Source of the DNA: Myxococcales bacterium
Lineage (GTDB): Bacteria > Myxococcota_A > Polyangia > Haliangiales > Haliangiaceae
Direction: 5' to 3'
Length of the DNA stretch: 64,000 bases
Assembly (NCBI GenBank): GCA_016794525.1
Contig: JAEUJY010000040.1
Span: forward strand, 62,001 to 126,000
The notes under the pieces were generated by a model that did no database searches, was not told the DNA's origin, and worked only from the letters and a program-made list of their open reading frames with translations. Below, piece after piece: positions 1 through 64,000 of this stretch; position 1 is the stretch's first letter, and every line of letters starts with the position of its first letter. The position numbers and the translations under genes were made by a program.

Positions 1-1626
1 GATCGCGAACTGATCGTGCCACTTGACGCCGGTGCCGGTGAACGCCGCGCCGGTCGAGAACGCGACGTAGACGTCGCCGGTCGTGCCGCGGGTGAAGGTC
101 GCGAGGTCGTCCTTGCCGTCGCCGTTCCAGTCGCCGGCCACCGGCAGCTCGCTGTTGATCGTGAACCAGTCGTGCCACTTGGCGCGCGCGCCGAAGCCGG
201 CGCCGGTCGACAGCGCCACGAACACGTCGCCGGTGGTGCCGCGGGTCAGCCCGGCGAGATCGTCCTTGCCGTCGCCGTTCCAGTCGCCGACCAGCGGCAG
301 CTCGGTGCCGAACCCGAAGCCGTCGTGCCACTTGACGCCGGTGCCGACGAAGCCGTGGCCGTTGGACAGCGCGACGTAGACGTCGGCGGCGGTACCGCCG
401 GTGAACGACGCGAGGTCGTCCTTGCCGTCGCCGTTCCAGTCGCCGACGACTGGCGTCTCGGCGTTGATCGCGAAGAAGTCGTGCCACTTCACGCCGGTGC
501 CGAGGTAGCCGTTGCCCGACGCCAGCGCGACGAAGACGTCGCCGGCGGTGCCGCGGGTGAACGCGACGACGTCGTCGCGGCCGTCGCCGTTGAAGTCGCC
601 GGTGAGGCAGACCTCGCCGTCGATGCAGAACCAGTCGTGGCGCAACAGCCGGCTCAGGAACGAGGCGCCGGTCGAGGTCGCGACCAGCACGTCGCCGCCG
701 TCGCGATCGAGCAGGAAGTCGGAGATCTGGGTGTAGTCCCAGTAGGCGTTGGTGACCGGGTTGCGGGTGGCGCGGAAGGGATCGTCGGCGAGGTCCTCGG
801 GGTTGCTGTCGTTGTCGAGGATGAGGTTCCACGAGGTCTGCGACAGCGCGACGTCTTGCGACGCGATGTAGCCGGGGGCGGGGTAGCCGGGGTCGGTGCA
901 GCAGTCGGTGTCGTAGAGCTGCGCGACGTGGCCCTCGACGCCCAGCGCGTGGGTCAGCTCGTGGGCCGAGGCGATGCCCCACCAGTCGAGGTTGTTGGGC
1001 TTGGTGGTGTTGTCGAGGGCGGTGGGATCGATCGCGAGGATCGCGTTGCCCTGGCCGTAGCCGTTGGCGGCGCCGGCGGGGTGGCTGATCGGGTTGATCT
1101 CGACGAGGCCGCGCGTCGTGAACAGCAAGTTGACCGCGGGCATGCCGGCCTTCCCCTTCATCCACTGCGCCCAGTCCCAGTTCAGCTGCTGGCCCCACGG
1201 CGAGGTCTCGCCGGGGTAGTTGGGCGTCGTCGTCGAGTCGTAGTAGCGGATGCGATCGCCGGCGATCCGCAGCGACATCAGGTTCACGCCGTTGCCGAGC
1301 GCCAGGTTGCGGCCGGCGGCGAAGATGCAGTTGGCGTGCTCGAGGTAGCGCAGCGCCAGCGCGGCGGCGTCGGGCGTGGTCGCGAGGAACGCCTGGTCGA
1401 CCCACACGCCGACGTCGACGGTGTACTGGGTCGCGTACGGCTGCAGCGCCGGGGCGGCGACGAACCCGTTGGCGACCAGCGCGCCGCTGGCGCCGGCGGT
1501 CTCGAGGGGCGTCAGCGCGGCGTCGCTGACGAACGTGCAGGGCACGTCGCCGCTCTGGGCGGCGGCGGTGCCGGCGAAGGCGAGCGTGGCGGCGGTGACC
1601 GCCGAGGCGATGAAGCGGTGGTGCAT
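1..1626 (-). CDS. secreted metzincin-like protein with FG-GAP repeats (3' end outside window)
   Basis: The visible 542 residues begin with a signal peptide ([20 protein letters not shown], cleavage near AAAQS). The middle holds a zinc-protease-type motif [12 protein letters not shown] at residues 222-233. The HExxH core is intact, but the third His falls one residue later than the metzincin consensus HExxHxxGxxH. The last third contains at least four repeats of about 50 residues built on [12 protein letters not shown]...[13 protein letters not shown]. This is the FG-GAP/VCBS blade pattern with a DxNxDG calcium-binding loop, normally forming a beta-propeller. A secreted, calcium-dependent propeller protein with a protease-like domain is the best description; activity is not assured given the shifted His. 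The gene runs off the window start, so total length is unknown. No good ribosome site precedes the ATG; it was chosen because it gives the signal peptide. Confidence 0.85.
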
Positions 1627-1696
1627 GCCGGGTGGAGTCGCGCGGCGGGCGAGCGCCCGCGGCGGGGGCCGCTTTGCCGCACGCTGCCAGCGCGGG

Positions 1697-2296
1697 TCAG
1701 CGGGCGGCGATCGCGTCCCAGCACGCCTGCTCGGCGCCGGCGATCGCCGCCGCGTCGAGCTGCAGCCGGCCTTCCCAGTGCGCGCGCATCATCCCGACGA
1801 ACGCGCCGAACACCAGCTCCATCAGCAGCCACGCGTCGAGCGGCTTGACCACGCCCTCGACCTGGGCCCGCGCGATCATCGCGTGGGCGAAGTCCTTGAT
1901 GGTGCGATCGACGGCGAGGCTGGGGCCGTCGAGGTACGAGGCGTGGTTGTGCAGCTCGATGAACGCGAACGCGGTCGGCTCGGCGGTCGCGAACGCCACC
2001 ATCTCGTGCCACATCACGCGGAACTGCTCGCGCACCGGCGCGCCCTGCGGGAACGCGGCGAACACCCGCTGCGCGATGGTCTGCTTCCACCCGCGGTACA
2101 GCGCGTTGACCAGCGCCTCCTTGCTGTCGAAGTAGTGGTAGATCGTGCCGGCCGCGATGTCGGCCTTCTCGGCGATCTGCGGGATCGCCGTGCCGTGGAA
2201 GCCGCGCTCGACGAAGCACGCCAGCGCGGCGTCGAGGATCGACTCCTTGCGATCGGCGCGCTCGGGCGGACGTCCGCGCTTGGCCTTGGTCTGCAT
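1697..2296 (-). CDS. TetR-family transcriptional repressor
   Basis: A 199-residue protein with the normal TetR length and layout. The N-terminal helix-turn-helix spans about residues 15-62 ([19 protein letters not shown] ... [19 protein letters not shown]), matching the family signature closely. The C-terminal ~130 residues are the helical ligand/dimerisation domain and are not diagnostic of a ligand. The gene is divergent from the lipase-like gene at 2435. The 138-bp space between them holds two near-identical palindromes, one 1 bp from this start codon, so autoregulation and control of the lipase gene are likely. No Shine-Dalgarno sequence precedes the ATG; the operator occupies that position. 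The inducer is unknown; a hydrophobic molecule would fit the lipase/oxidoreductase neighbours but this is inference. Confidence 0.93.
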
Positions 2297-2297
2297 T

Positions 2298-2337
2298 TAT
2301 CGAATGAATATTCATATGAAGTTCGCGAGGTTGTCAA
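2298..2337 (-). promoter_or_regulatory. tetR promoter with overlapping operator-like palindrome O1
   Basis: On the minus strand a perfect -35 hexamer TTGACA (complement of 2332-2337) is followed 16 bp later by ATGAAT. That -10-like hexamer lies inside the palindrome TATCGAATGAATATTCAT (2298-2315), whose core ATGAATATTCAT is perfectly symmetrical. Repressor bound here would cover the -10 and the start region of the regulator gene. Seen in sequence; function inferred. Confidence 0.55.
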
Positions 2338-2396
2338 GTAGCTGAAATAAGGAGCTTGACCTCCATCATGTCCGGCTGTTAGGGATGGCGCATCAA

Positions 2397-2414
2397 TATC
2401 GAATGAACATTCAT
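2397..2414. promoter_or_regulatory. operator-like palindrome O2 upstream of the lipase-like gene
   Basis: TATCGAATGAACATTCAT differs from O1 at one of 18 positions and sits 99 bp away in the same orientation. It ends 20 bp before the ATG of the gene at 2435. A candidate plus-strand promoter (TTGACC at 2356-2361, TTAGGG at 2379-2384, 17-bp spacer) lies just upstream, so a bound repressor would block the transcription start zone. Confidence 0.6.
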
Positions 2415-2434
2415 TCAACAAATAGGAGCCAGCC

Positions 2435-3379
2435 ATGATCCGCGCCGCCATCCTCGCCGTCGTCACCGCCGTCTCGGCCTGCCCGCCAGGCGACATCAAG
2501 GACCCTCAGTACTGGGGCGACCTGTTCCTCGACAAGTACGCCGCCGAACGGCAGCGCGCGATCGACGTGGTCGAGGAAGGCCCGGCGCCGGTGACGCAGC
2601 CGCGCACGGTCCTGCTGATCACCGGCGTCACGATCCCCGCCGCGTGGTTCGAGCCGATCGTCGTGCGGCTGGAGCGCGACGGCTTCCGGCCCGTGGTGTA
2701 CGAGCCGCCGGCGCTCTTGAGCGGCGATCTGTTCGAGAACGCGCGCGCGCTCGGCGCGGTGATCGAGCGGGTCCGGGCCGAGAGCGGCCAGGACAAGATC
2801 GACATCCTGGCCGAGTGCACGGGCGGGCTGATCGCGCGCCACTACATCCAGGCGATGGGCGGCGATCGCTACGTGCGCCGGATGGTCACGTTCATCTCGC
2901 CGCAGCACGGCGTGGCCAAGGCGCCGTGGGCGTTCGCGATCGCCGGCTGGCCGGCCCTCGACGATCTGTCGCCGGGCAGCGAGTTCCTCGAGACGGTCAA
3001 CGCCGCGCCGCTGCCGGCCGACGTGCGCTGGACGTCGATCTACACGTGCACCGACGAGTACATCCAGCCGTACGAGACGTCGATCATCCCCGGCGCCAAC
3101 AACATCGGCCTGTGCGACGGCTTCGTCGGCCACTACCAGTTCTTCTACGACCCGGCGATCTACCTGGTCATGCACGGCGCGCTGATCGAGCCGTTCGGCG
3201 GCGACGATCCGATGGCGCCCGCGCCGACCGTGCCGCCGCCGGGCGACGATCCGACCGAGGCGCCGCCGCTCGACGAGCAGGCCGGGTGCGCCGCCGCCGG
3301 TGGCGCGGCCAGCGGCGCCGAGCTGGCGATCGCCGCGGTGACGATCGCGCTGGCGCGGCGCCGGCGGCGCGCGCGCTGA
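2435..3379 (+). CDS. lipase-like alpha/beta-hydrolase lipoprotein with Cys at the nucleophile position
   Basis: A 314-residue exported protein. The N-terminus gives a lipoprotein signal with lipobox VSAC (Cys16). The body follows the class-2 lipase pattern: beta-strand RTVLLITGVTIPAAWF near residue 50, a nucleophile elbow, an acid-containing segment YTCTDEYIQP, and a His in GFVGHYQFFYDP. The elbow reads LAECTGGLIARHYI where lipases have GHSxGG, so residue 128 is Cys instead of Ser. The C-terminus (GCAAAGG, hydrophobic helix, ARRRRRAR) resembles a MYXO-CTERM sorting tail. AGGAG lies 8 bp before the ATG. It could be a thiol hydrolase, a binding protein or a dead enzyme; the acid and His positions appear kept. 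It is probably controlled by the adjacent TetR protein. Confidence 0.8.
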   Translation: MIRAAILAVVTAVSACPPGDIKDPQYWGDLFLDKYAAERQRAIDVVEEGPAPVTQPRTVLLITGVTIPAAWFEPIVVRLERDGFRPVVYEPPALLSGDLFENARALGAVIERVRAESGQDKIDILAECTGGLIARHYIQAMGGDRYVRRMVTFISPQHGVAKAPWAFAIAGWPALDDLSPGSEFLETVNAAPLPADVRWTSIYTCTDEYIQPYETSIIPGANNIGLCDGFVGHYQFFYDPAIYLVMHGALIEPFGGDDPMAPAPTVPPPGDDPTEAPPLDEQAGCAAAGGAASGAELAIAAVTIALARRRRRAR

Positions 3380-3397
3380 GCTGGTAGGTTGCGCGCC

Positions 3398-4927
3398 GTG
3401 CCCGAGCTCGACCCGACGACGACGCGCTTCGACGACCTGGTGATCGGCGCCGGCATGGCCGGGCTGACGGTGGCGGCGCTGCTGGCCGCCGACGGGCGCA
3501 AGGTGCTGGTGGTCGAGGCCCACGACACGCCCGGCGGCTACGCCCACACCTTCGCGGTCGGCGACTACCGGTTCTGCGCCCAGGTGCACTACATCTTCGG
3601 GTGCGGCGAGGGCGAGACCGTCCACGAGGTGCTGCGCCGGCTGGACCTGGCCGACGCCGTGAAGTTCCACCGGCTCGATCCCGAGGGCTTCGACCACGTC
3701 GTCGTCGCTGGCGAGCGCTACCGCATCCCCAACGGGCTGGAGAAGTTCCGCGACCGGATGATCCGCCGCTGCCCCGAGGCGGCGACGCCGCTGCGCGGCT
3801 ACTTCGACGCCGTGATGGCGATCGGGCGCGAGCTCGATCGGCTGCCGCCGAAGCTGGGCTGGCGCGAGCTGGCGACGGCGCCGCTGCGCTTCCCGCACCT
3901 CCTGCGCTACCGCACGTGGACGCTGCAGCGCCTGTACGATCACCTGCGCATGCCGCCGCGGATGCAGGCGGTGCTGGCCGGGCAGGCCGGCGACTACCTG
4001 CTGCCGCCGGCCGAGGTGTCGCTGCTCTTGCACGTCGCGCTGGTGCGCGGCTACGACCGCGGCGCGTACTACCCCGAGCGCCACTTCCAGCACCTCGTCG
4101 GCAGCGTGGCCGATCGGATCCGCGATCGCGCCGGGTGCGCGCTGCTGCTGAAGACGCCGATCGACCACATCGACGTGCGCGGCGATCGCGTCGTCGGCGT
4201 GCGCGCGCGCGACGGCCGCACGTTCACCGCCGAGCGCTACGTCTCGAACGTCGATCCCAAGCAGACCGCGGTGCTGCTGGGCCGCAAGCGCCTGCCCGAC
4301 GACTGGGGTCGCAAGCTCCGCTACGCGTACTCGTCGGGCAACCTGACCCTGTACCTCGGGGTCGAGGGGCTCGACCTCCGCCAGCACGGCTTCGGCTCGC
4401 ACAACGTGTGGCACTACCCGCACGACGATCTGAACGCGATCTATCGGCGGCAGCTGGTCGATCGCGACTTCGCCGAGCCGTGGCTGTTCATGTCGACGCC
4501 GACGCTGCACACCGACGCGCCGGGGCTGTGCCCGCCGGGGCACCAGATCCTCGAGCTGGCGACCAGCGCGCCCCACGCGTACTTCCGCAAGCTGCGCGAC
4601 ACCGATCGCCGGCGCTACAACGCCGAGAAGAAGCAGCTGCGCGATCGCATCTTGCAGATCGTCGAGGAGCGCTACGTGCCGGGGCTGCGCGCGCACCTGG
4701 CGATGCGGGTGATGGGCACGCCGGCGACCAACGAGCGGTTCTGCGGCGCGCCCGCCGGCAACGCCTACGGCGCGGCGCTGACGCCGGCCAACGTCGGGCT
4801 GGGCCGGGTGCCGGCCGAGACGCCGTGGGCCAACCTGTGGCTGGCCAACGCGACCGCGGGCTACCCCAGCGTGGCCGGCACGGTGCGCGCGGGCTTCGAC
4901 CTGTACCAGAAGCTGGCCCGCGGCTGA
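3398..4927 (+). CDS. CrtI/retinol-saturase-like FAD-dependent oxidoreductase
   Basis: About 509 residues, typical for phytoene-desaturase/carotenoid-isomerase/retinol-saturase relatives. Residues 13-42 form a Rossmann dinucleotide site (DLVIGAGMAGLTVAALLA ... VLVVEAHDTPGGYAHTF), including the GGY/H motif of the family. The C-terminus has the second FAD-binding signature (GLGRVPAETPWANLWLANA...GYPSVAGTVRAG). The likely reaction is desaturation or saturation of a polyene or other lipid; the substrate cannot be read from sequence. A GTG start is preferred because GGTAGG lies 9 bp before it; a TTG three codons upstream is possible. It starts 18 bp after the lipase-like gene, so the two are probably co-transcribed. 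Confidence 0.87.
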   Translation: MPELDPTTTRFDDLVIGAGMAGLTVAALLAADGRKVLVVEAHDTPGGYAHTFAVGDYRFCAQVHYIFGCGEGETVHEVLRRLDLADAVKFHRLDPEGFDHVVVAGERYRIPNGLEKFRDRMIRRCPEAATPLRGYFDAVMAIGRELDRLPPKLGWRELATAPLRFPHLLRYRTWTLQRLYDHLRMPPRMQAVLAGQAGDYLLPPAEVSLLLHVALVRGYDRGAYYPERHFQHLVGSVADRIRDRAGCALLLKTPIDHIDVRGDRVVGVRARDGRTFTAERYVSNVDPKQTAVLLGRKRLPDDWGRKLRYAYSSGNLTLYLGVEGLDLRQHGFGSHNVWHYPHDDLNAIYRRQLVDRDFAEPWLFMSTPTLHTDAPGLCPPGHQILELATSAPHAYFRKLRDTDRRRYNAEKKQLRDRILQIVEERYVPGLRAHLAMRVMGTPATNERFCGAPAGNAYGAALTPANVGLGRVPAETPWANLWLANATAGYPSVAGTVRAGFDLYQKLARG

Positions 4928-5101
4928 TCGCGCTGGCGTGTCGGGGCGCGCATCGACGGCGGCGGCTGTGATGTCCCGGGGTTGGGCGCCGTCGCAGGCG
5001 GTGCGCGTTGGCACCGCCGGACACCAAAATCATCGACGGTGACCGCGGCCGCCGAAGGGGGGAGGATCATGAGGCGGCGTGCGCCGCAGGAGGAGGACAC
5101 C

Positions 5102-5536
5102 ATGGACAGCCCGATCGCGAAGGTCCTGGAGACGAAGTCCCACCACATCGAGAAGGTCGATCTCAGCGCCACCGTCGCCAGCGCGGTGGGGCTGATGAAC
5201 GAACGCGAGATCGGCAGCGTGCTGGTCTTCGATGGCGCGCGCCTGGTCGGCATCTTCACCGAGCGCGACGTGCTGGTGCGGGTGGTGGGCGAGCGCCGCG
5301 ACCCGACCACGGTGCGGGTCGGCGCGGTGATGACGCCGATGCCGAAGGTCATCGAGCTGACCACCACCGTCGGCCAGGCGATGGCGCTGATGACCGCGCG
5401 ACGCCACCGCCACCTGCCGGTGGTCGACGGCGAGCGCGTCGTCGGCCTGATCTCGCAGGGCGACCTGACCCGCTGGGTGATCCGCGACCAGGAGCGCGCG
5501 ATCAACGACCTGACCGACTACATCCACCACGCGTGA
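5102..5536 (+). CDS. CBS-pair domain protein
   Basis: 144 residues consisting almost entirely of two CBS motifs (about residues 8-65 and 72-130: ATVASAVGLMNEREIGSVLV ... GIFTERDVLVRVV and TVGQAMALMTARRHRHLPVV ... GLISQGDLTRWVI). Such stand-alone pairs bind adenosine nucleotides and act as energy or redox sensors, often on a partner protein. AGGAGGAGG lies 5 bp before this ATG. An alternative in-frame ATG at 5069 has its own strong site (GGGGGGAGG) and would add 11 residues; either or both may be used. The 174 bp upstream of 5102 otherwise show no gene. Confidence 0.9.
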   Translation: MDSPIAKVLETKSHHIEKVDLSATVASAVGLMNEREIGSVLVFDGARLVGIFTERDVLVRVVGERRDPTTVRVGAVMTPMPKVIELTTTVGQAMALMTARRHRHLPVVDGERVVGLISQGDLTRWVIRDQERAINDLTDYIHHA

Positions 5537-5574
5537 CGCCGGAATGGCGACGCGCGGCGGCGCGTTGACCGCGG

Positions 5575-6105
5575 GTGACCCGCGCGCTGCTCGTGTTGCT
5601 GGTGGTGTCGATCGCGACGCCGACGCCGAGGCCGGCCCGGGCGTCGCCGACCGCCGCGACCAAGGCGCTGGTGCGATCGATCGCGCGCGACCGTCGGGTG
5701 CTGGCGGCGCTGATCGATCGCGACGCCGGCGTGGTGTTCATCGATCACGTCGCGGGCGCGGCCGACCCACGCCCGCGGCGCGCGGAGCTGCTGTGCGGGG
5801 CGGCGCTGACGCGTCAGCTCCGCATCGTGCGCGGCTGGCTGTTCGCGCAGCTGCGCGGCGAGCCGCCGCTGGGCGAGCTGCGCTGCTCGAACCGGCCGGG
5901 CCCGCCGCAGTGCACGTTCGGCCGCGCGATGGAGTGGGATCCGGCGGTGCACCTGCAGTTTCGCGTCGAGCCCGACCGCGGGCTGGTGCTGGCGGCGATC
6001 ACCGTCGATGACGAGGCGCGGGGCGACGCCGCCGCGGTCGCCGCCGAGCACCGCGCGCAAGCGGCGGAGATCGCGCGGCTCGGCGCCCGGCGCTGCGCGC
6101 CGTGA
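5575..6105 (+). CDS. hypothetical exported protein
   Basis: 176 residues from a GTG start. The first ~23 residues (RALLVLLVVSIATPTPRPARAS) form a signal peptide with an Ala-x-Ala-type cleavage site. The mature part is mixed alpha/beta with a central pair of Cys (ELLCGAAL and LRCSNR...QCTFG) that could form disulfides in the periplasm. No family is recognised. It starts 38 bp after the CBS gene with no strong ribosome site, so expression level and exact start are uncertain. Confidence 0.6.
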   Translation: MTRALLVLLVVSIATPTPRPARASPTAATKALVRSIARDRRVLAALIDRDAGVVFIDHVAGAADPRPRRAELLCGAALTRQLRIVRGWLFAQLRGEPPLGELRCSNRPGPPQCTFGRAMEWDPAVHLQFRVEPDRGLVLAAITVDDEARGDAAAVAAEHRAQAAEIARLGARRCAP

Positions 6106-6189
6106 GTGTGGCGACGCGCGGATCGCGGGGCGTCGCGCGGATCGCGACAAGGAGCCACAGGCGGCTCGACACGCCACCCCAGGGGGAGG

Positions 6190-6207
6190 TGGCCACTCGA
6201 GTGGCCA
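6190..6207. promoter_or_regulatory. 18-bp perfect palindrome upstream of the Kazal/CUB lipoprotein gene
   Basis: TGGCCACTCGAGTGGCCA is fully symmetrical and lies in the 174-bp space before the gene at 6280, with no gene of its own. It is a plausible dimeric regulator site. In such G+C-rich DNA a palindrome of this length is notable but not proof of function. Confidence 0.3.
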
Positions 6208-6279
6208 GTCGCGGCGTCGCGGTGTCAGGGGCTTGCGCGGTGCGTCGACGGAACGGACGTTGCTTGGCGCCGGAGCGTG

Positions 6280-7941
6280 ATGAAGAAGCTTAGCGTGGTG
6301 TTTGCCGTGGTCGCCCTGGGGGCGGCGTGTACCGACAAGATCGATCCCGAGAAGGGCGTGCTGGAGGCCGAGTCGCCGCCCGGGAGCCCGCTCGCCGGGC
6401 CGGCCGAGGGCAAGTCCGACGGTGGCGGCACCGTCGTGACGGTGGCCGTCGAGTCGGCGCATCCGTACGCCAACGATCTCGATCGCGTCTACCCGATCGA
6501 TCTCGCGAGCCGGGTCCCGACCTGCGCCGCCGACGCGCGCGTGCACTTCGCGTCGATCCGCACCGAGGCCGGCTACGACTACGTGCACCTTGAGGGCGCG
6601 ACCGGTCGGTTCCAGTCGTTCGACGGCAACCGCGACAACCTGTGGTCGGAGTGGGGCGCGCTCGGCGCGACCAAGCAGCTGAAGGTGCGGCTCGAGACCG
6701 ACGAGTCGGTCGTGAAGGACGGCTTCCGCGTCGACGCCGTCGAGTACCGGACCGTCGTGCGCTGCCCGCTGATGCCGATCACGCTGTGCCCGGCGGGCCA
6801 GGTCGACGTCACGCCGGTCCCCGGTGAGTGCGGCTGCCGCGGCGCGACCCAGTGCGCCCCCGACGAGGCGGTCAGCTTCGAGCACACGATCGGCGGCGGC
6901 TTCGCCGGCACGTACACCGGCCACCGCGCCACGGGCACCACGGCGAGCCGCGTCGTCTACCGCCCGGGCCAGGCGCCCGAGCTGACGACGATCGGCACGA
7001 TCGATCACGATCGCCTGACCGCGGCGGTCCACTTCACGCTGGCGGGCGGCTACCTGACCCGCACCGGCGGCATGACCTCGAGCAACTGGGACGAGGCGGT
7101 GTCGGCGGCGATCGGCGCGCAGCGCTACGCGACCACCGCGCCGGCCGGCACGCTGCCGGCGGCCGACGCCGCGCTGGCGGCCGAGGTCGAGGGCCTGTTC
7201 ACCTGCGACGCGGGCGGCGCGCTCACCTGCGCCGCGGGCTTCACCTGCGACGGCGGCCAGTGCGTCGAGGCGCCGGCCACGTGCGTGTGCCCGGCGCTGT
7301 ACAACCCGGTGTGCGGCACCGACGGGCGCACCTACTCCAACAGCTGCGCGGCGAGCTGCGCGCAGGTGCCGGTGCGCCACCCCGGCGCGTGCGGCCAGGT
7401 CGGTGACTTCTGCGGCGGGCTGGGCGCGATGCAGTGCGCCGACGGCAACCGCTGCCGCTACGGCGCGAGCCAGTTCGAGGCGCCGTTCCCCGACGCCGGC
7501 GGCACGTGCGTGGCCGGCACCTACTGCGACGCGCCGGCCGACTGCAGCGCGCTGCCGCACCCGGCGGTGCCGGGCACGTGGGCGTGCGAGACCAACGCGT
7601 GCGCGTGGCGCGCCGGCCTGGCGTGGCAGGAGTTCGCGCGCTTCGCCTCGACGCACCCGTACGGCAACCGCGCGTCGGAGTGGAAGCAGGTCTACGCGCC
7701 GGCCGGCGCGAGCAAGATCCGCGTGGTCGCGACCGGCGTGTTCGAGCTGGAGAACGGCTACGACTTCCTCGAGGTGTACGGGTGGATCGGCGGGCGGTGG
7801 ACGCTCGAGAAGCGCTACACCGGCACGGTCGGCCCGACGTCGGCCGACGAGTTCGTGGGGCGCTACCACTACCTGCGGCTGGTGACCGATTCGTCGGTGG
7901 TCCGCCACGGCTTCGACGTCGGCGTCGAGTGGGCGAACTGA
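6280..7941 (+). CDS. CUB-Kazal-CUB-type lipoprotein, predicted protease inhibitor
   Basis: 553 residues from ATG. The N-terminus is a lipoprotein-like signal (LSVVFAVVALGAAC). Residues about 50-165 and 455-553 are related modules with the pattern HPYxNxxxR... GYDYVHLEG/GYDFLEVYG ... VKDGFRV/VRHGFDV, resembling CUB or pre-peptidase C-terminal domains. Residues about 334-371 carry the Kazal signature (CVCPALYNPVCGTDGRTYSN, then CAASC and a final C), a serine-protease-inhibitor fold. The central part is Cys-rich. The next gene downstream is a trypsin-like protease on the same strand, so an inhibitor/protease pair at the cell surface is plausible. The specificity residue of the Kazal loop would have to be assigned by alignment. 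Confidence 0.82.
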   Translation: MKKLSVVFAVVALGAACTDKIDPEKGVLEAESPPGSPLAGPAEGKSDGGGTVVTVAVESAHPYANDLDRVYPIDLASRVPTCAADARVHFASIRTEAGYDYVHLEGATGRFQSFDGNRDNLWSEWGALGATKQLKVRLETDESVVKDGFRVDAVEYRTVVRCPLMPITLCPAGQVDVTPVPGECGCRGATQCAPDEAVSFEHTIGGGFAGTYTGHRATGTTASRVVYRPGQAPELTTIGTIDHDRLTAAVHFTLAGGYLTRTGGMTSSNWDEAVSAAIGAQRYATTAPAGTLPAADAALAAEVEGLFTCDAGGALTCAAGFTCDGGQCVEAPATCVCPALYNPVCGTDGRTYSNSCAASCAQVPVRHPGACGQVGDFCGGLGAMQCADGNRCRYGASQFEAPFPDAGGTCVAGTYCDAPADCSALPHPAVPGTWACETNACAWRAGLAWQEFARFASTHPYGNRASEWKQVYAPAGASKIRVVATGVFELENGYDFLEVYGWIGGRWTLEKRYTGTVGPTSADEFVGRYHYLRLVTDSSVVRHGFDVGVEWAN

Positions 7942-7948
7942 ACTGCCT

Positions 7949-7996
7949 GGAGGGTTTGTCGACAAACCCTCCCCCACGGGGTCATGCCCCCGTGGG
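7949..7996 (+). terminator. compound hairpin element 1 after the Kazal/CUB gene
   Basis: A perfect 24-bp palindrome starting GGAGGGTTTGTC and ending GACAAACCCTCC (7949-7972) begins 8 bp after the stop codon. A second hairpin follows at once: CCCACGGGG (7973-7981), a 6-nt loop and CCCCGTGGG (7988-7996), then TCCCCCACCC. There is no U-tract, so classical Rho-independent termination is uncertain; it may stabilise the mRNA end. The same architecture occurs at 46035-46075. Confidence 0.6.
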
Positions 7997-8076
7997 TCCC
8001 CCACCCGATACGCGAGAGCCGACAGCGCAGGGCCCCACGTGTTGCGGTGGTGGGGGGGGTGGTGTACCTGTCGGCG

Positions 8077-8988
8077 ATGCGCGCGCTCCTGAGTTCCGTG
8101 ACCGTGATGTCGCTGGCGGCCTGTGCCGGCCCCAGCGACGGTGACGTCGGCACGACCGTCGCCCCGATCGTCGGCGGCACGCTGGCACCGGACGACGCCG
8201 CGGTGGTGCTGCTGGCCGCCTACCCGAGCGACCGCTCGGTGCTGGCGACCTGCACCGCGTCGGTCATCTCCGACACCGTGCTGCTGACGGCCGCGCACTG
8301 CGTCGATCACCCGGGCTGGCTGTACGGCATGTTCCCAGGCGCCGACGCGGCGGCGTACCCGACGCTGGCGGCGCTCGAGCCGCACCTCCTGCCGGTGAGC
8401 GCGGTGCACATGCACCCGAACTACGATCGCGCGGCGCCGTTCACCGCCGACATCGCGGTGGCGATCCTGGCGCAGCCGACGGCGATCGCGCCGCTGCCGG
8501 TGCACCGCGCGGCGCTGACCTCGGCGCTGGTCGGTCAGCCGGCCCGCATCGTCGGCTACGGCCAGGCGACGGTCGGCGTGCCGAGCTCGACCCGCCGGCA
8601 GGCGGCCACGGTGGTGGCCGGCTTCGATCCCGACGACACGGTGCGCGTGGGCGATCCGCAGCACGTCACCTGCCTCGGCGACTCGGGCGGCCCCGCGCTG
8701 GTGATCGAGGGCGGCGTCGAGACGGTGATCGGCGTCGACTCGTACGCCGACAACGGCAACTGCGATCAGCCGGCGCACTTCCGGCGCACCGACGTCTACG
8801 CGCCGTTCATCGACACCTACGCGCCGCCCGCGGCCGGGCCCGACGCGGGGCCGGTGGCGCCCGGCGCCGACGCGGGGACCAGCGGCGGTGATGACAGCGG
8901 CGGGTGCGCGGCGGGTGGTGGTGGTGGCGGATGGGCGCTGGTCGGGCTGGCGGGGCTGGTGGCGTGGCGTCGGCGTCGCGGGCGCTGA
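8077..8988 (+). CDS. trypsin-like (S1) serine protease lipoprotein with MYXO-CTERM-like tail
   Basis: 303 residues. The signal ends in a lipobox LAAC. The mature protease begins after IVGG (Ile31), the activation site of chymotrypsin-fold enzymes. The catalytic triad is complete: His74 in LLTAAHCV, Asp125 in FTADIAVAIL and Ser203 in CLGDSGGPAL. Residues 250-303 are an Ala/Pro/Gly/Asp linker followed by GGCAAGGGGGGWALVGLAGL and WRRRRGR, a MYXO-CTERM-like tail typical of surface proteins in this phylum. The ATG was chosen over upstream in-frame codons because it opens the signal peptide. It follows the Kazal/CUB lipoprotein gene, a possible cognate inhibitor. Proteolysis at the cell surface or after release is the likely role. 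Confidence 0.9.
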   Translation: MRALLSSVTVMSLAACAGPSDGDVGTTVAPIVGGTLAPDDAAVVLLAAYPSDRSVLATCTASVISDTVLLTAAHCVDHPGWLYGMFPGADAAAYPTLAALEPHLLPVSAVHMHPNYDRAAPFTADIAVAILAQPTAIAPLPVHRAALTSALVGQPARIVGYGQATVGVPSSTRRQAATVVAGFDPDDTVRVGDPQHVTCLGDSGGPALVIEGGVETVIGVDSYADNGNCDQPAHFRRTDVYAPFIDTYAPPAAGPDAGPVAPGADAGTSGGDDSGGCAAGGGGGGWALVGLAGLVAWRRRRGR

Positions 8989-9138
8989 GCGCGGGGCGGG
9001 GACGCGGGGGCGGGGACGCGGGGACGGAGGCGTGAGCCGCGGGCGGCGGGCCGCGGGCGGCGGGGCGCCGGCAGTCCGACCGCGACGCAAGCGACGGAGG
9101 GGCGCCGGGGCCGGAGGGAAGGGAGCGGCTGGCGGTGG
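8989..9138. other. convergent intergenic region, low complexity
   Basis: Between the protease gene and the minus-strand lipoprotein gene lie 150 bp of purine-rich repeats of GGGGACGCGGGGGC. No gene or clear hairpin is seen. Confidence 0.4.
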
Positions 9139-10521
9139 CTAGCGGCTGAAGGTAGCCGAGGCGCCGCTGGCGCGCGTGAGCGCGGCGGTGACGTCGTCGA
9201 TCAAGAACATCGTGGGTGTGAAGCCAGGGGCCTCGGCGGCGGTGACGTCGAGCGTGATCGTGCCTCCGCTCAACGGGTCGGGGCTGATCGGCGGCAGCCG
9301 GAACGAGGTCGCGCCGTCGAGGACCGTGATCGTCCAGGCAGCCGTGCCGCCGCTCGACAGGTTGGCGAACGCGAGCGACGTGCCCGCGGGTGCGGTGAAC
9401 CCGATCGAGCCGCCACCGCTGGTGATGCCGGTGGGCGCAGGCAGCCACGCCGGCAGGGTCGCGCTGCCGAGGTTGGTGACCGCCGCGAAGCTCGATGAGA
9501 ACGGGGCGGCGGCGGTGGCGCTGGGCGTCGCCAGGCCGACCAGGCGGTAGTTGCCGCCCGGGGCCCCCGACGGCGGCAGGACCTGCGTGGTCGCGTTGCT
9601 GGCGGTCAGGGTCGGCAGCGGCATCGGGATCATGCCGTTCGCGCCGGTGTCGAGCATCGGGATCGCGACCGCGCGGCCGAGACCCGGCGCGGCTGCGGGG
9701 AAGCGGGCGGTGAAGCCGGTGAGGGCCGCCGACACGATGGTCAAGCTCTCGCCGTTGACCTGCTGCCCCGCGCCGAGCGTCATCGGCGAGCCGACGGCGT
9801 AGCCGATCAGATCGTACGTGTCGTCGGCGGTGCTGCTCGTGAGCTGCGAGTCGCCATCGACGATCACCGCCGTGTGGATCTGCGGGCCGGTGCGCGCGGT
9901 GAGCTGCCAGGCGCACGCGCCGCCGCTGCCGTCGTTGATGCACGTGTTCACGGGCGTGCCACCGCTGGTCGCCTGGGTCAGGCGATTCTCGGGGCCACCG
10001 AAGTTGCGGGTGAACGACGTCGTGATCACGGCCAGCGTGTAGTGGCCGAAGCTCGGGGACGGCAGGTTGCCCCAGCCAGCGATCGTGCCGCTGACGTGCG
10101 CCGATGGCGTGACCCGCGGCGCCAGCGGGATCGTGACGTTGCCGCCGGCGACACCGATCCAGGTGGCCGCGGTGCGGCCGCTGGCCGTCGCGGTGATGGT
10201 CTGCGCGCCCGCGATGCCGGCGTCCCGAAACACGGCCAGGCCGTCCGGGTCGGTGGTGGCGTCGAGTTGCAGCGCGCCGCCGGCCCCGCCGAGGTGCACC
10301 GCGGCCCCCGCGATCGGCGTGGCGGTGCCGGGTTCGACGACGTAGACGTTGACCACGCCGTCGATGGGCGCCGACGTGACGCCGCCCCCCGGGATGCGGA
10401 TCGGCGGGAGCACGCCGTCGGAGGCGGGGGCGTCGATCGCGTCATCGCTGCCGCCGCTGGGACCGCAGGCAGGGACCGCGCACAGCGCGAGGAGGAGCGT
10501 GGAGGCGAGGCGAGTGTTCAT
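9139..10521 (-). CDS. lipoprotein with carboxypeptidase-regulatory-like domain, last gene of the synthase operon
   Basis: 460 residues. The N-terminus is a lipoprotein signal (STLLLALCAVPAC). Residues about 55-130 (VNVYVVEPGTATPIAGAAVHL ... AGAQTITATASGRTAATW) look like a carboxypeptidase-regulatory/Ig-like beta-sandwich. The remaining ~330 residues are beta-rich with many Gly, Ser and Thr and no recognised catalytic motif. Its ATG overlaps the stop of the SCP2-like gene (ATGA), so it is probably translated with the biosynthetic genes. An outer-membrane or periplasmic carrier or binding role for the product is conceivable but not shown. It could also be an unrelated surface protein that shares the transcript. 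Confidence 0.72.
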   Translation of the reverse strand: MNTRLASTLLLALCAVPACGPSGGSDDAIDAPASDGVLPPIRIPGGGVTSAPIDGVVNVYVVEPGTATPIAGAAVHLGGAGGALQLDATTDPDGLAVFRDAGIAGAQTITATASGRTAATWIGVAGGNVTIPLAPRVTPSAHVSGTIAGWGNLPSPSFGHYTLAVITTSFTRNFGGPENRLTQATSGGTPVNTCINDGSGGACAWQLTARTGPQIHTAVIVDGDSQLTSSTADDTYDLIGYAVGSPMTLGAGQQVNGESLTIVSAALTGFTARFPAAAPGLGRAVAIPMLDTGANGMIPMPLPTLTASNATTQVLPPSGAPGGNYRLVGLATPSATAAAPFSSSFAAVTNLGSATLPAWLPAPTGITSGGGSIGFTAPAGTSLAFANLSSGGTAAWTITVLDGATSFRLPPISPDPLSGGTITLDVTAAEAPGFTPTMFLIDDVTAALTRASGASATFSR

Positions 10522-10886
10522 GAGCCCTCGTGCTTGAGGTTGCGTCCGACCTTGAGCAGCGTGCCGAGGCTTCCGCGGGCCTTGATCTTGCCGCGCAGGA
10601 GCGCGCCCGGGACGCCGATGCGACCTTCGCGCAGTTTGCGGAACGTGTCGACGGCCATGGCGATGGTGAACGAAGGTGCCGCGTGGGGTCCGCGGGCGAC
10701 CGCGACCTCGCCGTCACCCATCGTGACGTGCCAGGTGCCGCCGCGCTCGCCGCTCAGCTCGATCTGGGCGATCGCGTGGTCGCGCCCGACCTGCGCGCGG
10801 TACGCGGGGTGCGCGGCGAGCTGCTCGGGGATCCACTCCATGAAGAAGCGATCAGGCTCGTCGAGGAACGGGTGCTGGTCAGGCAT
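10518..10886 (-). CDS. SCP2-like sterol/lipid-binding protein
   Basis: 122 residues. The body (about residues 35-105: AIAQIELSGERGGTWHVTMG ... PSFTIAMAVDTFRKLREGRI ... GKIKARGSLGTLLKV) matches the SCP-2 sterol-transfer fold, a small hydrophobic-pocket domain that carries acyl chains or sterols. The ATG at 10886 overlaps the methyltransferase stop as ATGCCTGA, the same 8-bp junction used between the two synthases at 20080-20087; a start 9 codons upstream is also open. In this operon it may shuttle the hydrophobic product or intermediate between soluble and membrane enzymes. That role is inferred from fold and position. Confidence 0.72.
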   Translation of the reverse strand: MPDQHPFLDEPDRFFMEWIPEQLAAHPAYRAQVGRDHAIAQIELSGERGGTWHVTMGDGEVAVARGPHAAPSFTIAMAVDTFRKLREGRIGVPGALLRGKIKARGSLGTLLKVGRNLKHEGS

Positions 10887-12699
10887 CGGCGGCCGCGGCC
10901 GGGGTCGCGCCATCGCGACGGGCCAGCACCCGGTAGGTGTTGGAGCGCTTGCCGCGCTTGATGAACGGCGTGACGACGCGGTCGGCGAGGATGCCGAGGA
11001 TGATCAGCGGCGAGCCGAGCGTCCAGACGACGCCGCGGCGCACCCGCGTCAGCGCCGAGCGCGGCCGCCACGGCTGGATCGGCGGCGGCGCCATCCAGCC
11101 GAGCAGCAGGAACGCCGCGAACAGGAAGTCGACGCGCTGGTGCGCCGACCCGCGGTGCCAGGTGAGCGGCGTGAAGCCAGCCTCGCGCAGCAGCCTGTCG
11201 AGGTTGCCGACCGACAGCAGGTGCTGGTGCTGCGGCTGGAACCACGGCAGCCACAGCGTGCGCAGCAGCTTGCCCAGGCCGAACTCGGGATCGGGCACCT
11301 CGATCATCAGGTGGCCGCCGGCCGGCAGCACGGTCGCGGCGGCGGCGAGCTCGTCGCGCGGTTCGCGGGTGTGCTCGAGGTAGTGGGCCATGCTGACGAC
11401 CTCGTACTGGCCGGCGAGCTCGGGCGCCTTGTCGGGGAACAGCCCGAGGAAGCCGCGCTCGATCCACTTGCGGCGCAGCGCCTCGTCGACCGACGACGAC
11501 AGGTCGAGGCCGTCGAAGCGCGTGCCCGGCAGCTCGTCCTTGGCGCTCAGGCAGAAGTGGCCGTGGCCGCAGCCGACGTCGAGCCAGGTCGCGGGCTGCG
11601 CGACCTCCTTGACCATGCGCGCGCGCGCCAGGTAGCCGGCGCCCGACAGCCCGAAGATGAAGGCGATGCCGGCCTCGCCGAGGCCGTCGTAGAAGTCCTT
11701 GTAGTAGTAGTTGAGCCCCTCGATCGACAGCCGCGGGTTCTGGAAGATGTGGCCGCAGCCACCGCACTTCTCGAGCGTGAACCGGCCTGGCTTGTGCTGG
11801 AGCAGGTCGCGGAACCGCAGGTGCACGCCGAGGTCCTGGCTGGCGCACACCGGGCAGGTCTCGCGGCGCGGCTCGAGCCAGGTGGCGGCGGTCGTGGCCA
11901 GCTCGGCGTAGGTGGCGCGGCGGCTCTCGACGGGATCGGGGCCGGCGGCGGGCTTCCAGGAGCCGAACAGCGTCCGCGCGAACAGGTACAGCTCGACCGG
12001 CGCGCGGAACAGCGTGACCGGGATCAGGTCGCGCGACCGCACCGGCGTGCCGCCGATCGCGAACAGCGGCTGCAGGTGCCACAGCCCCAGCGTCACGCCG
12101 CCGGCGATCGGCTCGAGCCACACCCCGACGGCCATGATCGCGAAGAACAGCGGCTGCAGGATCAGCGCGACCGACGTCGACGGGCCGAGCAGCGCGCGCA
12201 GGATGGCGCGCCGGCGCGACAGGTCGTCCTTGCCGGCGCGGGCCGACGGCGCGACCGCGAGATCGGTGGTCGCCGTCGCGTACTGCTTGAGCCGCGCGGC
12301 CAGGCGCAAGAACTGGATCTCGTCGACGGGCGCCTCGGCGCGGGCGCGCTCGGCGACCTCGGCGGTGCACACCAGCGCGTGGCCGGCGGTGCGGCCGACC
12401 GCGAGGCGGTCCTTGCGGTAGGTCGCGGGATCGACCAGCTGCGAGATGCTGAGCGCGGCGATGGTCGGCAGATCGGCGGGGATGAGGTCGACCACCTCGA
12501 GGCCGTGGGCGGTGGCGTGGGCGCTGGCGGCGCGGCGGGTGGCGTCGTCGAGCGTGACGCCGGGCGCGGTGAAGAACCGGTGCTCGGTGGCGACCGGCGC
12601 GTCGGACGGCGCCATCGTGGTGAGCGCGGCCAGGCGCGCGCGCATGCGCAGGGCCGAGAGCGCGAACAGCGCGGCGAGCGGGACCAGGACCCAGATCAT
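10879..12699 (-). CDS. membrane-associated SAM-dependent methyltransferase with zinc ribbon
   Basis: 606 residues. A membrane helix opens the protein (MIWVLVPLAALFALSA), and further hydrophobic stretches lie near residues 165-215 and in the last 100 residues. A four-Cys zinc ribbon (CPVC ... CGGCG) sits at about 281-315. The class I methyltransferase core follows, with motif I WLDVGCGHGHFCLSA at about 370 and downstream GGHLMIEVPDPEFGLGKLL, as in the methyltransferase type 11/23 families. The first 160 residues are not recognised. The acceptor is unknown; membrane helices on both sides of the catalytic domain favour a lipid or membrane-bound intermediate. The ATG overlaps the stop of the glycosyltransferase gene (ATGA). 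Confidence 0.82.
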   Translation of the reverse strand: MIWVLVPLAALFALSALRMRARLAALTTMAPSDAPVATEHRFFTAPGVTLDDATRRAASAHATAHGLEVVDLIPADLPTIAALSISQLVDPATYRKDRLAVGRTAGHALVCTAEVAERARAEAPVDEIQFLRLAARLKQYATATTDLAVAPSARAGKDDLSRRRAILRALLGPSTSVALILQPLFFAIMAVGVWLEPIAGGVTLGLWHLQPLFAIGGTPVRSRDLIPVTLFRAPVELYLFARTLFGSWKPAAGPDPVESRRATYAELATTAATWLEPRRETCPVCASQDLGVHLRFRDLLQHKPGRFTLEKCGGCGHIFQNPRLSIEGLNYYYKDFYDGLGEAGIAFIFGLSGAGYLARARMVKEVAQPATWLDVGCGHGHFCLSAKDELPGTRFDGLDLSSSVDEALRRKWIERGFLGLFPDKAPELAGQYEVVSMAHYLEHTREPRDELAAAATVLPAGGHLMIEVPDPEFGLGKLLRTLWLPWFQPQHQHLLSVGNLDRLLREAGFTPLTWHRGSAHQRVDFLFAAFLLLGWMAPPPIQPWRPRSALTRVRRGVVWTLGSPLIILGILADRVVTPFIKRGKRSNTYRVLARRDGATPAAAADA

Positions 12700-13859
12700 G
12701 GGAGCAACTCCTCGAGCGCGGTGGCGGCGGCGGCGGCGCCACCGGCGGCGGTGAACGACGCCTGCACCGCGGCGGCGGCGGTGCGGAAGCTGGGCTCGTC
12801 GAGCACGCGGCGGACCGCGGCGGCGAGCTCGGGCGGCTGGACCCGGCCGAACTTGATCCGCAGGCCGGCGCCGGCGGCGACGACCTGATCGGCGACGATC
12901 GGCTGGTCGTCCTTGATCGGCGCGATCACCAGCGGCAGGCCGCGGGCCAGCGCCTCGCACACGGTGTTGTGGCCGCCGTGACAGACCACCGCGTCGACCT
13001 CGCGCAGCAGCGCGAGCTGCGGCACGTAGCGCTGGCAGATCACGTTGGGCGGCAGCGGGCCGACGACCTCGGGCGGGGCGACCAGCACGACCTGCACGGG
13101 TTGCTCCGCCAGCGCGGCGATCGCGGTGGCGTAGAAGCGCGTCGAGACGTCGACGTTGACCGTGCCCATCGTGACCAGCACGCGCGGCCGCGGGCCGAGG
13201 CGCTCCCACGGGAACGTCGCGGTCTCCGGCCGATCGGCGATCGACGGGCCGACGAAGCGGTAGTGCGCGGGGAAGCGATCGGCGGGCCCGACGAGCGCGC
13301 TGGTGGTGAACGCGATCACCCGGTGCGGCGACAGCTCGCCGCCGTCGCCGGTCGGCGGCAGGCCGGCCTCGCGCTCGAGGTCGGCGAACAGATCGGCCAG
13401 CCAGCGCTTGACCTGGGGCAGGCCGGCGAGCGGATCGGTGACGCCGGCCGAGGTGGTGGCGGTCGAGGCCCACGCCAGGCCACGGGCGCGCGCGACCAGC
13501 CCGCCGGCGACGGCCTGCTGATCGACGACCAGCAGATCGGGGCGCCAGGCGGCGACCGCGGCGTCGAGCGCGGGCCGCATCGACCGCGCCAGCGGGATCA
13601 GGAAGTCTTCCCACAGGAACTTCAGCGCCGCGGCGCCGCGGGTGGTGCGGGCCTTGTCGGCGATCGCCGCGGCGTGTTCGGCGTCGACGTGCTCGGGCAT
13701 CGGCACGAGCTCGGCCTCGGCCGGCAGCAGCGGGCGGACGGTGCCGGGGTGCGCGGCCCAGGCGACCTGGTGGCCGCGGGCGGCGAGCGCGCGGCCCACC
13801 GACACGGTCGGGTTGACGTGGCCGGTGAGCGGCGGGACGACGAACAGGATCCGCGCCAT
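12696..13859 (-). CDS. GT1 (MGT/UGT-type) glycosyltransferase
   Basis: 387 residues, usual for macrolide/sterol-type GT1 enzymes. The N-terminal acceptor domain starts MARILFVVPPLTGHVNPTVS, with the catalytic-type His in the GHVNP loop. The C-terminal nucleotide-sugar domain has the family signature VICQRYVPQLALLREVDAVV, then CHGGHNTVCEALARGLPLV and APIKDDQPIVADQV. It should transfer a sugar from an NDP-sugar to a hydroxyl of a small hydrophobic acceptor. Lying inside the synthase operon, it makes the product likely a glycolipid or glycosylated polyketide. The start overlaps the upstream hydrolase stop by one base (TGATG). Confidence 0.9.
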   Translation of the reverse strand: MARILFVVPPLTGHVNPTVSVGRALAARGHQVAWAAHPGTVRPLLPAEAELVPMPEHVDAEHAAAIADKARTTRGAAALKFLWEDFLIPLARSMRPALDAAVAAWRPDLLVVDQQAVAGGLVARARGLAWASTATTSAGVTDPLAGLPQVKRWLADLFADLEREAGLPPTGDGGELSPHRVIAFTTSALVGPADRFPAHYRFVGPSIADRPETATFPWERLGPRPRVLVTMGTVNVDVSTRFYATAIAALAEQPVQVVLVAPPEVVGPLPPNVICQRYVPQLALLREVDAVVCHGGHNTVCEALARGLPLVIAPIKDDQPIVADQVVAAGAGLRIKFGRVQPPELAAAVRRVLDEPSFRTAAAAVQASFTAAGGAAAAATALEELLP

Positions 13860-14632
13860 CACCGCGCCTCCAGCCACGCGACGACGCGATCGCGCACCAG
13901 CGCGGTGGCCTCCCACAGGATCGAGTGGGTGCAACCGGCGACGACCTCGAGCGTGGCGGCGGGCAGCGCGGCGGCCAGCGCGGCGCCGCGGTCGCGGACG
14001 TCGGAGTGCTCGCCGTAGAGCAAGAGCGCCGGCGCGGCGATCGTCGCGAGCCGCGCGAGGTCGAGCGGCGGCGACGCCTCGAGGTCGGCCACCAGCGTGG
14101 TGCCCTCGACGAGCGCCCGCGCGTGGTCGGCCAGGCGCGTGCGCTTGCGCTCGCTGTGGCGGCCGAGCCAGGCCTGGAACGACGCCGCGATCTTCTCGTC
14201 GCGGGCCTGGCCCTGCAGCCCGAGCGTGGCGGCCATCTGCGCGGCCCAGCCGGCGGTGCCGTCGTGGGCGTCGATCAGCACCAGCGACGCGACCCGCGCG
14301 GGGTGCGCGTGCGCGAACGCCAGCGCGATCAGGCCGCCGAAGCTGTTGCCGATCACGTCGACCGGCGCGTCCGGCGACTCGGCGTCGACCAGCGCGGCGA
14401 GATCGGCGACGAAGTCGGCGACGGCGTAGCCGCCGGCGGGGCGCTCGGACAGGCCGTGGCCGCGCAGGTCGAAGAGTCGCACCGCGCGGTGGGCGGCGGC
14501 CGGCGTCGCCAGCGTGAAGTAGAACGACGACAGGTTGTCCATCACCAGGCCATGGACGAACACCGCGACCCGCGCGCCGGCGCCGAGGCGCTGCACGTGC
14601 AGGCGCACCCCGTTGACGGTGAGGTCAGCCAT
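13859..14632 (-). CDS. alpha/beta-hydrolase A
   Basis: 257 residues with the complete alpha/beta-hydrolase layout: oxyanion strand VAVFVHGLVMDN, DLRGHGLSERP, nucleophile elbow VIGNSFGGLIALAFA (Ser), acid in LLLYGEHSDVRD and His in VAGCTHSILWE. It is clearly related to the next gene upstream (both share the FDLRGHGLS/YDLRGHGLS segment and overall length), which points to a tandem duplication. Candidate roles are thioesterase-like release of the chain from an ACP, lactone or ester hydrolysis, or editing. The ATG overlaps the stop of hydrolase B by 8 bp. Confidence 0.88.
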   Translation of the reverse strand: MADLTVNGVRLHVQRLGAGARVAVFVHGLVMDNLSSFYFTLATPAAAHRAVRLFDLRGHGLSERPAGGYAVADFVADLAALVDAESPDAPVDVIGNSFGGLIALAFAHAHPARVASLVLIDAHDGTAGWAAQMAATLGLQGQARDEKIAASFQAWLGRHSERKRTRLADHARALVEGTTLVADLEASPPLDLARLATIAAPALLLYGEHSDVRDRGAALAAALPAATLEVVAGCTHSILWEATALVRDRVVAWLEAR

Positions 14633-15389
14633 CGCCGTGCTCCGCGAGGTGCGCTACCAGGAGCGCGGTCAGCGCGTCCTTGGCGTCGAGGTGCAGGTAG
14701 TGGCCGCCGGGCAGGATCGCCAGCCGCGCGTCGGGCAGCTGCGCCGCGAGCCGCTCGCCGGCCGGGCGGCACGACGAACGATCGCCGTAGACGCACAAGG
14801 TCGGGGCGGTGACCGCGGCCAGCGCGGCGGCGTCGAGGTCGGGCTCGGCGCGCAGGTCGGCGAGCAGCGTGGTCTCGTACGCGAGCGCGCGCAGCGTCGC
14901 GAGCAGCCGCGCGGCCTGGCGGCGACCGCCGGCGATCGCCTCGCGCAGCCCTGGCGGCAGCGCCGCGATCATGTGATCGGGGCCGGCGGTCAGGAAGCCG
15001 TGCTCGTCGGCGAACGTCGCCGGCGGCAGCGGCGCCTCGACCAGCACCAGCCGCCGCACCCGCGCCGGGTGGGCGCGCGCGAACGCCAGCGCGACCAGCG
15101 CGCCGTAGCTGTGCCCGACGAGGTCGACGCGGTCGGGCAGGTCGCCGATCAGCGCGGCGAGATCGGCGGCCATCGTCGCGGTGTCGTAGCCGTCGGCCGG
15201 GCGATCGCTCAGGCCGTGGCCGCGCAGGTCGTAGAGCCGGACGGCGTGGGTGCGGGCCAGCGCCGGCGCGGCGGTGAAGTACCAGGACGCGAGGCTGCCG
15301 ATCAGCAGGCCGTGCAGCATCACGACCGGCGGGCCGGCGCCCAGCTCGGTGGTGTGCAGGCGCACGCCGTTGGCTTCGAGGAAGGACAT
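14625..15389 (-). CDS. alpha/beta-hydrolase B
   Basis: 254 residues. Motifs: VVMLHGLLIGSLASWYF, LYDLRGHGLSDRPADGYDT, nucleophile elbow LVGHSYGALVALAFARAHPA, acid near LCVYGDRSS and His in LPGGHYLHLDAKD. All three catalytic positions appear present. It is a paralogue of hydrolase A, so two related release or tailoring activities are encoded side by side. It starts 28 bp after the free ACP gene, the only junction in the operon without overlap, and no clear ribosome site is visible there. Thioesterase, esterase and C-C hydrolase functions cannot be told apart from sequence. Confidence 0.88.
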   Translation of the reverse strand: MSFLEANGVRLHTTELGAGPPVVMLHGLLIGSLASWYFTAAPALARTHAVRLYDLRGHGLSDRPADGYDTATMAADLAALIGDLPDRVDLVGHSYGALVALAFARAHPARVRRLVLVEAPLPPATFADEHGFLTAGPDHMIAALPPGLREAIAGGRRQAARLLATLRALAYETTLLADLRAEPDLDAAALAAVTAPTLCVYGDRSSCRPAGERLAAQLPDARLAILPGGHYLHLDAKDALTALLVAHLAEHGDG

Positions 15390-15417
15390 GGTCGAGGAGC
15401 GCGGCGGCGGTCGGTCG

Positions 15418-15702
15418 TCAGGTGCGCGCGGCGATGAAGGTGACCAGATCGCCGACGGTCAGCGCGATGATCTCGTCGAGCTGCTTGGTCGAGATCCACC
15501 CCACGAAGTCGACCTGGGCGCCGTAGTGGGCCTGGAGCTTCTCGGCCAGCGCGACGAACTCGATGCTCTCGAGCTCGAGGTCGGCGTTGAACGAGGTGGC
15601 GAGGGTGAGCGGGCCGGCGAGGGTGATCTCGTCGCCGGCGACCTCGATCACGAGGCGCTCGACGGTGGCGAGGATGGCGGCGGTGGCGGGGTCGAGGGTC
15701 AT
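15418..15702 (-). CDS. free-standing acyl carrier protein
   Basis: 94 residues, small and acidic, with the 4-helix ACP pattern. The phosphopantetheine attachment site is read at Ser46 in FNADLELESIEFVALAEKL, where Glu45 replaces the usual Asp before Ser. It differs from the ACP inside the large synthase (ADLSIDSIKRIEI), so the pathway has two distinct carriers. Its position between the synthases and the hydrolases suggests that it loads starter or extender units or receives the finished chain. The upstream synthase carries its own phosphopantetheinyl transferase, which could activate both carriers. The ATG overlaps the synthase stop (ATGA). Confidence 0.85.
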   Translation of the reverse strand: MTLDPATAAILATVERLVIEVAGDEITLAGPLTLATSFNADLELESIEFVALAEKLQAHYGAQVDFVGWISTKQLDEIIALTVGDLVTFIAART

Positions 15703-18700
15703 GCGGGCTCCAGCCAGGTCCAGGCGACGATATGCGCGTCGTCGTCGGCGCGGGTGGTGACGACGACGCCATCGATCGTGAGGCGATCGCCGTCGACGGC
15801 GGTGCAGGTGAGCTTGCGCGGGTCGGTGAGGCCGGTGCCGCGGGCCTTGGCCACGGCCTCCTTGGCGGCCCACAGCCGGGTCAGCCACGCGTCGCGATCG
15901 CCGCGCGGCTGCGCCCGCTCCCCGAGCGCCAGCTCGTCGGCGGTGAACGCGACGTCGACGAACGACGCCGGCCGCGCGGCGATGGTCTCGAGGTCGATGC
16001 CGGGCGCGGTGCCGGCGGCGCCGACCAGCGCGACGGCGCGGTCGTCCTTGTGCGCGATCGACACGGCGAGCGCCTGGCCGCCGGGCGCGATCGCGCGAGG
16101 CCGGCCGTCGGGATCGCTGGCGACCTCGATCTCGACCGGGTACAGCGGGCCGGCGCCGCGCTGCCACAGGTAGCTGCGCACCGCGTCCTTGGCGGCGATC
16201 CGGCCGAGCAGCCAGGCGCGGCGGGCCCGCGGGTTGACGGCGTCGTGGGCGGCGCGCTCGCGGACGCCGAGGTAGCGGCGCATCACCAGCTCGCGCGACG
16301 CGACGGTGCGCCAGTGCTCGCGCACCAGCGCGTAGCCGTCGGGGCGCGGCTCGGTCAGCGCGTTGAGCTCGGGGTATTGCAGCACCCGCCACAGCGGCTC
16401 GTCGGAGTCGAACCGGCGATCTTCCCAGCCGTCGATCTGGCACCACACCCGGCCGCCGATCGTGAGCTCGTGATCGGCGATCGCCGACACCGCGGTCAGC
16501 TCGCGGAAGCGCACCGCGCACGCGACCTTGGTGCCAGGCGGCGGATCGTCGCCGTACAGCGCGACCCGGGTCAGCCGGATCGGCATCGCCAGGCGGTCGA
16601 TCGTCTCGCGCTGCATGACCCACCAGCCCATCAGCTGGCCCGAGCAGTCGAGCAGCGCGCCGGGCGCCGACAGCGCGGTCAGCTCGCCGTCGACGCCGTC
16701 GTCGCCCATCGGCCCCATCGCGGTGACGCCGGCGTAGCCGGGGCCGTGGAACATCCAGCGATCGACGTAGAGCTGATCGGCGGTGACCGGCGTGGTCCGC
16801 GGCGCGGCCAGCGGCCGGGTGCGCACCGGCGGCGCTGGCGGGTAGGCCGCGGCGACGCGGACGGTGGCGCGGGCGTAGCCGACGAGGTCGACGGCGATGG
16901 CGTCGTCGGCGATCCGCTCGCAGCGCAGCTCGACCTCGACCGCCGGCGCGACCGCGAGCCAGCGCAGCGCGGCGACGTCCTCGAGCGCGATCGCGACCCG
17001 GTCGGGCGCGAGCGTCAGCGCGGCGTCGCGCATCATCGCCAGCATCATCGTCATCGGCGCGACCGGGAAGCGATCGCTGACCTCGGGCCAGCCCAGCGGC
17101 TGCCGGTAGAAGCAGTGATCGATCAGCGCCGGCTCGACGTCGACCGACATGGTGCGGCGGAGGCTGTGGCGGCGCGGCGGGGCGGCGGTCGAGGCGGTGG
17201 GGGCCGCGACGGTGCGCGGCGCGGCAGGCGCGGTCGTCGACGCATGGGTGGGCGCGTGACTCGCGGGCGTGCGGTGCGGGGGCGCCACCGCCGCCGGCGG
17301 CGCGGCCGGCGCCTGCGCCCACGCGGCGGCGATCGCCCGCACGCTGGCCTCGGCCTCGCGCAGCACGTCGGCCAGCGTGGTCGCGACCGGCGACGGCGGC
17401 AGCGCGACCAGCCCGAGATCGATCGCGGCCCGCGGCAAGACCGGCGCGGCCTTGCCCAGCCGGACCAGCGGCGTGCCGAGCGCGAGCGGCTTGCCGGCGC
17501 GCGCGGGCGGCGGCGCGGCGGTCGTGGTCGCGGTCGCCGCGGCGCCGGTGCGCTCCCAGCCCTCGACCCACAGCGCGGCGCGGACGCGGGCCAGCTGCTT
17601 CTGCTGCGCGGCGGCGTCGCCCTTGTCGGCGCTGGCGGCGATCGCGAGGTGATCCTGGCCGCGCAGCGTGTCACCGACGAAGCCGGCGACGCTGCCGACG
17701 CCGAGCTGGACGAAGCCGCGCACGCCATCGGCGTACAGCGCCGCGGTCAGCTCGCGGAACCGGACCGGCCGCACGAGGTGATCGATCGCCAGCGCGCGCA
17801 CGCGGTCGGGCTCCGCCGGGTACGGCGCGCACGAGGTCGCCGACCACATCGGCACCCGCGGCGGGCCCAGCGGCAGCGCGGCGAGGTGCGCGCGGTGCGG
17901 GCCGAGGTAGTCGGCGAACAGCGGCGAGTGGAAGCCGGAGCGGAACGGCAGCTCCTGGCACAGCACGCCCTTGTCGGCGAGCCGCGCGATCGCCGCGCGC
18001 ACGGCGTCGACCTTGCCGCACACGATCGCCTGGTGCGGGCAGTTGTCGTGCGACACGGCGACGTCGGCGAGCCCGCTCAGCGCGGCCTCGGCGCCGGCGG
18101 CGCTGCAGCCGACGGCGGCGAACACCACGTCGGGGACCTCGAGCGAGCCCGGGCGCAGCCCGCCGACGAACGTCGCCGCGGCGGCCGGCGGCACCAGCTC
18201 GCTGACGACCATGCCGGTCCACTCGCCGAGGCTGTGGCCGGCGTAGACGTCGGGCGCGTGACCGGCGGCGCGCAGCGCGTCGTCGAGGAGCCGGCCCAGC
18301 GCGAACACCGCGAGGCCCTGGTGCTCGAGGTCGCGGGCGGCGACGGCCGGATCGGCCAGCGCCGCCGGCATGGCGACGCCGAGGCTGGCCACCACCGCGC
18401 TGACGTCGGGCGGCGGCGTGACCTCGATGCCGGGGAACACGAACGCCAGCCGCCCGCCGGCGGCGCCCAGGCCGCGCGGCGTGAACCACAGATCGTTGCG
18501 GCCGCGCCACGGCTGGCCGCGATCGAGCACCTTCCTGGCCAGCGCGCGGCGCTCGGGCGTGGGATCGAACAGCGCGAGCCGCGCCGGCCCGTCGCCGCCG
18601 GTGGCGCCGCTGTCGAGGGCGGCGGCGAGCGCGGCGGTCGAGGCGGCCGCGAGCACGAGCGGCGTCGGCGCGTCGGGCGCGGTGGTCGAGCGCGGGCGGC

Positions 18701-20087
18701 GGCGGGGCGGCGCGGCGACGCCGGCGGTGGCCTCGAGCACGACGTGGGCGTTGATGCCGCCGAAGCCGAACGCGCTGACCCCGGCGCGGCGCGGCCGATC
18801 GCCCCACGGCTCGGCGGCGTCGATCACGCGGAAGCGGGTGGTCGCCAGCTCGGCCCGCGGCTGCTCGCAGTGCAGCGACGGCGGCTGGACCTCGTGGTGC
18901 AGCGCGAGCGCCGCCTTGATCAGCCCGGCGACGCCAGCCGCCGGCATGGCGTGGCCGATCATCGACTTCACCGAGCCGAGCCCGGGCGCCAGGCCGCTGG
19001 CGGGGCCGCCGAAGAACTGCGCGAGCGCGGCCAGCTCGACGGCGTCGCCGGTCGGGGTCGCGGTGCCGTGGGCCTCGATCAGCCCGACGCTCGCGGGATC
19101 GCAGCCGGCGTCGCGCCACGCCTGGGTCAGCGCCGCGACCTGGCCGGCCAGCCGCGGCCGCATCGGGCTCGACTCCTTGCCGTCGCTGGTGACGCCGGTG
19201 CCGCGGATCACGGCGTAGATGCGATCGCCGTCGCGCTCGGCGTCGGCGCGCCGCTTGAGCACGACCACGCCGGCGCCCTCGCCGATCAGGATGCCGTCGG
19301 CGTCGCGATCGAACGGCCGGATCTGCTGCGCCCGCGACAGCGCGCCGAGCTGGGTGAAGACGCTCCAGAACGTGACGTCGTGGCAGAGGTGGACGCCGCC
19401 GGCCAGCACGACGTCGCAGCGGCCGCGGGTCAGCTCGCTGACCGCGTGATCGACGGCGACCAGCGAGGACGCGCAGGCGGCGTCGACGGTGTAGGCCGGG
19501 CCGTGCAGGTCGAGGCGGTTGGCGATGCGCGACGCGGCGAGGTTGGGCACCAGGCCGATCGCGGCCTCGGGGCCGAGCGTGCCGGCCTGGTTCATGAACG
19601 CGGTGCGCACGCGATCGCGGGTCGCGGCGTCGAGGTCGGGCAGCAGCTCCGCGAGCGTGGTCACCAGCTGCTGCGGCGTGCGCACCCGCGCCGCCAGCCG
19701 CGCCATGCCCGGCGTCAGGTAACCGCCGCGGCCGAGGATCACCGCGGTGCGCTCGCGCGGGAGCCGGTCGGCGAGGCCGGCGTCGGCCAGCGCGGCGGCC
19801 GCGACGTGCAGCGCCAGCAGCTGATCGGGCTCGGCGCCCTCGGCCGCCACCGGCATGATCCCGAACTGCACCGGGTCGACCGCGGCGACGTCGTCGACGA
19901 AGCCGCCGCGCCGGCAGTAGAAGCGATCGGCGGCGAGCGTCTTGGGGTCGAAGAACACCGGCTCCCAGCGTGCCGCCGGCACGTCGGTGATCGCGTCGTG
20001 GCCGCGCGCGACGTTGGCCCAGAACGTCGCGGCGTCGGCGGCGCCCGGGAACACCGCGGCCACGCCGACGATCGCGATCTCAGGCAT
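15699..20087 (-). CDS. KS-AT-DH-phosphopantetheinyl transferase synthase (iterative PKS, PUFA/hglE-like)
   Basis: 1462 residues. KS, about 1-455: active Cys205 in YTVDAACASSLVAVD, with both His motifs EAHGTATPTGD and KSMIGHAMPAAG, so it is a competent condensing enzyme and not a chain-length factor. AT, about 545-850: nucleophile Ser619 in AGHSLGEWTG and FHSPLF, but the N-terminal motif reads FVFPGIE instead of FPGQG. Dehydratase double hot-dog, about 985-1240: His991 in LIDHCFYRQPLGWPEVSDRF, FHGPGYAGV, and a likely second acid in LLDCSGQLMGWW. PPTase, about 1255-1462: GIDLET and WAAKEAVAKA. The fold order resembles PfaC/PfaB/PfaE functions in one chain. The start overlaps the first synthase stop as ATGCCTGA; upstream in-frame codons are less likely. 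It probably forms a complex with the protein from 26922. Confidence 0.92.
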   Translation of the reverse strand: MPEIAIVGVAAVFPGAADAATFWANVARGHDAITDVPAARWEPVFFDPKTLAADRFYCRRGGFVDDVAAVDPVQFGIMPVAAEGAEPDQLLALHVAAAALADAGLADRLPRERTAVILGRGGYLTPGMARLAARVRTPQQLVTTLAELLPDLDAATRDRVRTAFMNQAGTLGPEAAIGLVPNLAASRIANRLDLHGPAYTVDAACASSLVAVDHAVSELTRGRCDVVLAGGVHLCHDVTFWSVFTQLGALSRAQQIRPFDRDADGILIGEGAGVVVLKRRADAERDGDRIYAVIRGTGVTSDGKESSPMRPRLAGQVAALTQAWRDAGCDPASVGLIEAHGTATPTGDAVELAALAQFFGGPASGLAPGLGSVKSMIGHAMPAAGVAGLIKAALALHHEVQPPSLHCEQPRAELATTRFRVIDAAEPWGDRPRRAGVSAFGFGGINAHVVLEATAGVAAPPRRRPRSTTAPDAPTPLVLAAASTAALAAALDSGATGGDGPARLALFDPTPERRALARKVLDRGQPWRGRNDLWFTPRGLGAAGGRLAFVFPGIEVTPPPDVSAVVASLGVAMPAALADPAVAARDLEHQGLAVFALGRLLDDALRAAGHAPDVYAGHSLGEWTGMVVSELVPPAAAATFVGGLRPGSLEVPDVVFAAVGCSAAGAEAALSGLADVAVSHDNCPHQAIVCGKVDAVRAAIARLADKGVLCQELPFRSGFHSPLFADYLGPHRAHLAALPLGPPRVPMWSATSCAPYPAEPDRVRALAIDHLVRPVRFRELTAALYADGVRGFVQLGVGSVAGFVGDTLRGQDHLAIAASADKGDAAAQQKQLARVRAALWVEGWERTGAAATATTTAAPPPARAGKPLALGTPLVRLGKAAPVLPRAAIDLGLVALPPSPVATTLADVLREAEASVRAIAAAWAQAPAAPPAAVAPPHRTPASHAPTHASTTAPAAPRTVAAPTASTAAPPRRHSLRRTMSVDVEPALIDHCFYRQPLGWPEVSDRFPVAPMTMMLAMMRDAALTLAPDRVAIALEDVAALRWLAVAPAVEVELRCERIADDAIAVDLVGYARATVRVAAAYPPAPPVRTRPLAAPRTTPVTADQLYVDRWMFHGPGYAGVTAMGPMGDDGVDGELTALSAPGALLDCSGQLMGWWVMQRETIDRLAMPIRLTRVALYGDDPPPGTKVACAVRFRELTAVSAIADHELTIGGRVWCQIDGWEDRRFDSDEPLWRVLQYPELNALTEPRPDGYALVREHWRTVASRELVMRRYLGVRERAAHDAVNPRARRAWLLGRIAAKDAVRSYLWQRGAGPLYPVEIEVASDPDGRPRAIAPGGQALAVSIAHKDDRAVALVGAAGTAPGIDLETIAARPASFVDVAFTADELALGERAQPRGDRDAWLTRLWAAKEAVAKARGTGLTDPRKLTCTAVDGDRLTIDGVVVTTRADDDAHIVAWTWLEPA

Positions 20088-23000
20088 GATCGACCGCGCG
20101 AGGCGCCAGCGCGCGCGGATCGCCACCGACGATCACCACCTCGGTGTCGCGCGCGTCCGAGCCGAGCTCGGCGAGCAGCCGCGCGACGCCGGCGGCCGGG
20201 TCGATCAGGCCGAGGCCGCGCCGCGCGTACTCGCGCTCGAGCTCGGGCGAGACCATGCCGGTGCCGGCCCACGGGCCCCAGTCGATCGCGACGACGCGGC
20301 CGGTGATGCGCGGCGCCAGCGCGGCGGCGAGCGCGGCCAGCGCCTGGTTGGCGGTGGCGTAGTCGACCTGGCCGCGGTTGCCGAGCGCGCCGGAGATGCT
20401 GGCGAAGAACACGACGAAGCGGGTGTCGGGGCGCAGCCGCTCGGCCAAGGTCAGCGCGCCGGCGACCTTGGTGGCGTAGACCCGCGCGAACGAGTCGGCG
20501 GTCTTGTGGCGGATCAGCTTGTCCTCGAGGACGCCGGCGCCGTGGATCACGCCGTCGAGGCGGCCGTGGCGCGCGTAGACGTCGTCGATCACCGCCGCGA
20601 ACGCCGGCGTGCGGACGTCGCAGGCGTGGTAGCGGACGGTCGCGCCGGCGGCGGTGATCGCGGCCAGCGTCGTGCGGATCTCGCGATCGGCCAGCGTGCG
20701 GGCGCAGCGCGCCTCGACCGCGGCCGGCTCGCTGGCCAGGCCGGCGGCGAGGATCGCCTTGCGCAGCGCCGGCGCGTCGGCGGCGGCGATCAGCGCCGGG
20801 TGCTCGGGCGGCGGCAGCGGCGAGCGGCCGACCAGCTCGATCTGGCAGCGCCAGCGGCGGGCCAGCTCGACCGCGACCCGCGCGGTGATGCCGCGGGCGC
20901 CGCCGGTGATCAGCACGACCGCGTCGGGGCCGAGCGCGAGATCGCCGCCGGCGCCGACCTGCGCCGGCACCAGCGTGCGGGTCGAGCGCTCGCCGCCGGC
21001 GTGGCCGACCTCGAGCAGATCGTCGTCGGCGCACAGCTCGGCGTGGATGACCTCGGCCAGGCGCTCGGGCGCCTCGCGCGGATCGAGATCGAGGCGGCGC
21101 GCGCGCACCGCCGGCCACTCGGCGGCCACGGTCTTGATCAGCCCGCCGGCGCCGTCGCCGCGCAGGCCGCTGGCCACCGGCGCCTCGCCGAAGCGCCCGC
21201 CGAGGCCGGTCGCGACCAGCAGGCTCGACGCGCCGCCGACGACCGCGTGCTTGACGTGATCGAACATCGCCGTCATCGCGGCGGTGGCGCCGTCGCCATC
21301 CTGGGCGGTGGTGGCCAGGCCGGTCAGATCGATCAGCCCGTGGACGTCGGGGCGCGCGATGCGATCGCTGGCCGCGACCACCTGCACGTCGGCGCCACCG
21401 GCGGCGAGCCGGGTCGCGAGGTGCGGGGCCACGCCGAGGCCGTCGTCGACGACGACCAGCGTGCGGCCGGCGATCGCGGCGTCGCGCGGGCTCGGGGTCG
21501 GCACGGTGATCCGCGAGAAGACGAAGCGGCCGAGCTCGAGCGGCGCGGGCGCGGGCGCCGCGGTGGGCACGGCGACCGGCACGGTGTCGCCCGCGGCGAT
21601 CTCGGCGACCACCGCGCCCGGGCTGGGCGCGCCCAGCTTGGCCGCCAGCCAGTCGACCAGGCCGCGCAGCGTCTTGCGGGTGGCCAGCTCCTCGACCATC
21701 GCGTCGTTGCCGCCGCCGGCCACCTTGAGGCCGAGGCGGCTGGCCAGCTCGCCGACGATCTCGATGCGCTTGATCGAGTCGATCGACAGGTCGGCCTCGA
21801 GATCGAGATCGGGGCCCAGCGTCTCGGGCGGGTAGCCGGTGCGCTCGCTGACGATCGCCAGCACCAGCGCCATCGGATCGAGCGCGGCCGGCTCGGGCGG
21901 CACGTCGATGACGACCGGCGGCGGCGGCGCGTCGACGGGGTGGGTCGGCAGCGTCGGCCGCGCCATCCGCGCGCGGGCGGCGGGGCGTTCGTCGGCGGGG
22001 CGCTCGTCGGCCAGCGCCGGCGCGCTGCCGAGGTACGCGAGCATGACGTCGCGCTGCGAGGTGATCGCGGTGCGGACGTTGTGCAGGTACTCGAGGACGA
22101 GGGCGTCGCGATCGCTGGCCAACGGGGACTCCTGGAACGAGCGGGGGCCGTCGTCGTCGTGCGGGATCGAGAAGCGCGCGGCGGGCGCGGCGGTCGGCGC
22201 CAGCGCCAGGGCGACCGGCTGCGCCGGCGGCGGCGGCGGCGCGTCGGCGGGCCGCGCGGTGTGGCCGTCGATCAGCCAGCCGGCGCTGGGGCCCTTGCGC
22301 TTCTTGCCGTCGAGGTCGAGCACCGCGGCGTCGCGATCGGCGAACAGCGGCGCCAGGTCGACGTCGACGCCGTGGGTGGCCAGGGTCGCGATCGCGCGCA
22401 GCAGCGAGCGCAGGCTCGAGCCCGAGCCGGGATCGCAGGCCACCGCGACGTGCGGGCGATCGCCCAGCACCTCGGCGACCAGCCGGGTCAGCACCTGGCC
22501 GGGGCCGGCCTCGACGAAGATCCGCGCGCCGGCGGCGTACATCGCCTCGACCTGCGCGGCGAACCGCACCGGCCGCGCCACCTGCGCGGCCAGGGTCGCG
22601 CGCACGCCGTCGGGCGTCGCCGGGTACGGCGCGGCGGTGACGTTCGACCACACCGGGATCCGCGGCGCGCGCACGTCGAGCGTGGCCATCCGCGCCGCCA
22701 GCGCGGCCTCGGCGCCGGCGACGATCGGGCTGTGGAACGCGGCGGCCACCGGGATGCGGCGGGTGGTGAGGCCGGCGGCGGTCAGCGCCGGCGCGACCCG
22801 CTCGATCGCCGCGACGCTGCCGGCCAGCACGCACTGCCGCGGGCCGTTGTCGTTGGCGATGATCACGTCGGGGTGATCCGCCAGCAGCGGCTGCACCGCG
22901 GCGGCGCTGGCGGCGACGGCGAGCATCGTGCCGGGATCGCCGCCGGCGGCGGCCAGGATCGCCTCGCCGCGCAGCTGCGACAGCGGCAGCAGGTCGTCGA

Positions 23001-26000
23001 CGGTGATCGCCCCGGCGGCGGCCAGCGCCGCCAGCTCGCCGTAGCTGTGACCGCCGGCCATCGCCGGCACCACGCCGAGCGCGCCGAGCAGCTCGACCAC
23101 CGCGAGGTCGGCGACGCCGAGCGCCGGCTGCGCGACCCGGGTGTCGGTCAGCGCGGCGGCCTGGGCGGCGCGCTCGGCCTCGGTGAACGCGGCCGGCGGC
23201 AGCATCGTCGCGGCCCACGGCGCGCCGCGGACCAGGAGGTCGCGGAGCCGCGGGAACGCGAGGAACAGCTCGGCGAGCATGCCGGGCCGCTGGCTGCCCT
23301 GGCCCGGGCACAAGAGCGCGATCGGGCCGCGCACGTCGCCGGCCGCGAACACGCCGCGGCGATCGGGCGTCGGCGCGTCGAGCTTGGCCCGCAGGTCGGC
23401 GAGGTCGTCGGCGACGATCGCCAGCTGCACCGGGCCGTGGCCGTGGGCGGCGACGGTGCGCGCCAGATCGCGCAGGCGCGGCGGCGGGCTGGCGGCCAGG
23501 CGCGCGCGCACCGCCGCGAGCAGCGGCTCGATCGCGGCGCGATCGGCGCCGCGGAACACCAGCAGCTCGGCCGGCCACGCGGGCAGGCCGGAGCTGGCGC
23601 GATCGTGGGCCGCGAGCACCGCGTGGAAGTTGGTGCCGCCGAAGCCGAACGCGCTGACCGCGGCGACCCGGCGCGCCGCGGTCCACGGCCGGGCCGCGTC
23701 GAGGAAGCGGAACGGGCTGGTCGCGGGATCCCAGGCGGGGTTGGGCTTCTTGACGTGCAGGGTCGGCGGCAGCACGCCGTGATAGAGCGCGAGCGCGCAC
23801 TTGATCAGCCCGGCCATGCCGGCGGCGCACTTGGTGTGGCCGATCTGCGACTTCACCGAGCCGAGCACGCAGGCGCCGGGCGCCGCGCCGGCGCGGCCGA
23901 ACACGTCGGTCAGCGTCGCCAGCTCGGTGCGATCGCCGACGACGGTGCCGGTGCCGTGGGCCTCGACCAGCCCGACCTCGGCCGGCGACACGCCGGCCTG
24001 GCGGTAGGCGCGCTCGACGGCGCGGATCTGGCCCTCCTTGCGCGGCGCGGTGAGGCCCAGGCTCTTGCCGTCGGAGGCGCCGGCGACGCCCTTGATCACG
24101 GCGTAGATGCGATCGCCGTCGCGCTCGGCGTCGGCGACGCGCTTGAGCACGACCGCGGCGACGCCCTCACCGAGGACGATGCCGTCGGCGTCGGCGTCGA
24201 AGGTGTGGCAACGGCCGGTGGTCGACAGCGCGTGGACGCTGGCGAACAGGAGGTAGTCGTTGATGCTGTTGTGCAGGTCGGCGCCGCCGCACACGACGAC
24301 GTCGCTGCCGCCGGTGACCAGCTCCTTGACCGCGAGATCGACCGCCGCCAGCGACGAGGCGCAGGCGGCGTCGACGGTGTAGTTGGCGCCACCGAGATCG
24401 AGGCGGTTGGCGATGCGGCCGGCGATCACGTTGGCCAGCACGCCGGGGAACGAGTCCTCGGTGAGCGTCGGCAGCGCGCGATCGAGTTCGGGCGGCAGCT
24501 CGCCGACGTAGTGCGGGAACATCGCGCGGAAGCCGTAGGCGCTCGACAGATCGGTGCCGGCCTCGGCGCCGAAGATCACCGCGGTGCGCTCGCGATCGAG
24601 CGGCCGGCCGCCGGTCGAGACCGCGCTGGCGTAGCCGGCGTCGTCGATCGCGCGCCGCGCGACCTCGAGGCTGAGCAGCTGCACCGGCTCGATCGCCTCG
24701 AGCGAGCGCGGCGGGATGCCGTAGGCCAGCGGATCGAACGGCACCGGCGCGAGGAAGCCGCCCCACTTGCACGGGGTCTTCTTGCCGGCGCCGGCGCCGG
24801 TGGCGGCGGGATCGTAGAACTGCGCGACGCTCCACCGCGACGCCGGCACCTCGCCGACGCTGTCCTTGCCGCCGACGATGTTGGCCCAGAAGCCGTCGGT
24901 GTCGCCGGCGCCGGGGAAGATCGCCGCGACGCCGACGATCGCGACGTCGACCGGCGTGGCGTTGCCGCGCGGGCGCACCGGGCGCGGCGCGTCGGTGGCC
25001 AGCGCCTCGGCCCGGGCGGCGAGCAGCGCCTGGCCGTCGCCGCTCACCTGGTGGTGCAGCTCGGCGATCGAGCAGGTCGACGCGCGCAAGGCCGCGACCT
25101 GGCCGATCATGAACATGCCGTCGGCGGCCTGGGTGGCGGCGTCGACGGCGACGATCGCGTCGCCCTCGCGGCGCAGCCCCTTGGCGGCGATGCGCAGCCG
25201 GCCGAGGTTGAGCTGCTCGAGCGCGGCCCACCGCTCCTGCGGCGTCGCGCCGGTGGCGGCCAGCCGGGCCTTCTCGGCGGCGAACGCCGCGGTGAACGCG
25301 GTGTCGGCGCAGCGGGTGGCGTGGCCGGGCGCGGTCTCGAGCAGGCTGGTGGCCTCGCAGGCGATCGCGGCCTGCTGGAAGCCGGGCTGGATCGCGCCCG
25401 ACGCCACCGCCTCGTGAGTGAACAGGTAGGCGGTGCCCATCAGCACGCCGACCTTGGCGCCGCGGGCGGCGAGCGGCGCGGCCAGCGCCGCGACCATCGC
25501 GCACGACCGCGCGTCGTGGATGCCGCCGGCGAACAGCACCGACACCTCGGCCACCGCCGGGTGCGCCAGCAGCCGCTCGAGCTGCGCCTCCCACAGCGCG
25601 AAGCTCGAGCGCGGGCCGACGTGGCCGCCGCACTCGCGGCCCTCGAAGACGAACCGGCGCGCGCCGTCCTTCAGGAACAGGTCGAGCAGGCCCGGCGACG
25701 GCACGTGCAGGTAGGTCGCGATGCCGGCGGCCTCGAGCGGCGCCGCCTGCGACGGGCGGCCGCCGGCGATCAGCGCCACCGGCGGCTTGATGTCGTGCAG
25801 GACCGCGAGCTGCTCCTCGCGCAGCTCGGCCGGCACGAAGCCGAGGATGCCGACGCCCCACGGCCGATCGCCCAGCCGCGCCGCGGTCTCGGCGACCAGC
25901 GCGCGGACCTCGGCGCCCGACGACAACGACAGCGCCAGGAACGGCAGCCCGCCGGCGGCGGCCACCGCCTCGGCGAACGCGGCGCGATCGCTGACCCGCG

Positions 26001-26922
26001 ACATAGGCCCCTGCGCGATCGGGTAGCGCAGCCCGTGGGCGGCGGCCAGCGGCGCGCCCGGCGCCAGCGGCGCCAGCGCGGCGGCCTGCTCGACGTAGCC
26101 GATCATCGCGGCGCGCACGCCGCGCACCGCGGCGCCGACGGTGGCGAACCGCTCGGCGAACCCGCGGGCCAGCGCCGCGTCCTGGCCGATCGGCAGGAGA
26201 TCGTCGACGAGCGAGTCGCCGCCGAGCCGGGCCCGCACCGCCGCCGCGTCGAGGTCGCCCAGGCCCGCGACCGGCAGGTCGGGGCGCGTATAGATACGGT
26301 GGCCGGCGATCAGCGTGGTCTCGCTGCCGTCCATCGCGGCGATCGCGGCGCGCACCGGCGGCGGCAGCGACGACTCGCGGCACAGCGCGAGCTGGCTGTC
26401 GAGCACGACGCCGGCCGCGCCGCCGGCGACGCAGGCCGCGGCGGCGTGCAGGCCGATCCCGCCCTGGCCCCACACCGGCACGGTGAGCGCCGCGACCAGC
26501 TGCTGCACCAGCACGAACGTCGTCGCGTCGCCGACGCGCCCGCCGGCCTCGCCGCCCTTGGCGATCACGCCGGCGGCGCCGGCCGCGACCGCCGCGCGGG
26601 CCTCGGCGAGGCTGGTGACCTGGGCCAGCACCGGTCGGTCGGCGAACCGCGCGACGGCGGCGACGTCGGCCACGATCACCGCGCTGACCCACGCGGGCAG
26701 GTCGGTGGCGGCGACCGCGCAGCTGTCCGGGATCCGGACCGCGCCGCGATCGACCTGGTGGCCGAGCGCGGCCAGCGCGTGGCGCGCCCGGTCGGGATCG
26801 CGGCCGAGGTCGAGCACGCCGAGCGCGCCGGCGGCACACGCCGCGGCGACCAGCCCGACGTCCGGGCGTTCGCACGGTGACAGGACCAGGATCGGCGGGG
26901 GCGGGTGATGGTCGCGGATCAT
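20080..26922 (-). CDS. PfaD-PfaD-KS-AT-ACP-KR synthase (iterative PKS, PUFA/hglE-like)
   Basis: 2280 residues. Residues 1-640 hold two tandem nitronate-monooxygenase/PfaD-type FMN domains. The first has IAKGGEAGGRVG and VPVWGQGGIG; the second has LRYPIAQGPMSRVSD, FEGRECGGHVGPRSS and VSVLFAGGIHDARS. In PUFA synthases this family is the trans-acting enoyl reductase. KS, about 657-1100: Cys854 in YTVDAACASSLAAVD, EAHGTGTVVGD and KSQIGHTKCAAG. AT, about 1195-1490: LLCPGQGSQ and Ser1293 in GGHSYGEL. One ACP around Ser1716 with the PUFA-type motif LSIDSIKRIEI. KR, about 1800-2270: VLITGGARGITARVA and Tyr2188 in VDYATANQAL. The ATG was preferred over an upstream TTG; GGAG lies 6 bp before it. It is the first gene of the operon and, with the next gene, supplies all steps for a reduced chain. 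Confidence 0.93.
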   Translation of the reverse strand: MIRDHHPPPPILVLSPCERPDVGLVAAACAAGALGVLDLGRDPDRARHALAALGHQVDRGAVRIPDSCAVAATDLPAWVSAVIVADVAAVARFADRPVLAQVTSLAEARAAVAAGAAGVIAKGGEAGGRVGDATTFVLVQQLVAALTVPVWGQGGIGLHAAAACVAGGAAGVVLDSQLALCRESSLPPPVRAAIAAMDGSETTLIAGHRIYTRPDLPVAGLGDLDAAAVRARLGGDSLVDDLLPIGQDAALARGFAERFATVGAAVRGVRAAMIGYVEQAAALAPLAPGAPLAAAHGLRYPIAQGPMSRVSDRAAFAEAVAAAGGLPFLALSLSSGAEVRALVAETAARLGDRPWGVGILGFVPAELREEQLAVLHDIKPPVALIAGGRPSQAAPLEAAGIATYLHVPSPGLLDLFLKDGARRFVFEGRECGGHVGPRSSFALWEAQLERLLAHPAVAEVSVLFAGGIHDARSCAMVAALAAPLAARGAKVGVLMGTAYLFTHEAVASGAIQPGFQQAAIACEATSLLETAPGHATRCADTAFTAAFAAEKARLAATGATPQERWAALEQLNLGRLRIAAKGLRREGDAIVAVDAATQAADGMFMIGQVAALRASTCSIAELHHQVSGDGQALLAARAEALATDAPRPVRPRGNATPVDVAIVGVAAIFPGAGDTDGFWANIVGGKDSVGEVPASRWSVAQFYDPAATGAGAGKKTPCKWGGFLAPVPFDPLAYGIPPRSLEAIEPVQLLSLEVARRAIDDAGYASAVSTGGRPLDRERTAVIFGAEAGTDLSSAYGFRAMFPHYVGELPPELDRALPTLTEDSFPGVLANVIAGRIANRLDLGGANYTVDAACASSLAAVDLAVKELVTGGSDVVVCGGADLHNSINDYLLFASVHALSTTGRCHTFDADADGIVLGEGVAAVVLKRVADAERDGDRIYAVIKGVAGASDGKSLGLTAPRKEGQIRAVERAYRQAGVSPAEVGLVEAHGTGTVVGDRTELATLTDVFGRAGAAPGACVLGSVKSQIGHTKCAAGMAGLIKCALALYHGVLPPTLHVKKPNPAWDPATSPFRFLDAARPWTAARRVAAVSAFGFGGTNFHAVLAAHDRASSGLPAWPAELLVFRGADRAAIEPLLAAVRARLAASPPPRLRDLARTVAAHGHGPVQLAIVADDLADLRAKLDAPTPDRRGVFAAGDVRGPIALLCPGQGSQRPGMLAELFLAFPRLRDLLVRGAPWAATMLPPAAFTEAERAAQAAALTDTRVAQPALGVADLAVVELLGALGVVPAMAGGHSYGELAALAAAGAITVDDLLPLSQLRGEAILAAAGGDPGTMLAVAASAAAVQPLLADHPDVIIANDNGPRQCVLAGSVAAIERVAPALTAAGLTTRRIPVAAAFHSPIVAGAEAALAARMATLDVRAPRIPVWSNVTAAPYPATPDGVRATLAAQVARPVRFAAQVEAMYAAGARIFVEAGPGQVLTRLVAEVLGDRPHVAVACDPGSGSSLRSLLRAIATLATHGVDVDLAPLFADRDAAVLDLDGKKRKGPSAGWLIDGHTARPADAPPPPPAQPVALALAPTAAPAARFSIPHDDDGPRSFQESPLASDRDALVLEYLHNVRTAITSQRDVMLAYLGSAPALADERPADERPAARARMARPTLPTHPVDAPPPPVVIDVPPEPAALDPMALVLAIVSERTGYPPETLGPDLDLEADLSIDSIKRIEIVGELASRLGLKVAGGGNDAMVEELATRKTLRGLVDWLAAKLGAPSPGAVVAEIAAGDTVPVAVPTAAPAPAPLELGRFVFSRITVPTPSPRDAAIAGRTLVVVDDGLGVAPHLATRLAAGGADVQVVAASDRIARPDVHGLIDLTGLATTAQDGDGATAAMTAMFDHVKHAVVGGASSLLVATGLGGRFGEAPVASGLRGDGAGGLIKTVAAEWPAVRARRLDLDPREAPERLAEVIHAELCADDDLLEVGHAGGERSTRTLVPAQVGAGGDLALGPDAVVLITGGARGITARVAVELARRWRCQIELVGRSPLPPPEHPALIAAADAPALRKAILAAGLASEPAAVEARCARTLADREIRTTLAAITAAGATVRYHACDVRTPAFAAVIDDVYARHGRLDGVIHGAGVLEDKLIRHKTADSFARVYATKVAGALTLAERLRPDTRFVVFFASISGALGNRGQVDYATANQALAALAAALAPRITGRVVAIDWGPWAGTGMVSPELEREYARRGLGLIDPAAGVARLLAELGSDARDTEVVIVGGDPRALAPRAVDHA

Positions 26923-27325
26923 CGACAACTCCGGGACGCGCAGACGCTACAGCACGGGCCGGGTCGCGGTCGACGACTTCCCGGCGACAACGTCGCGGGC
27001 CCGCGCTGACATGGGCCGTCCGGTCGCGAATCCCGCACGTCACCGACGCCTGTTCGGACTTGATCAGCCTCGGGCCCCCGCGCGCGGCGCCGCCAGCCAC
27101 GTCGGTGCCGGGCCCACACCCTGTGGCCTGCTTTCTCACACTTACCTCGGGGCCGCGTGGGCGCGCCCACCGGCGCTGCATCGTCACGGCGGCGGCGCAC
27201 CCGCCGCGACGACGACGCAAGGGCTGCGCGACCCGCGCGGGGCCCGCGCGGGGGCGGCGCCCACCGCGATGGATCGGCCGCGCGAACGATCGACTTGTCG
27301 TCGCGCACGACCTAACGTCCGCGCG
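26923..27325. promoter_or_regulatory. divergent intergenic region of the synthase operon
   Basis: 403 bp separate the minus-strand synthase operon from the plus-strand methyltransferase gene, long for this compact DNA. It must carry both promoters. It contains a locally less G+C-rich stretch around 27118-27150 (CCTGCTTTCTCACACTTACC) and a hairpin-forming CGCGCGGGGCCCGCGCG near 27236-27252. I could not assign convincing -35/-10 boxes on either strand, nor an open frame that looks like a gene. Confidence 0.45.
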
Positions 27326-28171
27326 ATGGCGAGCACCGCCGTGACCCGGCGCGGCGACCTCAGCGTCACCGCGTACTACACCGCCCATACGTGGCGCTGG
27401 GGCAAGCTCGCCGGCGCCGAGCTGTTCACCGGCCGCAAGAGCCGCGACGTCTTCAACGCCACCAACCTCGCGCTCGGCGTGGCGCGGCTGTTCCGGCGCG
27501 ATCTGCCGTCGCTGCGCCACGGGCTGGTGCAGCGCCACGTGATGATCGATCGGCTGGCCGCCGCCAGCGGATGCGCGCAGGTGCTCGAGCTGGCCGCGGG
27601 GCTGTCCCGGCGCGGCGTGACGATGTCGGCCGATCCCGCGCTGCGCTACGTCGAGGTCGACCTGCCGGCGATGATCGCCCACAAGCAGCGGCTGCTGAGC
27701 AAGAGCGCGCGCGGCCGGGAGATCGCCGCGCGACCCAACCTGGTGCTGCACGCCGGCGACGCGACGACGCTGGGGCTCGACGAGGTGCTGGCGCCCGGGC
27801 CGGTGTGCGTGATCGCCGAGGGCCTGCTGGTGTACCTCGACGCGTCGGCGCAGCAGGCGCTGTGGCGGCGGGTGGCGGCGCTGTGCGCGGCGCGGCCGGG
27901 CAGCGCGCTGGTGTTCGACCTGGTGCCGTTCGTCGAGCAGCCGCGTCCGGGCCGGGTCGGCCGCGGCTTCGAGCGGCTGTTCAAGCGCGCGACCAAGGGC
28001 GCGACGATGGCGTTCGACGGCCGCACCCGCGACGACATCGCCGCCGAGCTGCGCGCCGCGGGCTTCACCACCGTCGAGCGGATCGCGCCCGCCGACGCGC
28101 CGCCGGCGTGGGCGGTGCCGCACCTGGCCCGCCGGACCCAGCAGCTGGTGTGGCGCGCGGCGGTGGCCTGA
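27326..28171 (+). CDS. LCM/Ppm1-family SAM-dependent O-methyltransferase
   Basis: 281 residues with the leucine-carboxyl-methyltransferase (PCMT/TCMP) pattern: N-terminal RQRHVMID-like helix, VLELAAGLSRRGVTMS as motif I, YVEVDLPAMIAHKQRLL as motif II and VCVIAEGLLVYLD as the post-III segment. The family methylates carboxyls or hydroxyls, often on polyketides in actinobacteria. It is transcribed divergently from the synthase operon, so it may methylate the same product under shared control; that link is positional only. The ATG in GCGCGATGGC was chosen because the family similarity begins soon after it; longer open frame exists upstream without similarity. Confidence 0.85.
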   Translation: MASTAVTRRGDLSVTAYYTAHTWRWGKLAGAELFTGRKSRDVFNATNLALGVARLFRRDLPSLRHGLVQRHVMIDRLAAASGCAQVLELAAGLSRRGVTMSADPALRYVEVDLPAMIAHKQRLLSKSARGREIAARPNLVLHAGDATTLGLDEVLAPGPVCVIAEGLLVYLDASAQQALWRRVAALCAARPGSALVFDLVPFVEQPRPGRVGRGFERLFKRATKGATMAFDGRTRDDIAAELRAAGFTTVERIAPADAPPAWAVPHLARRTQQLVWRAAVA

Positions 28172-28253
28172 CGCCCGCGCGACCGGGCGCGTCATCATCG
28201 ATTTTCGCAGCCGCCGCTCCCCGATCGATCACCCGGCCGGGGTGTCCCGGCGG

Positions 28254-28259
28254 TACAAT
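28254..28259 (+). promoter_or_regulatory. possible -10 box for a near-leaderless kinase transcript
   Basis: TACAAT ends 8 bp before the GTG at 28268 and matches the -10 consensus at five of six positions. No good -35 hexamer is found 16-18 bp upstream, and no ribosome site precedes the GTG. If used, transcription would begin at or next to the start codon. Confidence 0.3.
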
Positions 28260-28267
28260 GGTCGACT

Positions 28268-31200
28268 GTGGGGGACGCCCAGTTCGAAGCGGGCACCGAT
28301 GATCGTTTCGTCATCCGCGGCAAGCTCGGCGCGGGTGGGATGGGCGTCGTGTACCGCGCGTGGGATCAGGTCGCGCAGCGCGAGGTCGCGCTCAAGACGC
28401 TGAAGGCCACCAGCGCCCGCGACCTGTTCCGGTTCAAGCGCGAGTTCCGCGCGCTGTGCGACCTGGCCCACCCCGGGCTGTGCACGCTGCACGAGCTGCA
28501 CACCACCGGCGACGAGTGGTTCTTCACGATGGAGCTGGTGCGCGGCGTGCCGTTCATCGACTGGGTGCGGCCCAGCGCCGGCAGCGATCGGCCGCGGATC
28601 GACGACGACACCGAGACCCGCCCGCTGGCGCGCCCGCGCACCGCGGTGGTCGCGGCGCCGCGCGACCTCGACCGGCTCGAGCGCGCGCTCGGGCAGTTCG
28701 CCGACGCGCTGTACGCGCTGCACGCCGCCGGCAAGCTGCACCGCGACCTCAAGCCGTCCAACGTGCTGGTCGAGCCGAGCGGTCGGCTGGTGGTCCTCGA
28801 CTTCGGCCTGGTGTCGGATCTCGATCTGGGCGGCGTCGATCACACCCACGAGCGCGCGGCGGTCGGCACGCCGGTCTACATGTCGCCGGAGCAGGCCGCG
28901 GACGTGCCGCTGACGCCGGCCAGCGACTGGTACTCGTTCGGCGTGATGCTGTTCGAGGCGCTGACCGGGCGCCGGCCGTTCGAGGGCCGCCCCGACGACG
29001 TCATGCGCAAGAAGCAGCTCGAGGCGGCGCCCGCCGTGCTGGTCGAGGCGCCCGACGCGCCGCCGGCGCTGGCCCGGCTGTGCGCGGCGCTGCTCGATCC
29101 CGATCCGCGCAAGCGGCCCGACGGCCGGGCGGTGCTCGACGCGCTGGGCCGCGAGCCGTCGCTGGCGACCGCCACCGTGCAGCGCACCACCAGCGGGCCG
29201 TTCGTCGGTCGGGAGGCGCAGCTGGCGGCGCTGCACCGCGCGCTGCTCGACGCGCGCCACCACGGCGTCGCGGTCTTCGTGCGCGCGGCGTCGGGCATGG
29301 GCAAGTCGGCGCTGGTGGCGCGGTTCCTCCAGGACGCGGCCGGCGGCGCGCTGGTGCTGGCCGGGCGCTGCCACGAGCGCGAGCAGGTCCCGTTCAAGAC
29401 CCTCGACACGCTGATCGACGCGCTCACGACCGCGCTGCTCAAGCTCGATCCCGACGAGCTGACCCTGCTCTTGCCGCGCGACATCGGCGCGCTGGCCCGG
29501 CTGTTCCCGGTGCTGCGACGGGTGCCGGCGATCGCCGAGCCGGCGCTGCGCCGGTTCCAGGCGATCGATCCGCAGGAGGCCCGGCGCCGGGCGTTCGCGG
29601 CGCTGCGCTACCTGCTCGGCCAGCTGGCGGCGCGCCAGCCGGTGGTGGTCTACGTCGACGATCTGCAGTGGGGCGACGCCGACAGCGCCGGCTTCCTCGG
29701 CGACCTGATCGCGCGCAGCGACCGGCCGCCGATCCTGGTCGTGCTCGCCCACCGCAGCGAGGACACCGACAGCGACATGGTGACCGCGGTGCAGCGCCGC
29801 GTGACGACCGCGTCCGAGCCGCCCGACGTGCGGGTGCTCGACCTGCCGCCGCTGGCCGTCGACGACGCCCACGATCTGGTGCGGCTGGTGTCGGGCTTCG
29901 AGGGCGACGTCGGGCCGTGGGCCGAGTCGCTGGTGCGCGACGCCGGCGGCAACACGATGTTCCTGGTCGAGCTGGCGCGCTCGGCCGGCGTCGCCGGCGG
30001 CGCGGCGACCCTCGACGAGCTGCTGCGGCGCCGGATCGCGCAGCTGGCGCCGCCGGTGAGCGCGCTGCTCACGACCTGCGCGGTCGCCGGCCGGCCGATG
30101 CCGCTGGCGATCGCCGCCCAGGCCGCCGCGGTCGACGACGCCGGCGCCGCGCTGGCGACGCTGCGCGCCGAGCGCCTGGTGCGGGCCACCGGCGATCGCA
30201 TCGAGCCGTTCCACGATCGCGTGCGGGCGGCGGTCACCGACGAGCTGCCCCACGAGCGGCTGGCGGCGATCCACGCCGCGCTGGCCCGCGCCTACCACGC
30301 GCTGGCGCCCGATCAGCCCGAGCCGCTGGTCGATCACCTGCTGGGCGCCGGCGCCACCGACGAGGTGGCCGCGCCGGCGATGCGCGCCGCCACCGCCGCC
30401 GCGCAGATCCTGGCCTTCCGTCGCGCCGCTGATCTGTACGCGATCGCGCTCGAGTTCGGCGAGCTGCCGCCGGCCGAGCGCCAGGCGACGCTGGTGGCGC
30501 AGGCCGGCGCGCTGGTCAACGCCGGCCAGGTGACCGCGGCGGCGCTGGCCTACCGCGAGGCCGCGGCGCAGGCCGAGGGCGACGACCGCTTCGAGCTGCG
30601 CCGCCTGCAGCTCGAGCAGCTGCTGCGCGCCGCCGAGCTGCGCGAGGGCATGGCGCTGGCCAACGAGCTGCTGGCCGAGCTGGGGCGGACCCTGCCGGTG
30701 GGGCCGCGCGGCATCGCGTGGGCGGTGATCAAGCAGCGCGCCGCGCTGCGGCTGCGCGGCAAGCGATTCAAGGCGCGCGCCGTCGCGGCGCTGCCGGCCG
30801 CCGCGGTGCGCGAGGTCGACGCGCTGTGGTCGATCGCCAGCGGGCTGGCGTTCGCCAACCCGGCGCTGGGCAAGGTCGTGCAGCTGTGGCACCTGCGCGC
30901 GGCGCTCGCGCTCGGCGAGCGGTCGCGGATCGCGCAGGCGCTGGCGATCGAGATCGGCTACCTGGGCGTGGCCGGCAGCGCCACCCACAAGGCGTGCCTG
31001 CGCGCCGGCGCCGAGGCCCAGGCGCTGGCCGACGCGCTGGGCGAGTCGCGGCTGGTCGGGCTGGTCGCGACCTGCAAGGGCTTCGCGACGTTCTTGAACG
31101 GGCAGTGGAAGCAGGCGCGCCACGATCTCGAGCTGGGCCACCGGCTGATGAGCGACGAGGGCGTGAGCGCGCGCTGGGAGCTCGACCTCAACGAGATGTT

Positions 31201-31948
31201 CCACCTGGCGGCGCTGTACTACGCCGGCGAGACCCGCGAGCTGGTGCGGTTGACGCCGCTGTACCTGCGCGACGCCGAGGATCGCGGCGACGTCTACGCG
31301 CAGCACGGCCTGCGCGCGTGGCGATCCAACCAGGCGTGGCTGGTGCAGGACAAGCCCGAGGACGCGCGCGCCCACGTGCTGGGCGTCGCGCAGGCGCGCG
31401 CCGACATCGCCGACTACAACCTCCACGACTACTACCAGCTCCTGGCCAACGCCCAGATCGATCTCTACGTCGGCGACGGCGACGGCGCGCTCGAGCGGAC
31501 CGAGCGCAGCTGGCACAAGCTCGACCAGGCGTTCCTGTTCCGCATCCAGAGCGTGCGCATCGAGGCGCAGTACCTGCTGGCGCGGAGCGCGCTGGCCACC
31601 GCCGACGGCGCGCGCAAGGCCGAGCGGCTGGCGCTCGCCGAGCGGGCCGCGGCGGCGCTGGCCCGCGAGCCGGTGGCGTGGTCGCGGGCGCTGGCGCTGC
31701 TGGTGCGCGCCGGCGTCGCCCACCACCGCGGCGTCGTCGCCGACGCCGACCGCGCCTACCGCGAGGCCGAGGCCGCGCTGGCCGCGTGCGACATGGCCAA
31801 CTTCGCGCGGGTGGCGGTGCTGGCCCGCGGCGAGGTGATCGGCGGCGCCGACGGCGCGGCGCTGGTGGCGACCGCCACCGCCGGCCTCACGGCCCAGGCG
31901 GTGGTCGACGTCGGGCGCTGGACCCGGATGATCCTGCCGCGGCCGTGA
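28268..31948 (+). CDS. Ser/Thr protein kinase fused to AAA ATPase and TPR-like region
   Basis: 1226 residues from GTG. Kinase domain, about 17-300: Gly loop KLGAGGMGVVYRAWDQ, Lys in VALKTL, catalytic LHRDLKPSNVL (Asp160), DFGLVSD and the SPEQ activation segment end. AAA_16-type ATPase, about 310-660: PFVGREAQLAAL, Walker A ASGMGKSALVARF (Lys346) and Walker B-like VVVYVDDLQWGD. The remaining ~550 residues are helical Ala/Leu/Glu-rich repeats typical of a MalT/TPR superhelix. This kinase-ATPase-TPR organisation is frequent in myxobacteria and acts as a large cytoplasmic signalling hub. There is no membrane helix. The output and ligand are unknown, and it stands alone transcriptionally. Confidence 0.93.
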   Translation: MGDAQFEAGTDDRFVIRGKLGAGGMGVVYRAWDQVAQREVALKTLKATSARDLFRFKREFRALCDLAHPGLCTLHELHTTGDEWFFTMELVRGVPFIDWVRPSAGSDRPRIDDDTETRPLARPRTAVVAAPRDLDRLERALGQFADALYALHAAGKLHRDLKPSNVLVEPSGRLVVLDFGLVSDLDLGGVDHTHERAAVGTPVYMSPEQAADVPLTPASDWYSFGVMLFEALTGRRPFEGRPDDVMRKKQLEAAPAVLVEAPDAPPALARLCAALLDPDPRKRPDGRAVLDALGREPSLATATVQRTTSGPFVGREAQLAALHRALLDARHHGVAVFVRAASGMGKSALVARFLQDAAGGALVLAGRCHEREQVPFKTLDTLIDALTTALLKLDPDELTLLLPRDIGALARLFPVLRRVPAIAEPALRRFQAIDPQEARRRAFAALRYLLGQLAARQPVVVYVDDLQWGDADSAGFLGDLIARSDRPPILVVLAHRSEDTDSDMVTAVQRRVTTASEPPDVRVLDLPPLAVDDAHDLVRLVSGFEGDVGPWAESLVRDAGGNTMFLVELARSAGVAGGAATLDELLRRRIAQLAPPVSALLTTCAVAGRPMPLAIAAQAAAVDDAGAALATLRAERLVRATGDRIEPFHDRVRAAVTDELPHERLAAIHAALARAYHALAPDQPEPLVDHLLGAGATDEVAAPAMRAATAAAQILAFRRAADLYAIALEFGELPPAERQATLVAQAGALVNAGQVTAAALAYREAAAQAEGDDRFELRRLQLEQLLRAAELREGMALANELLAELGRTLPVGPRGIAWAVIKQRAALRLRGKRFKARAVAALPAAAVREVDALWSIASGLAFANPALGKVVQLWHLRAALALGERSRIAQALAIEIGYLGVAGSATHKACLRAGAEAQALADALGESRLVGLVATCKGFATFLNGQWKQARHDLELGHRLMSDEGVSARWELDLNEMFHLAALYYAGETRELVRLTPLYLRDAEDRGDVYAQHGLRAWRSNQAWLVQDKPEDARAHVLGVAQARADIADYNLHDYYQLLANAQIDLYVGDGDGALERTERSWHKLDQAFLFRIQSVRIEAQYLLARSALATADGARKAERLALAERAAAALAREPVAWSRALALLVRAGVAHHRGVVADADRAYREAEAALAACDMANFARVAVLARGEVIGGADGAALVATATAGLTAQAVVDVGRWTRMILPRP

Positions 31949-31958
31949 GGGCGGCGGG

Positions 31959-32975
31959 TCAATCGAAGATGTCGAAGCCGCCGTCGAAGCCGCCGTCGAA
32001 GACGTCGCCGGCGTCGCTGGCCGCGTCGCCGACGCTGTCACCGGCATCGCCGACGCCGTCGGCGGCATCGCCGACGCTGTCGCCGACGTCGGCCGCTTCG
32101 GCCAGCCCGCCGGGGCCGTCCACGTCCGGCATGTGCTCGCTGACGCCGGGCGTGTCGAGGCTCCCGATCGCGTCGCCGGCGTAGTTGACGATCGTGACGT
32201 CGGGCGTCATCGCCATCGACCAGATCGCGGTCCACATCAACACGTCGGTGACCATCCACAGCGGGCTCGGGTAGTAGGCCCAGTACGGGTCGTAGGCCGG
32301 CGCGGTCGGTGGCGGCGTCACCGTCGGCGTCTGGCCGGGGCGGCGCACCTGCACCTCGGCCCGCGCCACCGCCGCGGTGGCCTCGGGCATCGCGGTGGCG
32401 ATCGCGTCGCGGACCCGCGCGACGAAGCTGTCGAACTGGACGCGCGCGACCTCGAGCGTCGCGCGGTCCTTGGTCAGCGGCTCGATCCGCGCGCGGTAGG
32501 CGTCGGCCGACTCGTTCGGGCGCGGCTCGAAGGCCTGGACGCGGCCGCCGATCACGACCCGGACCGCCGGCTCGTCGACCGGGTGCTCGCCGCGGGCCTG
32601 GACCTCGATCACCAGGTGCAGCCCGGCCTCGACGTGCTCGACCGCGAGGCGCAGCGAGCCGAACGCGCCACCGATCGCCGCCGCCTGCTCGTGGAACGCC
32701 AGAAACAGGTCGCCGAGGTCGTCGGGCCGGCCGTGGCGATCCTGGAACAGCACCAGGTCGTCGACGACCAGCGACAGCGCGTTGGTCGCGCCCAGCGTGG
32801 TGAGCGCGTCGCGCACGGCGTCGACGACCGCCGCGGCTTCGAGCGCCGCCCGCATCGCGCCGGTCCGGAGATCGGGATCGCCGCCGAAGGCCCGCTTGAC
32901 CTTGTCCCAGAACCGAGGCTCGCGCAGGACGACCTCGCCTGCGACCCGCACCGCGATCATCCCTGACAGCTTCAT
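31959..32975 (-). CDS. hypothetical protein with Asp/Gly-rich repetitive tail
   Basis: 338 residues, no family recognised. Residues 1-205 are a mixed alpha/beta domain with no signal peptide. A Pro/Thr linker (about 213-225) leads to an aromatic stretch (YDPYWAYYPSPLWMVTDVLM ... WTAIWSMAM) that could lie on or in a membrane. The last ~60 residues are imperfect repeats of VGDAxDGVGDAGDSVGDA and end FDGGFDGGFDIFD. The tail is very acidic. It is convergent with the kinase gene and 37 bp downstream of the secretin gene on the same strand, so it may share that transcript. A role with the secretin is only a positional guess. Confidence 0.65.
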   Translation of the reverse strand: MKLSGMIAVRVAGEVVLREPRFWDKVKRAFGGDPDLRTGAMRAALEAAAVVDAVRDALTTLGATNALSLVVDDLVLFQDRHGRPDDLGDLFLAFHEQAAAIGGAFGSLRLAVEHVEAGLHLVIEVQARGEHPVDEPAVRVVIGGRVQAFEPRPNESADAYRARIEPLTKDRATLEVARVQFDSFVARVRDAIATAMPEATAAVARAEVQVRRPGQTPTVTPPPTAPAYDPYWAYYPSPLWMVTDVLMWTAIWSMAMTPDVTIVNYAGDAIGSLDTPGVSEHMPDVDGPGGLAEAADVGDSVGDAADGVGDAGDSVGDAASDAGDVFDGGFDGGFDIFD

Positions 32976-33012
32976 GGACGGGACGATAGCCGAGCGCGTG
33001 GCGGCGCGCCGC

Positions 33013-35124
33013 TCACGGTGTCGTCGTCGTCGTCGTCGGCGGCGGCGTGACGTCGACCCGACCGCGGGGCGGCGCGGCGGTGCGCAGCGCGTCGCGGCTG
33101 GCGCGCTCGGCGTCGATCGCGCGCACCTGGGCGTCGATCTCGGCGACCAGGCCGCGCTTGCGCCGGTAGTCGACGGCCGGCGCCGCCACCCGGGTCGACA
33201 GCGACGAGCGCGCCCGCAGGAACTCCTGGCGCTCGCGCATGCGCCGCTCGAACACCGCGCGGCCCTCGGTCGAGTCGTCGATCAGGTGCGGCGTCAGCAC
33301 GATCAGCAGGTTCGACTTGGTGCGCACGTGCTTGGTCGACCGGAACAGCGCGCCCAGCACCGGCAGGTCGCCGAGCAGCGGCACCCGCTCGTTCGAGTCC
33401 TCGACGCGCTCGTCGATCAGCCCGCCCAGCACGAGGTTGTCCTGATCGGCGACCACCACCGTCGTCTCGAGCTTGCGCTCCTTCCACGTCGGGCCCAGGC
33501 CCTCGAAGTCGGAGTCGCCGAGCTGGTTGTGCTCGAGCGCGACCTCGAGGCGGATGCGATCGCTGCCCGGCGCCGCGCCCGGCTCGGCCGGCGCGACGTG
33601 CGGCGTGATCTTGAGCGTCAGCGCGACCTTCTCGCGATCGATCGACGCGCCGCTCGAGGCCAGCGTGCCGGTCGCGGCGGTGCGCGACAGGTACGGGATG
33701 TTGGCGCCGACCGAGATCGTCGCCGGCGTGTTGTCGAGCATCATCAGGTGCGGCGACGCCAGCACCTCGATCTGGCTGTCGGTGGCGACCGCCTGCAAGA
33801 GCACGCCGAACGACGGCACGCTCGAGCCGAGCAGCGTCGAGTCGAGCGCGCTGCCGAGGATGCCGCCCAGCACGCCGGCGCCGGCGTTGGCCAGGCTGTC
33901 GGCGGCGTTGACCGACGACAACGTCGTGGTCTGGAACCCGCCGAGCGCGACCCCGCCGTCGCTGGTGCTGTCGCCCAGGTGCCAGGCCGCGCCCAGCGCG
34001 CGGTTGGTCGCCTCCGACACCTCGAGCACCATCGCCTCGACGTAGACCTGGCGGCGCGGCGTGTCGAGCTCGTCGAGCATCGCCCGCACCGCCAGCGTGT
34101 CCTGCGGCGACGCCTGGATCAGCACCGCGTTGGTGCCCTCGTCGGCGGCCAGCCTCACCGTCCCGACCACCGCCTTGTCGCCGCCGCCGCCGCTGGTGAG
34201 CGGCGCCAGCGCGGCCACCACCTCGCTGGCGCGGGCGTTGCGCAGGCGGATCGCGGTCATCGCGGCCGAGTCGCCCTGATCGCGGTCGAGCACGCCGACC
34301 AGCGCCGCCACCCGCTGGTAGTCGGCGGCGGCGCCGACCACGAACACCGCGCGGGCGCGGCGATCGGCCACCAGCTTGGGCTCGCGCGCGGGCGTCGCCC
34401 CGCTGGCCGGCGTCGCCAGCAGCGGCGTCAGCACCTCGATCAGCGCGTCGGGATCGCGGTGCTCGACCGGCACCGCCCACACGCCGGCGCCGTCGCCCGG
34501 GCGATCGAGCTCCTCGACCAGCGTCTTCATCCGCGCGATGTGGCGGCCGTCGTCGGTGATCAGCAGCGCGTGCAGGTTGGGCAGCGACGTGACGATGCCG
34601 GCCTTCGACTTGACCAGCTCGAGCGCGCTCTTGAGATCGTCGACCGACGCGTGCTGCGGGCGCAGCAAGAGCCGCATCGCGCTGCCACCGCCGTCGGGGA
34701 AGCCGCGGCGGATCGCCAGCGGCGCGTCCTTGGCGCTGGTGGCCTCGACGATCTCGTAGATCGGCCCCTTGGCCACCACCGCCAGCCCCATCGAGTCCAG
34801 CGCGGTCTCGAACAGCGCCCAGGCCTGGCCGGCGTCGAGCTTGCCCGGCGTGATCATCGTCAACTTGGCCGAGCGCGCGGCGATGCCGCTGGCGTAGACG
34901 AAGCGCTTGCACGAGATGCCCATCGCCCAGGTCACCAGGTCCTTGACGCCGACCTCGTCGGGGAAGCCGACCTCGAAGCTGGTGCGCGGCTTGGCGCAGG
35001 CGAAGCGGCTGTCGTCGCCGTCGTCGTCGCGCGCGGCCGACACCGGCTGTTCGCGATCGGCGATCGCGGGCGTGGCCAGGCTGGCGAGGAGGAGGGCGAC
35101 CGCGGAGCCACGCAGGAGGTGCAT
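33013..35124 (-). CDS. gspD: type II secretion secretin (GspD family)
   Basis: 703 residues. Signal peptide MHLLRGSAVALLLASLATPA, then an N0 domain (TSFEVGFPDEVGVKDLVTWA, about 45-115), N1-N3 repeats up to about 370 (LRPQHASVDDLKSAL, VPVEHRDPDALIEVL, IRLRNARASEVVAAL) and the secretin pore from about 390 (VYVEAMVLEVSEATNRALGA ... LASPHLMMLDNTPATISVG ... DQDNLVLGGLIDER ... PLLGDLPVLGALFR). Length and order are normal for GspD. The C-terminus after about 640 is charged and ends in a Pro/Thr tail. No gspE, gspF or pseudopilin genes are in the window, so this secretin is apart from a T2SS operon here. It forms the outer-membrane channel for protein export. The start was set by the signal peptide, with GCAGGAGG just before the ATG. 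Confidence 0.93.
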   Translation of the reverse strand: MHLLRGSAVALLLASLATPAIADREQPVSAARDDDGDDSRFACAKPRTSFEVGFPDEVGVKDLVTWAMGISCKRFVYASGIAARSAKLTMITPGKLDAGQAWALFETALDSMGLAVVAKGPIYEIVEATSAKDAPLAIRRGFPDGGGSAMRLLLRPQHASVDDLKSALELVKSKAGIVTSLPNLHALLITDDGRHIARMKTLVEELDRPGDGAGVWAVPVEHRDPDALIEVLTPLLATPASGATPAREPKLVADRRARAVFVVGAAADYQRVAALVGVLDRDQGDSAAMTAIRLRNARASEVVAALAPLTSGGGGDKAVVGTVRLAADEGTNAVLIQASPQDTLAVRAMLDELDTPRRQVYVEAMVLEVSEATNRALGAAWHLGDSTSDGGVALGGFQTTTLSSVNAADSLANAGAGVLGGILGSALDSTLLGSSVPSFGVLLQAVATDSQIEVLASPHLMMLDNTPATISVGANIPYLSRTAATGTLASSGASIDREKVALTLKITPHVAPAEPGAAPGSDRIRLEVALEHNQLGDSDFEGLGPTWKERKLETTVVVADQDNLVLGGLIDERVEDSNERVPLLGDLPVLGALFRSTKHVRTKSNLLIVLTPHLIDDSTEGRAVFERRMRERQEFLRARSSLSTRVAAPAVDYRRKRGLVAEIDAQVRAIDAERASRDALRTAAPPRGRVDVTPPPTTTTTTP

Positions 35125-35393
35125 GCCGAGGGTGGTCAGCAACCGTCGTGCCGCCGCGTAAGCGCGCGATCCGCGGTCGCGCCGGCGCCGGGCGCTGCCA
35201 GCCTGGCAAGCCAAGGGACGCGGCCGTGCCGCCCCGGCGTGCGACCTCGACCTGTCGCGCACGGTCGCAGCGGGCGCGTCGCGGCCGTCGCACCGTCGCA
35301 TGTCGCGCGCGAGGCCCGGCGGCCTCGACGTGCGATCGCAACTCAGCCGGGAATCATCGCGCGCCGCCAGAGATTCTCGACGATGGAGGGACC
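35125..35393. promoter_or_regulatory. divergent intergenic region between secretin and histidine kinase genes
   Basis: 269 bp without a convincing gene. It holds a 13-bp inverted repeat TGCCAGCCTGGCA (35196-35208) and several copies of GTCGCA between 35265 and 35345. Both promoters should lie here, but no clear -35/-10 pair is visible. Confidence 0.35.
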
Positions 35394-36764
35394 ATGGCGG
35401 ACCAGCACCCTGGCGCGCGCGACACGCTCACGTGGCTCGAACCTGGCAGCGCCGACGCCGAGCTCCGGCTGGCGTCGTTCGAGGCGGTCATGCCGATGGC
35501 GGCGATCCTGGCCGGCGTGTTCGCGGTGTTCCTGGCCTGGAACACCGCGCGGTTGGGGCCGGCGCTGACCCCGGCGATGACCGTCAACCACGCGTTGGCG
35601 ATCGCCTGGTTCGTGGCGGTCGCCGGCGTGGCCCACGGCCACCGCGAGCTGGCGCGGTACGGCCACGCGGCCGGCGCGGTGCTGGCGGTGCCGGCGGCGG
35701 CGGTGTGTCTGCACCTCGAGGTGGCGACCGGCGATCAGCTGTACGCGGCGTTCGTCGGGATGGCGGTCGTCGCGGTGCAGGCGCTGATCATGTCGACGAC
35801 GTGGGCGGTCGCGACCGCCGGTGCGGTGGTGCTCGCGGCGCTGACCATCGCGGCCGCGACCGGTTCGGCGCCCGGCGACACCGCCGGCGTGCTGGTGGTC
35901 GCCCTCGCGGTGGGCGCGGCGATCCACGTCGTCCGGCGGCGGTGTCGGCTGCGGGTCGTGGCGCTGCGCCAGGCCGAGCGGCGGGCCGCCGGCGAGCGGC
36001 TGGCGGCGACGGCGCAGCTGGCGGGTGGGCTGGCCCACGACATCAACAACCTGCTGTCGGTGATCTCGATCAACGCCGACCTGCTGGCCGAGCCCGGCCT
36101 GGCGACCGCCGAGCGCGACGCGCTGTGCGAGGAGCTGCGCGACGCGGCGCGCCGCGGCACCGCGCTGACCCGCCAGCTGGTGGCGTGCGGCCGCCCGGCG
36201 GCGGTCGCGGCCCCGGCGATCGCGGTCGGGGCGGAGGTCGAGCTGCTGGCGCCGATCCTGACCCGCGCCGTCGGCCCCGCGGTCGCGGTGCGGGTCGCGG
36301 TGGCCACGACCGCGCGGGTGGCGTTCGACGCGGCGCAGCTGGGGCAGGTGCTGCTGAACCTCGCGATCAACGCGCGCGACGCGATGGCCGATGGCGGGCG
36401 CCTGGCCGTGACCGTGCGCGACGCCGAGCGCCCGCCGTCGGCCGCGGGCGCGGCCGGCGCGTGGGTGGCGATCGAGGTGCGCGACACCGGCGCCGGGATG
36501 GACGCGGCGACCGCGAGCCGGGCGTTCGAGCCGTACTTCACGACCAAGCCGGCGGGCCGCGGCACCGGCCTGGGGCTGGCGATGGTCCGCGACATCGTCC
36601 GCCAGCACGGCGGGACGGTCGAGCTGGCCAGCGCGCCGGGCGCCGGCACCGCGGTGACGATGTACCTGCCGGCGGTGCCGGGGAGCGTCGCCGCGACGGC
36701 GCCGGTGGCCGCGCCCGACGCCGCGGCGCCGCGGCTCACGCCCGCGCTCGCGCTCGGGCGGTGA
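35394..36764 (+). CDS. membrane histidine kinase (HisKA/HATPase, no receiver domain)
   Basis: 456 residues. Five to six hydrophobic helices fill residues 30-195 and form an integral membrane sensor without a large periplasmic loop. The H box is LAGGLAHDINNLLSVISINA (His215), followed by the N box NLAINARDAMADGGRL, G1 VRDTGAGMD, F box FEPYFTTKPAGRGTGLGLAM and a final G box GAGTAVTMYLP. All are intact. This arrangement is the NtrB/orphan-hybrid-like group common in myxobacteria. No response regulator gene lies next to it, so the partner is elsewhere. GGAGGG lies 4 bp before the ATG. It is tail-to-tail with the Ser/Thr kinase gene, with 3 bp between stops. Confidence 0.92.
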   Translation: MADQHPGARDTLTWLEPGSADAELRLASFEAVMPMAAILAGVFAVFLAWNTARLGPALTPAMTVNHALAIAWFVAVAGVAHGHRELARYGHAAGAVLAVPAAAVCLHLEVATGDQLYAAFVGMAVVAVQALIMSTTWAVATAGAVVLAALTIAAATGSAPGDTAGVLVVALAVGAAIHVVRRRCRLRVVALRQAERRAAGERLAATAQLAGGLAHDINNLLSVISINADLLAEPGLATAERDALCEELRDAARRGTALTRQLVACGRPAAVAAPAIAVGAEVELLAPILTRAVGPAVAVRVAVATTARVAFDAAQLGQVLLNLAINARDAMADGGRLAVTVRDAERPPSAAGAAGAWVAIEVRDTGAGMDAATASRAFEPYFTTKPAGRGTGLGLAMVRDIVRQHGGTVELASAPGAGTAVTMYLPAVPGSVAATAPVAAPDAAAPRLTPALALGR

Positions 36765-36767
36765 GCG

Positions 36768-38321
36768 TCACGAGCGATCGGGCGCGCCCGCCGGCAGCGG
36801 CACGGTCGGATCCGCGGTGGCCACGTCGAGCGGCGCGGTCGGCGCGCTGGTATCGACGCCGGCCGGCACCAGCGGCGGCAGCGCGCGCGCCGGCGCCCCG
36901 CGCAGCGCCTGCAGCGCGCGCACGACGGCGAGCGCGTCGGAGAGGCGGTGGCTCGCCGTCGCGGCCAGGCATCGCGACAGCAGCGCGTCGAGCGCCTGCA
37001 CCATCGCGCGGTCGCGGTCGTCGGCCACCGGCAGGGCTCGGCGGTCGCGGGGCGGCGTGCCGGTCAACGCGAACCACAGGAGGCCGCCGAGGCCGTAGAC
37101 GTCGGCCTGGGTGGTCGCCGGCGCGCCGCCGAGCACCTCGGGCGCCATGTACGCCGGCGTCCCGATCACGACGCCCGACTGGGTGACGCCGTCGTCCTCG
37201 CGCGGATCGGCGCGCCGGGCGATCCCGAAGTCGAGCAGCTTGGCGAACGCCGGCTGGCCGGCCAGCTCGACGACGAACACGTTGGCCGGCTTGAGATCGC
37301 GGTGCAGGATGCCGCGGGCGTGGGCCTCGGCGAGCGCGCCCGCGACCTGCGCCACGATGCCGAGCGCGGCGTCGATCGGCAGCGGCCCGTCGCGCTCGAC
37401 CAGCGCGCCGAGGTCGCGGCCGTGCAAGAGCTCCATCGCGTAGTACCAGACGCCGTCGTCGGTGACGCCGTAGTCGAACAGCCGGACGGTGTTGGGGTGC
37501 GACAGCTCGGCGGTCGCGCGCACCTCGCGCTCGAAGCGGGCGATCGCCTGCGGGTCCTGGCCTTGCTCGGGGTGCAAGATCTTCAGCGCGACGTCGCGGC
37601 GCAGCCCGCGGTCGTAGGCCTGCCACACCTCGCCCATGCCGCCGCGGGCGATGCGCTGGCCCAGGCGGTAGCGGCCGATCGACCGGCTCTCGTAGACCCG
37701 CTGGCGCAGGCCCCAGACGACGTGGCCGGCCCACGTCGACATCACCCAGCCGCCGACGAAGTACGCCTGGTACAGCAGGAACGTCGTGCGGTCGTGCTCG
37801 TCGGCGAACTGCGCGCGGATGGGCGGCGAGATGATCGTCGCGACGCCCATCACCGCGCCGTACGTCGCGGCGGTGACCCCGAAGTAGACCGCGCCGCGGC
37901 GCCACGGATCGGCGCGGGTCATGCTCTGGATGAACAGGATCAAGAGCACGCCGCCGGCGTAGGGGCTGGCGATGCCGCGGTAGGTCGCCGCCATGATCGA
38001 CAGCAGCAGCGCCGCCAGCACGAACGCGGACGCGGTCAGCCACGGCAGCGCGACCCGCGACGGCACCCGGGCCAGGATCCGCATCAGCGCGACCAGCCAC
38101 ACCACCGCCACCGCGCGCAGGCCGAGGAACACCCGCAGGTCGCCCTCGCCGAGCCGCCAGTGCACGTACAGATCGGCGCCGGTGAAGGCGACCCAGATGC
38201 CGATCGCGACCTTGAACACCAGCCGGGTCCGGGTCACCTCGGCGAGGTGATCGGCGCGATCGAGCGCGGCCTGGCGCTCGACCGCCGGGTTGGCTGGGGT
38301 CCGCCCCGACATTCGATCCAT
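36768..38321 (-). CDS. Ser/Thr protein kinase with N-terminal membrane domain
   Basis: 517 residues. The first ~215 residues contain about six hydrophobic helices (for example VFKVAIGIWVAFTGADLYV, ALPWLTASAFVLAALLLSIM). The kinase domain follows at about 218-470: IARGGMGEVWQAYD, VALKIL, ILHRDLKPANVFV with Asp342, LLDFGIAR and GTPAYMAPEVLGG, all intact. The tail is Pro/Ala-rich. This is the reverse of the usual bacterial order (kinase first, then one helix and an outer domain), so the sensing part is the membrane-embedded N-terminus. An ATG at 38312 is an alternative start. The substrate is unknown. Confidence 0.92.
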   Translation of the reverse strand: MDRMSGRTPANPAVERQAALDRADHLAEVTRTRLVFKVAIGIWVAFTGADLYVHWRLGEGDLRVFLGLRAVAVVWLVALMRILARVPSRVALPWLTASAFVLAALLLSIMAATYRGIASPYAGGVLLILFIQSMTRADPWRRGAVYFGVTAATYGAVMGVATIISPPIRAQFADEHDRTTFLLYQAYFVGGWVMSTWAGHVVWGLRQRVYESRSIGRYRLGQRIARGGMGEVWQAYDRGLRRDVALKILHPEQGQDPQAIARFEREVRATAELSHPNTVRLFDYGVTDDGVWYYAMELLHGRDLGALVERDGPLPIDAALGIVAQVAGALAEAHARGILHRDLKPANVFVVELAGQPAFAKLLDFGIARRADPREDDGVTQSGVVIGTPAYMAPEVLGGAPATTQADVYGLGGLLWFALTGTPPRDRRALPVADDRDRAMVQALDALLSRCLAATASHRLSDALAVVRALQALRGAPARALPPLVPAGVDTSAPTAPLDVATADPTVPLPAGAPDRS

Positions 38322-38340
38322 GGAACCACGGATCGCCGCG

Positions 38341-41300
38341 TCAGGGTTGCGGCCAGCGGTCGCGCGCCGGCACCAGCGCCCCGTCGCGCGCGGCCAGCCC
38401 GGCCGCGATCAGCGCCGCCGCCAGCGGGTGATCGGTGGCGCGCGCGCCGTCGATCGTGCGGATCATCGCCGGCTCGCCGGCGGCCCGGGCGTCGCGCACC
38501 ACCCGGGCGATGGCCTCGGCGGTGGCGGCGTCGGCGCGCCACGTCGCGATCGCCTCGAGGTCGGGCGGCAGCCACGCCGCGGGGTGACCGTCGACGGTGA
38601 TCACCGTCGCGCCGACCACCCGGCGCGGCCGCGCGTCGCCGATCACCGCGGGCCACGGCAGCACCGCGCCGAACGGGTTGGCGCAGTCGGCGGCGCCGAG
38701 CGTCACCACCGGCGGCGGCTGCCGCGGCCGGGCGTGGCTGCGCAGCAGCTCGACCGCGCCGGCGGTGGCGAACTGCAGCGCGGCGAGATCGGCGACGAAG
38801 TGCCCGCGCACCAGCTGGCCGGCCTCGTCGAGCGCGCGCAGCACCGGGTACGCCGCGCCGAAGCCGCCCTCGGCGGTGGCGCTGTCGCGGGTGACGACGC
38901 CGTAGCGGGTGAGCCACTGCTGGAGCAGCGCGTGGGCCCGGGCGGCCGCGTCGAGCCGCGGCGGCGGCACCAGCGACCACCGCCCCTCGGCCGCGGTGGG
39001 CTGCGCGCGCCGCGAGCGGAACGCCGCCGCCGCGGCCCGGCCCCGGCCGCCGCGCCGCGCCGCGACCGGCTGATCGTGGCCCAGCTCGCGCAGCGGCCGG
39101 AAGCTGTCGTTGGCCACCAACCCGCGCCAGGTCAGCTGCCACAGCGCGCGCACCAGATCGCCGGGGAACATCGGGATCGCCGCGCGGATCTCGGTGAAGA
39201 ACAGCGCGCCGCGCGCGGCCAGGAGCGCGAGGATGCGCTGATCGAGCTCGCCGGCCTCGGCCCGCGCCGCGGCGTACGCGTCGGGATCGGCGAACCGCTC
39301 GGCGTGATCGGCCAGCGCCAGGACGATCCGGCCGTCCTTGTCGCCGACCGGCGCGACGCCGCGCCACACCACCTCGCCGGCGGCGGCCAGCGTGTCGAGG
39401 TCGGCCGGCGAGTAGTCGGCCACCCGCGCCGGCAGGAGCTCGTCCTCGAGCGCCGACGCCAGCACCGGCAGGCCCTGCAGCTTCTCGACGGCGTCGAGCA
39501 CCGCGTCGAGGCCGCGCCGGCGGTGGACGACGCCGTGCCACGCGTGCAGGAAGCGCACGTACGCGGCGGCCGGCACCGGCGCGATCTGCCGGCGCACCCG
39601 CGCCAGCGATCGCGATCGCAGCGTGCGCAGGTGATCGGCGGCGATCCACTCGGCGCCGTGGCCGCCGGGGCGGAACTCGCCGGCCACCAGCTCGCCGGTC
39701 GCGACCAGCGCGGCCAGCGTCGGGGCCAGCGCCGCGGCGGCGACGTCGCCCCAGCGCGCCGCCAGGTCGGCCAGCCCGAACGGGCCGCGGGTGCGGGCCA
39801 GCCGCGCGATCAGGTCGCGCCGCGGATCGGGGCCGGCGTCGAGGAACGCCGCCGGCAACCCGGCCGGCACCGCGGCGCCGATGGCCTCGCGGTAGCGGCC
39901 GGCGTACTCGACGGGGATCGCGCGGTCGGTCTGCGCCCCGATCGCCAGCGCCCGGCCGGCGGCGATCAGCGCCTCGACCTCGGGCGCGCCGCGCGCGACG
40001 TCGCCCAGGTAGCGCAGGCGATCGTGCCAGCCGTCGGCGGTCGCGGGCGCGTCGTCGGCGCGGGCCAGCGTCGCCTCGAGCTCGGCCAGCACCTCGGGGT
40101 CGATCAGCTCGCGCCACGGCACGTCGCCGATCAGCTCGCGCAGCCGCGCCGGATCGATCGCCAGCGCCGCGGCCCGCCGCTCGAGCGGCGGCGCGTCGCC
40201 CTCGTACATGAAGCTGGCGACGTAGCCGAACAGGACCGCGCTGGCCGCCGGCGACGGCGCGTCGACCAGCCGGCGCTCGACGGCGATCGTGCCGTCGGCG
40301 ATGCCGGCTAGCACCTCGCGCAGCGCCGCGACGTCGAGCACGTCGGTCAGCACCTTGCGGTAGGCCTCGAGGACGATCGGGAAGTCGGGCACGCGCTGCG
40401 CGCCGCGCAGCAGGTCCTGGGCCTTCTTGCGCACGTGCCACAGCGGCGTGCGCTGGCCGGGGCGACGCCGCGGCAAGAGCAGCGCGCGCCCGGCGGCCTC
40501 GCGGAACCGCGCCGCGAACATCGAGGTCTGGCCGCACAACCCGGTCAGCTCGTCGACGACGGTGGCCGCCGGCGGGAACAGCCAGCCGTCGCCGCCGTCG
40601 AGCCCGCTGCCGTCGGGCAGGCGCACGACGAAGCCGTCGTTGGTCCACAACAGCTCGACCTCGAAGCCCAGCGCCGCGCGCGCGGCGTGCTGCGCCAGCA
40701 GCGCCCACGGCGCCATCACCCGCGCGCCGAACGGCGCCAGCACGCACACCCGCAGGTCGCCGAGGTCGTCGCGCGACACCTCGACGACGACGGTGCGATC
40801 GGTCGGCACCGCCGACACCCGGGCCTGCTCGGCCAGCTCGCTCACCAGCACCTCGGCCGCCGCCGGCGCCAGCGCCAGCTCGCCGACCAGCCGATCGTGG
40901 GCCGCCGCCGCCGGCACCGCGGCCAGCTCGCGGGCCAGCGCGCCCATCCGCTGGCCCAGCTCGAACGCGCGCATCGCGCTCTCGCCGCGCCAGAACGGCA
41001 TCCGCCCCGGCTCGCCGGGCGCCGGCGACACCAGCACCCGATCGTGGGTGATGTCGTCGATCCGCCAGGTCGACGCGCCGAGCACGAAGCGATCGCCGAC
41101 CTTGCTCTCGAAGACCATCTCCTCGTCGAGCTCGCCGACCCGCGCGCCGGGGCCGGTCGCGCCGTTGACGTAGACGCCGTACAGGCCGCGGTCGGCGATC
41201 GTGCCGCCGCTGGCGATCGCCACCCGGTGCGCGCCGTCGCGGGCGCGCAGCTGGCCGGTCGCGCGATCCCAGTCGAGCCGCGGCCGCACCTCGGCCAGCT

Positions 41301-42693
41301 CCTCGATCGCGAACGCGCCGCACAGCATGTCGAGCGTGCGATCGAAGCTGTCGCGCGGCAGCTCGGCGAAGCACGCGGCGCGGGTCACCGCGGCGTAGAG
41401 CGCGTCGACGTGCCAGGCGTCGACCGCGCACATCGCGACCAGCTGCTGGGCCAGCACGTCGAGCGGGTTGCGCAGGTAGCGGCTGGCCTCGACCGCGCCC
41501 TGCCGCATCGCCTGGGCCAGCGCCGCGCACGCCAGCACGTCGCCCTTGTGCTTGGACACCAGCACGCCGGCCGACGCCGCGCCGACCTGGTGACCGGCGC
41601 GGCCGACCCGCTGCAGGCCGCTGGCCACCGACGGCGGCGGCTCGACCTGGACGACCAGATCGATCGCGCCCATGTCGATGCCGAGCTCGAGCGAGCTGGT
41701 CGCGACCAGGCCGCGCAGCGCGCCGCGCTTGAGCGCGTCCTCGATCGCCGCGCGCTGATCCTTGGCCACCGAGCCGTGGTGGGCGTGGACCAGCACCTCG
41801 CCGGCCAGCTCGTTCATCGCGCCGGCGGTGCGCTCGGCCAGCCGCCGCGAGTTGACGAACACCAGCGTGCTGGTGTGCGCGCGCACCAGTTCGACCAGCC
41901 GCGGGAACACCCGATCCCAGTTCGACGCCGCGGGCCCGGCCGGCGCGCCGGCGGCGCTCGGGGCCCCCGGCGCGAACGGCATCTCGATCGTCAGCTCGAG
42001 CCGCTTGGGCCCGGCGGCGTCGACGATCGTCACCGGCCGCGCGCCGGCCAGGAACCGCGCGACCTCGGCCAGCGGCCGCTGCGTCGCCGACAGCCCGACC
42101 CGCTGCAGCGGCCGCCCGGTCAGGAGCTCGAGCCGCTCGAGCGACAGCGCCAGGTGCGCGCCGCGCTCGTTGCCGACCAGCGCGTGGATCTCGTCGACGA
42201 TGACCACCTCGACCGTGCGCAGCGCGGCGCGGGCGGCGCTGGTCAGCATCAGGTACAGCGACTCGGGCGTCGTGATCAGCACGTCGGCGTCGCCGCGGGC
42301 GATCGCGCGCCGATCGCGGGCGCTGGTGTCGCCGCTGCGCACCGCGACGGTCACCGGCGCCGCGGCGGTCCCGCTGGCCTCGGCGGCGGCGCGGATGCCG
42401 GCCAGCGGCGCCATCAGGTTGCGCTCGACGTCGACCGCCAGCGCCTTGATCGGCGAGACGTAGACCACCCGCGTGCCGCGTGCGCCGTCGGCCCGCGGCG
42501 CGAACAGCAGCCGATCGAGCGCGGCCAGGAACGCCGCCAGGGTCTTGCCGCTGCCGGTCGGTGCGACCAGCAGCACGTGCTCGCCGCGCGCGATCGCCGG
42601 CCACGCCTGCACCTGCGGCGCGGTCGGCGCCGGGAACGTCGCCGCGAACCACGCCGCGGTCGGCGGCGCGAACGGAGCGAGCGCGGCGGTCAC
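38341..42693 (-). CDS. lhr: Lhr-type long superfamily 2 DNA helicase
   Basis: 1450 residues from a GTG start, the expected length of the long Lhr family. Motifs: Walker A VAPTGSGKTLAAFLAAL (Lys50), DEIH (Asp167), LSATQRPLAEVARFL, THSTLVFVNSRRLAERT-like helicase-C start, SSLELGIDMG and LQRVGRAGHQ. The C-terminal ~700 residues include the Lhr-specific winged-helix and beta-barrel region. These enzymes are 3'-5' translocases acting on RNA:DNA or DNA forks in repair. The gene stands alone between a kinase gene and small secreted-protein genes; no nuclease or ligase partner is adjacent. Confidence 0.92.
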   Translation of the reverse strand: MTAALAPFAPPTAAWFAATFPAPTAPQVQAWPAIARGEHVLLVAPTGSGKTLAAFLAALDRLLFAPRADGARGTRVVYVSPIKALAVDVERNLMAPLAGIRAAAEASGTAAAPVTVAVRSGDTSARDRRAIARGDADVLITTPESLYLMLTSAARAALRTVEVVIVDEIHALVGNERGAHLALSLERLELLTGRPLQRVGLSATQRPLAEVARFLAGARPVTIVDAAGPKRLELTIEMPFAPGAPSAAGAPAGPAASNWDRVFPRLVELVRAHTSTLVFVNSRRLAERTAGAMNELAGEVLVHAHHGSVAKDQRAAIEDALKRGALRGLVATSSLELGIDMGAIDLVVQVEPPPSVASGLQRVGRAGHQVGAASAGVLVSKHKGDVLACAALAQAMRQGAVEASRYLRNPLDVLAQQLVAMCAVDAWHVDALYAAVTRAACFAELPRDSFDRTLDMLCGAFAIEELAEVRPRLDWDRATGQLRARDGAHRVAIASGGTIADRGLYGVYVNGATGPGARVGELDEEMVFESKVGDRFVLGASTWRIDDITHDRVLVSPAPGEPGRMPFWRGESAMRAFELGQRMGALARELAAVPAAAAHDRLVGELALAPAAAEVLVSELAEQARVSAVPTDRTVVVEVSRDDLGDLRVCVLAPFGARVMAPWALLAQHAARAALGFEVELLWTNDGFVVRLPDGSGLDGGDGWLFPPAATVVDELTGLCGQTSMFAARFREAAGRALLLPRRRPGQRTPLWHVRKKAQDLLRGAQRVPDFPIVLEAYRKVLTDVLDVAALREVLAGIADGTIAVERRLVDAPSPAASAVLFGYVASFMYEGDAPPLERRAAALAIDPARLRELIGDVPWRELIDPEVLAELEATLARADDAPATADGWHDRLRYLGDVARGAPEVEALIAAGRALAIGAQTDRAIPVEYAGRYREAIGAAVPAGLPAAFLDAGPDPRRDLIARLARTRGPFGLADLAARWGDVAAAALAPTLAALVATGELVAGEFRPGGHGAEWIAADHLRTLRSRSLARVRRQIAPVPAAAYVRFLHAWHGVVHRRRGLDAVLDAVEKLQGLPVLASALEDELLPARVADYSPADLDTLAAAGEVVWRGVAPVGDKDGRIVLALADHAERFADPDAYAAARAEAGELDQRILALLAARGALFFTEIRAAIPMFPGDLVRALWQLTWRGLVANDSFRPLRELGHDQPVAARRGGRGRAAAAAFRSRRAQPTAAEGRWSLVPPPRLDAAARAHALLQQWLTRYGVVTRDSATAEGGFGAAYPVLRALDEAGQLVRGHFVADLAALQFATAGAVELLRSHARPRQPPPVVTLGAADCANPFGAVLPWPAVIGDARPRRVVGATVITVDGHPAAWLPPDLEAIATWRADAATAEAIARVVRDARAAGEPAMIRTIDGARATDHPLAAALIAAGLAARDGALVPARDRWPQP

Positions 42694-42779
42694 CGCGCAG
42701 GTATGCCACAGCCGCGCCGCGCCGCCGAGCCGGCGACGCCCGCCCGGCCAGGCGCGACCACCGCGCGATCACCGCGCGA

Positions 42780-43544
42780 TCACGGCGCGGCCGGCGCCGG
42801 CGCCACGTAGCCGACGGTGATCGCCTTGGTCCACGCCGAGCGGCGGCCGTTGGCGTCGATCCACGCGAAGCGCAGCCGGGTGCCGGCCAGCACCGGGCTG
42901 GGCGCGCCGCTGCAGCCCTTGCCGCCGTACGTGTCGCGGACGAGGCGGCGGCCGCTGCCCGGCGCGGGCGGCTCCAGCGAGAACCACGCGACGTGGCCGT
43001 CGACCAGCTCGGCGACCAGCAGGGTGGCGCGGGTCGGGGCGGCGGCGCCGAGGTCGAGCTCGAGGTGCGACGGCACGACGCCGTAGGGCACCGCGCGGGC
43101 GTCGCTCTTCGCGGTCGAGGTCAGCTTCTTGACGCGCGGCGCCGGCAGCGGGCTCGCGCCGCCGGGGATCTGGTGCAGCGTGGCGACGACGCTGCCGTCG
43201 GCGCCGACCACCTCGAGGTCGCGCTCGACCTTGCTCGGGAAGCGCCAGCGCTGCAGGCCGTCGGCGAGGTACTCGATCGCCGGCGTCAGGGCCGCGCCGC
43301 CCTTGACCCGCACGCTCAGCTCGCCCGTGCCGCCCGGGGCCGCGTCGTCCTCGGGCGGCCCGCCGCGGTAGTAGTCGGCGGTCAGCTCCAGCCGCACCAG
43401 CACGGCGCCGTCGCTCGGGATCGTGGTCGTCGGGGCGGTGACCAGCGTCAGCTGTTGCCGCATCGGCGGCGGCTGCGGGCAGGCCCACGCGGCCGTCCCT
43501 GTGGCGAGCATCACGGTCAAGCTAGCGAGCAGCGGCGCCTTCAT
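42780..43544 (-). CDS. hypothetical exported protein
   Basis: 254 residues beginning with a clear signal peptide (MKAPLLASLTVMLATGTAAW, cleavage near AWACPQ). The mature protein is beta-rich, with segments such as GELSVRVKGGAALTPAIEYL and GTRLRFAWIDANGRRSAWTK that suggest two Ig-like sandwich domains. No catalytic motif or family is recognised. It lies 41 bp downstream of the PEBP-type lipoprotein gene on the same strand and may be co-transcribed with it. An in-frame ATG 12 codons upstream is possible but would spoil the signal peptide. Confidence 0.72.
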   Translation of the reverse strand: MKAPLLASLTVMLATGTAAWACPQPPPMRQQLTLVTAPTTTIPSDGAVLVRLELTADYYRGGPPEDDAAPGGTGELSVRVKGGAALTPAIEYLADGLQRWRFPSKVERDLEVVGADGSVVATLHQIPGGASPLPAPRVKKLTSTAKSDARAVPYGVVPSHLELDLGAAAPTRATLLVAELVDGHVAWFSLEPPAPGSGRRLVRDTYGGKGCSGAPSPVLAGTRLRFAWIDANGRRSAWTKAITVGYVAPAPAAP

Positions 43545-43585
43545 CGGACTACCTACGCGCCAGCCCCGCGATCGATTCATCGCGA

Positions 43586-44206
43586 TCACGGCGTGAACGT
43601 CGCGGTCAGGGTGGCCATCGCGGTGTCGTGGGCGGTGATGATGGCCAGCGCCTGGGCGCGGGTGTTGCTCAGGGTCAGGGTGGGCAGCGGGTTGGCGTCG
43701 ACCGCGTACAACGCGAACTCGTAGGTGTGGGTCGTGCTGGGGCACGGGCCGAGGTAGCCGCGGGTCTGGTTGTCGTAGGCCAGCGGCTGCTTCGCCCCGG
43801 GCACGTCGGGCGGCTCGGCGACCTTGTCGACGTCCTCGGGCAGGTCGGTGCGGGTGCCGGGGATGTCCCAGATGACCGCGTGGATCAGGTTGTTCGTGCG
43901 ATCGGTCAGCACCAGCGCGTAGCCGGGGGCGCTCGGCCCGCCGGTCCACGCCAGCGGCGGCGACACGTTGGCGCCGCGGCAGCTGTACTTGACCGGGATC
44001 GTGCCGCCGGCGGTGATCGCGGTCGAGGTCAGCGCCAGCGCGGCCGGCGGCGCGTCGATCGTTGGGGCGTCGATCGCCGGGGCGTCGATCGGCAGGGCGG
44101 CGTCGTGGTCGGCGTCGACGTCGGCGGGCGCGTCGATCGGAGCGGCGGTGTCGTCGCCGCCGCACGCGGCGACGAGCACGAGGGCGAGGGCAGGGCGCAG
44201 GCGCAT
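43586..44206 (-). CDS. YbhB/YbcL (PEBP/Raf-kinase-inhibitor-like) lipoprotein
   Basis: 206 residues. Lipoprotein signal RLRPALALVLVAAC, then an Asp/Ala/Pro linker made of repeated APxIDAPTIDAP units. From about residue 55 the bacterial PEBP fold is clear: IPVKYSCRGANVSPPLAWTG, YALVLTDRT, HAVIWDIPGTRTDLPEDV, PCPSTTHTYEFALYAVDA. The conserved DPD/GxxR ligand-site region is partly recognisable (HAVIWDIP). Bacterial members are periplasmic or cytosolic with no settled role. A lipid-anchored version with a repetitive linker suggests display at the cell surface. Confidence 0.87.
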   Translation of the reverse strand: MRLRPALALVLVAACGGDDTAAPIDAPADVDADHDAALPIDAPAIDAPTIDAPPAALALTSTAITAGGTIPVKYSCRGANVSPPLAWTGGPSAPGYALVLTDRTNNLIHAVIWDIPGTRTDLPEDVDKVAEPPDVPGAKQPLAYDNQTRGYLGPCPSTTHTYEFALYAVDANPLPTLTLSNTRAQALAIITAHDTAMATLTATFTP

Positions 44207-44266
44207 CGGCCGATGCTCGCGGCCGCGGCGCCCGCGGTCAAGCCGCGATCGCGATACCATCGGGCC

Positions 44267-44695
44267 ATGGCCGACGCCGCCCCGCGCTCGGGTTCGCCGT
44301 GGTTCTGGCGCGGGGCCGCCGTGGCGTTCGCGGCGCTCGTCGCGTTCGCGTTCTACAGCGAGTGCCGCCAGGGGCAGACCCAGCGGGCCGACGCCGAGCG
44401 CGCGATGGCGTGCGCGATCGGGCCGCGCCCGGTGGCGCTCGATCAGCTCGCGGCGCGGTACCACCGCCTGCACGAGCTGGCCCGCGCGCGCGACAAGCGC
44501 CACCCGCAGATCTGCCGCAACACGTTCTTGAACGCGGCGCGCTACCACGGCAACGCCTCGAGCGAGGCCTTGCAGTTCGCGCTCGAGCGCGTGCCGCCGC
44601 TGTTGGCGGCCGACGACGCGACCCTCGACGAGGCCGCGCTGCTCGACGCGCTGACCGCGGTGGCGCGCCAGCTCGCCTACGATCAGCCGCGCTGA
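44267..44695 (+). CDS. small membrane-anchored hypothetical protein
   Basis: 142 residues. One hydrophobic helix at about 13-29 (FWRGAAVAFAALVAFAFYS) anchors a mainly helical domain with Cys residues at CRQ, MACAIG and QICRNTF. No family is recognised. The ATG was chosen as the start directly before the anchor. The 3' end overlaps the convergent glycosyltransferase gene by 13 bp. A real gene is supported by the anchor and the fit in the gap, not by similarity. Confidence 0.6.
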   Translation: MADAAPRSGSPWFWRGAAVAFAALVAFAFYSECRQGQTQRADAERAMACAIGPRPVALDQLAARYHRLHELARARDKRHPQICRNTFLNAARYHGNASSEALQFALERVPPLLAADDATLDEAALLDALTAVARQLAYDQPR

Positions 44696-45855
44696 GCCAC
44701 CGCCGCGCGCAGCACGTCGGCCAGCGCCGCCGCGCTCGCGTCCCAGCCGCCGCGGGCGCCGCGGGCGGCCACCGCCACCGGGTCGTACGGCTGGGTCAGC
44801 GCGCGCGCCAGCGCCGCCGCCAGCGCGGCGGGCTGCTTGGCCGGCACCAGCTCGCCGAGCAGCGGCGCGTCGATCAGATCGGGCACGCCGCCGACCGCGG
44901 TCGCGACGACGCGGCGGCCGCTGGCCAGCGCCTCGAGGACGACGTTGGGCGTGCCCTCGGCCCAGCTGGCGAGCGTGAGCACGTCGCACGCGGCCAGGTA
45001 GTCGGGGATCTTCGGCAGCGGCTGCGGGCCGGCGGCGACGATGCGCGGATCGCGCGCGGCCGCGGCCTCGACCGCCGCGCGCTCGTCGCCCCCGCCGACG
45101 ATCACCAGCCGCGCCTGCGGGTCGGCGACCTGCGCGAACGCCGCCAGCAGGTCGAGCACGCCCTTGCTCGCCTTCAGGTTGCCGACGTAGAGCGCGAGCT
45201 TGGCGTCGAGCGGCAGGCCCAGCGCGCGCCGCGCCGCCGCCCGATCACGCGGGTGGAACAGCTCGGCGTCGACGCCGTTGCGCACCAGCGCGATGCGCGC
45301 GCGATCGACGCCCAGCGCGGCCACCTCGTCGGCCAGCGCCTGGCTGACCGCGACCACCCGCGCCGCCTGGGGCAGCGCCCACGCCAGCTGGCGGCGCGGC
45401 CCGGGCAGCTTGGCGTTCTGGTTGATGTCGGAGCCGTGCAGCTTGACCACCGCCGGCACGCCGAGGAGCCGCGCCGCCAGCACGCCGGCGAAGCCGTCGG
45501 GGTACGCCCACGACGCCAGCACCACGTCGACCTTGCCGCGGTAGCGCAGCAGGTGCGGCGCGAGCGACGCCAGGTACAGCGGGCCCCAGGTGCCGTGGCC
45601 CAGCCGGGGCACGAACAGCGTGCGCGGGTGACGGACCGGCAGGCCGGCGATCGTGTCGCGCGCCGGCACCGCGGCCAGCCGCCCCGCGCTCGACCACCGC
45701 GCCAGCAGCCGCGCGCCGGGGTAGCTCGGGATCGTCGCCAGCACGTCGACGATCTCGACGTGCCGCGCCAGCGCCGCGAACTGCTGCCGGTTGAACGGCG
45801 CCGACAGCGGCTCGGCCGCGTTCGGAAAGATCTTGGTGACGATCAGGACCCGCAT
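44683..45855 (-). CDS. GT4-family glycosyltransferase
   Basis: 390 residues. The N-terminal Rossmann domain starts MRVLIVTKIFPNAAEPLSAP. The C-terminal domain shows the GT4 signature: LALYVGNLKASKGVLDLLAA, RLVIVGGGDE, DVLTLASWAEGTPNVVLEAL and VVATAVGGVPDLI, with the EGxxxxxxEA donor-site motif. It transfers a sugar to a growing glycan with retention of configuration, probably on the cytoplasmic face for exopolysaccharide or LPS. It lies near an exopolysaccharide-type sugar transferase gene (46954). A TTG nine bases upstream is possible; the ATG fits the family start. Confidence 0.93.
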   Translation of the reverse strand: MRVLIVTKIFPNAAEPLSAPFNRQQFAALARHVEIVDVLATIPSYPGARLLARWSSAGRLAAVPARDTIAGLPVRHPRTLFVPRLGHGTWGPLYLASLAPHLLRYRGKVDVVLASWAYPDGFAGVLAARLLGVPAVVKLHGSDINQNAKLPGPRRQLAWALPQAARVVAVSQALADEVAALGVDRARIALVRNGVDAELFHPRDRAAARRALGLPLDAKLALYVGNLKASKGVLDLLAAFAQVADPQARLVIVGGGDERAAVEAAAARDPRIVAAGPQPLPKIPDYLAACDVLTLASWAEGTPNVVLEALASGRRVVATAVGGVPDLIDAPLLGELVPAKQPAALAAALARALTQPYDPVAVAARGARGGWDASAAALADVLRAAVAQRG

Positions 45856-45927
45856 GTCGCCCAAAAATCGTGTCGTGGATCCCAGGGTGCTCGCGGGTTC
45901 GAGTGGGGTCTCACGCGGCGACGCTCT

Positions 45928-46034
45928 GGGCCATTTCGGGTGGGGGCCCCGGACGGTCGGGACCAGGATCAGGGCCGTTTCGGGTGGGGGCCCCGGACGG
46001 TCGGGACCAGGATCAGGGCCGTTTTGGGTGGGGG
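45928..46034. repeat. 44-bp tandem repeat, about 2.4 copies
   Basis: Units begin at 45928, 45972 and 46016. Each starts GGGCC(A/G)TTT and continues with the shared GGTGGGGGCCCCGG core; full units end GGTCGGGACCAGGATCA. The first two are almost identical; the third is cut off after the GGGGCCCCGG core and runs into the hairpin element. It lies between two minus-strand genes and codes for nothing recognisable. Confidence 0.85.
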
Positions 46035-46075
46035 CCCCGGCGAATGCCGGGGGAGGGTCTTTGCGAAAGACCCTC
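46035..46075 (-). terminator. compound hairpin element 2 after the STAS gene
   Basis: Read on the minus strand, a hairpin with 10-bp arms GAGGGTCTTT/AAAGACCCTC and a 3-nt loop begins 2 bp past the stop of the STAS gene. A second one follows with arms CCCCGGC/GCCGGGG and a 4-nt loop, then a CCCCCACCC tract. This repeats the order and tail of the element at 7949-7996. No U-tract follows, so its role in termination is inferred from position. Confidence 0.6.
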
Positions 46076-46077
46076 TC

Positions 46078-46383
46078 TTACAACAGGAACACCTTGTCCA
46101 TGCGCAGCAGCTTGAAGATCGCGAGGGGCTGATCGCGGGCGCCGGTGACCTGCACCTGACCGCCGACCGCGCGCACCCGCTTGTACAGCGCGACCAGCGC
46201 GGCGACGCCCGAGCTGTCGATCAGATCGAGGCCGCTGAGATCGACGACCACCTTGGGGCGGCGCTCCTCGACGATCTGCTCGATCGTCGAGGCGAGCCCC
46301 GGCGCGGTCAGCACGTCGAGCGTGCCGGCGATGCGCAGGTTGGTGGTGTCGCCTTGGTCAGCGCGGGCGAAGTCGATGGGCAC
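46078..46383 (-). CDS. STAS-domain anti-anti-sigma-type protein
   Basis: 101 residues, a single STAS domain of SpoIIAA/RsbV size. The phosphorylation segment VVVDLSGLDLIDSSGVAALV carries the conserved Asp-Ser-Ser-Gly (Ser57/Ser58). Such proteins bind an anti-sigma kinase when unphosphorylated and free its target. The upstream gene encodes just such a HATPase protein, so the two should form a partner-switching pair. The GTG start has GAGAGGA in front, overlapping the stop of the HATPase gene region, 9 bp apart, which indicates one operon. Confidence 0.93.
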   Translation of the reverse strand: MPIDFARADQGDTTNLRIAGTLDVLTAPGLASTIEQIVEERRPKVVVDLSGLDLIDSSGVAALVALYKRVRAVGGQVQVTGARDQPLAIFKLLRMDKVFLL

Positions 46384-46392
46384 AGGTTCCTC

Positions 46393-46875
46393 TCACGCAG
46401 TACGGGTTGCTACCACCGGCGGATCGACCGCGGCGACGCGGCGCTTGCTCAGCCGCCACAGGTTGGGCGGCCCGGGTTCGTAGTCGACGACGTCGAGCAT
46501 CGCCCGGGCGATGTGCAGGCCCATCCCGCCCTCGGGCAGGGCGTCGAGATCGGGGCTGCGCACGCTCTCGGGATCGAAGCGGCGACCGGGGTCGGTCATC
46601 TCGACGGTGATGCCGTCGGGGGTGGCGGCGATGGCCAGCTCGATCTGCGGATCGACCAGGCCGGCGCACGCGTGCAGCGCGACGTTGTTGTAGATCTCGG
46701 CGAACGCCGACACCACCGCGACGTCGAACGGGTCGCGGACGTCGTAGCCCGCGGCGAGGTCGTCGCCCGAGCGCTCGCCGCGCACCAGGCGGCAAGCCTC
46801 GGCGACCAGGCGCACCGCCAGCGCGCGGTGGCGCAGCGAGCACGGTGCGGTCATCCGGATCGTCCGGGGGTCCAT
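46393..46875 (-). CDS. HATPase anti-sigma-factor-type Ser kinase (RsbW/SpoIIAB-like)
   Basis: 160 residues with the compact GHKL ATPase fold. The N box is VSAFAEIYNNVALHA, the first Gly box IEMTDPGRRF-like (VEMTDPGRRFDPE), and the second GGMGLHIARAMLDVVDY. In partner-switching systems this protein phosphorylates the STAS partner and sequesters a sigma factor or another target. No sigma factor gene is next to it, so the target may lie elsewhere or be non-transcriptional. The ATG at 46875 follows GGGGACC; a second ATG five codons upstream is possible. Confidence 0.9.
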   Translation of the reverse strand: MDPRTIRMTAPCSLRHRALAVRLVAEACRLVRGERSGDDLAAGYDVRDPFDVAVVSAFAEIYNNVALHACAGLVDPQIELAIAATPDGITVEMTDPGRRFDPESVRSPDLDALPEGGMGLHIARAMLDVVDYEPGPPNLWRLSKRRVAAVDPPVVATRTA

Positions 46876-46953
46876 CGAGGTCCCCACCATACCAGATCGT
46901 GCCGCGCGTTGGGCGCTCCCGGTGCGAAGCGTTCGCATGGTACCGTGCCGTCG

Positions 46954-47685
46954 ATGCACCGCAGTGTCCGCCTGGTGAAACGCGCGATCGACGTCGTGGG
47001 CGCGATGGCCGGCCTGGCCTTGACCGCGCCGCTGATGCCGGTGATCGCCGCCGCCATCTACATCGACTCGCCGGGGCCGGTGCTGTTCCGGCAGCGGCGC
47101 GCCGGCGGGTTGCGCGACGTGAAGTACGAGGGCGGGGTCAAGCGCTTCCGCTTCCACGAGTTCGAGATGCACAAGTTCCGGACGATGCGGCCGGACGCCG
47201 AGCGGTTCACCGGCGCGGTGATCGCCGGCAAGGACGATCCGCGCATCACCCGGGTCGGCAAGTTCCTGCGCAAGTCGCGGCTCGACGAGCTGCCGCAGTT
47301 CTGGGACGTCTTGCGCGGCGAGATGAGCCTGGTCGGCCCGCGCCCGGAGCGCCCCGAGCTGATCGAGAACCTGGCCTACGCGATCCCGTTCTTCGAGGAG
47401 CGCATGCGCGACGTCAAGCCCGGCATCACCGGCCTGGCCCAGGTCTCGCTCGGCTACACCGGCGAGGTGCCCGAGGGCAGCGACATCGCCAAGCTGGCCT
47501 CGACGCTGCAGAACCCCTACGACCTCGACGAGACCAAGGGCGCGCTCGCCGACGACATGCGGATCAAGCTGCTCTACGATCTCGCGTACACCGCGTCGCT
47601 CGAGGACCTGAAGACGTACCTCGCGACCGAGCTGCGGGTGATCGCCAAGACCCCGATCGTGATGATCAAGGCGGCGGGGCGATAG
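46954..47685 (+). CDS. bacterial sugar transferase (polyisoprenyl-phosphate hexose-1-P transferase)
   Basis: 243 residues, the size of the catalytic C-terminal half of WbaP/WcaJ enzymes. One membrane helix opens it (KRAIDVVGAMAGLALTAPLM). Signature blocks follow: DSPGPVLFRQRRAG, FEMHKFRTM, RKSRLDELPQFWDVL, GEMSLVGPRPERPEL and KPGITGLAQV. It should transfer a hexose-1-phosphate to undecaprenyl phosphate and so begin an exopolysaccharide or O-antigen repeat unit. The rest of a polysaccharide operon is not adjacent; the GT4 gene at 45855 is the nearest related gene. It is divergent from the HATPase gene with 78 bp between. Confidence 0.94.
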   Translation: MHRSVRLVKRAIDVVGAMAGLALTAPLMPVIAAAIYIDSPGPVLFRQRRAGGLRDVKYEGGVKRFRFHEFEMHKFRTMRPDAERFTGAVIAGKDDPRITRVGKFLRKSRLDELPQFWDVLRGEMSLVGPRPERPELIENLAYAIPFFEERMRDVKPGITGLAQVSLGYTGEVPEGSDIAKLASTLQNPYDLDETKGALADDMRIKLLYDLAYTASLEDLKTYLATELRVIAKTPIVMIKAAGR

Positions 47686-47698
47686 CGCCGTCGCCGCG

Positions 47699-48979
47699 CT
47701 ACTCGGTCGGCGGGCGGAGGATCAGCACCGGGCGGCGGCACGCGCGCAGGAGCTTGTCGGCCACCGAGCCGAGCAGCGCGCGGGTGATGCCGCCGCGGGC
47801 GCGCGACGCGATGACGATGACGTCGGCGCCGAGGCGCTCGGCGGCCTCGCCGATGGTCTGCGCGGGGTCGTCGCCGGTGATGACGTGGGCGCGCACGGTG
47901 ACGCCGGTCTGGCCCGGCGGCACCAGGGCCAGCAGCTTGGCCTCGGCGTCGGCCGGCGCCTTGCCCTCGTGATCCTCGTCGCGGACGTGGACCAGGTGGA
48001 CCTCGCCCTTGCCGCCGATCACGGTGAACGCGTAGGGGACGGCGTGGTTGCCGAACTCCGAGAGGTCGGTCGCGACCACCGCGGTCTTCCACCGCGGGAT
48101 CGCGGCCACCGACGCGTGGGCGGCGGCCGGGACGCACCACACCGACTGCTTGGCGTCGTGGACCAGCACCGACGACACCGACGACAGCCGGCCGATGCCG
48201 CCCTTCTGCTTGGTGCCGACCACGATCAGATCGACGCCGGCGGCGTCGGCGATCTCGAGCAGGTGATCGCCGATGCGGCCGAGCCCGGCGCGGAACCGGA
48301 ACTCGACCTGGCCGGTGCCGGGCAGCTCGCCCAGCCGGCGCTCGAGATCGCGGCGCAGGAACCGCTCGAGCGTGGGATCGGCGTCGACCATCGACTGCGC
48401 GCGCAGCCCGTAGCGGCGGGCGGTCTCGTCAGCGTAGTAGACGTGGCCGGCGACGACGTCGACCGGCCCCAGCGCGCGCAGCTGGTGGAGCTGGGCGATC
48501 GCCGGATCGCAGCTGGCCGACTCGTCGAGGCCGATCATCACGCGCAGCGGGCGCTGGCCGGCGGCCCACTCGGTGAGCGGCCGGGCGTCGCGGACGATCA
48601 GCACCGGGATCGTCGTCGAGTGCACGACGCCGCCCGAGATCCCGCCCAGCGACATCAGCGAGCGATCGCCGTGGCCGCGCGACGACACCACCAGCAGGTC
48701 GCCGCCCTCGGTCTCGGTGGTCGCGACCAGCGACTCGACCGCCGGGCCGGCCACCATCTCGATGCGCGCCGCCGGCACGCGGTCGGTCGACGCCGCGGCG
48801 ATGCACCCGGCGAGGTGATCGCGAGCCGCGGCGGCGTCCTCGCCGTGATCGCCGGCGTCGGTGGCGAGCACGTGGGTGATCACCAGCTCGCGATCGTGGC
48901 GCAGCCGCGCCAGCGCGAACGCGGCGTTGACCGCCTGGTTGGCGTTGTCCGACAGGTCGGTACCGCACACGATGGTCAT
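47699..48979 (-). CDS. triple universal-stress-protein domain protein
   Basis: 426 residues made of three USP domains: about 1-130 (IVCGTDLSDNANQAVNAAFA ... SSRGHGDRSLMSLGGISGGV), 143-285 (LRVMIGLDESASCDPAIAQL ... VGTKQKGGIGRLSSVSSVLV) and 297-426 (KTAVVATDLSEFGNHAVPYA ... ASRARGGITRALLGSVADKL). The first and third keep the Gly-rich ATP-binding loop (GxxGxxxxxxxxxG-S/T). The middle one is degenerate. Bacterial USPs usually have one or two domains, so a third is unusual. They respond to stress and bind nucleotides. It lies 12 bp downstream of the PilZ gene on the same strand, so the two probably share a transcript. Confidence 0.9.
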   Translation of the reverse strand: MTIVCGTDLSDNANQAVNAAFALARLRHDRELVITHVLATDAGDHGEDAAAARDHLAGCIAAASTDRVPAARIEMVAGPAVESLVATTETEGGDLLVVSSRGHGDRSLMSLGGISGGVVHSTTIPVLIVRDARPLTEWAAGQRPLRVMIGLDESASCDPAIAQLHQLRALGPVDVVAGHVYYADETARRYGLRAQSMVDADPTLERFLRRDLERRLGELPGTGQVEFRFRAGLGRIGDHLLEIADAAGVDLIVVGTKQKGGIGRLSSVSSVLVHDAKQSVWCVPAAAHASVAAIPRWKTAVVATDLSEFGNHAVPYAFTVIGGKGEVHLVHVRDEDHEGKAPADAEAKLLALVPPGQTGVTVRAHVITGDDPAQTIGEAAERLGADVIVIASRARGGITRALLGSVADKLLRACRRPVLILRPPTE

Positions 48980-48991
48980 GGCCGCCGCATC

Positions 48992-49378
48992 CTACTCCGA
49001 CTGCGCGGTCACCGCGGGATCCAGGTACGCGATGCGGCCGATCTGGGCCATCAGCCGCCGCCGCTCGCGGGCGCCGGCGCCGACGAAGCGCACGCCCATG
49101 CCGGGATCGATCGCGCCGAGGCCGGCCGGGTTGGTCCACGCCACCTCGCCCTCGAGCTCGACGGTGGTGCCGTCGTCGCACGGCACCCGCAGGCGGAGCG
49201 CGGTGCCGGGCGGCTCGGGGGCCTCGGTGCGGACGAACAGGCCGTCGGCGTTGACCGCGGTGGCGCGGGCGAACAGGTAGGTGCCGTCGCAGCTGGGATC
49301 GACCAGCACGTCGATCAACACCGCGATGCGCGGCGCGCGCCGACGTTCGGCGGGGGCGGTGGCGGCGCGGCGGGCCAT
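48992..49378 (-). CDS. PilZ-domain protein
   Basis: 128 residues, one PilZ domain. The N-terminal RxxxR-type motif reads ERRRAPRIAV and the second conserved segment is NADGLFVRT. The end GMGVRFVG resembles the usual D/NxSxxG...GVRF pattern. PilZ proteins bind cyclic di-GMP when both motifs are intact; here the second is NADG in place of D/NxSxxG, and myxobacterial PilZ relatives with such changes often do not bind the nucleotide. It is just upstream of the triple-USP gene. Confidence 0.85.
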   Translation of the reverse strand: MARRAATAPAERRRAPRIAVLIDVLVDPSCDGTYLFARATAVNADGLFVRTEAPEPPGTALRLRVPCDDGTTVELEGEVAWTNPAGLGAIDPGMGVRFVGAGARERRRLMAQIGRIAYLDPAVTAQSE

Positions 49379-49442
49379 GGCGCCGCTATAACCCGTGAGG
49401 CCCGGCGCTACCAGCGCCGAGTCGATCCGTTGCTTCGGGCCG

Positions 49443-51806
49443 TTACTTCAGGAGCAGCCGGCCGATCTTCACCCGGTTGTTGCCGTCCTTGTCGCCGGCG
49501 GACACCGGCATGTTGCGCCAGTTGGGGTTGGCGCCGGTGAAGAAGCCGACGTAGACGGTGTACGCGCCCTTGGCGAAGCTGAGGTTGCCGGCGTTGACCG
49601 AGAAGCGGTCGACGATGTAGTCGCCGGGCTGCCAGTAGCTGGTCGCGCAGCGGCCGCGGATCGGGTCGTGGTCGCCGTTGAAGCGCTGGCCGCCGTCGAA
49701 GTGGGCGAACACCTTCCACGCGCCGCCGATCGGCTTCTTGACCTTGTAGAACAGCGTCATCTCGAAGCTGTCGCCGCGGCCGACGGTCTGCGGCATCTTC
49801 ACGCCGATCAGCTCGATCGCGTCGTCGTAGACCGCCGACACCGGGGTGCCGATGTCGGCCGGCTGGGTGCGCAGGATCGCGGTCGCGATCGGGTTGTGGT
49901 CGCGGCCGCCGCCCAGCTGGTTGGAGAGCAGCAGCGTCTGGCTGTTCGAGTCGTCGAGGACGTAGTAGGCGAGGCCGTCGGCCTTGGCCTTGTGGATCGC
50001 GCACAGCTCGGCGGCGGGCGCCATCGCGAACACCCGGGTCGGCTTGCGCAGGTAGCTGATCAGCGCCTCGCGGTTGTCGAGCGTGTCCCACGCGCCGCCG
50101 GCGTAGTAGCGCGGGGCGTTGCCCATCGCGCCCATGATGCCGAGCGTGTCGCCGGCCTTCTTCTGCTCGCGGTAGACCGAGAAGATGTGCTTCGACGACA
50201 GGTTCTGCGACAGCCCGCGGTGCCAGCCGTGGGTCCAGAACAGCGCGACGATGGCCAGCATGCCGGCGGCGACCGGCGTGCCCCACCGGGCCACCCGCGA
50301 CAGCTCGAGGCTGTCGGCCAGGCCGCCGACCTCGCCGGCCCGGCGCCGCGGCCGCCACAGCCAGACGTCGAGCGCGAACGGCAGCGCGGTCAGGATGCCG
50401 AGCACCAGCAGCCACGCCTTGGCCGGCACGCCGAGCAGCCGGGCCTGGGTCGGGTACTTGATCGCGTCGACCGAGCCGAACGGCAACGACGTCATCCGCT
50501 CGGGGAACGCCTCGAGGTCCTTGCCCAGCACCACCGCGCACAGGAGCACCGCCAGGCCGGCGACGCTCCACGCGGCGGCGCGGTACGGGCTGGGATCGGC
50601 GGCCGAGGCCTGGCGCGCGTCGTACATCTCGTCGACGAAGATGCCGACCGCGACCGCGCCGGCCGGGAAGCCGGTCCACACCACGGTGCCGACCTTGCGC
50701 GCGAACACCGCGGCGACGATCCACGCGGCCGCGCCCCACGCGAAGACCAGCGCGCCGGCGAACCGCTTGCGGGTGCCGACCATGCCGCTGGCCAGCGCGC
50801 CCATCGCGATCAGCACCAGCCCCGACAGCGGGAACATGCCGAAGCCGGCCTGCTCGAAGAGGCCGTCGTAGGTCGAGCGCAGGTCGTCGTCCTTGCGCCA
50901 CACGCCGCCGAGCGCGGTCGACCAGCAGTCGGAGGTGAGGATGCTGTGATCGGCGACCTGCCGGGTGCCGGGCGTGCGCGGGCCGAGGTCGAAGACCTGC
51001 CACGCGATCCACGCGGCCAGGCCGACGGTGGCCAGCGAGGCGACGGCGATCGCGGCGGTGCGCCACGGATCGATCGCCGGGCCCGGGGCGCGCACGCGCT
51101 TGCGATCGAGCGCGCCCCACAGGCCGCGCAGGCCCGCGCCCAGCTCGGGCAGCGCGAACGCGCCGGCGATCGCCACCGCCGCCAGCGGCGGCAACAGCCC
51201 GACGAACGCGCCCGAGCCGTGGAACGCCAGGTGGCCGCCCAGCGCCAGCGCCGCCGCCGCGACCAGCAGGTCGACGGCGAGCGTCACGGTGTCGCGCTTG
51301 CGCGGCGCAGCGATCACCGCGAGCGCGTAGATGAGCAGCGTGCCGCCGACCGCGCCGGGCAGCTCGCCGGCCAGCTGCCGGGCCTGCAGGCTCCACAGCG
51401 GGAAGCTGATCAGCGCCAGCGCGGCGATCGCGCCGGCCCGGGCCGAGGCCAGCCGCCAGCCGACGCCGAACACCGCGAGCACGCCGAGCAGGCCGATCAG
51501 CACCATCGGGATGCGCAGGCCGGCGTCGGACGACGCGACGTGCTTGAGGCCGAAGGCGCCCAGCCGCGGCGTCAGCGTGCGCGCGCCCATCGCGTCGGGC
51601 TCGCTCTGGCAGTCCGGCGACGACAGCGGCGCCGGCGCCGGGTGGTAGGTGCCGTCGGCGCGCGCCGCGGCCTGGTCGGCCTGCGCCATCTCGAGCGGTT
51701 CCCACAGCCCGGGGCGGCCGATGCCCGGCAGCAGCACCAGCGCAGCGAAGACCACGAGGGCCGCGGCCAGGGCCGCCGGGTGCCGGACGATAGGGGGCAA
51801 GCGCAC
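49443..51806 (-). CDS. GT-C-type membrane glycosyltransferase (ArnT/PMT-like)
   Basis: 787 residues from a GTG start. A signal-anchor helix ([20 protein letters not shown]) is followed by the short first-loop acidic motif region [15 protein letters not shown], as in dolichyl-phosphate-mannose transferase relatives where DE residues bind the donor. About ten more hydrophobic helices run to residue ~500. The last ~230 residues form a soluble, probably periplasmic beta-rich domain ([20 protein letters not shown] ... [20 protein letters not shown]). It should use a polyprenyl-phosphate sugar to modify a protein or lipid outside the cytoplasm. It is divergent from the metallo-hydrolase gene. No ATG start fits; GTG opens the first helix cleanly. 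Confidence 0.85.
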
Positions 51807-51905
51807 GCGCGGCGACGGTATGGAAATACGGTCGGCGGCGCAAGGTCGCCGACGCCGGCGAATTCTTGCCGTCGGGGCGCGCGGCGGCGACACTCGAGCG
51901 TCCCC

Positions 51906-52899
<994 letters not shown>

Positions 52900-52913
<14 letters not shown>

Positions 52914-54054
52914 GCCGGCCGGCGCGGCGCGCCCGGCGCCGCCGCGGGTGTGGACCCCGGCGATGGTGCGGGTGATGGTGACGCTCCTGCTCGGCGCCGG
53001 CGTGGCCAACCTGTTCGTGATCGCGCCGCGGTTCCTCGGCGCGCTCGGCTACGACAAGCGCCAGATCGGCGTGGTCATGGGCGCCTTCAACCTGGCGTCG
53101 CTGGCGATGGCGCCGGTGGTCGCGCGGCTGATCGCGCGGCTGGGGTTCGCGCGGGTGATCGCCGGCGGCTGCGCGCTGGCGGCGATCGGCGCGGCGGTGT
53201 TCGCGCAGGTCGACACGCTGGCCGGCTACGCGACCGCCCGGGCGATCCAGGGCGCCGGCATGGCGTGCCTGACGATCGGCGCGGCGGCCTACGTCGCCGA
53301 GTCGTCGCCGATCGAGCGGCTGGCCCAGGCGCTCGGCGCGGCCGGCGTGCTGACGCTGGTGGCGATGGCGCTCGGGCCGGCGCTGGCGCAGCTGATCCAC
53401 GATCACGCGGGCTGGCCGTGGGTGTGGCGGGCCGGCGTGATCAGCGGCGTCGCCGCGGTCGCGACGACGCTGCGCCTGCCGCCGGTGGCGCGCCACGACG
53501 GCCCGGCCGCGGCGGGCGACGGCGTCGCGTGGGCCGCGCTGGTCGCGATGGGCCTCGCCGGCGTCGGCTTCGGGACGATCTGGTCGTTCCTCGCCGACTA
53601 CGGGCCGCGGGTAGGCGTGCCGCGGGTGACGGCGTTCTTCACCGCGTACGTCGTCGCGGCGATCGCGGCGCGGCTGGCGCTCGGCGGGCTGTCAGATCGG
53701 CTGGGGCGCGCGGCGGTGGCGCGGCCGGCGCTGATCGGCCACGCGCTGGCGCTGGCCGGCATGAGCCAGCTCGCCGCGACCTGGCACCTGGTCGCGATCG
53801 GCGCGGTCTACGGGCTGTGCCACGGCGTCTATTACCCGGCGCTGCAGGCGCTGGTGGTCGAGCGCGGCGGCGGCGGCCGCAGCGCGGCGATCGCGTCGTC
53901 GACGTTCGCGTTCGGGCTGGGCCTGGTGGCGGCGGCGTTCGGGCTGGGCCCGGTGGCGCGGGCCTGGGGCTACCCGACGATCTACGCGATCGCCGCCGGC
54001 GCCGGGCTGGCCGCGGCGGCGAGCGTCGGCGTCGGCCGGGTCACGGGCAGGTGA
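52900..54054 (+). CDS. MFS transporter
   Basis: 384 residues with about 12 hydrophobic helices and little loop sequence. The loop between helices 2 and 3 reads [15 protein letters not shown], and the equivalent in the second half is [15 protein letters not shown], the MFS GxxxDRxGR pattern. It is in the size range of drug or metabolite exporters. The substrate is unknown. Its ATG lies inside the end of the metallo-hydrolase gene, which suggests a joint task such as handling a hydrolysis product. Its 3' end overlaps the convergent vWA gene by 14 bp. Confidence 0.92.
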
Positions 54055-55279
54055 CCTCGCACTCGAACTCGGCCGTGCGCGCCGCGACCAGCGCGGTGCC
54101 CAGCTCGATGCGCAGCGTCGGCTGATCGCCGCACTGCCCCGGATCGACGCCGAACCGGTAGCAGGGCCGCGCCGGGTCGCGCGCCGGCGCGTCGCACGCG
54201 ACGAGCACCTCGCCGCCGGCGGTCGCCGTGCACACCGCCTGGGTGCCCGGCTGCGTCGGGTCGAGATCGAGGTCGAGCGACGCGCACGTCCCGATCGGGT
54301 GGATCCAGAACGGGGCCCGCATCGCCAGCCACGCCGGCTCGATCGTGGTGCAGGTCGAGACTCCGACGCCGGGGCCGGGCAGCGCGCGGAGCCGCACCGC
54401 CGGGCCCAGCGGCGCCGCCGCGGTACAGGCCGGGGCCAGCGCGCCGGCCGCGGTCACGACGACGGTGGCGTCGCCGGCGACGACGCCGATGGCACCGGTG
54501 TGGACGCCGCCGCGCGCCTGCAGCGCCGCCGCGGTCGCGATCGGGTCCCGGAGGCCGGCGCCGGTGCGCGGCCCGCAACCCGTCTTCGCGCCTGGCACCG
54601 TCGGGGCGTCGCCATCGCAGATCACCCCGCGCGCGAAGCACGCCGCGTCGACGGCGGCGTCGTCGCCGGCGATCGCGCCGAGGGCGTCGGGGCGCGCCAG
54701 CGAGCAGTCGTCGCTGTCGGTGACGATCAGCACGCCGAGGTCGGCGCGGTTGAACCGATGGAAGGCGCCCAGCGCTGGCAGCGCGCCGTCGAGGGCGGCG
54801 GTGGCCGCCGCCAGCGGCTGGCTGACCGCGCAGGTGGTGCGCGGGATGTCGAGCAAGCACGCGACGACGTCGGCGAGCGGGCCGGCGTAGTTGCGGGTGC
54901 TCGCGCCGAGGTCGAGGTAGTCGCCGTCGACGCCGCACCGGCGTGGGTCGGGGAGCGGCGGGACGGCGCGATCGGCGGTGCAGCCGGGCACCGCGGCGCC
55001 CAGCTCGCTGGTCACGATCGCGACCCGCACGTCGCTGCCTTCGAACGCCACCAGCTCGTCGGCGACGGCCGCCAGGGACGCGTCGAGCGCCGCCGCCGAC
55101 GGCGACCGGTCCACGACGATCAGCAGATCGAGGCGAAACGAGGGCGGCACGTACCGCTCGGTGCGGACGCTGCAGGCGAACTCGCCCGGATCGTCGATCG
55201 CCATCGGCGGGGCGTCGGCGCAGGCGCCCGCAGCCAGCGCGACCAGCGCGAGCGACGTCAGACCACGGGCCGGGGCCAT
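54041..55279 (-). CDS. vWA-domain lipoprotein
   Basis: 412 residues. The signal is APARGLTSLALVALAAGAC with a lipobox-like end. Residues about 45-300 resemble a von Willebrand A fold: the first strand LDLLIVVDRSPSA carries the metal-binding DxSxS, and GVLIVTDSDDCSLA a later Asp. Many Cys suggest disulfides, consistent with an exported protein. Similar lipoproteins are numerous in myxobacteria and lack a known function. The ATG was preferred over a longer open frame because it opens the lipoprotein signal. Confidence 0.82.
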   Translation of the reverse strand: MAPARGLTSLALVALAAGACADAPPMAIDDPGEFACSVRTERYVPPSFRLDLLIVVDRSPSAAALDASLAAVADELVAFEGSDVRVAIVTSELGAAVPGCTADRAVPPLPDPRRCGVDGDYLDLGASTRNYAGPLADVVACLLDIPRTTCAVSQPLAAATAALDGALPALGAFHRFNRADLGVLIVTDSDDCSLARPDALGAIAGDDAAVDAACFARGVICDGDAPTVPGAKTGCGPRTGAGLRDPIATAAALQARGGVHTGAIGVVAGDATVVVTAAGALAPACTAAAPLGPAVRLRALPGPGVGVSTCTTIEPAWLAMRAPFWIHPIGTCASLDLDLDPTQPGTQAVCTATAGGEVLVACDAPARDPARPCYRFGVDPGQCGDQPTLRIELGTALVAARTAEFECEVTCP

Positions 55280-55424
55280 GCGCCTGCATTCTGCAAGGTC
55301 CAGACCGACGCCAGCTCCTGCGCGCTCGGGGGCTTGCGGCCGAGGGAGCGTCAACCGGGTTGGCGATCGTGGCGAGCGAGGCGGATAGCTCGCCGGCCCG
55401 GGGGCGTGCTACACACCGCGTCCC

Positions 55425-56164
55425 ATGGCCGCCCGGGCGCCCGACGTCTCGATCGTCATCCCGATCTACAACGAAGAAGGCATCCTGCGCGAGGCCGTGA
55501 CCGAGCTGCGCAAGGGGCTGGCCGCGGTGCGCGAGGATCTCGGTGCGCCCGACCTGGTCTTCGAGATCATCCTGGCCGAGAACGGCTCGCGCGATCGCAC
55601 CGTCGATCTGGCGACCGGCCTGGCCGCCGAGATGCCCGACGTGCGGACGTTCTCGCTGGGCGAGCCCAACTACGGCAAGGCGCTGCGCCGCGGCATCGAG
55701 GAGGCGCGCGGCGAGCTGGTGATCTGCGACGAGATCGACCTGTGCGACACCGACTTCTACCGGCGGGCGCTGGCGCTCTTGCGCGCGCGCGGCTGCGACA
55801 TGGTCGTCGGCAGCAAGGCGATGCGCGGCGCCAAGGATCGCCGGCCGATCCTGCGCCGGGTCGCGACCCGGGTCATCAACGGCATGCTGCGGGTCACGCT
55901 CGACTTCCACGGCACCGACACCCACGGCCTCAAGGCGTTCCGCCGCGGCGTGCTGCTGCCGCTGGTCGAGGAGTGCGTGATCGACAAGGACCTGTTCTCG
56001 TCGGAGCTGGTGATCCGCGCCGGCCGCGCCGACGTGTCGATCATCGAGATCCCGATCCGCCTCGAGGAGAAGCGGCCGCCGGCGATCAACCTGGTCAAGC
56101 GCGTGCCGGGCGTGATGAAGGGCCTGGTCAAGCTGACCCGGGTCATCCGCTTCGGCGGCGCGCC

Positions 56165-56168
<4 letters not shown>
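55425..56168 (+). CDS. GT2-family glycosyltransferase (polyprenyl-phosphate-sugar synthase-like)
   Basis: 247 residues. GT2 start [18 protein letters not shown], then [16 protein letters not shown] and [20 protein letters not shown]. The acidic donor motif reads [14 protein letters not shown], with DEID in place of the usual DxD. A C-terminal [19 protein letters not shown] basic end fits membrane association. It resembles DPM1-type enzymes that make sugar-phospho-polyprenol. The stop overlaps the GTG of the next gene (GTGA), a polysaccharide deacetylase, so both act in the same glycan or lipid pathway. The product could serve the GT-C enzyme at 51806. Confidence 0.9.
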
Positions 56169-57127
<959 letters not shown>

Positions 57128-57141
57128 TACCTTCGCCCGCG

Positions 57142-60030
57142 ATGCGGAGGCTCGCGCTCGCCGTGGCGCTCGTCGTCGTCGCGGCGCTGGCCGGCTGCGC
57201 CACGGTGCTGCCGCGCTTCGAGCCGGACGTGCAGGCGGCGGTCGTCCGCGACGCGATGCGCGTGCTCGAGACGCCGCGGCTGGTGCTGTACTACCCGGCG
57301 CCGCGGCGGGCCGAGGCGGCGCGGGTGGCGGCGCGGCTCGAGGCCTGCGTCGCCGCGCTCGAGGCGCAGGCGCCGGTGCGCAACGGGCTGGCCCGCGCGC
57401 GTTACCACGTCGTCCTGCCCGAGGTGCCGTTCAACAACGCCTACGTCTTCCCCAAGGCGCTCGGCATCGAGGACGTCGCGGTGATCCCCACCGGCGACAC
57501 GCTCGACTTCGTCACCGAGTTCGGGCTGCCGCCGGATCCCGGCATGACCGGCTGCCACGAGCTGACCCACTACGTGCACCTGCGGCAGATCGCCGGCTTC
57601 TGGCGGGTGCTCGACACGGTGTTCGGCGACGTCGCGACGCCGCAGGGCGGCTTCGATCCGTGGTTCCTCGAGGGGCTGGCCACCACCTACGAGGCGCGGC
57701 TCCTGCCCGGCGTCGGCCGGCCGCGCTGGCCGGTGTTCACCAGCATGTTCCACGCGGCCTACGCCGGCGGCGAGGGGCTGCGCGGCGATGCGCTCTCCGA
57801 GTACGGGCGGATGGCGACGCCGGGCCACCAGTACCTGGTCGGCGCGATGTTCGTCGGCTGGCTGCTCGACACCTACGGCGAGGCCGCGCTGTGGCGGCTG
57901 ATCGGCGCGCAGGCGACGTCGGCGTCGATCGTGCTCGGCGTCGACGGCCGGTTCGACGACGTCTACGGCAAGGGCGTCGACGAGCTGCTCGCCGAGTTCC
58001 GCCGCCACGTGGCCCGGCGCTTCCCGCGGCGGGCCCGGCCGGCCGGCGAGGCGATCGTGCGCCGGCTCGGCACCGACAGCCGGTGGGCGTGGGCCCCCGA
58101 CGGCTCGACGGCGATCGTCGACGAGGACGTCGATCGCCCGCCGCGCCTGACCGTCCGGAACCCGGACGGATCGGTGATCGTCGAGATCAAGCTGGTCGAG
58201 ATCGGGCCGCAGCCGGCGCTGGTCATGGGCGGCGCGCTGCTCACGACCGGCCTGGGCTTCACCGCCGACAGCCAGGCGCTGTACCTGACCGCGCTCGATC
58301 TCGGCGCGACCACGCAGACCACGCGCTTGTTCCGGCTCGACCTCGACGGCGACGGCCGGCTGGTCGAGGTGGCGCGCGACCTCGGCTCGGGCGGCGCGAT
58401 CGCGCCCGACGGCGGCACCTACTACGCGCTGGCCGCGGACGGCGATCGCTGGAGCCTGATCGCCTACGACCTCGCGACCCGCCAGCGGCGCACGGTGTGG
58501 GCCGCGGCGCCCGGGCAGTACGCGCTGCGGGTCGCGCCATCGCCCGACGGCCGCCAGCTCGCGCTCAGCCTGTGGGACGGCGCGCGCTGGGCGATCTGGC
58601 TCGTCGACGCGGCCAGCGGCGCGCGGCTGGCCGAACTCACCGGCGCCGGCGGCGGCCCGGTCTACGACGCGGCGTTCGCGCCCGACGGCCGGGTGGTGTT
58701 CCTCGACGCGGTCGACGGCCGGTTCCAGGTCGTCGTGGCCAGCGGCGCCGGCGCGCGCGCGGTCGTCACCGACGCGCCCTACGGCGCGCTCGAGCCGCGG
58801 GTGCGCGGCGATCGGCTGCGGTTCCTGGCCCGCGACGGCTGGCGGTCGACGCTCGACGAGGTGGTGTTGCCGCCGGCCACCGCGCCGGCGCTGTTGCCGC
58901 CCGCCGCCGCCGCGCCGCCGCCGCCGTTCACGCCGACCGATCCGCCGGCGCGGGTGGTCGGCGACCGCGCCTACTCGCGGCTCGACGGGCTGCTGGTGCC
59001 GCGGCTGCGCGCGCCGACGCTCTTGGCGACCACCGGCTCGACCGCGGTCGGCGTCGCGCTGGCCGGCGGCGATCGGCTCGGCTTCCTGCGCTGGGGTGGC
59101 ACCGCCTACGTCGACACCGAGACCAAGCAGGTCAGCGGCGGCCTGACGATCATCGAGGCCAGCCTGGCGCCGTGGCAGGTGGTGGCCAGCGGCCAGCGGC
59201 TGGCCTACCGCGAGGCGATCGAGGTCGATCCGATGACGACCCGCACCGAGCGTCACGACGATCGCGGCGTCGCGCTGACGGTCGGGCGCAGCTGGCGCGC
59301 CGGCCCGTGGCTGTGGCTGACCGCGCTGGGCGAGGATCGCCGCGTCGACGACGCGCGCGCCGGCGGCGTCGGTGGCCAGGTCGCGATCGGGACCAGCGGC
59401 GTCGAGCGGACGCTGGTCGGCGGCGTCCGCCGGATGGTCACGCTGGCCGCCGACGTGACCGCGATGCGCTGGCTGCGCGACGACTTCCCCGGCGATCCCC
59501 CGGGGCTCGCGATGATGGTGGGCGCGCGCCTCGCCGCCACCGCGCCGCTGGGGCGGCGGCTGGCGATCGACCTCGACCTGCGGGCCCGCGCCGCCGAGGA
59601 CGGCTTCCAGCTGGGCGGCGTCGACGCGGGGACCGCGCTGTGGGCGCGGCCGACGCCCGACGACGACGCGGCGATCCGGACCCCGGGCGCGATCGCCGCG
59701 ATCGAGCGCGTGCGCGGCTTCGAGGCGCTGGGCGGCCGCACCGACGGCGCGCTGATCGGCGAGCTGGCGTGGCGCTACCCGCTGGTGATCGATCGCGGCA
59801 TCACCCACCTCGGCTTCTTGCCGGCGACGTTCGTGCGCCAGCTCGACCTCGAGCTGTTCGGCAGCGGCGTCACCGACCTGCGCGACTGGGGCTACGCCGG
59901 CGGCGGCGCGCTGACCCTGCACCTGGCGCTGTTCCGGGCGCCGCTGGCGCTGCGCTACCAGGCGTCGCGGACCTGGCTCGCCGACGCGTGGACGACGACG
60001 CAGGTCGTGACGCTCGGCGCTGACCTGTAG
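57142..60030 (+). CDS. lipoprotein with HExxH peptidase domain, beta-propeller and C-terminal barrel-like domain
   Basis: 962 residues. The signal ends in lipobox LAGC (LALAVALVVVAALAGC). Residues about 95-320 hold a gluzincin-like peptidase: HELTHYVHL (His139, Glu140, His143) and the downstream Glu177 in WFLEGLATTYEAR. From about 315 to 590 there are TolB/WD40-like blades (RWAWAPDGSTAIVD, LAFSPDG-like SPDGRQLALSLWDG). The last ~350 residues are alternating short hydrophobic strands that end in VVTLGADL, like an outer-membrane barrel. A peptidase-propeller-barrel lipoprotein would act at the outer membrane. It starts 14 bp after the deacetylase gene. Confidence 0.82.
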   Translation: MRRLALAVALVVVAALAGCATVLPRFEPDVQAAVVRDAMRVLETPRLVLYYPAPRRAEAARVAARLEACVAALEAQAPVRNGLARARYHVVLPEVPFNNAYVFPKALGIEDVAVIPTGDTLDFVTEFGLPPDPGMTGCHELTHYVHLRQIAGFWRVLDTVFGDVATPQGGFDPWFLEGLATTYEARLLPGVGRPRWPVFTSMFHAAYAGGEGLRGDALSEYGRMATPGHQYLVGAMFVGWLLDTYGEAALWRLIGAQATSASIVLGVDGRFDDVYGKGVDELLAEFRRHVARRFPRRARPAGEAIVRRLGTDSRWAWAPDGSTAIVDEDVDRPPRLTVRNPDGSVIVEIKLVEIGPQPALVMGGALLTTGLGFTADSQALYLTALDLGATTQTTRLFRLDLDGDGRLVEVARDLGSGGAIAPDGGTYYALAADGDRWSLIAYDLATRQRRTVWAAAPGQYALRVAPSPDGRQLALSLWDGARWAIWLVDAASGARLAELTGAGGGPVYDAAFAPDGRVVFLDAVDGRFQVVVASGAGARAVVTDAPYGALEPRVRGDRLRFLARDGWRSTLDEVVLPPATAPALLPPAAAAPPPPFTPTDPPARVVGDRAYSRLDGLLVPRLRAPTLLATTGSTAVGVALAGGDRLGFLRWGGTAYVDTETKQVSGGLTIIEASLAPWQVVASGQRLAYREAIEVDPMTTRTERHDDRGVALTVGRSWRAGPWLWLTALGEDRRVDDARAGGVGGQVAIGTSGVERTLVGGVRRMVTLAADVTAMRWLRDDFPGDPPGLAMMVGARLAATAPLGRRLAIDLDLRARAAEDGFQLGGVDAGTALWARPTPDDDAAIRTPGAIAAIERVRGFEALGGRTDGALIGELAWRYPLVIDRGITHLGFLPATFVRQLDLELFGSGVTDLRDWGYAGGGALTLHLALFRAPLALRYQASRTWLADAWTTTQVVTLGADL

Positions 60031-60090
60031 CCGAGCGTCAGCGACGGCTACCTCCGGGCGCACCGCGTCGCGAAGCGATCCGCGGCGAGC

Positions 60091-61266
60091 CTATGGGCGT
60101 GGTGCGCGCCGCCGCCGGCGCAGCCCGAGCGCCGCGAGCAGCGCGGGGCCGAGCCCGCCGATCGGGCCGCCGCCGCCGCTCGAGCAACAGCCGCCGGCGT
60201 CGTCGGCGGGCGGCGTCACCGTCACCACCATCGCGATCGAGCCGGCGTGCTCGGCGCCGATCGCCAGCGTGAAGCTCTCGGTCATCTCGGTCGCGGTGTC
60301 GACCGTCGGCGCGACCGCCGCGAACGTGAACTGCCGCACCTGATCGGGCGCGGTCGCCGCCTCGGCCAGCGCGACGCGGTCGGGCGCCAGCCAGCCCGGC
60401 CCGGCGAACGGGCTGGCCCGGCCGAGCGGCTCGGCGGTGACCAGCGCGGCGTCGGCGGGCCAGGTCGCGGTGCCGGTGTTGCGCACGGTGAGCTCGACGG
60501 TGAACGTCGCGCCGCTGGCGACGGTGCGCGGCGCGACGATCGACTCGACGCCGACCGCCAGCGCCGCGGTCGCGCAGCTCGGGCCCTGGGCGAAGCCCTC
60601 GGCCGGCGCCATCGCCAGCGCCATCGCGGTCATCGGGCCGTAGACGCCGTCCTCGTCGATCGTCGCGGTCGGGTGGTTGCGGTTCCACAGCCGCTGGAAC
60701 GCCAGCACGTCGGTGCCGCGCAGGTCCGGCGACGCCAGGTGATCGAAGTGGACGTCGTCGCCGGGCACGTCGTGGGCCCAGCCGTGGTCGCCGAGGATCG
60801 TCACCCACGCGCTCCAGTTGCCGACGTCGATCGCCCGCCCGCTCTCGTGGTTGGAGTCGCCGGGCGCGGCGGCCACCGGGATGCCGCAGCGGCCGAGCTG
60901 GTACCAGCGGTACAGCAGGTACTGCTGCGCGACCGTGCGGTAGGCCGAGGTCAGCTCGAGCGCCGTGCCGCCGCCGGCCGCGACCGCCGCCAGCAAGTCG
61001 GCGCGGCCGACCTCGCTGGCGTACGGCAGCACCGCGCCGCCGGTGAACACCAGGCCGTTGCCCTCGGGGAACGTCACCAGCTGGCCGGGCGCCATGCACC
61101 CGACCTCGCCGGCGATCTGCCGCGACAGCTCGAGCACCACCGCGGTCGAACACGACGTCGTCTCGTAGTCACCGACGGTGGCGGCCGCCGCGCGCTCGCC
61201 CAGCGCCGGCGGATCGGCGCACGCGCCGACGACGATCGACAGGCACGACAGGGCGGCGATGCGCAT
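60091..61266 (-). CDS. M15-family (VanY-like) peptidase lipoprotein with MYXO-CTERM-like tail
   Basis: 391 residues. Lipobox VGAC ends the signal (IAALSCLSIVVGAC). Residues about 90-200 contain the M15 zinc signature: SAYRTVAQQYLLYRW, DSNHESGRAIDVGNW (HxxxxxxD) and DDVHFDHL (HxH). A peptidoglycan-binding helix bundle follows (VLAFQRLWNRNHPTATIDED ... GVYGPMTAMALA). Then comes an Ig-like domain (about 250-350) and a C-terminal tail GGCCSSGGGGPIGGLGPALL with RRRRRAPRP, MYXO-CTERM-like. It should cut D-Ala-D-Ala or cross-links in cell-wall peptides at the surface. The start is set by the signal; a longer open frame precedes it. Confidence 0.9.
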   Translation of the reverse strand: MRIAALSCLSIVVGACADPPALGERAAAATVGDYETTSCSTAVVLELSRQIAGEVGCMAPGQLVTFPEGNGLVFTGGAVLPYASEVGRADLLAAVAAGGGTALELTSAYRTVAQQYLLYRWYQLGRCGIPVAAAPGDSNHESGRAIDVGNWSAWVTILGDHGWAHDVPGDDVHFDHLASPDLRGTDVLAFQRLWNRNHPTATIDEDGVYGPMTAMALAMAPAEGFAQGPSCATAALAVGVESIVAPRTVASGATFTVELTVRNTGTATWPADAALVTAEPLGRASPFAGPGWLAPDRVALAEAATAPDQVRQFTFAAVAPTVDTATEMTESFTLAIGAEHAGSIAMVVTVTPPADDAGGCCSSGGGGPIGGLGPALLAALGLRRRRRAPRP

Positions 61267-61383
61267 CGGGGCGCGCGATGCAAGCACTCGCGTGATCGTA
61301 CCGCGTCCGGATCACCACGATCCATCTGATCAGTGTCGAGGCGCCGCGGTTTTGTTGTCCCGGCGATCGGAGCCTGTTACCGG

Positions 61384-63675
61384 ATGTTGGGCATGTCGCC
61401 ACCGCTTCCGCTACCGAGGGCCGGGAGCGCGCCGCAGGGCGCGCCCCAGCCGTGCGTGCCGGTCGCCACCCTCGCCGTCGCGACGGTGTGGGTCGACGGC
61501 GACGAGCTCGAGATCGCGGCGATCCGGCTCGACTTCGACTACGACGGCGCGGTCGTCCGCGCCGGCACCCGCGCCGCCGCCACCCCGCGGATCCGCCGCG
61601 ACGGCCCGGCCGAGGTCGGCGCCCGCCGCGTGCTCGAGGGCCTGGGCGCGATCGACCTGTCGTGCCTGGACGACTGCGACACCGGCGGCGCCGTCGACTA
61701 CGCGGTGCGCCTCGATCGCGACGTCCACGCGCTGTGCGGGTTCTCGGCCTACGCGCTGCCGCAGCTGACCGGCCTGGGCTGGCGGGTCGCGGTCGCGCCC
61801 GACTACCCGTGGCAGACGGTCGCCACCGAGGTGCCGCTGGCCGCCACCGTCGAGTCCGACCCCGAGCGCCCCGACTGGTTCAGCCTCGAGCTGGGGATCG
61901 ACGTCGACGGCCACCGCGTCGACCTGCTGCCGGCCTTGCTCAACATCCTCGACAGCACGTCGAGCCTCGACCAGCTGGCGCGCACGCCGCGCCGCTGCAT
62001 CGCGGTGCCGGTCGGCGACAAGCGCTACCTGCCGGTGCCCCCGGAGCGGCTGCGGCTGTTGCTGGCGGTGCTGCGCGAGATGTACCGCGACAAGGGCGGC
62101 AAGCTGGGCGCGCCGATCGCCCGCGCCACCGCGCTGGCCGAGCTGGGCGCGGCGCTCCACGACACCGGCCGCCCGGTGCGCTGGGCCGGCGACACCAGCG
62201 TCCGCGACCGCGGCTACGATCTGGCGCTCGGCCCGAAGCCGACCGCGCCGGTGATCGCCGCCGGCCTGGCGGCGACGCTGCGCGGCTACCAGGAGGACGG
62301 CGTGCGCTGGCTGCAGCACCTGCGGGCGTGCGCGACCGGCGGCATCCTCGCCGACGACATGGGCCTGGGCAAGACGCTGCAGACGATCGCCCACGTGCTG
62401 CTCGAGAAGGAGGCCGGCCGCCTCACCCAGCCGGTCCTGATCGTCACGCTGACCAGCCTGGTCGGCAACTGGCAGCGCGAGTTCGCGAAGTTCGCGCCCG
62501 GGCTGTCGGTGATCCCGCTGCACGGCGCCGGCCGCCACGATCGGCTCGCCGAGCTGGCCAAGCACGACGTCGCGATCACCACCTACCCGCTGGTGTGGCG
62601 CGACAAGGAGGCGCTGGCCGCGCATCGCTTCCACACCGTCGTGCTCGACGAGGCCCACGCGGTCAAGAACCCCGACGGCCTGGCCCACGAGGCGATCCGC
62701 GGCCTCGAGGCCGACAACCGGCTGGCGCTGTCGGGCACGCCGATCGAGAACCACCTCGGCGAGCTGTGGGCGCTGTTCGACCTGGTCAACCCCGGCATGC
62801 TCGGCACCGCCGAGGAGTTCAAGTCCAGCTTCCGGGTGCCGATCGAGCTGCACGGCGAGGGCCGCCGGCTCGACATGCTGCGCGAGCGGGTGCGCCCGTA
62901 CCTGATGCGCCGGACCAAGGAGTCGGTGGCCAAGGAGCTGCCGCCCAAGACCGAGATCGTCCGCGCGATCGATCTCTCGGGCGCGCAGCGCGAGCTGTAC
63001 GAGGGCCTGCGCATGGCGGCCCACGCCGAGGTCCGCCAGCAGATCCGCGAGCGCGGCATCGGCGGCTCGCAGATCGCGATCCTCGACGCGCTGCTCAAGC
63101 TGCGCCAGGTGTGCTGCGATCCGCGGCTGGTCGGCGTCGACGCCGCCCGCGGCGTCACCGACTCGGCGAAGTACACGATGCTGCTCGAGCTGATCCAGAC
63201 CCAGCTCGGCGCCGGCCGCCGGATCCTGGTGTTCTCGCAGTTTGCGCGCATGCTCGCGCTGATCAGCGAGGGCCTGCTCGGCCACGGCATCGGCCACGTC
63301 ACGCTGACCGGCGCGACGCCCGATCGCCAGAAGCCGATCGACGCGTTCGAGAAGGGCCGCGCCGACGTGTTCCTGATCAGCCTCAAGGCCGGCGGCGCCG
63401 GGCTGAACCTGACCTCGGCCGACACGGTCATCCACTACGACCCGTGGTGGAACCCAGCGGTGCAGGCCCAGGCCACCGACCGCGCCTACCGCATCGGCCA
63501 GCAGAAGCCGGTGTTCGCGTTCAGCCTGATCGCGGCCGGCTCGGTCGAGGAGCGCATGCTGCGGCTGCAGCGCAAGAAGAAGAAGCTGGCCGACGCGATC
63601 TTCGCCGACGGCGGCTCGGCGGCTGCGGGACTTTCGGAGCACGACATCGACGACCTGCTGGCGCCGCTGGGCTGA
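61384..63675 (+). CDS. SNF2/Rad54-like helicase, short N-terminus
   Basis: 763 residues. Helicase core: Walker A ILADDMGLGKTLQTIAH, DEAH box VVLDEAHAVKNP, SGTPIENHLGELWALF, then ILVFSQFARMLALISEGLL, LISLKAGGAGLNLTSADTV and QATDRAYRIGQQK. All SF2 motifs are present. The ~220 residues before the core correspond to the middle of typical bacterial SNF2 proteins of about 1000 residues, and the usual N-terminal SWIM zinc-finger part is missing. An in-frame stop at 61327 prevents extension. It could be a natural short form or a truncated one. It should translocate on DNA and remodel protein-DNA complexes. ATG 61384 is preferred; ATG 61393 and GTG 61333 are alternatives. Confidence 0.9.
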   Translation: MLGMSPPLPLPRAGSAPQGAPQPCVPVATLAVATVWVDGDELEIAAIRLDFDYDGAVVRAGTRAAATPRIRRDGPAEVGARRVLEGLGAIDLSCLDDCDTGGAVDYAVRLDRDVHALCGFSAYALPQLTGLGWRVAVAPDYPWQTVATEVPLAATVESDPERPDWFSLELGIDVDGHRVDLLPALLNILDSTSSLDQLARTPRRCIAVPVGDKRYLPVPPERLRLLLAVLREMYRDKGGKLGAPIARATALAELGAALHDTGRPVRWAGDTSVRDRGYDLALGPKPTAPVIAAGLAATLRGYQEDGVRWLQHLRACATGGILADDMGLGKTLQTIAHVLLEKEAGRLTQPVLIVTLTSLVGNWQREFAKFAPGLSVIPLHGAGRHDRLAELAKHDVAITTYPLVWRDKEALAAHRFHTVVLDEAHAVKNPDGLAHEAIRGLEADNRLALSGTPIENHLGELWALFDLVNPGMLGTAEEFKSSFRVPIELHGEGRRLDMLRERVRPYLMRRTKESVAKELPPKTEIVRAIDLSGAQRELYEGLRMAAHAEVRQQIRERGIGGSQIAILDALLKLRQVCCDPRLVGVDAARGVTDSAKYTMLLELIQTQLGAGRRILVFSQFARMLALISEGLLGHGIGHVTLTGATPDRQKPIDAFEKGRADVFLISLKAGGAGLNLTSADTVIHYDPWWNPAVQAQATDRAYRIGQQKPVFAFSLIAAGSVEERMLRLQRKKKKLADAIFADGGSAAAGLSEHDIDDLLAPLG

Positions 63676-63681
63676 GTTCCT

Positions 63682-63705
63682 CGAGGGCTCGTCGCCGAGC
63701 CCTCG
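63682..63705 (+). terminator. hairpin after the SNF2 gene
   Basis: Arms CGAGGGCTCG/CGAGCCCTCG with a 4-nt loop start 7 bp after the stop. The stem belongs to the GAGGG...CCCTC family seen at 7949 and 46053 but lacks the second hairpin. No U-tract follows. Confidence 0.6.
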
Positions 63706-63782
63706 CCCGCCGGGTGCAACCGCCTCCGCCGCGAACGGCCATCGCGCGATGGTCCGCCTCGCGCATCCTGCGCGCCGCCCCG

Positions 63783-64000
63783 TCACGCCAGCGGGCCGGG
63801 GCGCTCCCACAGGCTGGGCGGCGGGCCGCCGCGCTTCCAGCCGCCCTGCATGAGCCAGGTCTGCGGCGCCGCCGTCGGCATCGGCTCGAAGGCCTTGGGC
63901 CACGCGAACGGCGCGCCGTCGCGCTCGGCCCAGCCGGCGAAGGCGACGCCGCTGGCGTAGCGGTCGAGCGGCGCGCGGCGCTGGCCGACGCCGGCGTGAT
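63783..64000 (-). CDS. hypothetical protein, C-terminal part only (5' end outside window)
   Basis: The last 71 residues of a minus-strand gene, ending ...AAPQTWLMQGGWKRGGPPPS and LWERPGPLA before TGA. The segment is rich in Trp, Gly and Pro and looks like a real protein end. The stop is at 63783-63785. No family is recognised from so short a piece. The 77 bp between it and the SNF2 hairpin contain nothing else. Confidence 0.5.
   Translation of the reverse strand, partial: HAGVGQRRAPLDRYASGVAFAGWAERDGAPFAWPKAFEPMPTAAPQTWLMQGGWKRGGPPPSLWERPGPLA

Follow-up and report, generated by a model that had tools for sequence, protein, structure and literature searches.

The question raised by this locus is what kind of molecule is made by a compact set of genes in which two large iterative synthases are followed by a glycosyltransferase, and how far such a gene set is spread among bacteria. 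The window, i.e. the whole stretch of 64,000 nucleotides analyzed here from a Myxococcales bacterium, carries, on its minus strand (26922 to 9139), nine genes in the order synthase A, synthase B, ACP, hydrolase 2, hydrolase 1, GT1, methyltransferase, SCP2 and lipoprotein (Table 1). A previous sequence-only reading had named two synthases, a free ACP, two hydrolases, a GT1, a membrane methyltransferase, an SCP2 and a lipoprotein, and all of these parts were found there. Each gene overlaps the next by 4 or 8 bases, with a 28-bp gap between the free ACP and hydrolase 2 as the sole exception, so the nine genes are likely one translationally coupled operon. Frame-specific GC3 agrees with the called frames of the operon.

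Table 1. Genes and domains of the cluster, their positions in the window and the basis of each assignment.
Feature	Position	Strand	Basis
Synthase A, barrel1-barrel2(ER)-KS-AT-ACP-KR, 2280 aa	20080..26922	-	Pfam/NCBIfam, motifs, KS tree
Barrel 1 of A, complete eight-stranded TIM barrel, lacks catalytic His (GGR)	26314..26907	-	AF2 model, motif in relatives
Barrel 2 of A, FabK-like flavin enoyl reductase, catalytic His in FEGRECGGHVGP	25009..26067	-	NMO match, FabK Z 37, invariant His
KS of A, with catalytic Cys	23752..24948	-	domain match, motif, KS tree
AT of A, with malonyl-binding Arg	22462..23313	-	domain match, alignment
ACP of A, LEADLSIDSIKR	21718..21867	-	domain match, motif
KR of A	20266..20922	-	domain match, motif
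Synthase B, KS-AT-DH-PPTase, 1462 aa	15699..20087	-	domain matches, motifs
AT of B, catalytic Ser/His retained, malonyl-binding Arg missing family-wide	17700..18338	-	domain match, motif, alignment; likened to PfaB (PMC12895367)
Free acyl carrier protein, 94 aa	15418..15702	-	profile score, motif
Alpha/beta hydrolase 2, Ser GHSYGA, His	14625..15389	-	domain match, motif, structure comparison
Alpha/beta hydrolase 1, Ser GNSFGG, His; copy present in nearly all relatives	13859..14632	-	domain match, motif, structure comparison
GT1 glycosyltransferase, macrolide-GT-like, donor motif HGGHNTVCEALARGLPLVIAPIKDDQ	12696..13862	-	Pfam/NCBIfam, PDB sequences, motif
Membrane-anchored class I methyltransferase with zinc ribbon; fold nearest MtmC/KijD1/TcaB9 (sugar C-methyltransferases)	10879..12699	-	domain match, fold, hydrophobic segments
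SCP2 lipid-carrier-like protein; adjoins methyltransferase in locus L059 too	10518..10886	-	Pfam, synteny
Predicted lipoprotein; operon-linked also in locus L058 (54% identity)	9139..10521	-	Pfam, synteny
LCM-family methyltransferase, divergent from operon; linked also in L058 and L076	27326..28171	+	Pfam/NCBIfam, synteny

The two complete KS, two AT, ACP, KR, DH and PPTase domains proposed earlier have intact catalytic motifs in the window which are also conserved in relatives: both KS possess the catalytic Cys (VDAACASS) and their two His, both AT possess GHSxG and FHS, and the motifs of KR, DH and PPTase as well as both ACP serines are likewise intact, with retention in almost every one of the 24 relatives examined. 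With 19.4 bits the free ACP falls just short of the Pfam cut-off of 20.8 bits, but its DLELESIEF site is kept in syntenic loci. Initiation, extension, reduction, phosphopantetheinylation, transfer, glycosylation and methylation are each covered by complete domains. The earlier reading had also described a tandem PfaD-type ER. Two ER-type barrels are indeed present, since two TIM barrels appear in an AF2 model covering residues 1-638 of A (pLDDT 93.7; rows from plasmid records were left out of the input), but only the second has the catalytic His. In barrel 2 this residue (ECGGH) is invariant in 32 sequences, while every relative compared has another residue at the corresponding site of barrel 1 (GGR, GGV, GGA and the like). 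In structural comparison, barrel 2 of the model scores higher against FabK (Z 37, 24-26% identity) than against PfaD (Z 28-32, 13% identity). Synthase A therefore likely combines one active and one structural barrel, which differs from the thraustochytrid PUFA synthase, where two ER barrels form a heterodimer and both retain the His (PMC13311796).

The two AT domains differ in one residue that bears on what they may carry. All A ATs have the malonyl-binding Arg, whereas in the window as in relatives no B AT has it at the aligned column. PfaB, a long-chain acyltransferase which acts at the end of PUFA synthesis, also lacks this Arg (PMC12895367), and by analogy its loss suggests that B's AT hands over a finished long chain. 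Against this stands the observation that some B ATs have an Arg one column from that position.

Relatives of the synthase were sought with shorter probes rather than with the whole synthase. Named genomes yielded 52 loci when scanned, to which further relatives and a Streptomyces linear plasmid were added, and the genes of the window were mapped on all of them. In a quick KS tree (112 rows, SH-aLRT support without bootstrap; some long branches were flagged, none of them the window's) the KS of A falls in its own clade of 36 rows (support 99) together with those of Frankia (all loci found), Streptomyces, Lentzea and Actinomadura, and the KS of B in its own clade of 26 rows (support 100). The subclades of the two broadly match, which indicates that A and B travelled together. 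Loci from Nevskia, Panacagrimonas and Bosea, without a GT1 match, and the Beijerinckia ars locus are placed outside these clades. Both barrel-2 matches in Frankia sp. QA3 are copies of this synthase family.

The same order, A-B-ACP-hydrolase-GT1-(methyltransferase), was found in Frankia, Protofrankia, Streptomyces, Actinomadura, Actinoallomurus, Lentzea, Amycolatopsis and a Myxococcales MAG, and the core order recurs in several relatives within the window's own phylum. In 29 loci of the A-KS clade the sequence reaches 10 kb or more past the A-KS; a GT1 is present in 24 of these and a methyltransferase in 19. Nearly all Frankia loci of this clade that are long enough to judge have glycosylation genes, L051 being the exception. 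The combination with GT1 and a membrane methyltransferase, which the sequence-only reading did not recognize, is thus the conserved norm of this synthase family across phyla, and the cluster is no one-off but belongs to an orphan family of lipid synthases that is widespread. A random assembly of unrelated genes was also considered and is ruled out, because several phyla keep the gene order, with proteins about 40-75% identical.

Distribution of the cluster is patchy: it is absent from all six same-genus genomes and present, at the cut-off applied, in 15 of 284 genomes of the phylum. The cluster has probably been transferred horizontally. A copy of it is situated on the Streptomyces linear plasmid beside an IS3 transposase, and the ACP, hydrolase, GT1 and methyltransferase of that copy are annotated gene by gene. 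The left flank gene of the window (3389-4927) is 77-87% identical in the six same-genus genomes; there is no clean empty site, as in four regions examined no neighboring window gene adjoins its homologue, and the right-flank secretin lies on other contigs in the genomes compared. Apart from a GHMP/galactokinase-like gene beside the core in three Actinomadura-group loci, no other gene recurs next to the core across lineages. A PapA-like acyltransferase neighbors the operon in locus L006. Both kinds of neighbor, one tied to sugars and the other to lipids, speak for a glycolipid product.

Comparison with PDB sequences returned general families only. GT1 has UDPGT and EryCIII-like C-terminal Pfam matches above cut-off, a GT-B sequence and a C-terminal nucleotide-sugar motif; its match to the NCBIfam MGT subfamily (E 1.8e-54) is nevertheless below the cut-off of that model (185 vs 260 bits). 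Hydrophobic segments of the methyltransferase make up an N-terminal membrane domain, while its catalytic part, including the zinc ribbon, is by fold nearest to sugar C-methyltransferases (Z 20-22, 16-18% identity). TcaB9, KijD1 and MtmC share the zinc ribbon and SAM core, although only the first 270 of their about 405 residues were matched and, unlike the window protein, they have no such membrane domain. The hydrolases are similar to esterase/thioesterase folds, among them the PKS-derived chain 3qit. The LCM enzyme, the lipoprotein and SCP2 probably belong to the window's version of the cluster, since they are linked only in L058 and L076, in L058 and in L059, respectively.

Taken together, the best reading of the locus is still a glycolipid or glycosylated-polyketide pathway, as first proposed, and the GT1 present in most of the sufficiently long loci argues for it. 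More specifically, we favor, with modest confidence and from the gene content, a pathway for a glycosylated long-chain lipid that would be built on a Type M-like iterative type I fatty-acid/polyketide synthase. Given the ArsA-like domain order of A and the PfaB-like loss of Arg in B, we infer that A and B would build a long, largely reduced chain, that the KS-AT of B would hand it to the free ACP, and that hydrolases, GT1 and methyltransferases would finish it. The AT of A, which has the malonyl Arg, would load malonyl units and A would elongate the chain, while its KR, the DH of B and the FabK-like barrel 2 would reduce each beta-keto group wholly or partly, with barrel 1 as a structural partner of barrel 2. 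After the PfaB-like KS-AT of B has passed the finished chain to the free ACP, one or both hydrolases would free it or make an ester, GT1 would put a hexose on a hydroxyl or carboxyl, and methylation of the sugar or the chain would fall to the membrane methyltransferase together with the LCM enzyme. SCP2 and the lipoprotein, in the window and its nearest relatives only, may carry the glycolipid to the outer envelope. The product predicted from these genes is most likely a very-long-chain fatty acid of roughly C20-C30 that bears a sugar, may be hydroxylated and may also be cyclised.

Some observations do not sit easily with this prediction. The usual acceptors of GT1s in this subfamily are macrolides or small molecules, so that the acceptor here may be no lipid; the synthase relatives in loci L034, L051, L080, L081 and L082 have no GT1 match; and the linkage of SCP2 and of the lipoprotein was seen in one relative each. 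The first of these points leads to an alternative in which a partly reduced, hydroxylated chain is closed by a hydrolase into a ring or dimer and decorated by GT1, giving a secreted, macrolide-like glycosylated polyketide. The nearest relatives of the window's GT1 are macrolide/aglycone glycosyltransferases, and the folds of the hydrolases, 3qit included, would also suit such a role. Models for the product would be the actinobacterial glucolipids fattiviracin, cycloviracin and glucolypsin; macrocyclic dilactones that contain glucose and chains of C19-C28 are made by Streptomyces, Nocardia and Kibdelosporangium, kin of organisms that hold the cluster (PMC4365757); such a gene set could make this chemistry, although the link to the operon is one that we infer. 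A gene cluster for fattiviracin-type glucolipids was not found in the literature searched, and the full reducing set together with SCP2 and the lipoprotein suits an envelope lipid equally, so we hold this alternative to be rather unlikely. To our knowledge, no biosynthesis genes have been described for these three compounds.

Returning to a glycosylated very-long-chain lipid, the vesicle envelopes of Frankia have been ascribed to hopanoids (PMC5745019), so no known Frankia lipid demands the cluster. Strain CpI1, whose genome holds the cluster (locus L015), is listed in PMC4365757, which cites a 1989 paper, as producer of an undetermined glycolipid. Only tentatively do we propose that one undescribed class of glycosylated very-long-chain lipids, in which the chain, once complete, would be transferred by the second KS-AT onto a dedicated ACP to be glycosylated, is common to Frankia, other actinomycetes and myxobacteria-like bacteria.

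Among known systems, synthase A shares its domain order with the ars (Type P) phenolic-lipid synthases of Azotobacter and Beijerinckia. The Beijerinckia ArsA homologue (locus L086) has the order barrel1-barrel2-KS-AT-ACP-KR, identical to that of A, and its ArsD homologue, a separate DH-PPTase protein, resembles the C-terminal half of B. In A. vinelandii, ArsA supplies type III PKSs with chains of C23-C25 (PMC4824345), and the chains of ars phenolic lipids are given as C22-C26 (PMC13291983). The shared domain order could mean that the window synthase likewise makes a non-glycosylated very-long-chain fatty acid or alcohol which feeds another pathway, with GT1 in a secondary or detoxifying role, and the relatives that lack a GT1 match agree with this. 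We consider it improbable. In ars two type III PKSs, ArsB and ArsC, are situated between ArsA and ArsD and there is no second KS-AT, whereas a KS-AT in B, the free ACP, hydrolases, GT1 and methyltransferases are found only in the window; type III PKSs are present in L086, while Pfam and NCBIfam detected none among the operon genes, and GT1 is nested mid-operon, translationally coupled and retained in most of the clade.

PUFA synthases (pfa, Types A/B) have a PfaA with a tandem ACP array and a PfaC with KS-CLF and two DH/I domains, while the hgl island of heterocyst glycolipids is a conserved gene set with the glycosyltransferase hglT and hgdACB. The best NCBIfam model for the window synthases is of the PfaA type and the KS of A is situated within the pfa-like superfamily, but an hgl or pfa pathway proper is very improbable. 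Both scores (872.6 and 452.2 bits) are below the PfaA cut-off of 1010.1 bits, A has a single ACP in place of a tandem array, with one further free ACP, and there is only one DH. B is KS-AT-DH-PPTase, whose KS has the catalytic Cys and is followed by no CLF or second KS-like unit, and no ABC transporter or exporter was found among the window genes scanned with Pfam. The AT of B is like PfaB in lacking the malonyl Arg, and some PfaBs are also preceded by a KS (PMC12895367); PfaB has GYS, however, while B retains GHS in its AT and Cys in its KS and is fused to DH and PPTase.

A further close system is the Type M secondary-lipid synthase, which the available text of Shulse & Allen 2011 (PMC3098273) lists with an uncharacterised product for Frankia, Actinosynnema, Renibacterium and Streptomyces avermitilis. 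It is a Pfa-like synthase of Frankia, Actinosynnema and Streptomyces, and the A-KS clade of the window holds Frankia, Streptomyces and Lentzea. The window synthase is most probably of this type, a match made by organisms. The Type M account in the available text of that paper makes no mention of ACP, hydrolase, GT1 or methyltransferase, and the word glycosyltransferase is absent from its main text. The term "undescribed" applied to the cluster earlier is for these reasons half right: paper searches found no product assigned to it in the literature searched, but the gene set is publicly annotated and the synthase probably belongs to a published class. Conservation of the ACP, the hydrolase and GT1 in several phyla, frequently together with the methyltransferase, provides the Type M synthases, listed in 2011 without a product, with a testable prediction, namely a glycolipid that would depend on both KS and GT1. 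If this is true, it would be an envelope or secreted lipid common to nitrogen-fixing symbionts, antibiotic producers and probably myxobacteria.

The genes on either side of the operon and the related loci are listed in the table. The kinase gene was not found adjoining the cluster in L058 or L059, and no type II secretion genes besides the secretin are present among the scanned neighbours of the latter in the window.

Window genes flanking the operon, and related loci
Feature	Location	Positions
Kazal-type inhibitor-domain protein, immediate neighbour of a trypsin-like protease	window	6106-8988
Ser/Thr kinase with AAA domain, directly past the LCM methyltransferase on the same strand	window	28268-31948
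Secretin with three N domains	window	33013-35301
Synthases A and B and ACP as in the window's cluster, with the genes that follow them	L080 (G119:C261)	12509-17828
A, ACP, hydrolase, GT1 (glycosyltransferase) and MT (membrane-anchored methyltransferase), with the two genes past them; B absent	L006 (SZUA-336 MAG)	9935-23573
Two RND (AcrB-type) pump genes, divergent from the adjoining cluster	L007 (Myxococcales MAG)	2396-9874
Divergent second cluster copy with GT1 and hydrolase	L084 (Frankia sp. QA3)	441-17310
Entire core cluster	L087 (Streptomyces sp. NBC_01243)	14521-31044

In place of GT1, L080 has behind its ACP a hydrolase, a pair of nitrogenase-component-1-like proteins and a radical SAM enzyme. 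L081 and L082 encode A-type synthases of the same KS clade as the window's A in a vicinity without matches to B, ACP or GT1. Past the listed genes of L006 lie an SDR and then a PapA/condensation-like acyltransferase, and the same MAG possesses an additional copy of A on another locus, L034.

Cluster copies were also observed in actinobacteria. The second copy in Frankia adjoins an ABC exporter and an SDR, and the Streptomyces cluster is carried by an 868-kb linear plasmid, on which an IS3 transposase is situated a short way past the methyltransferase.
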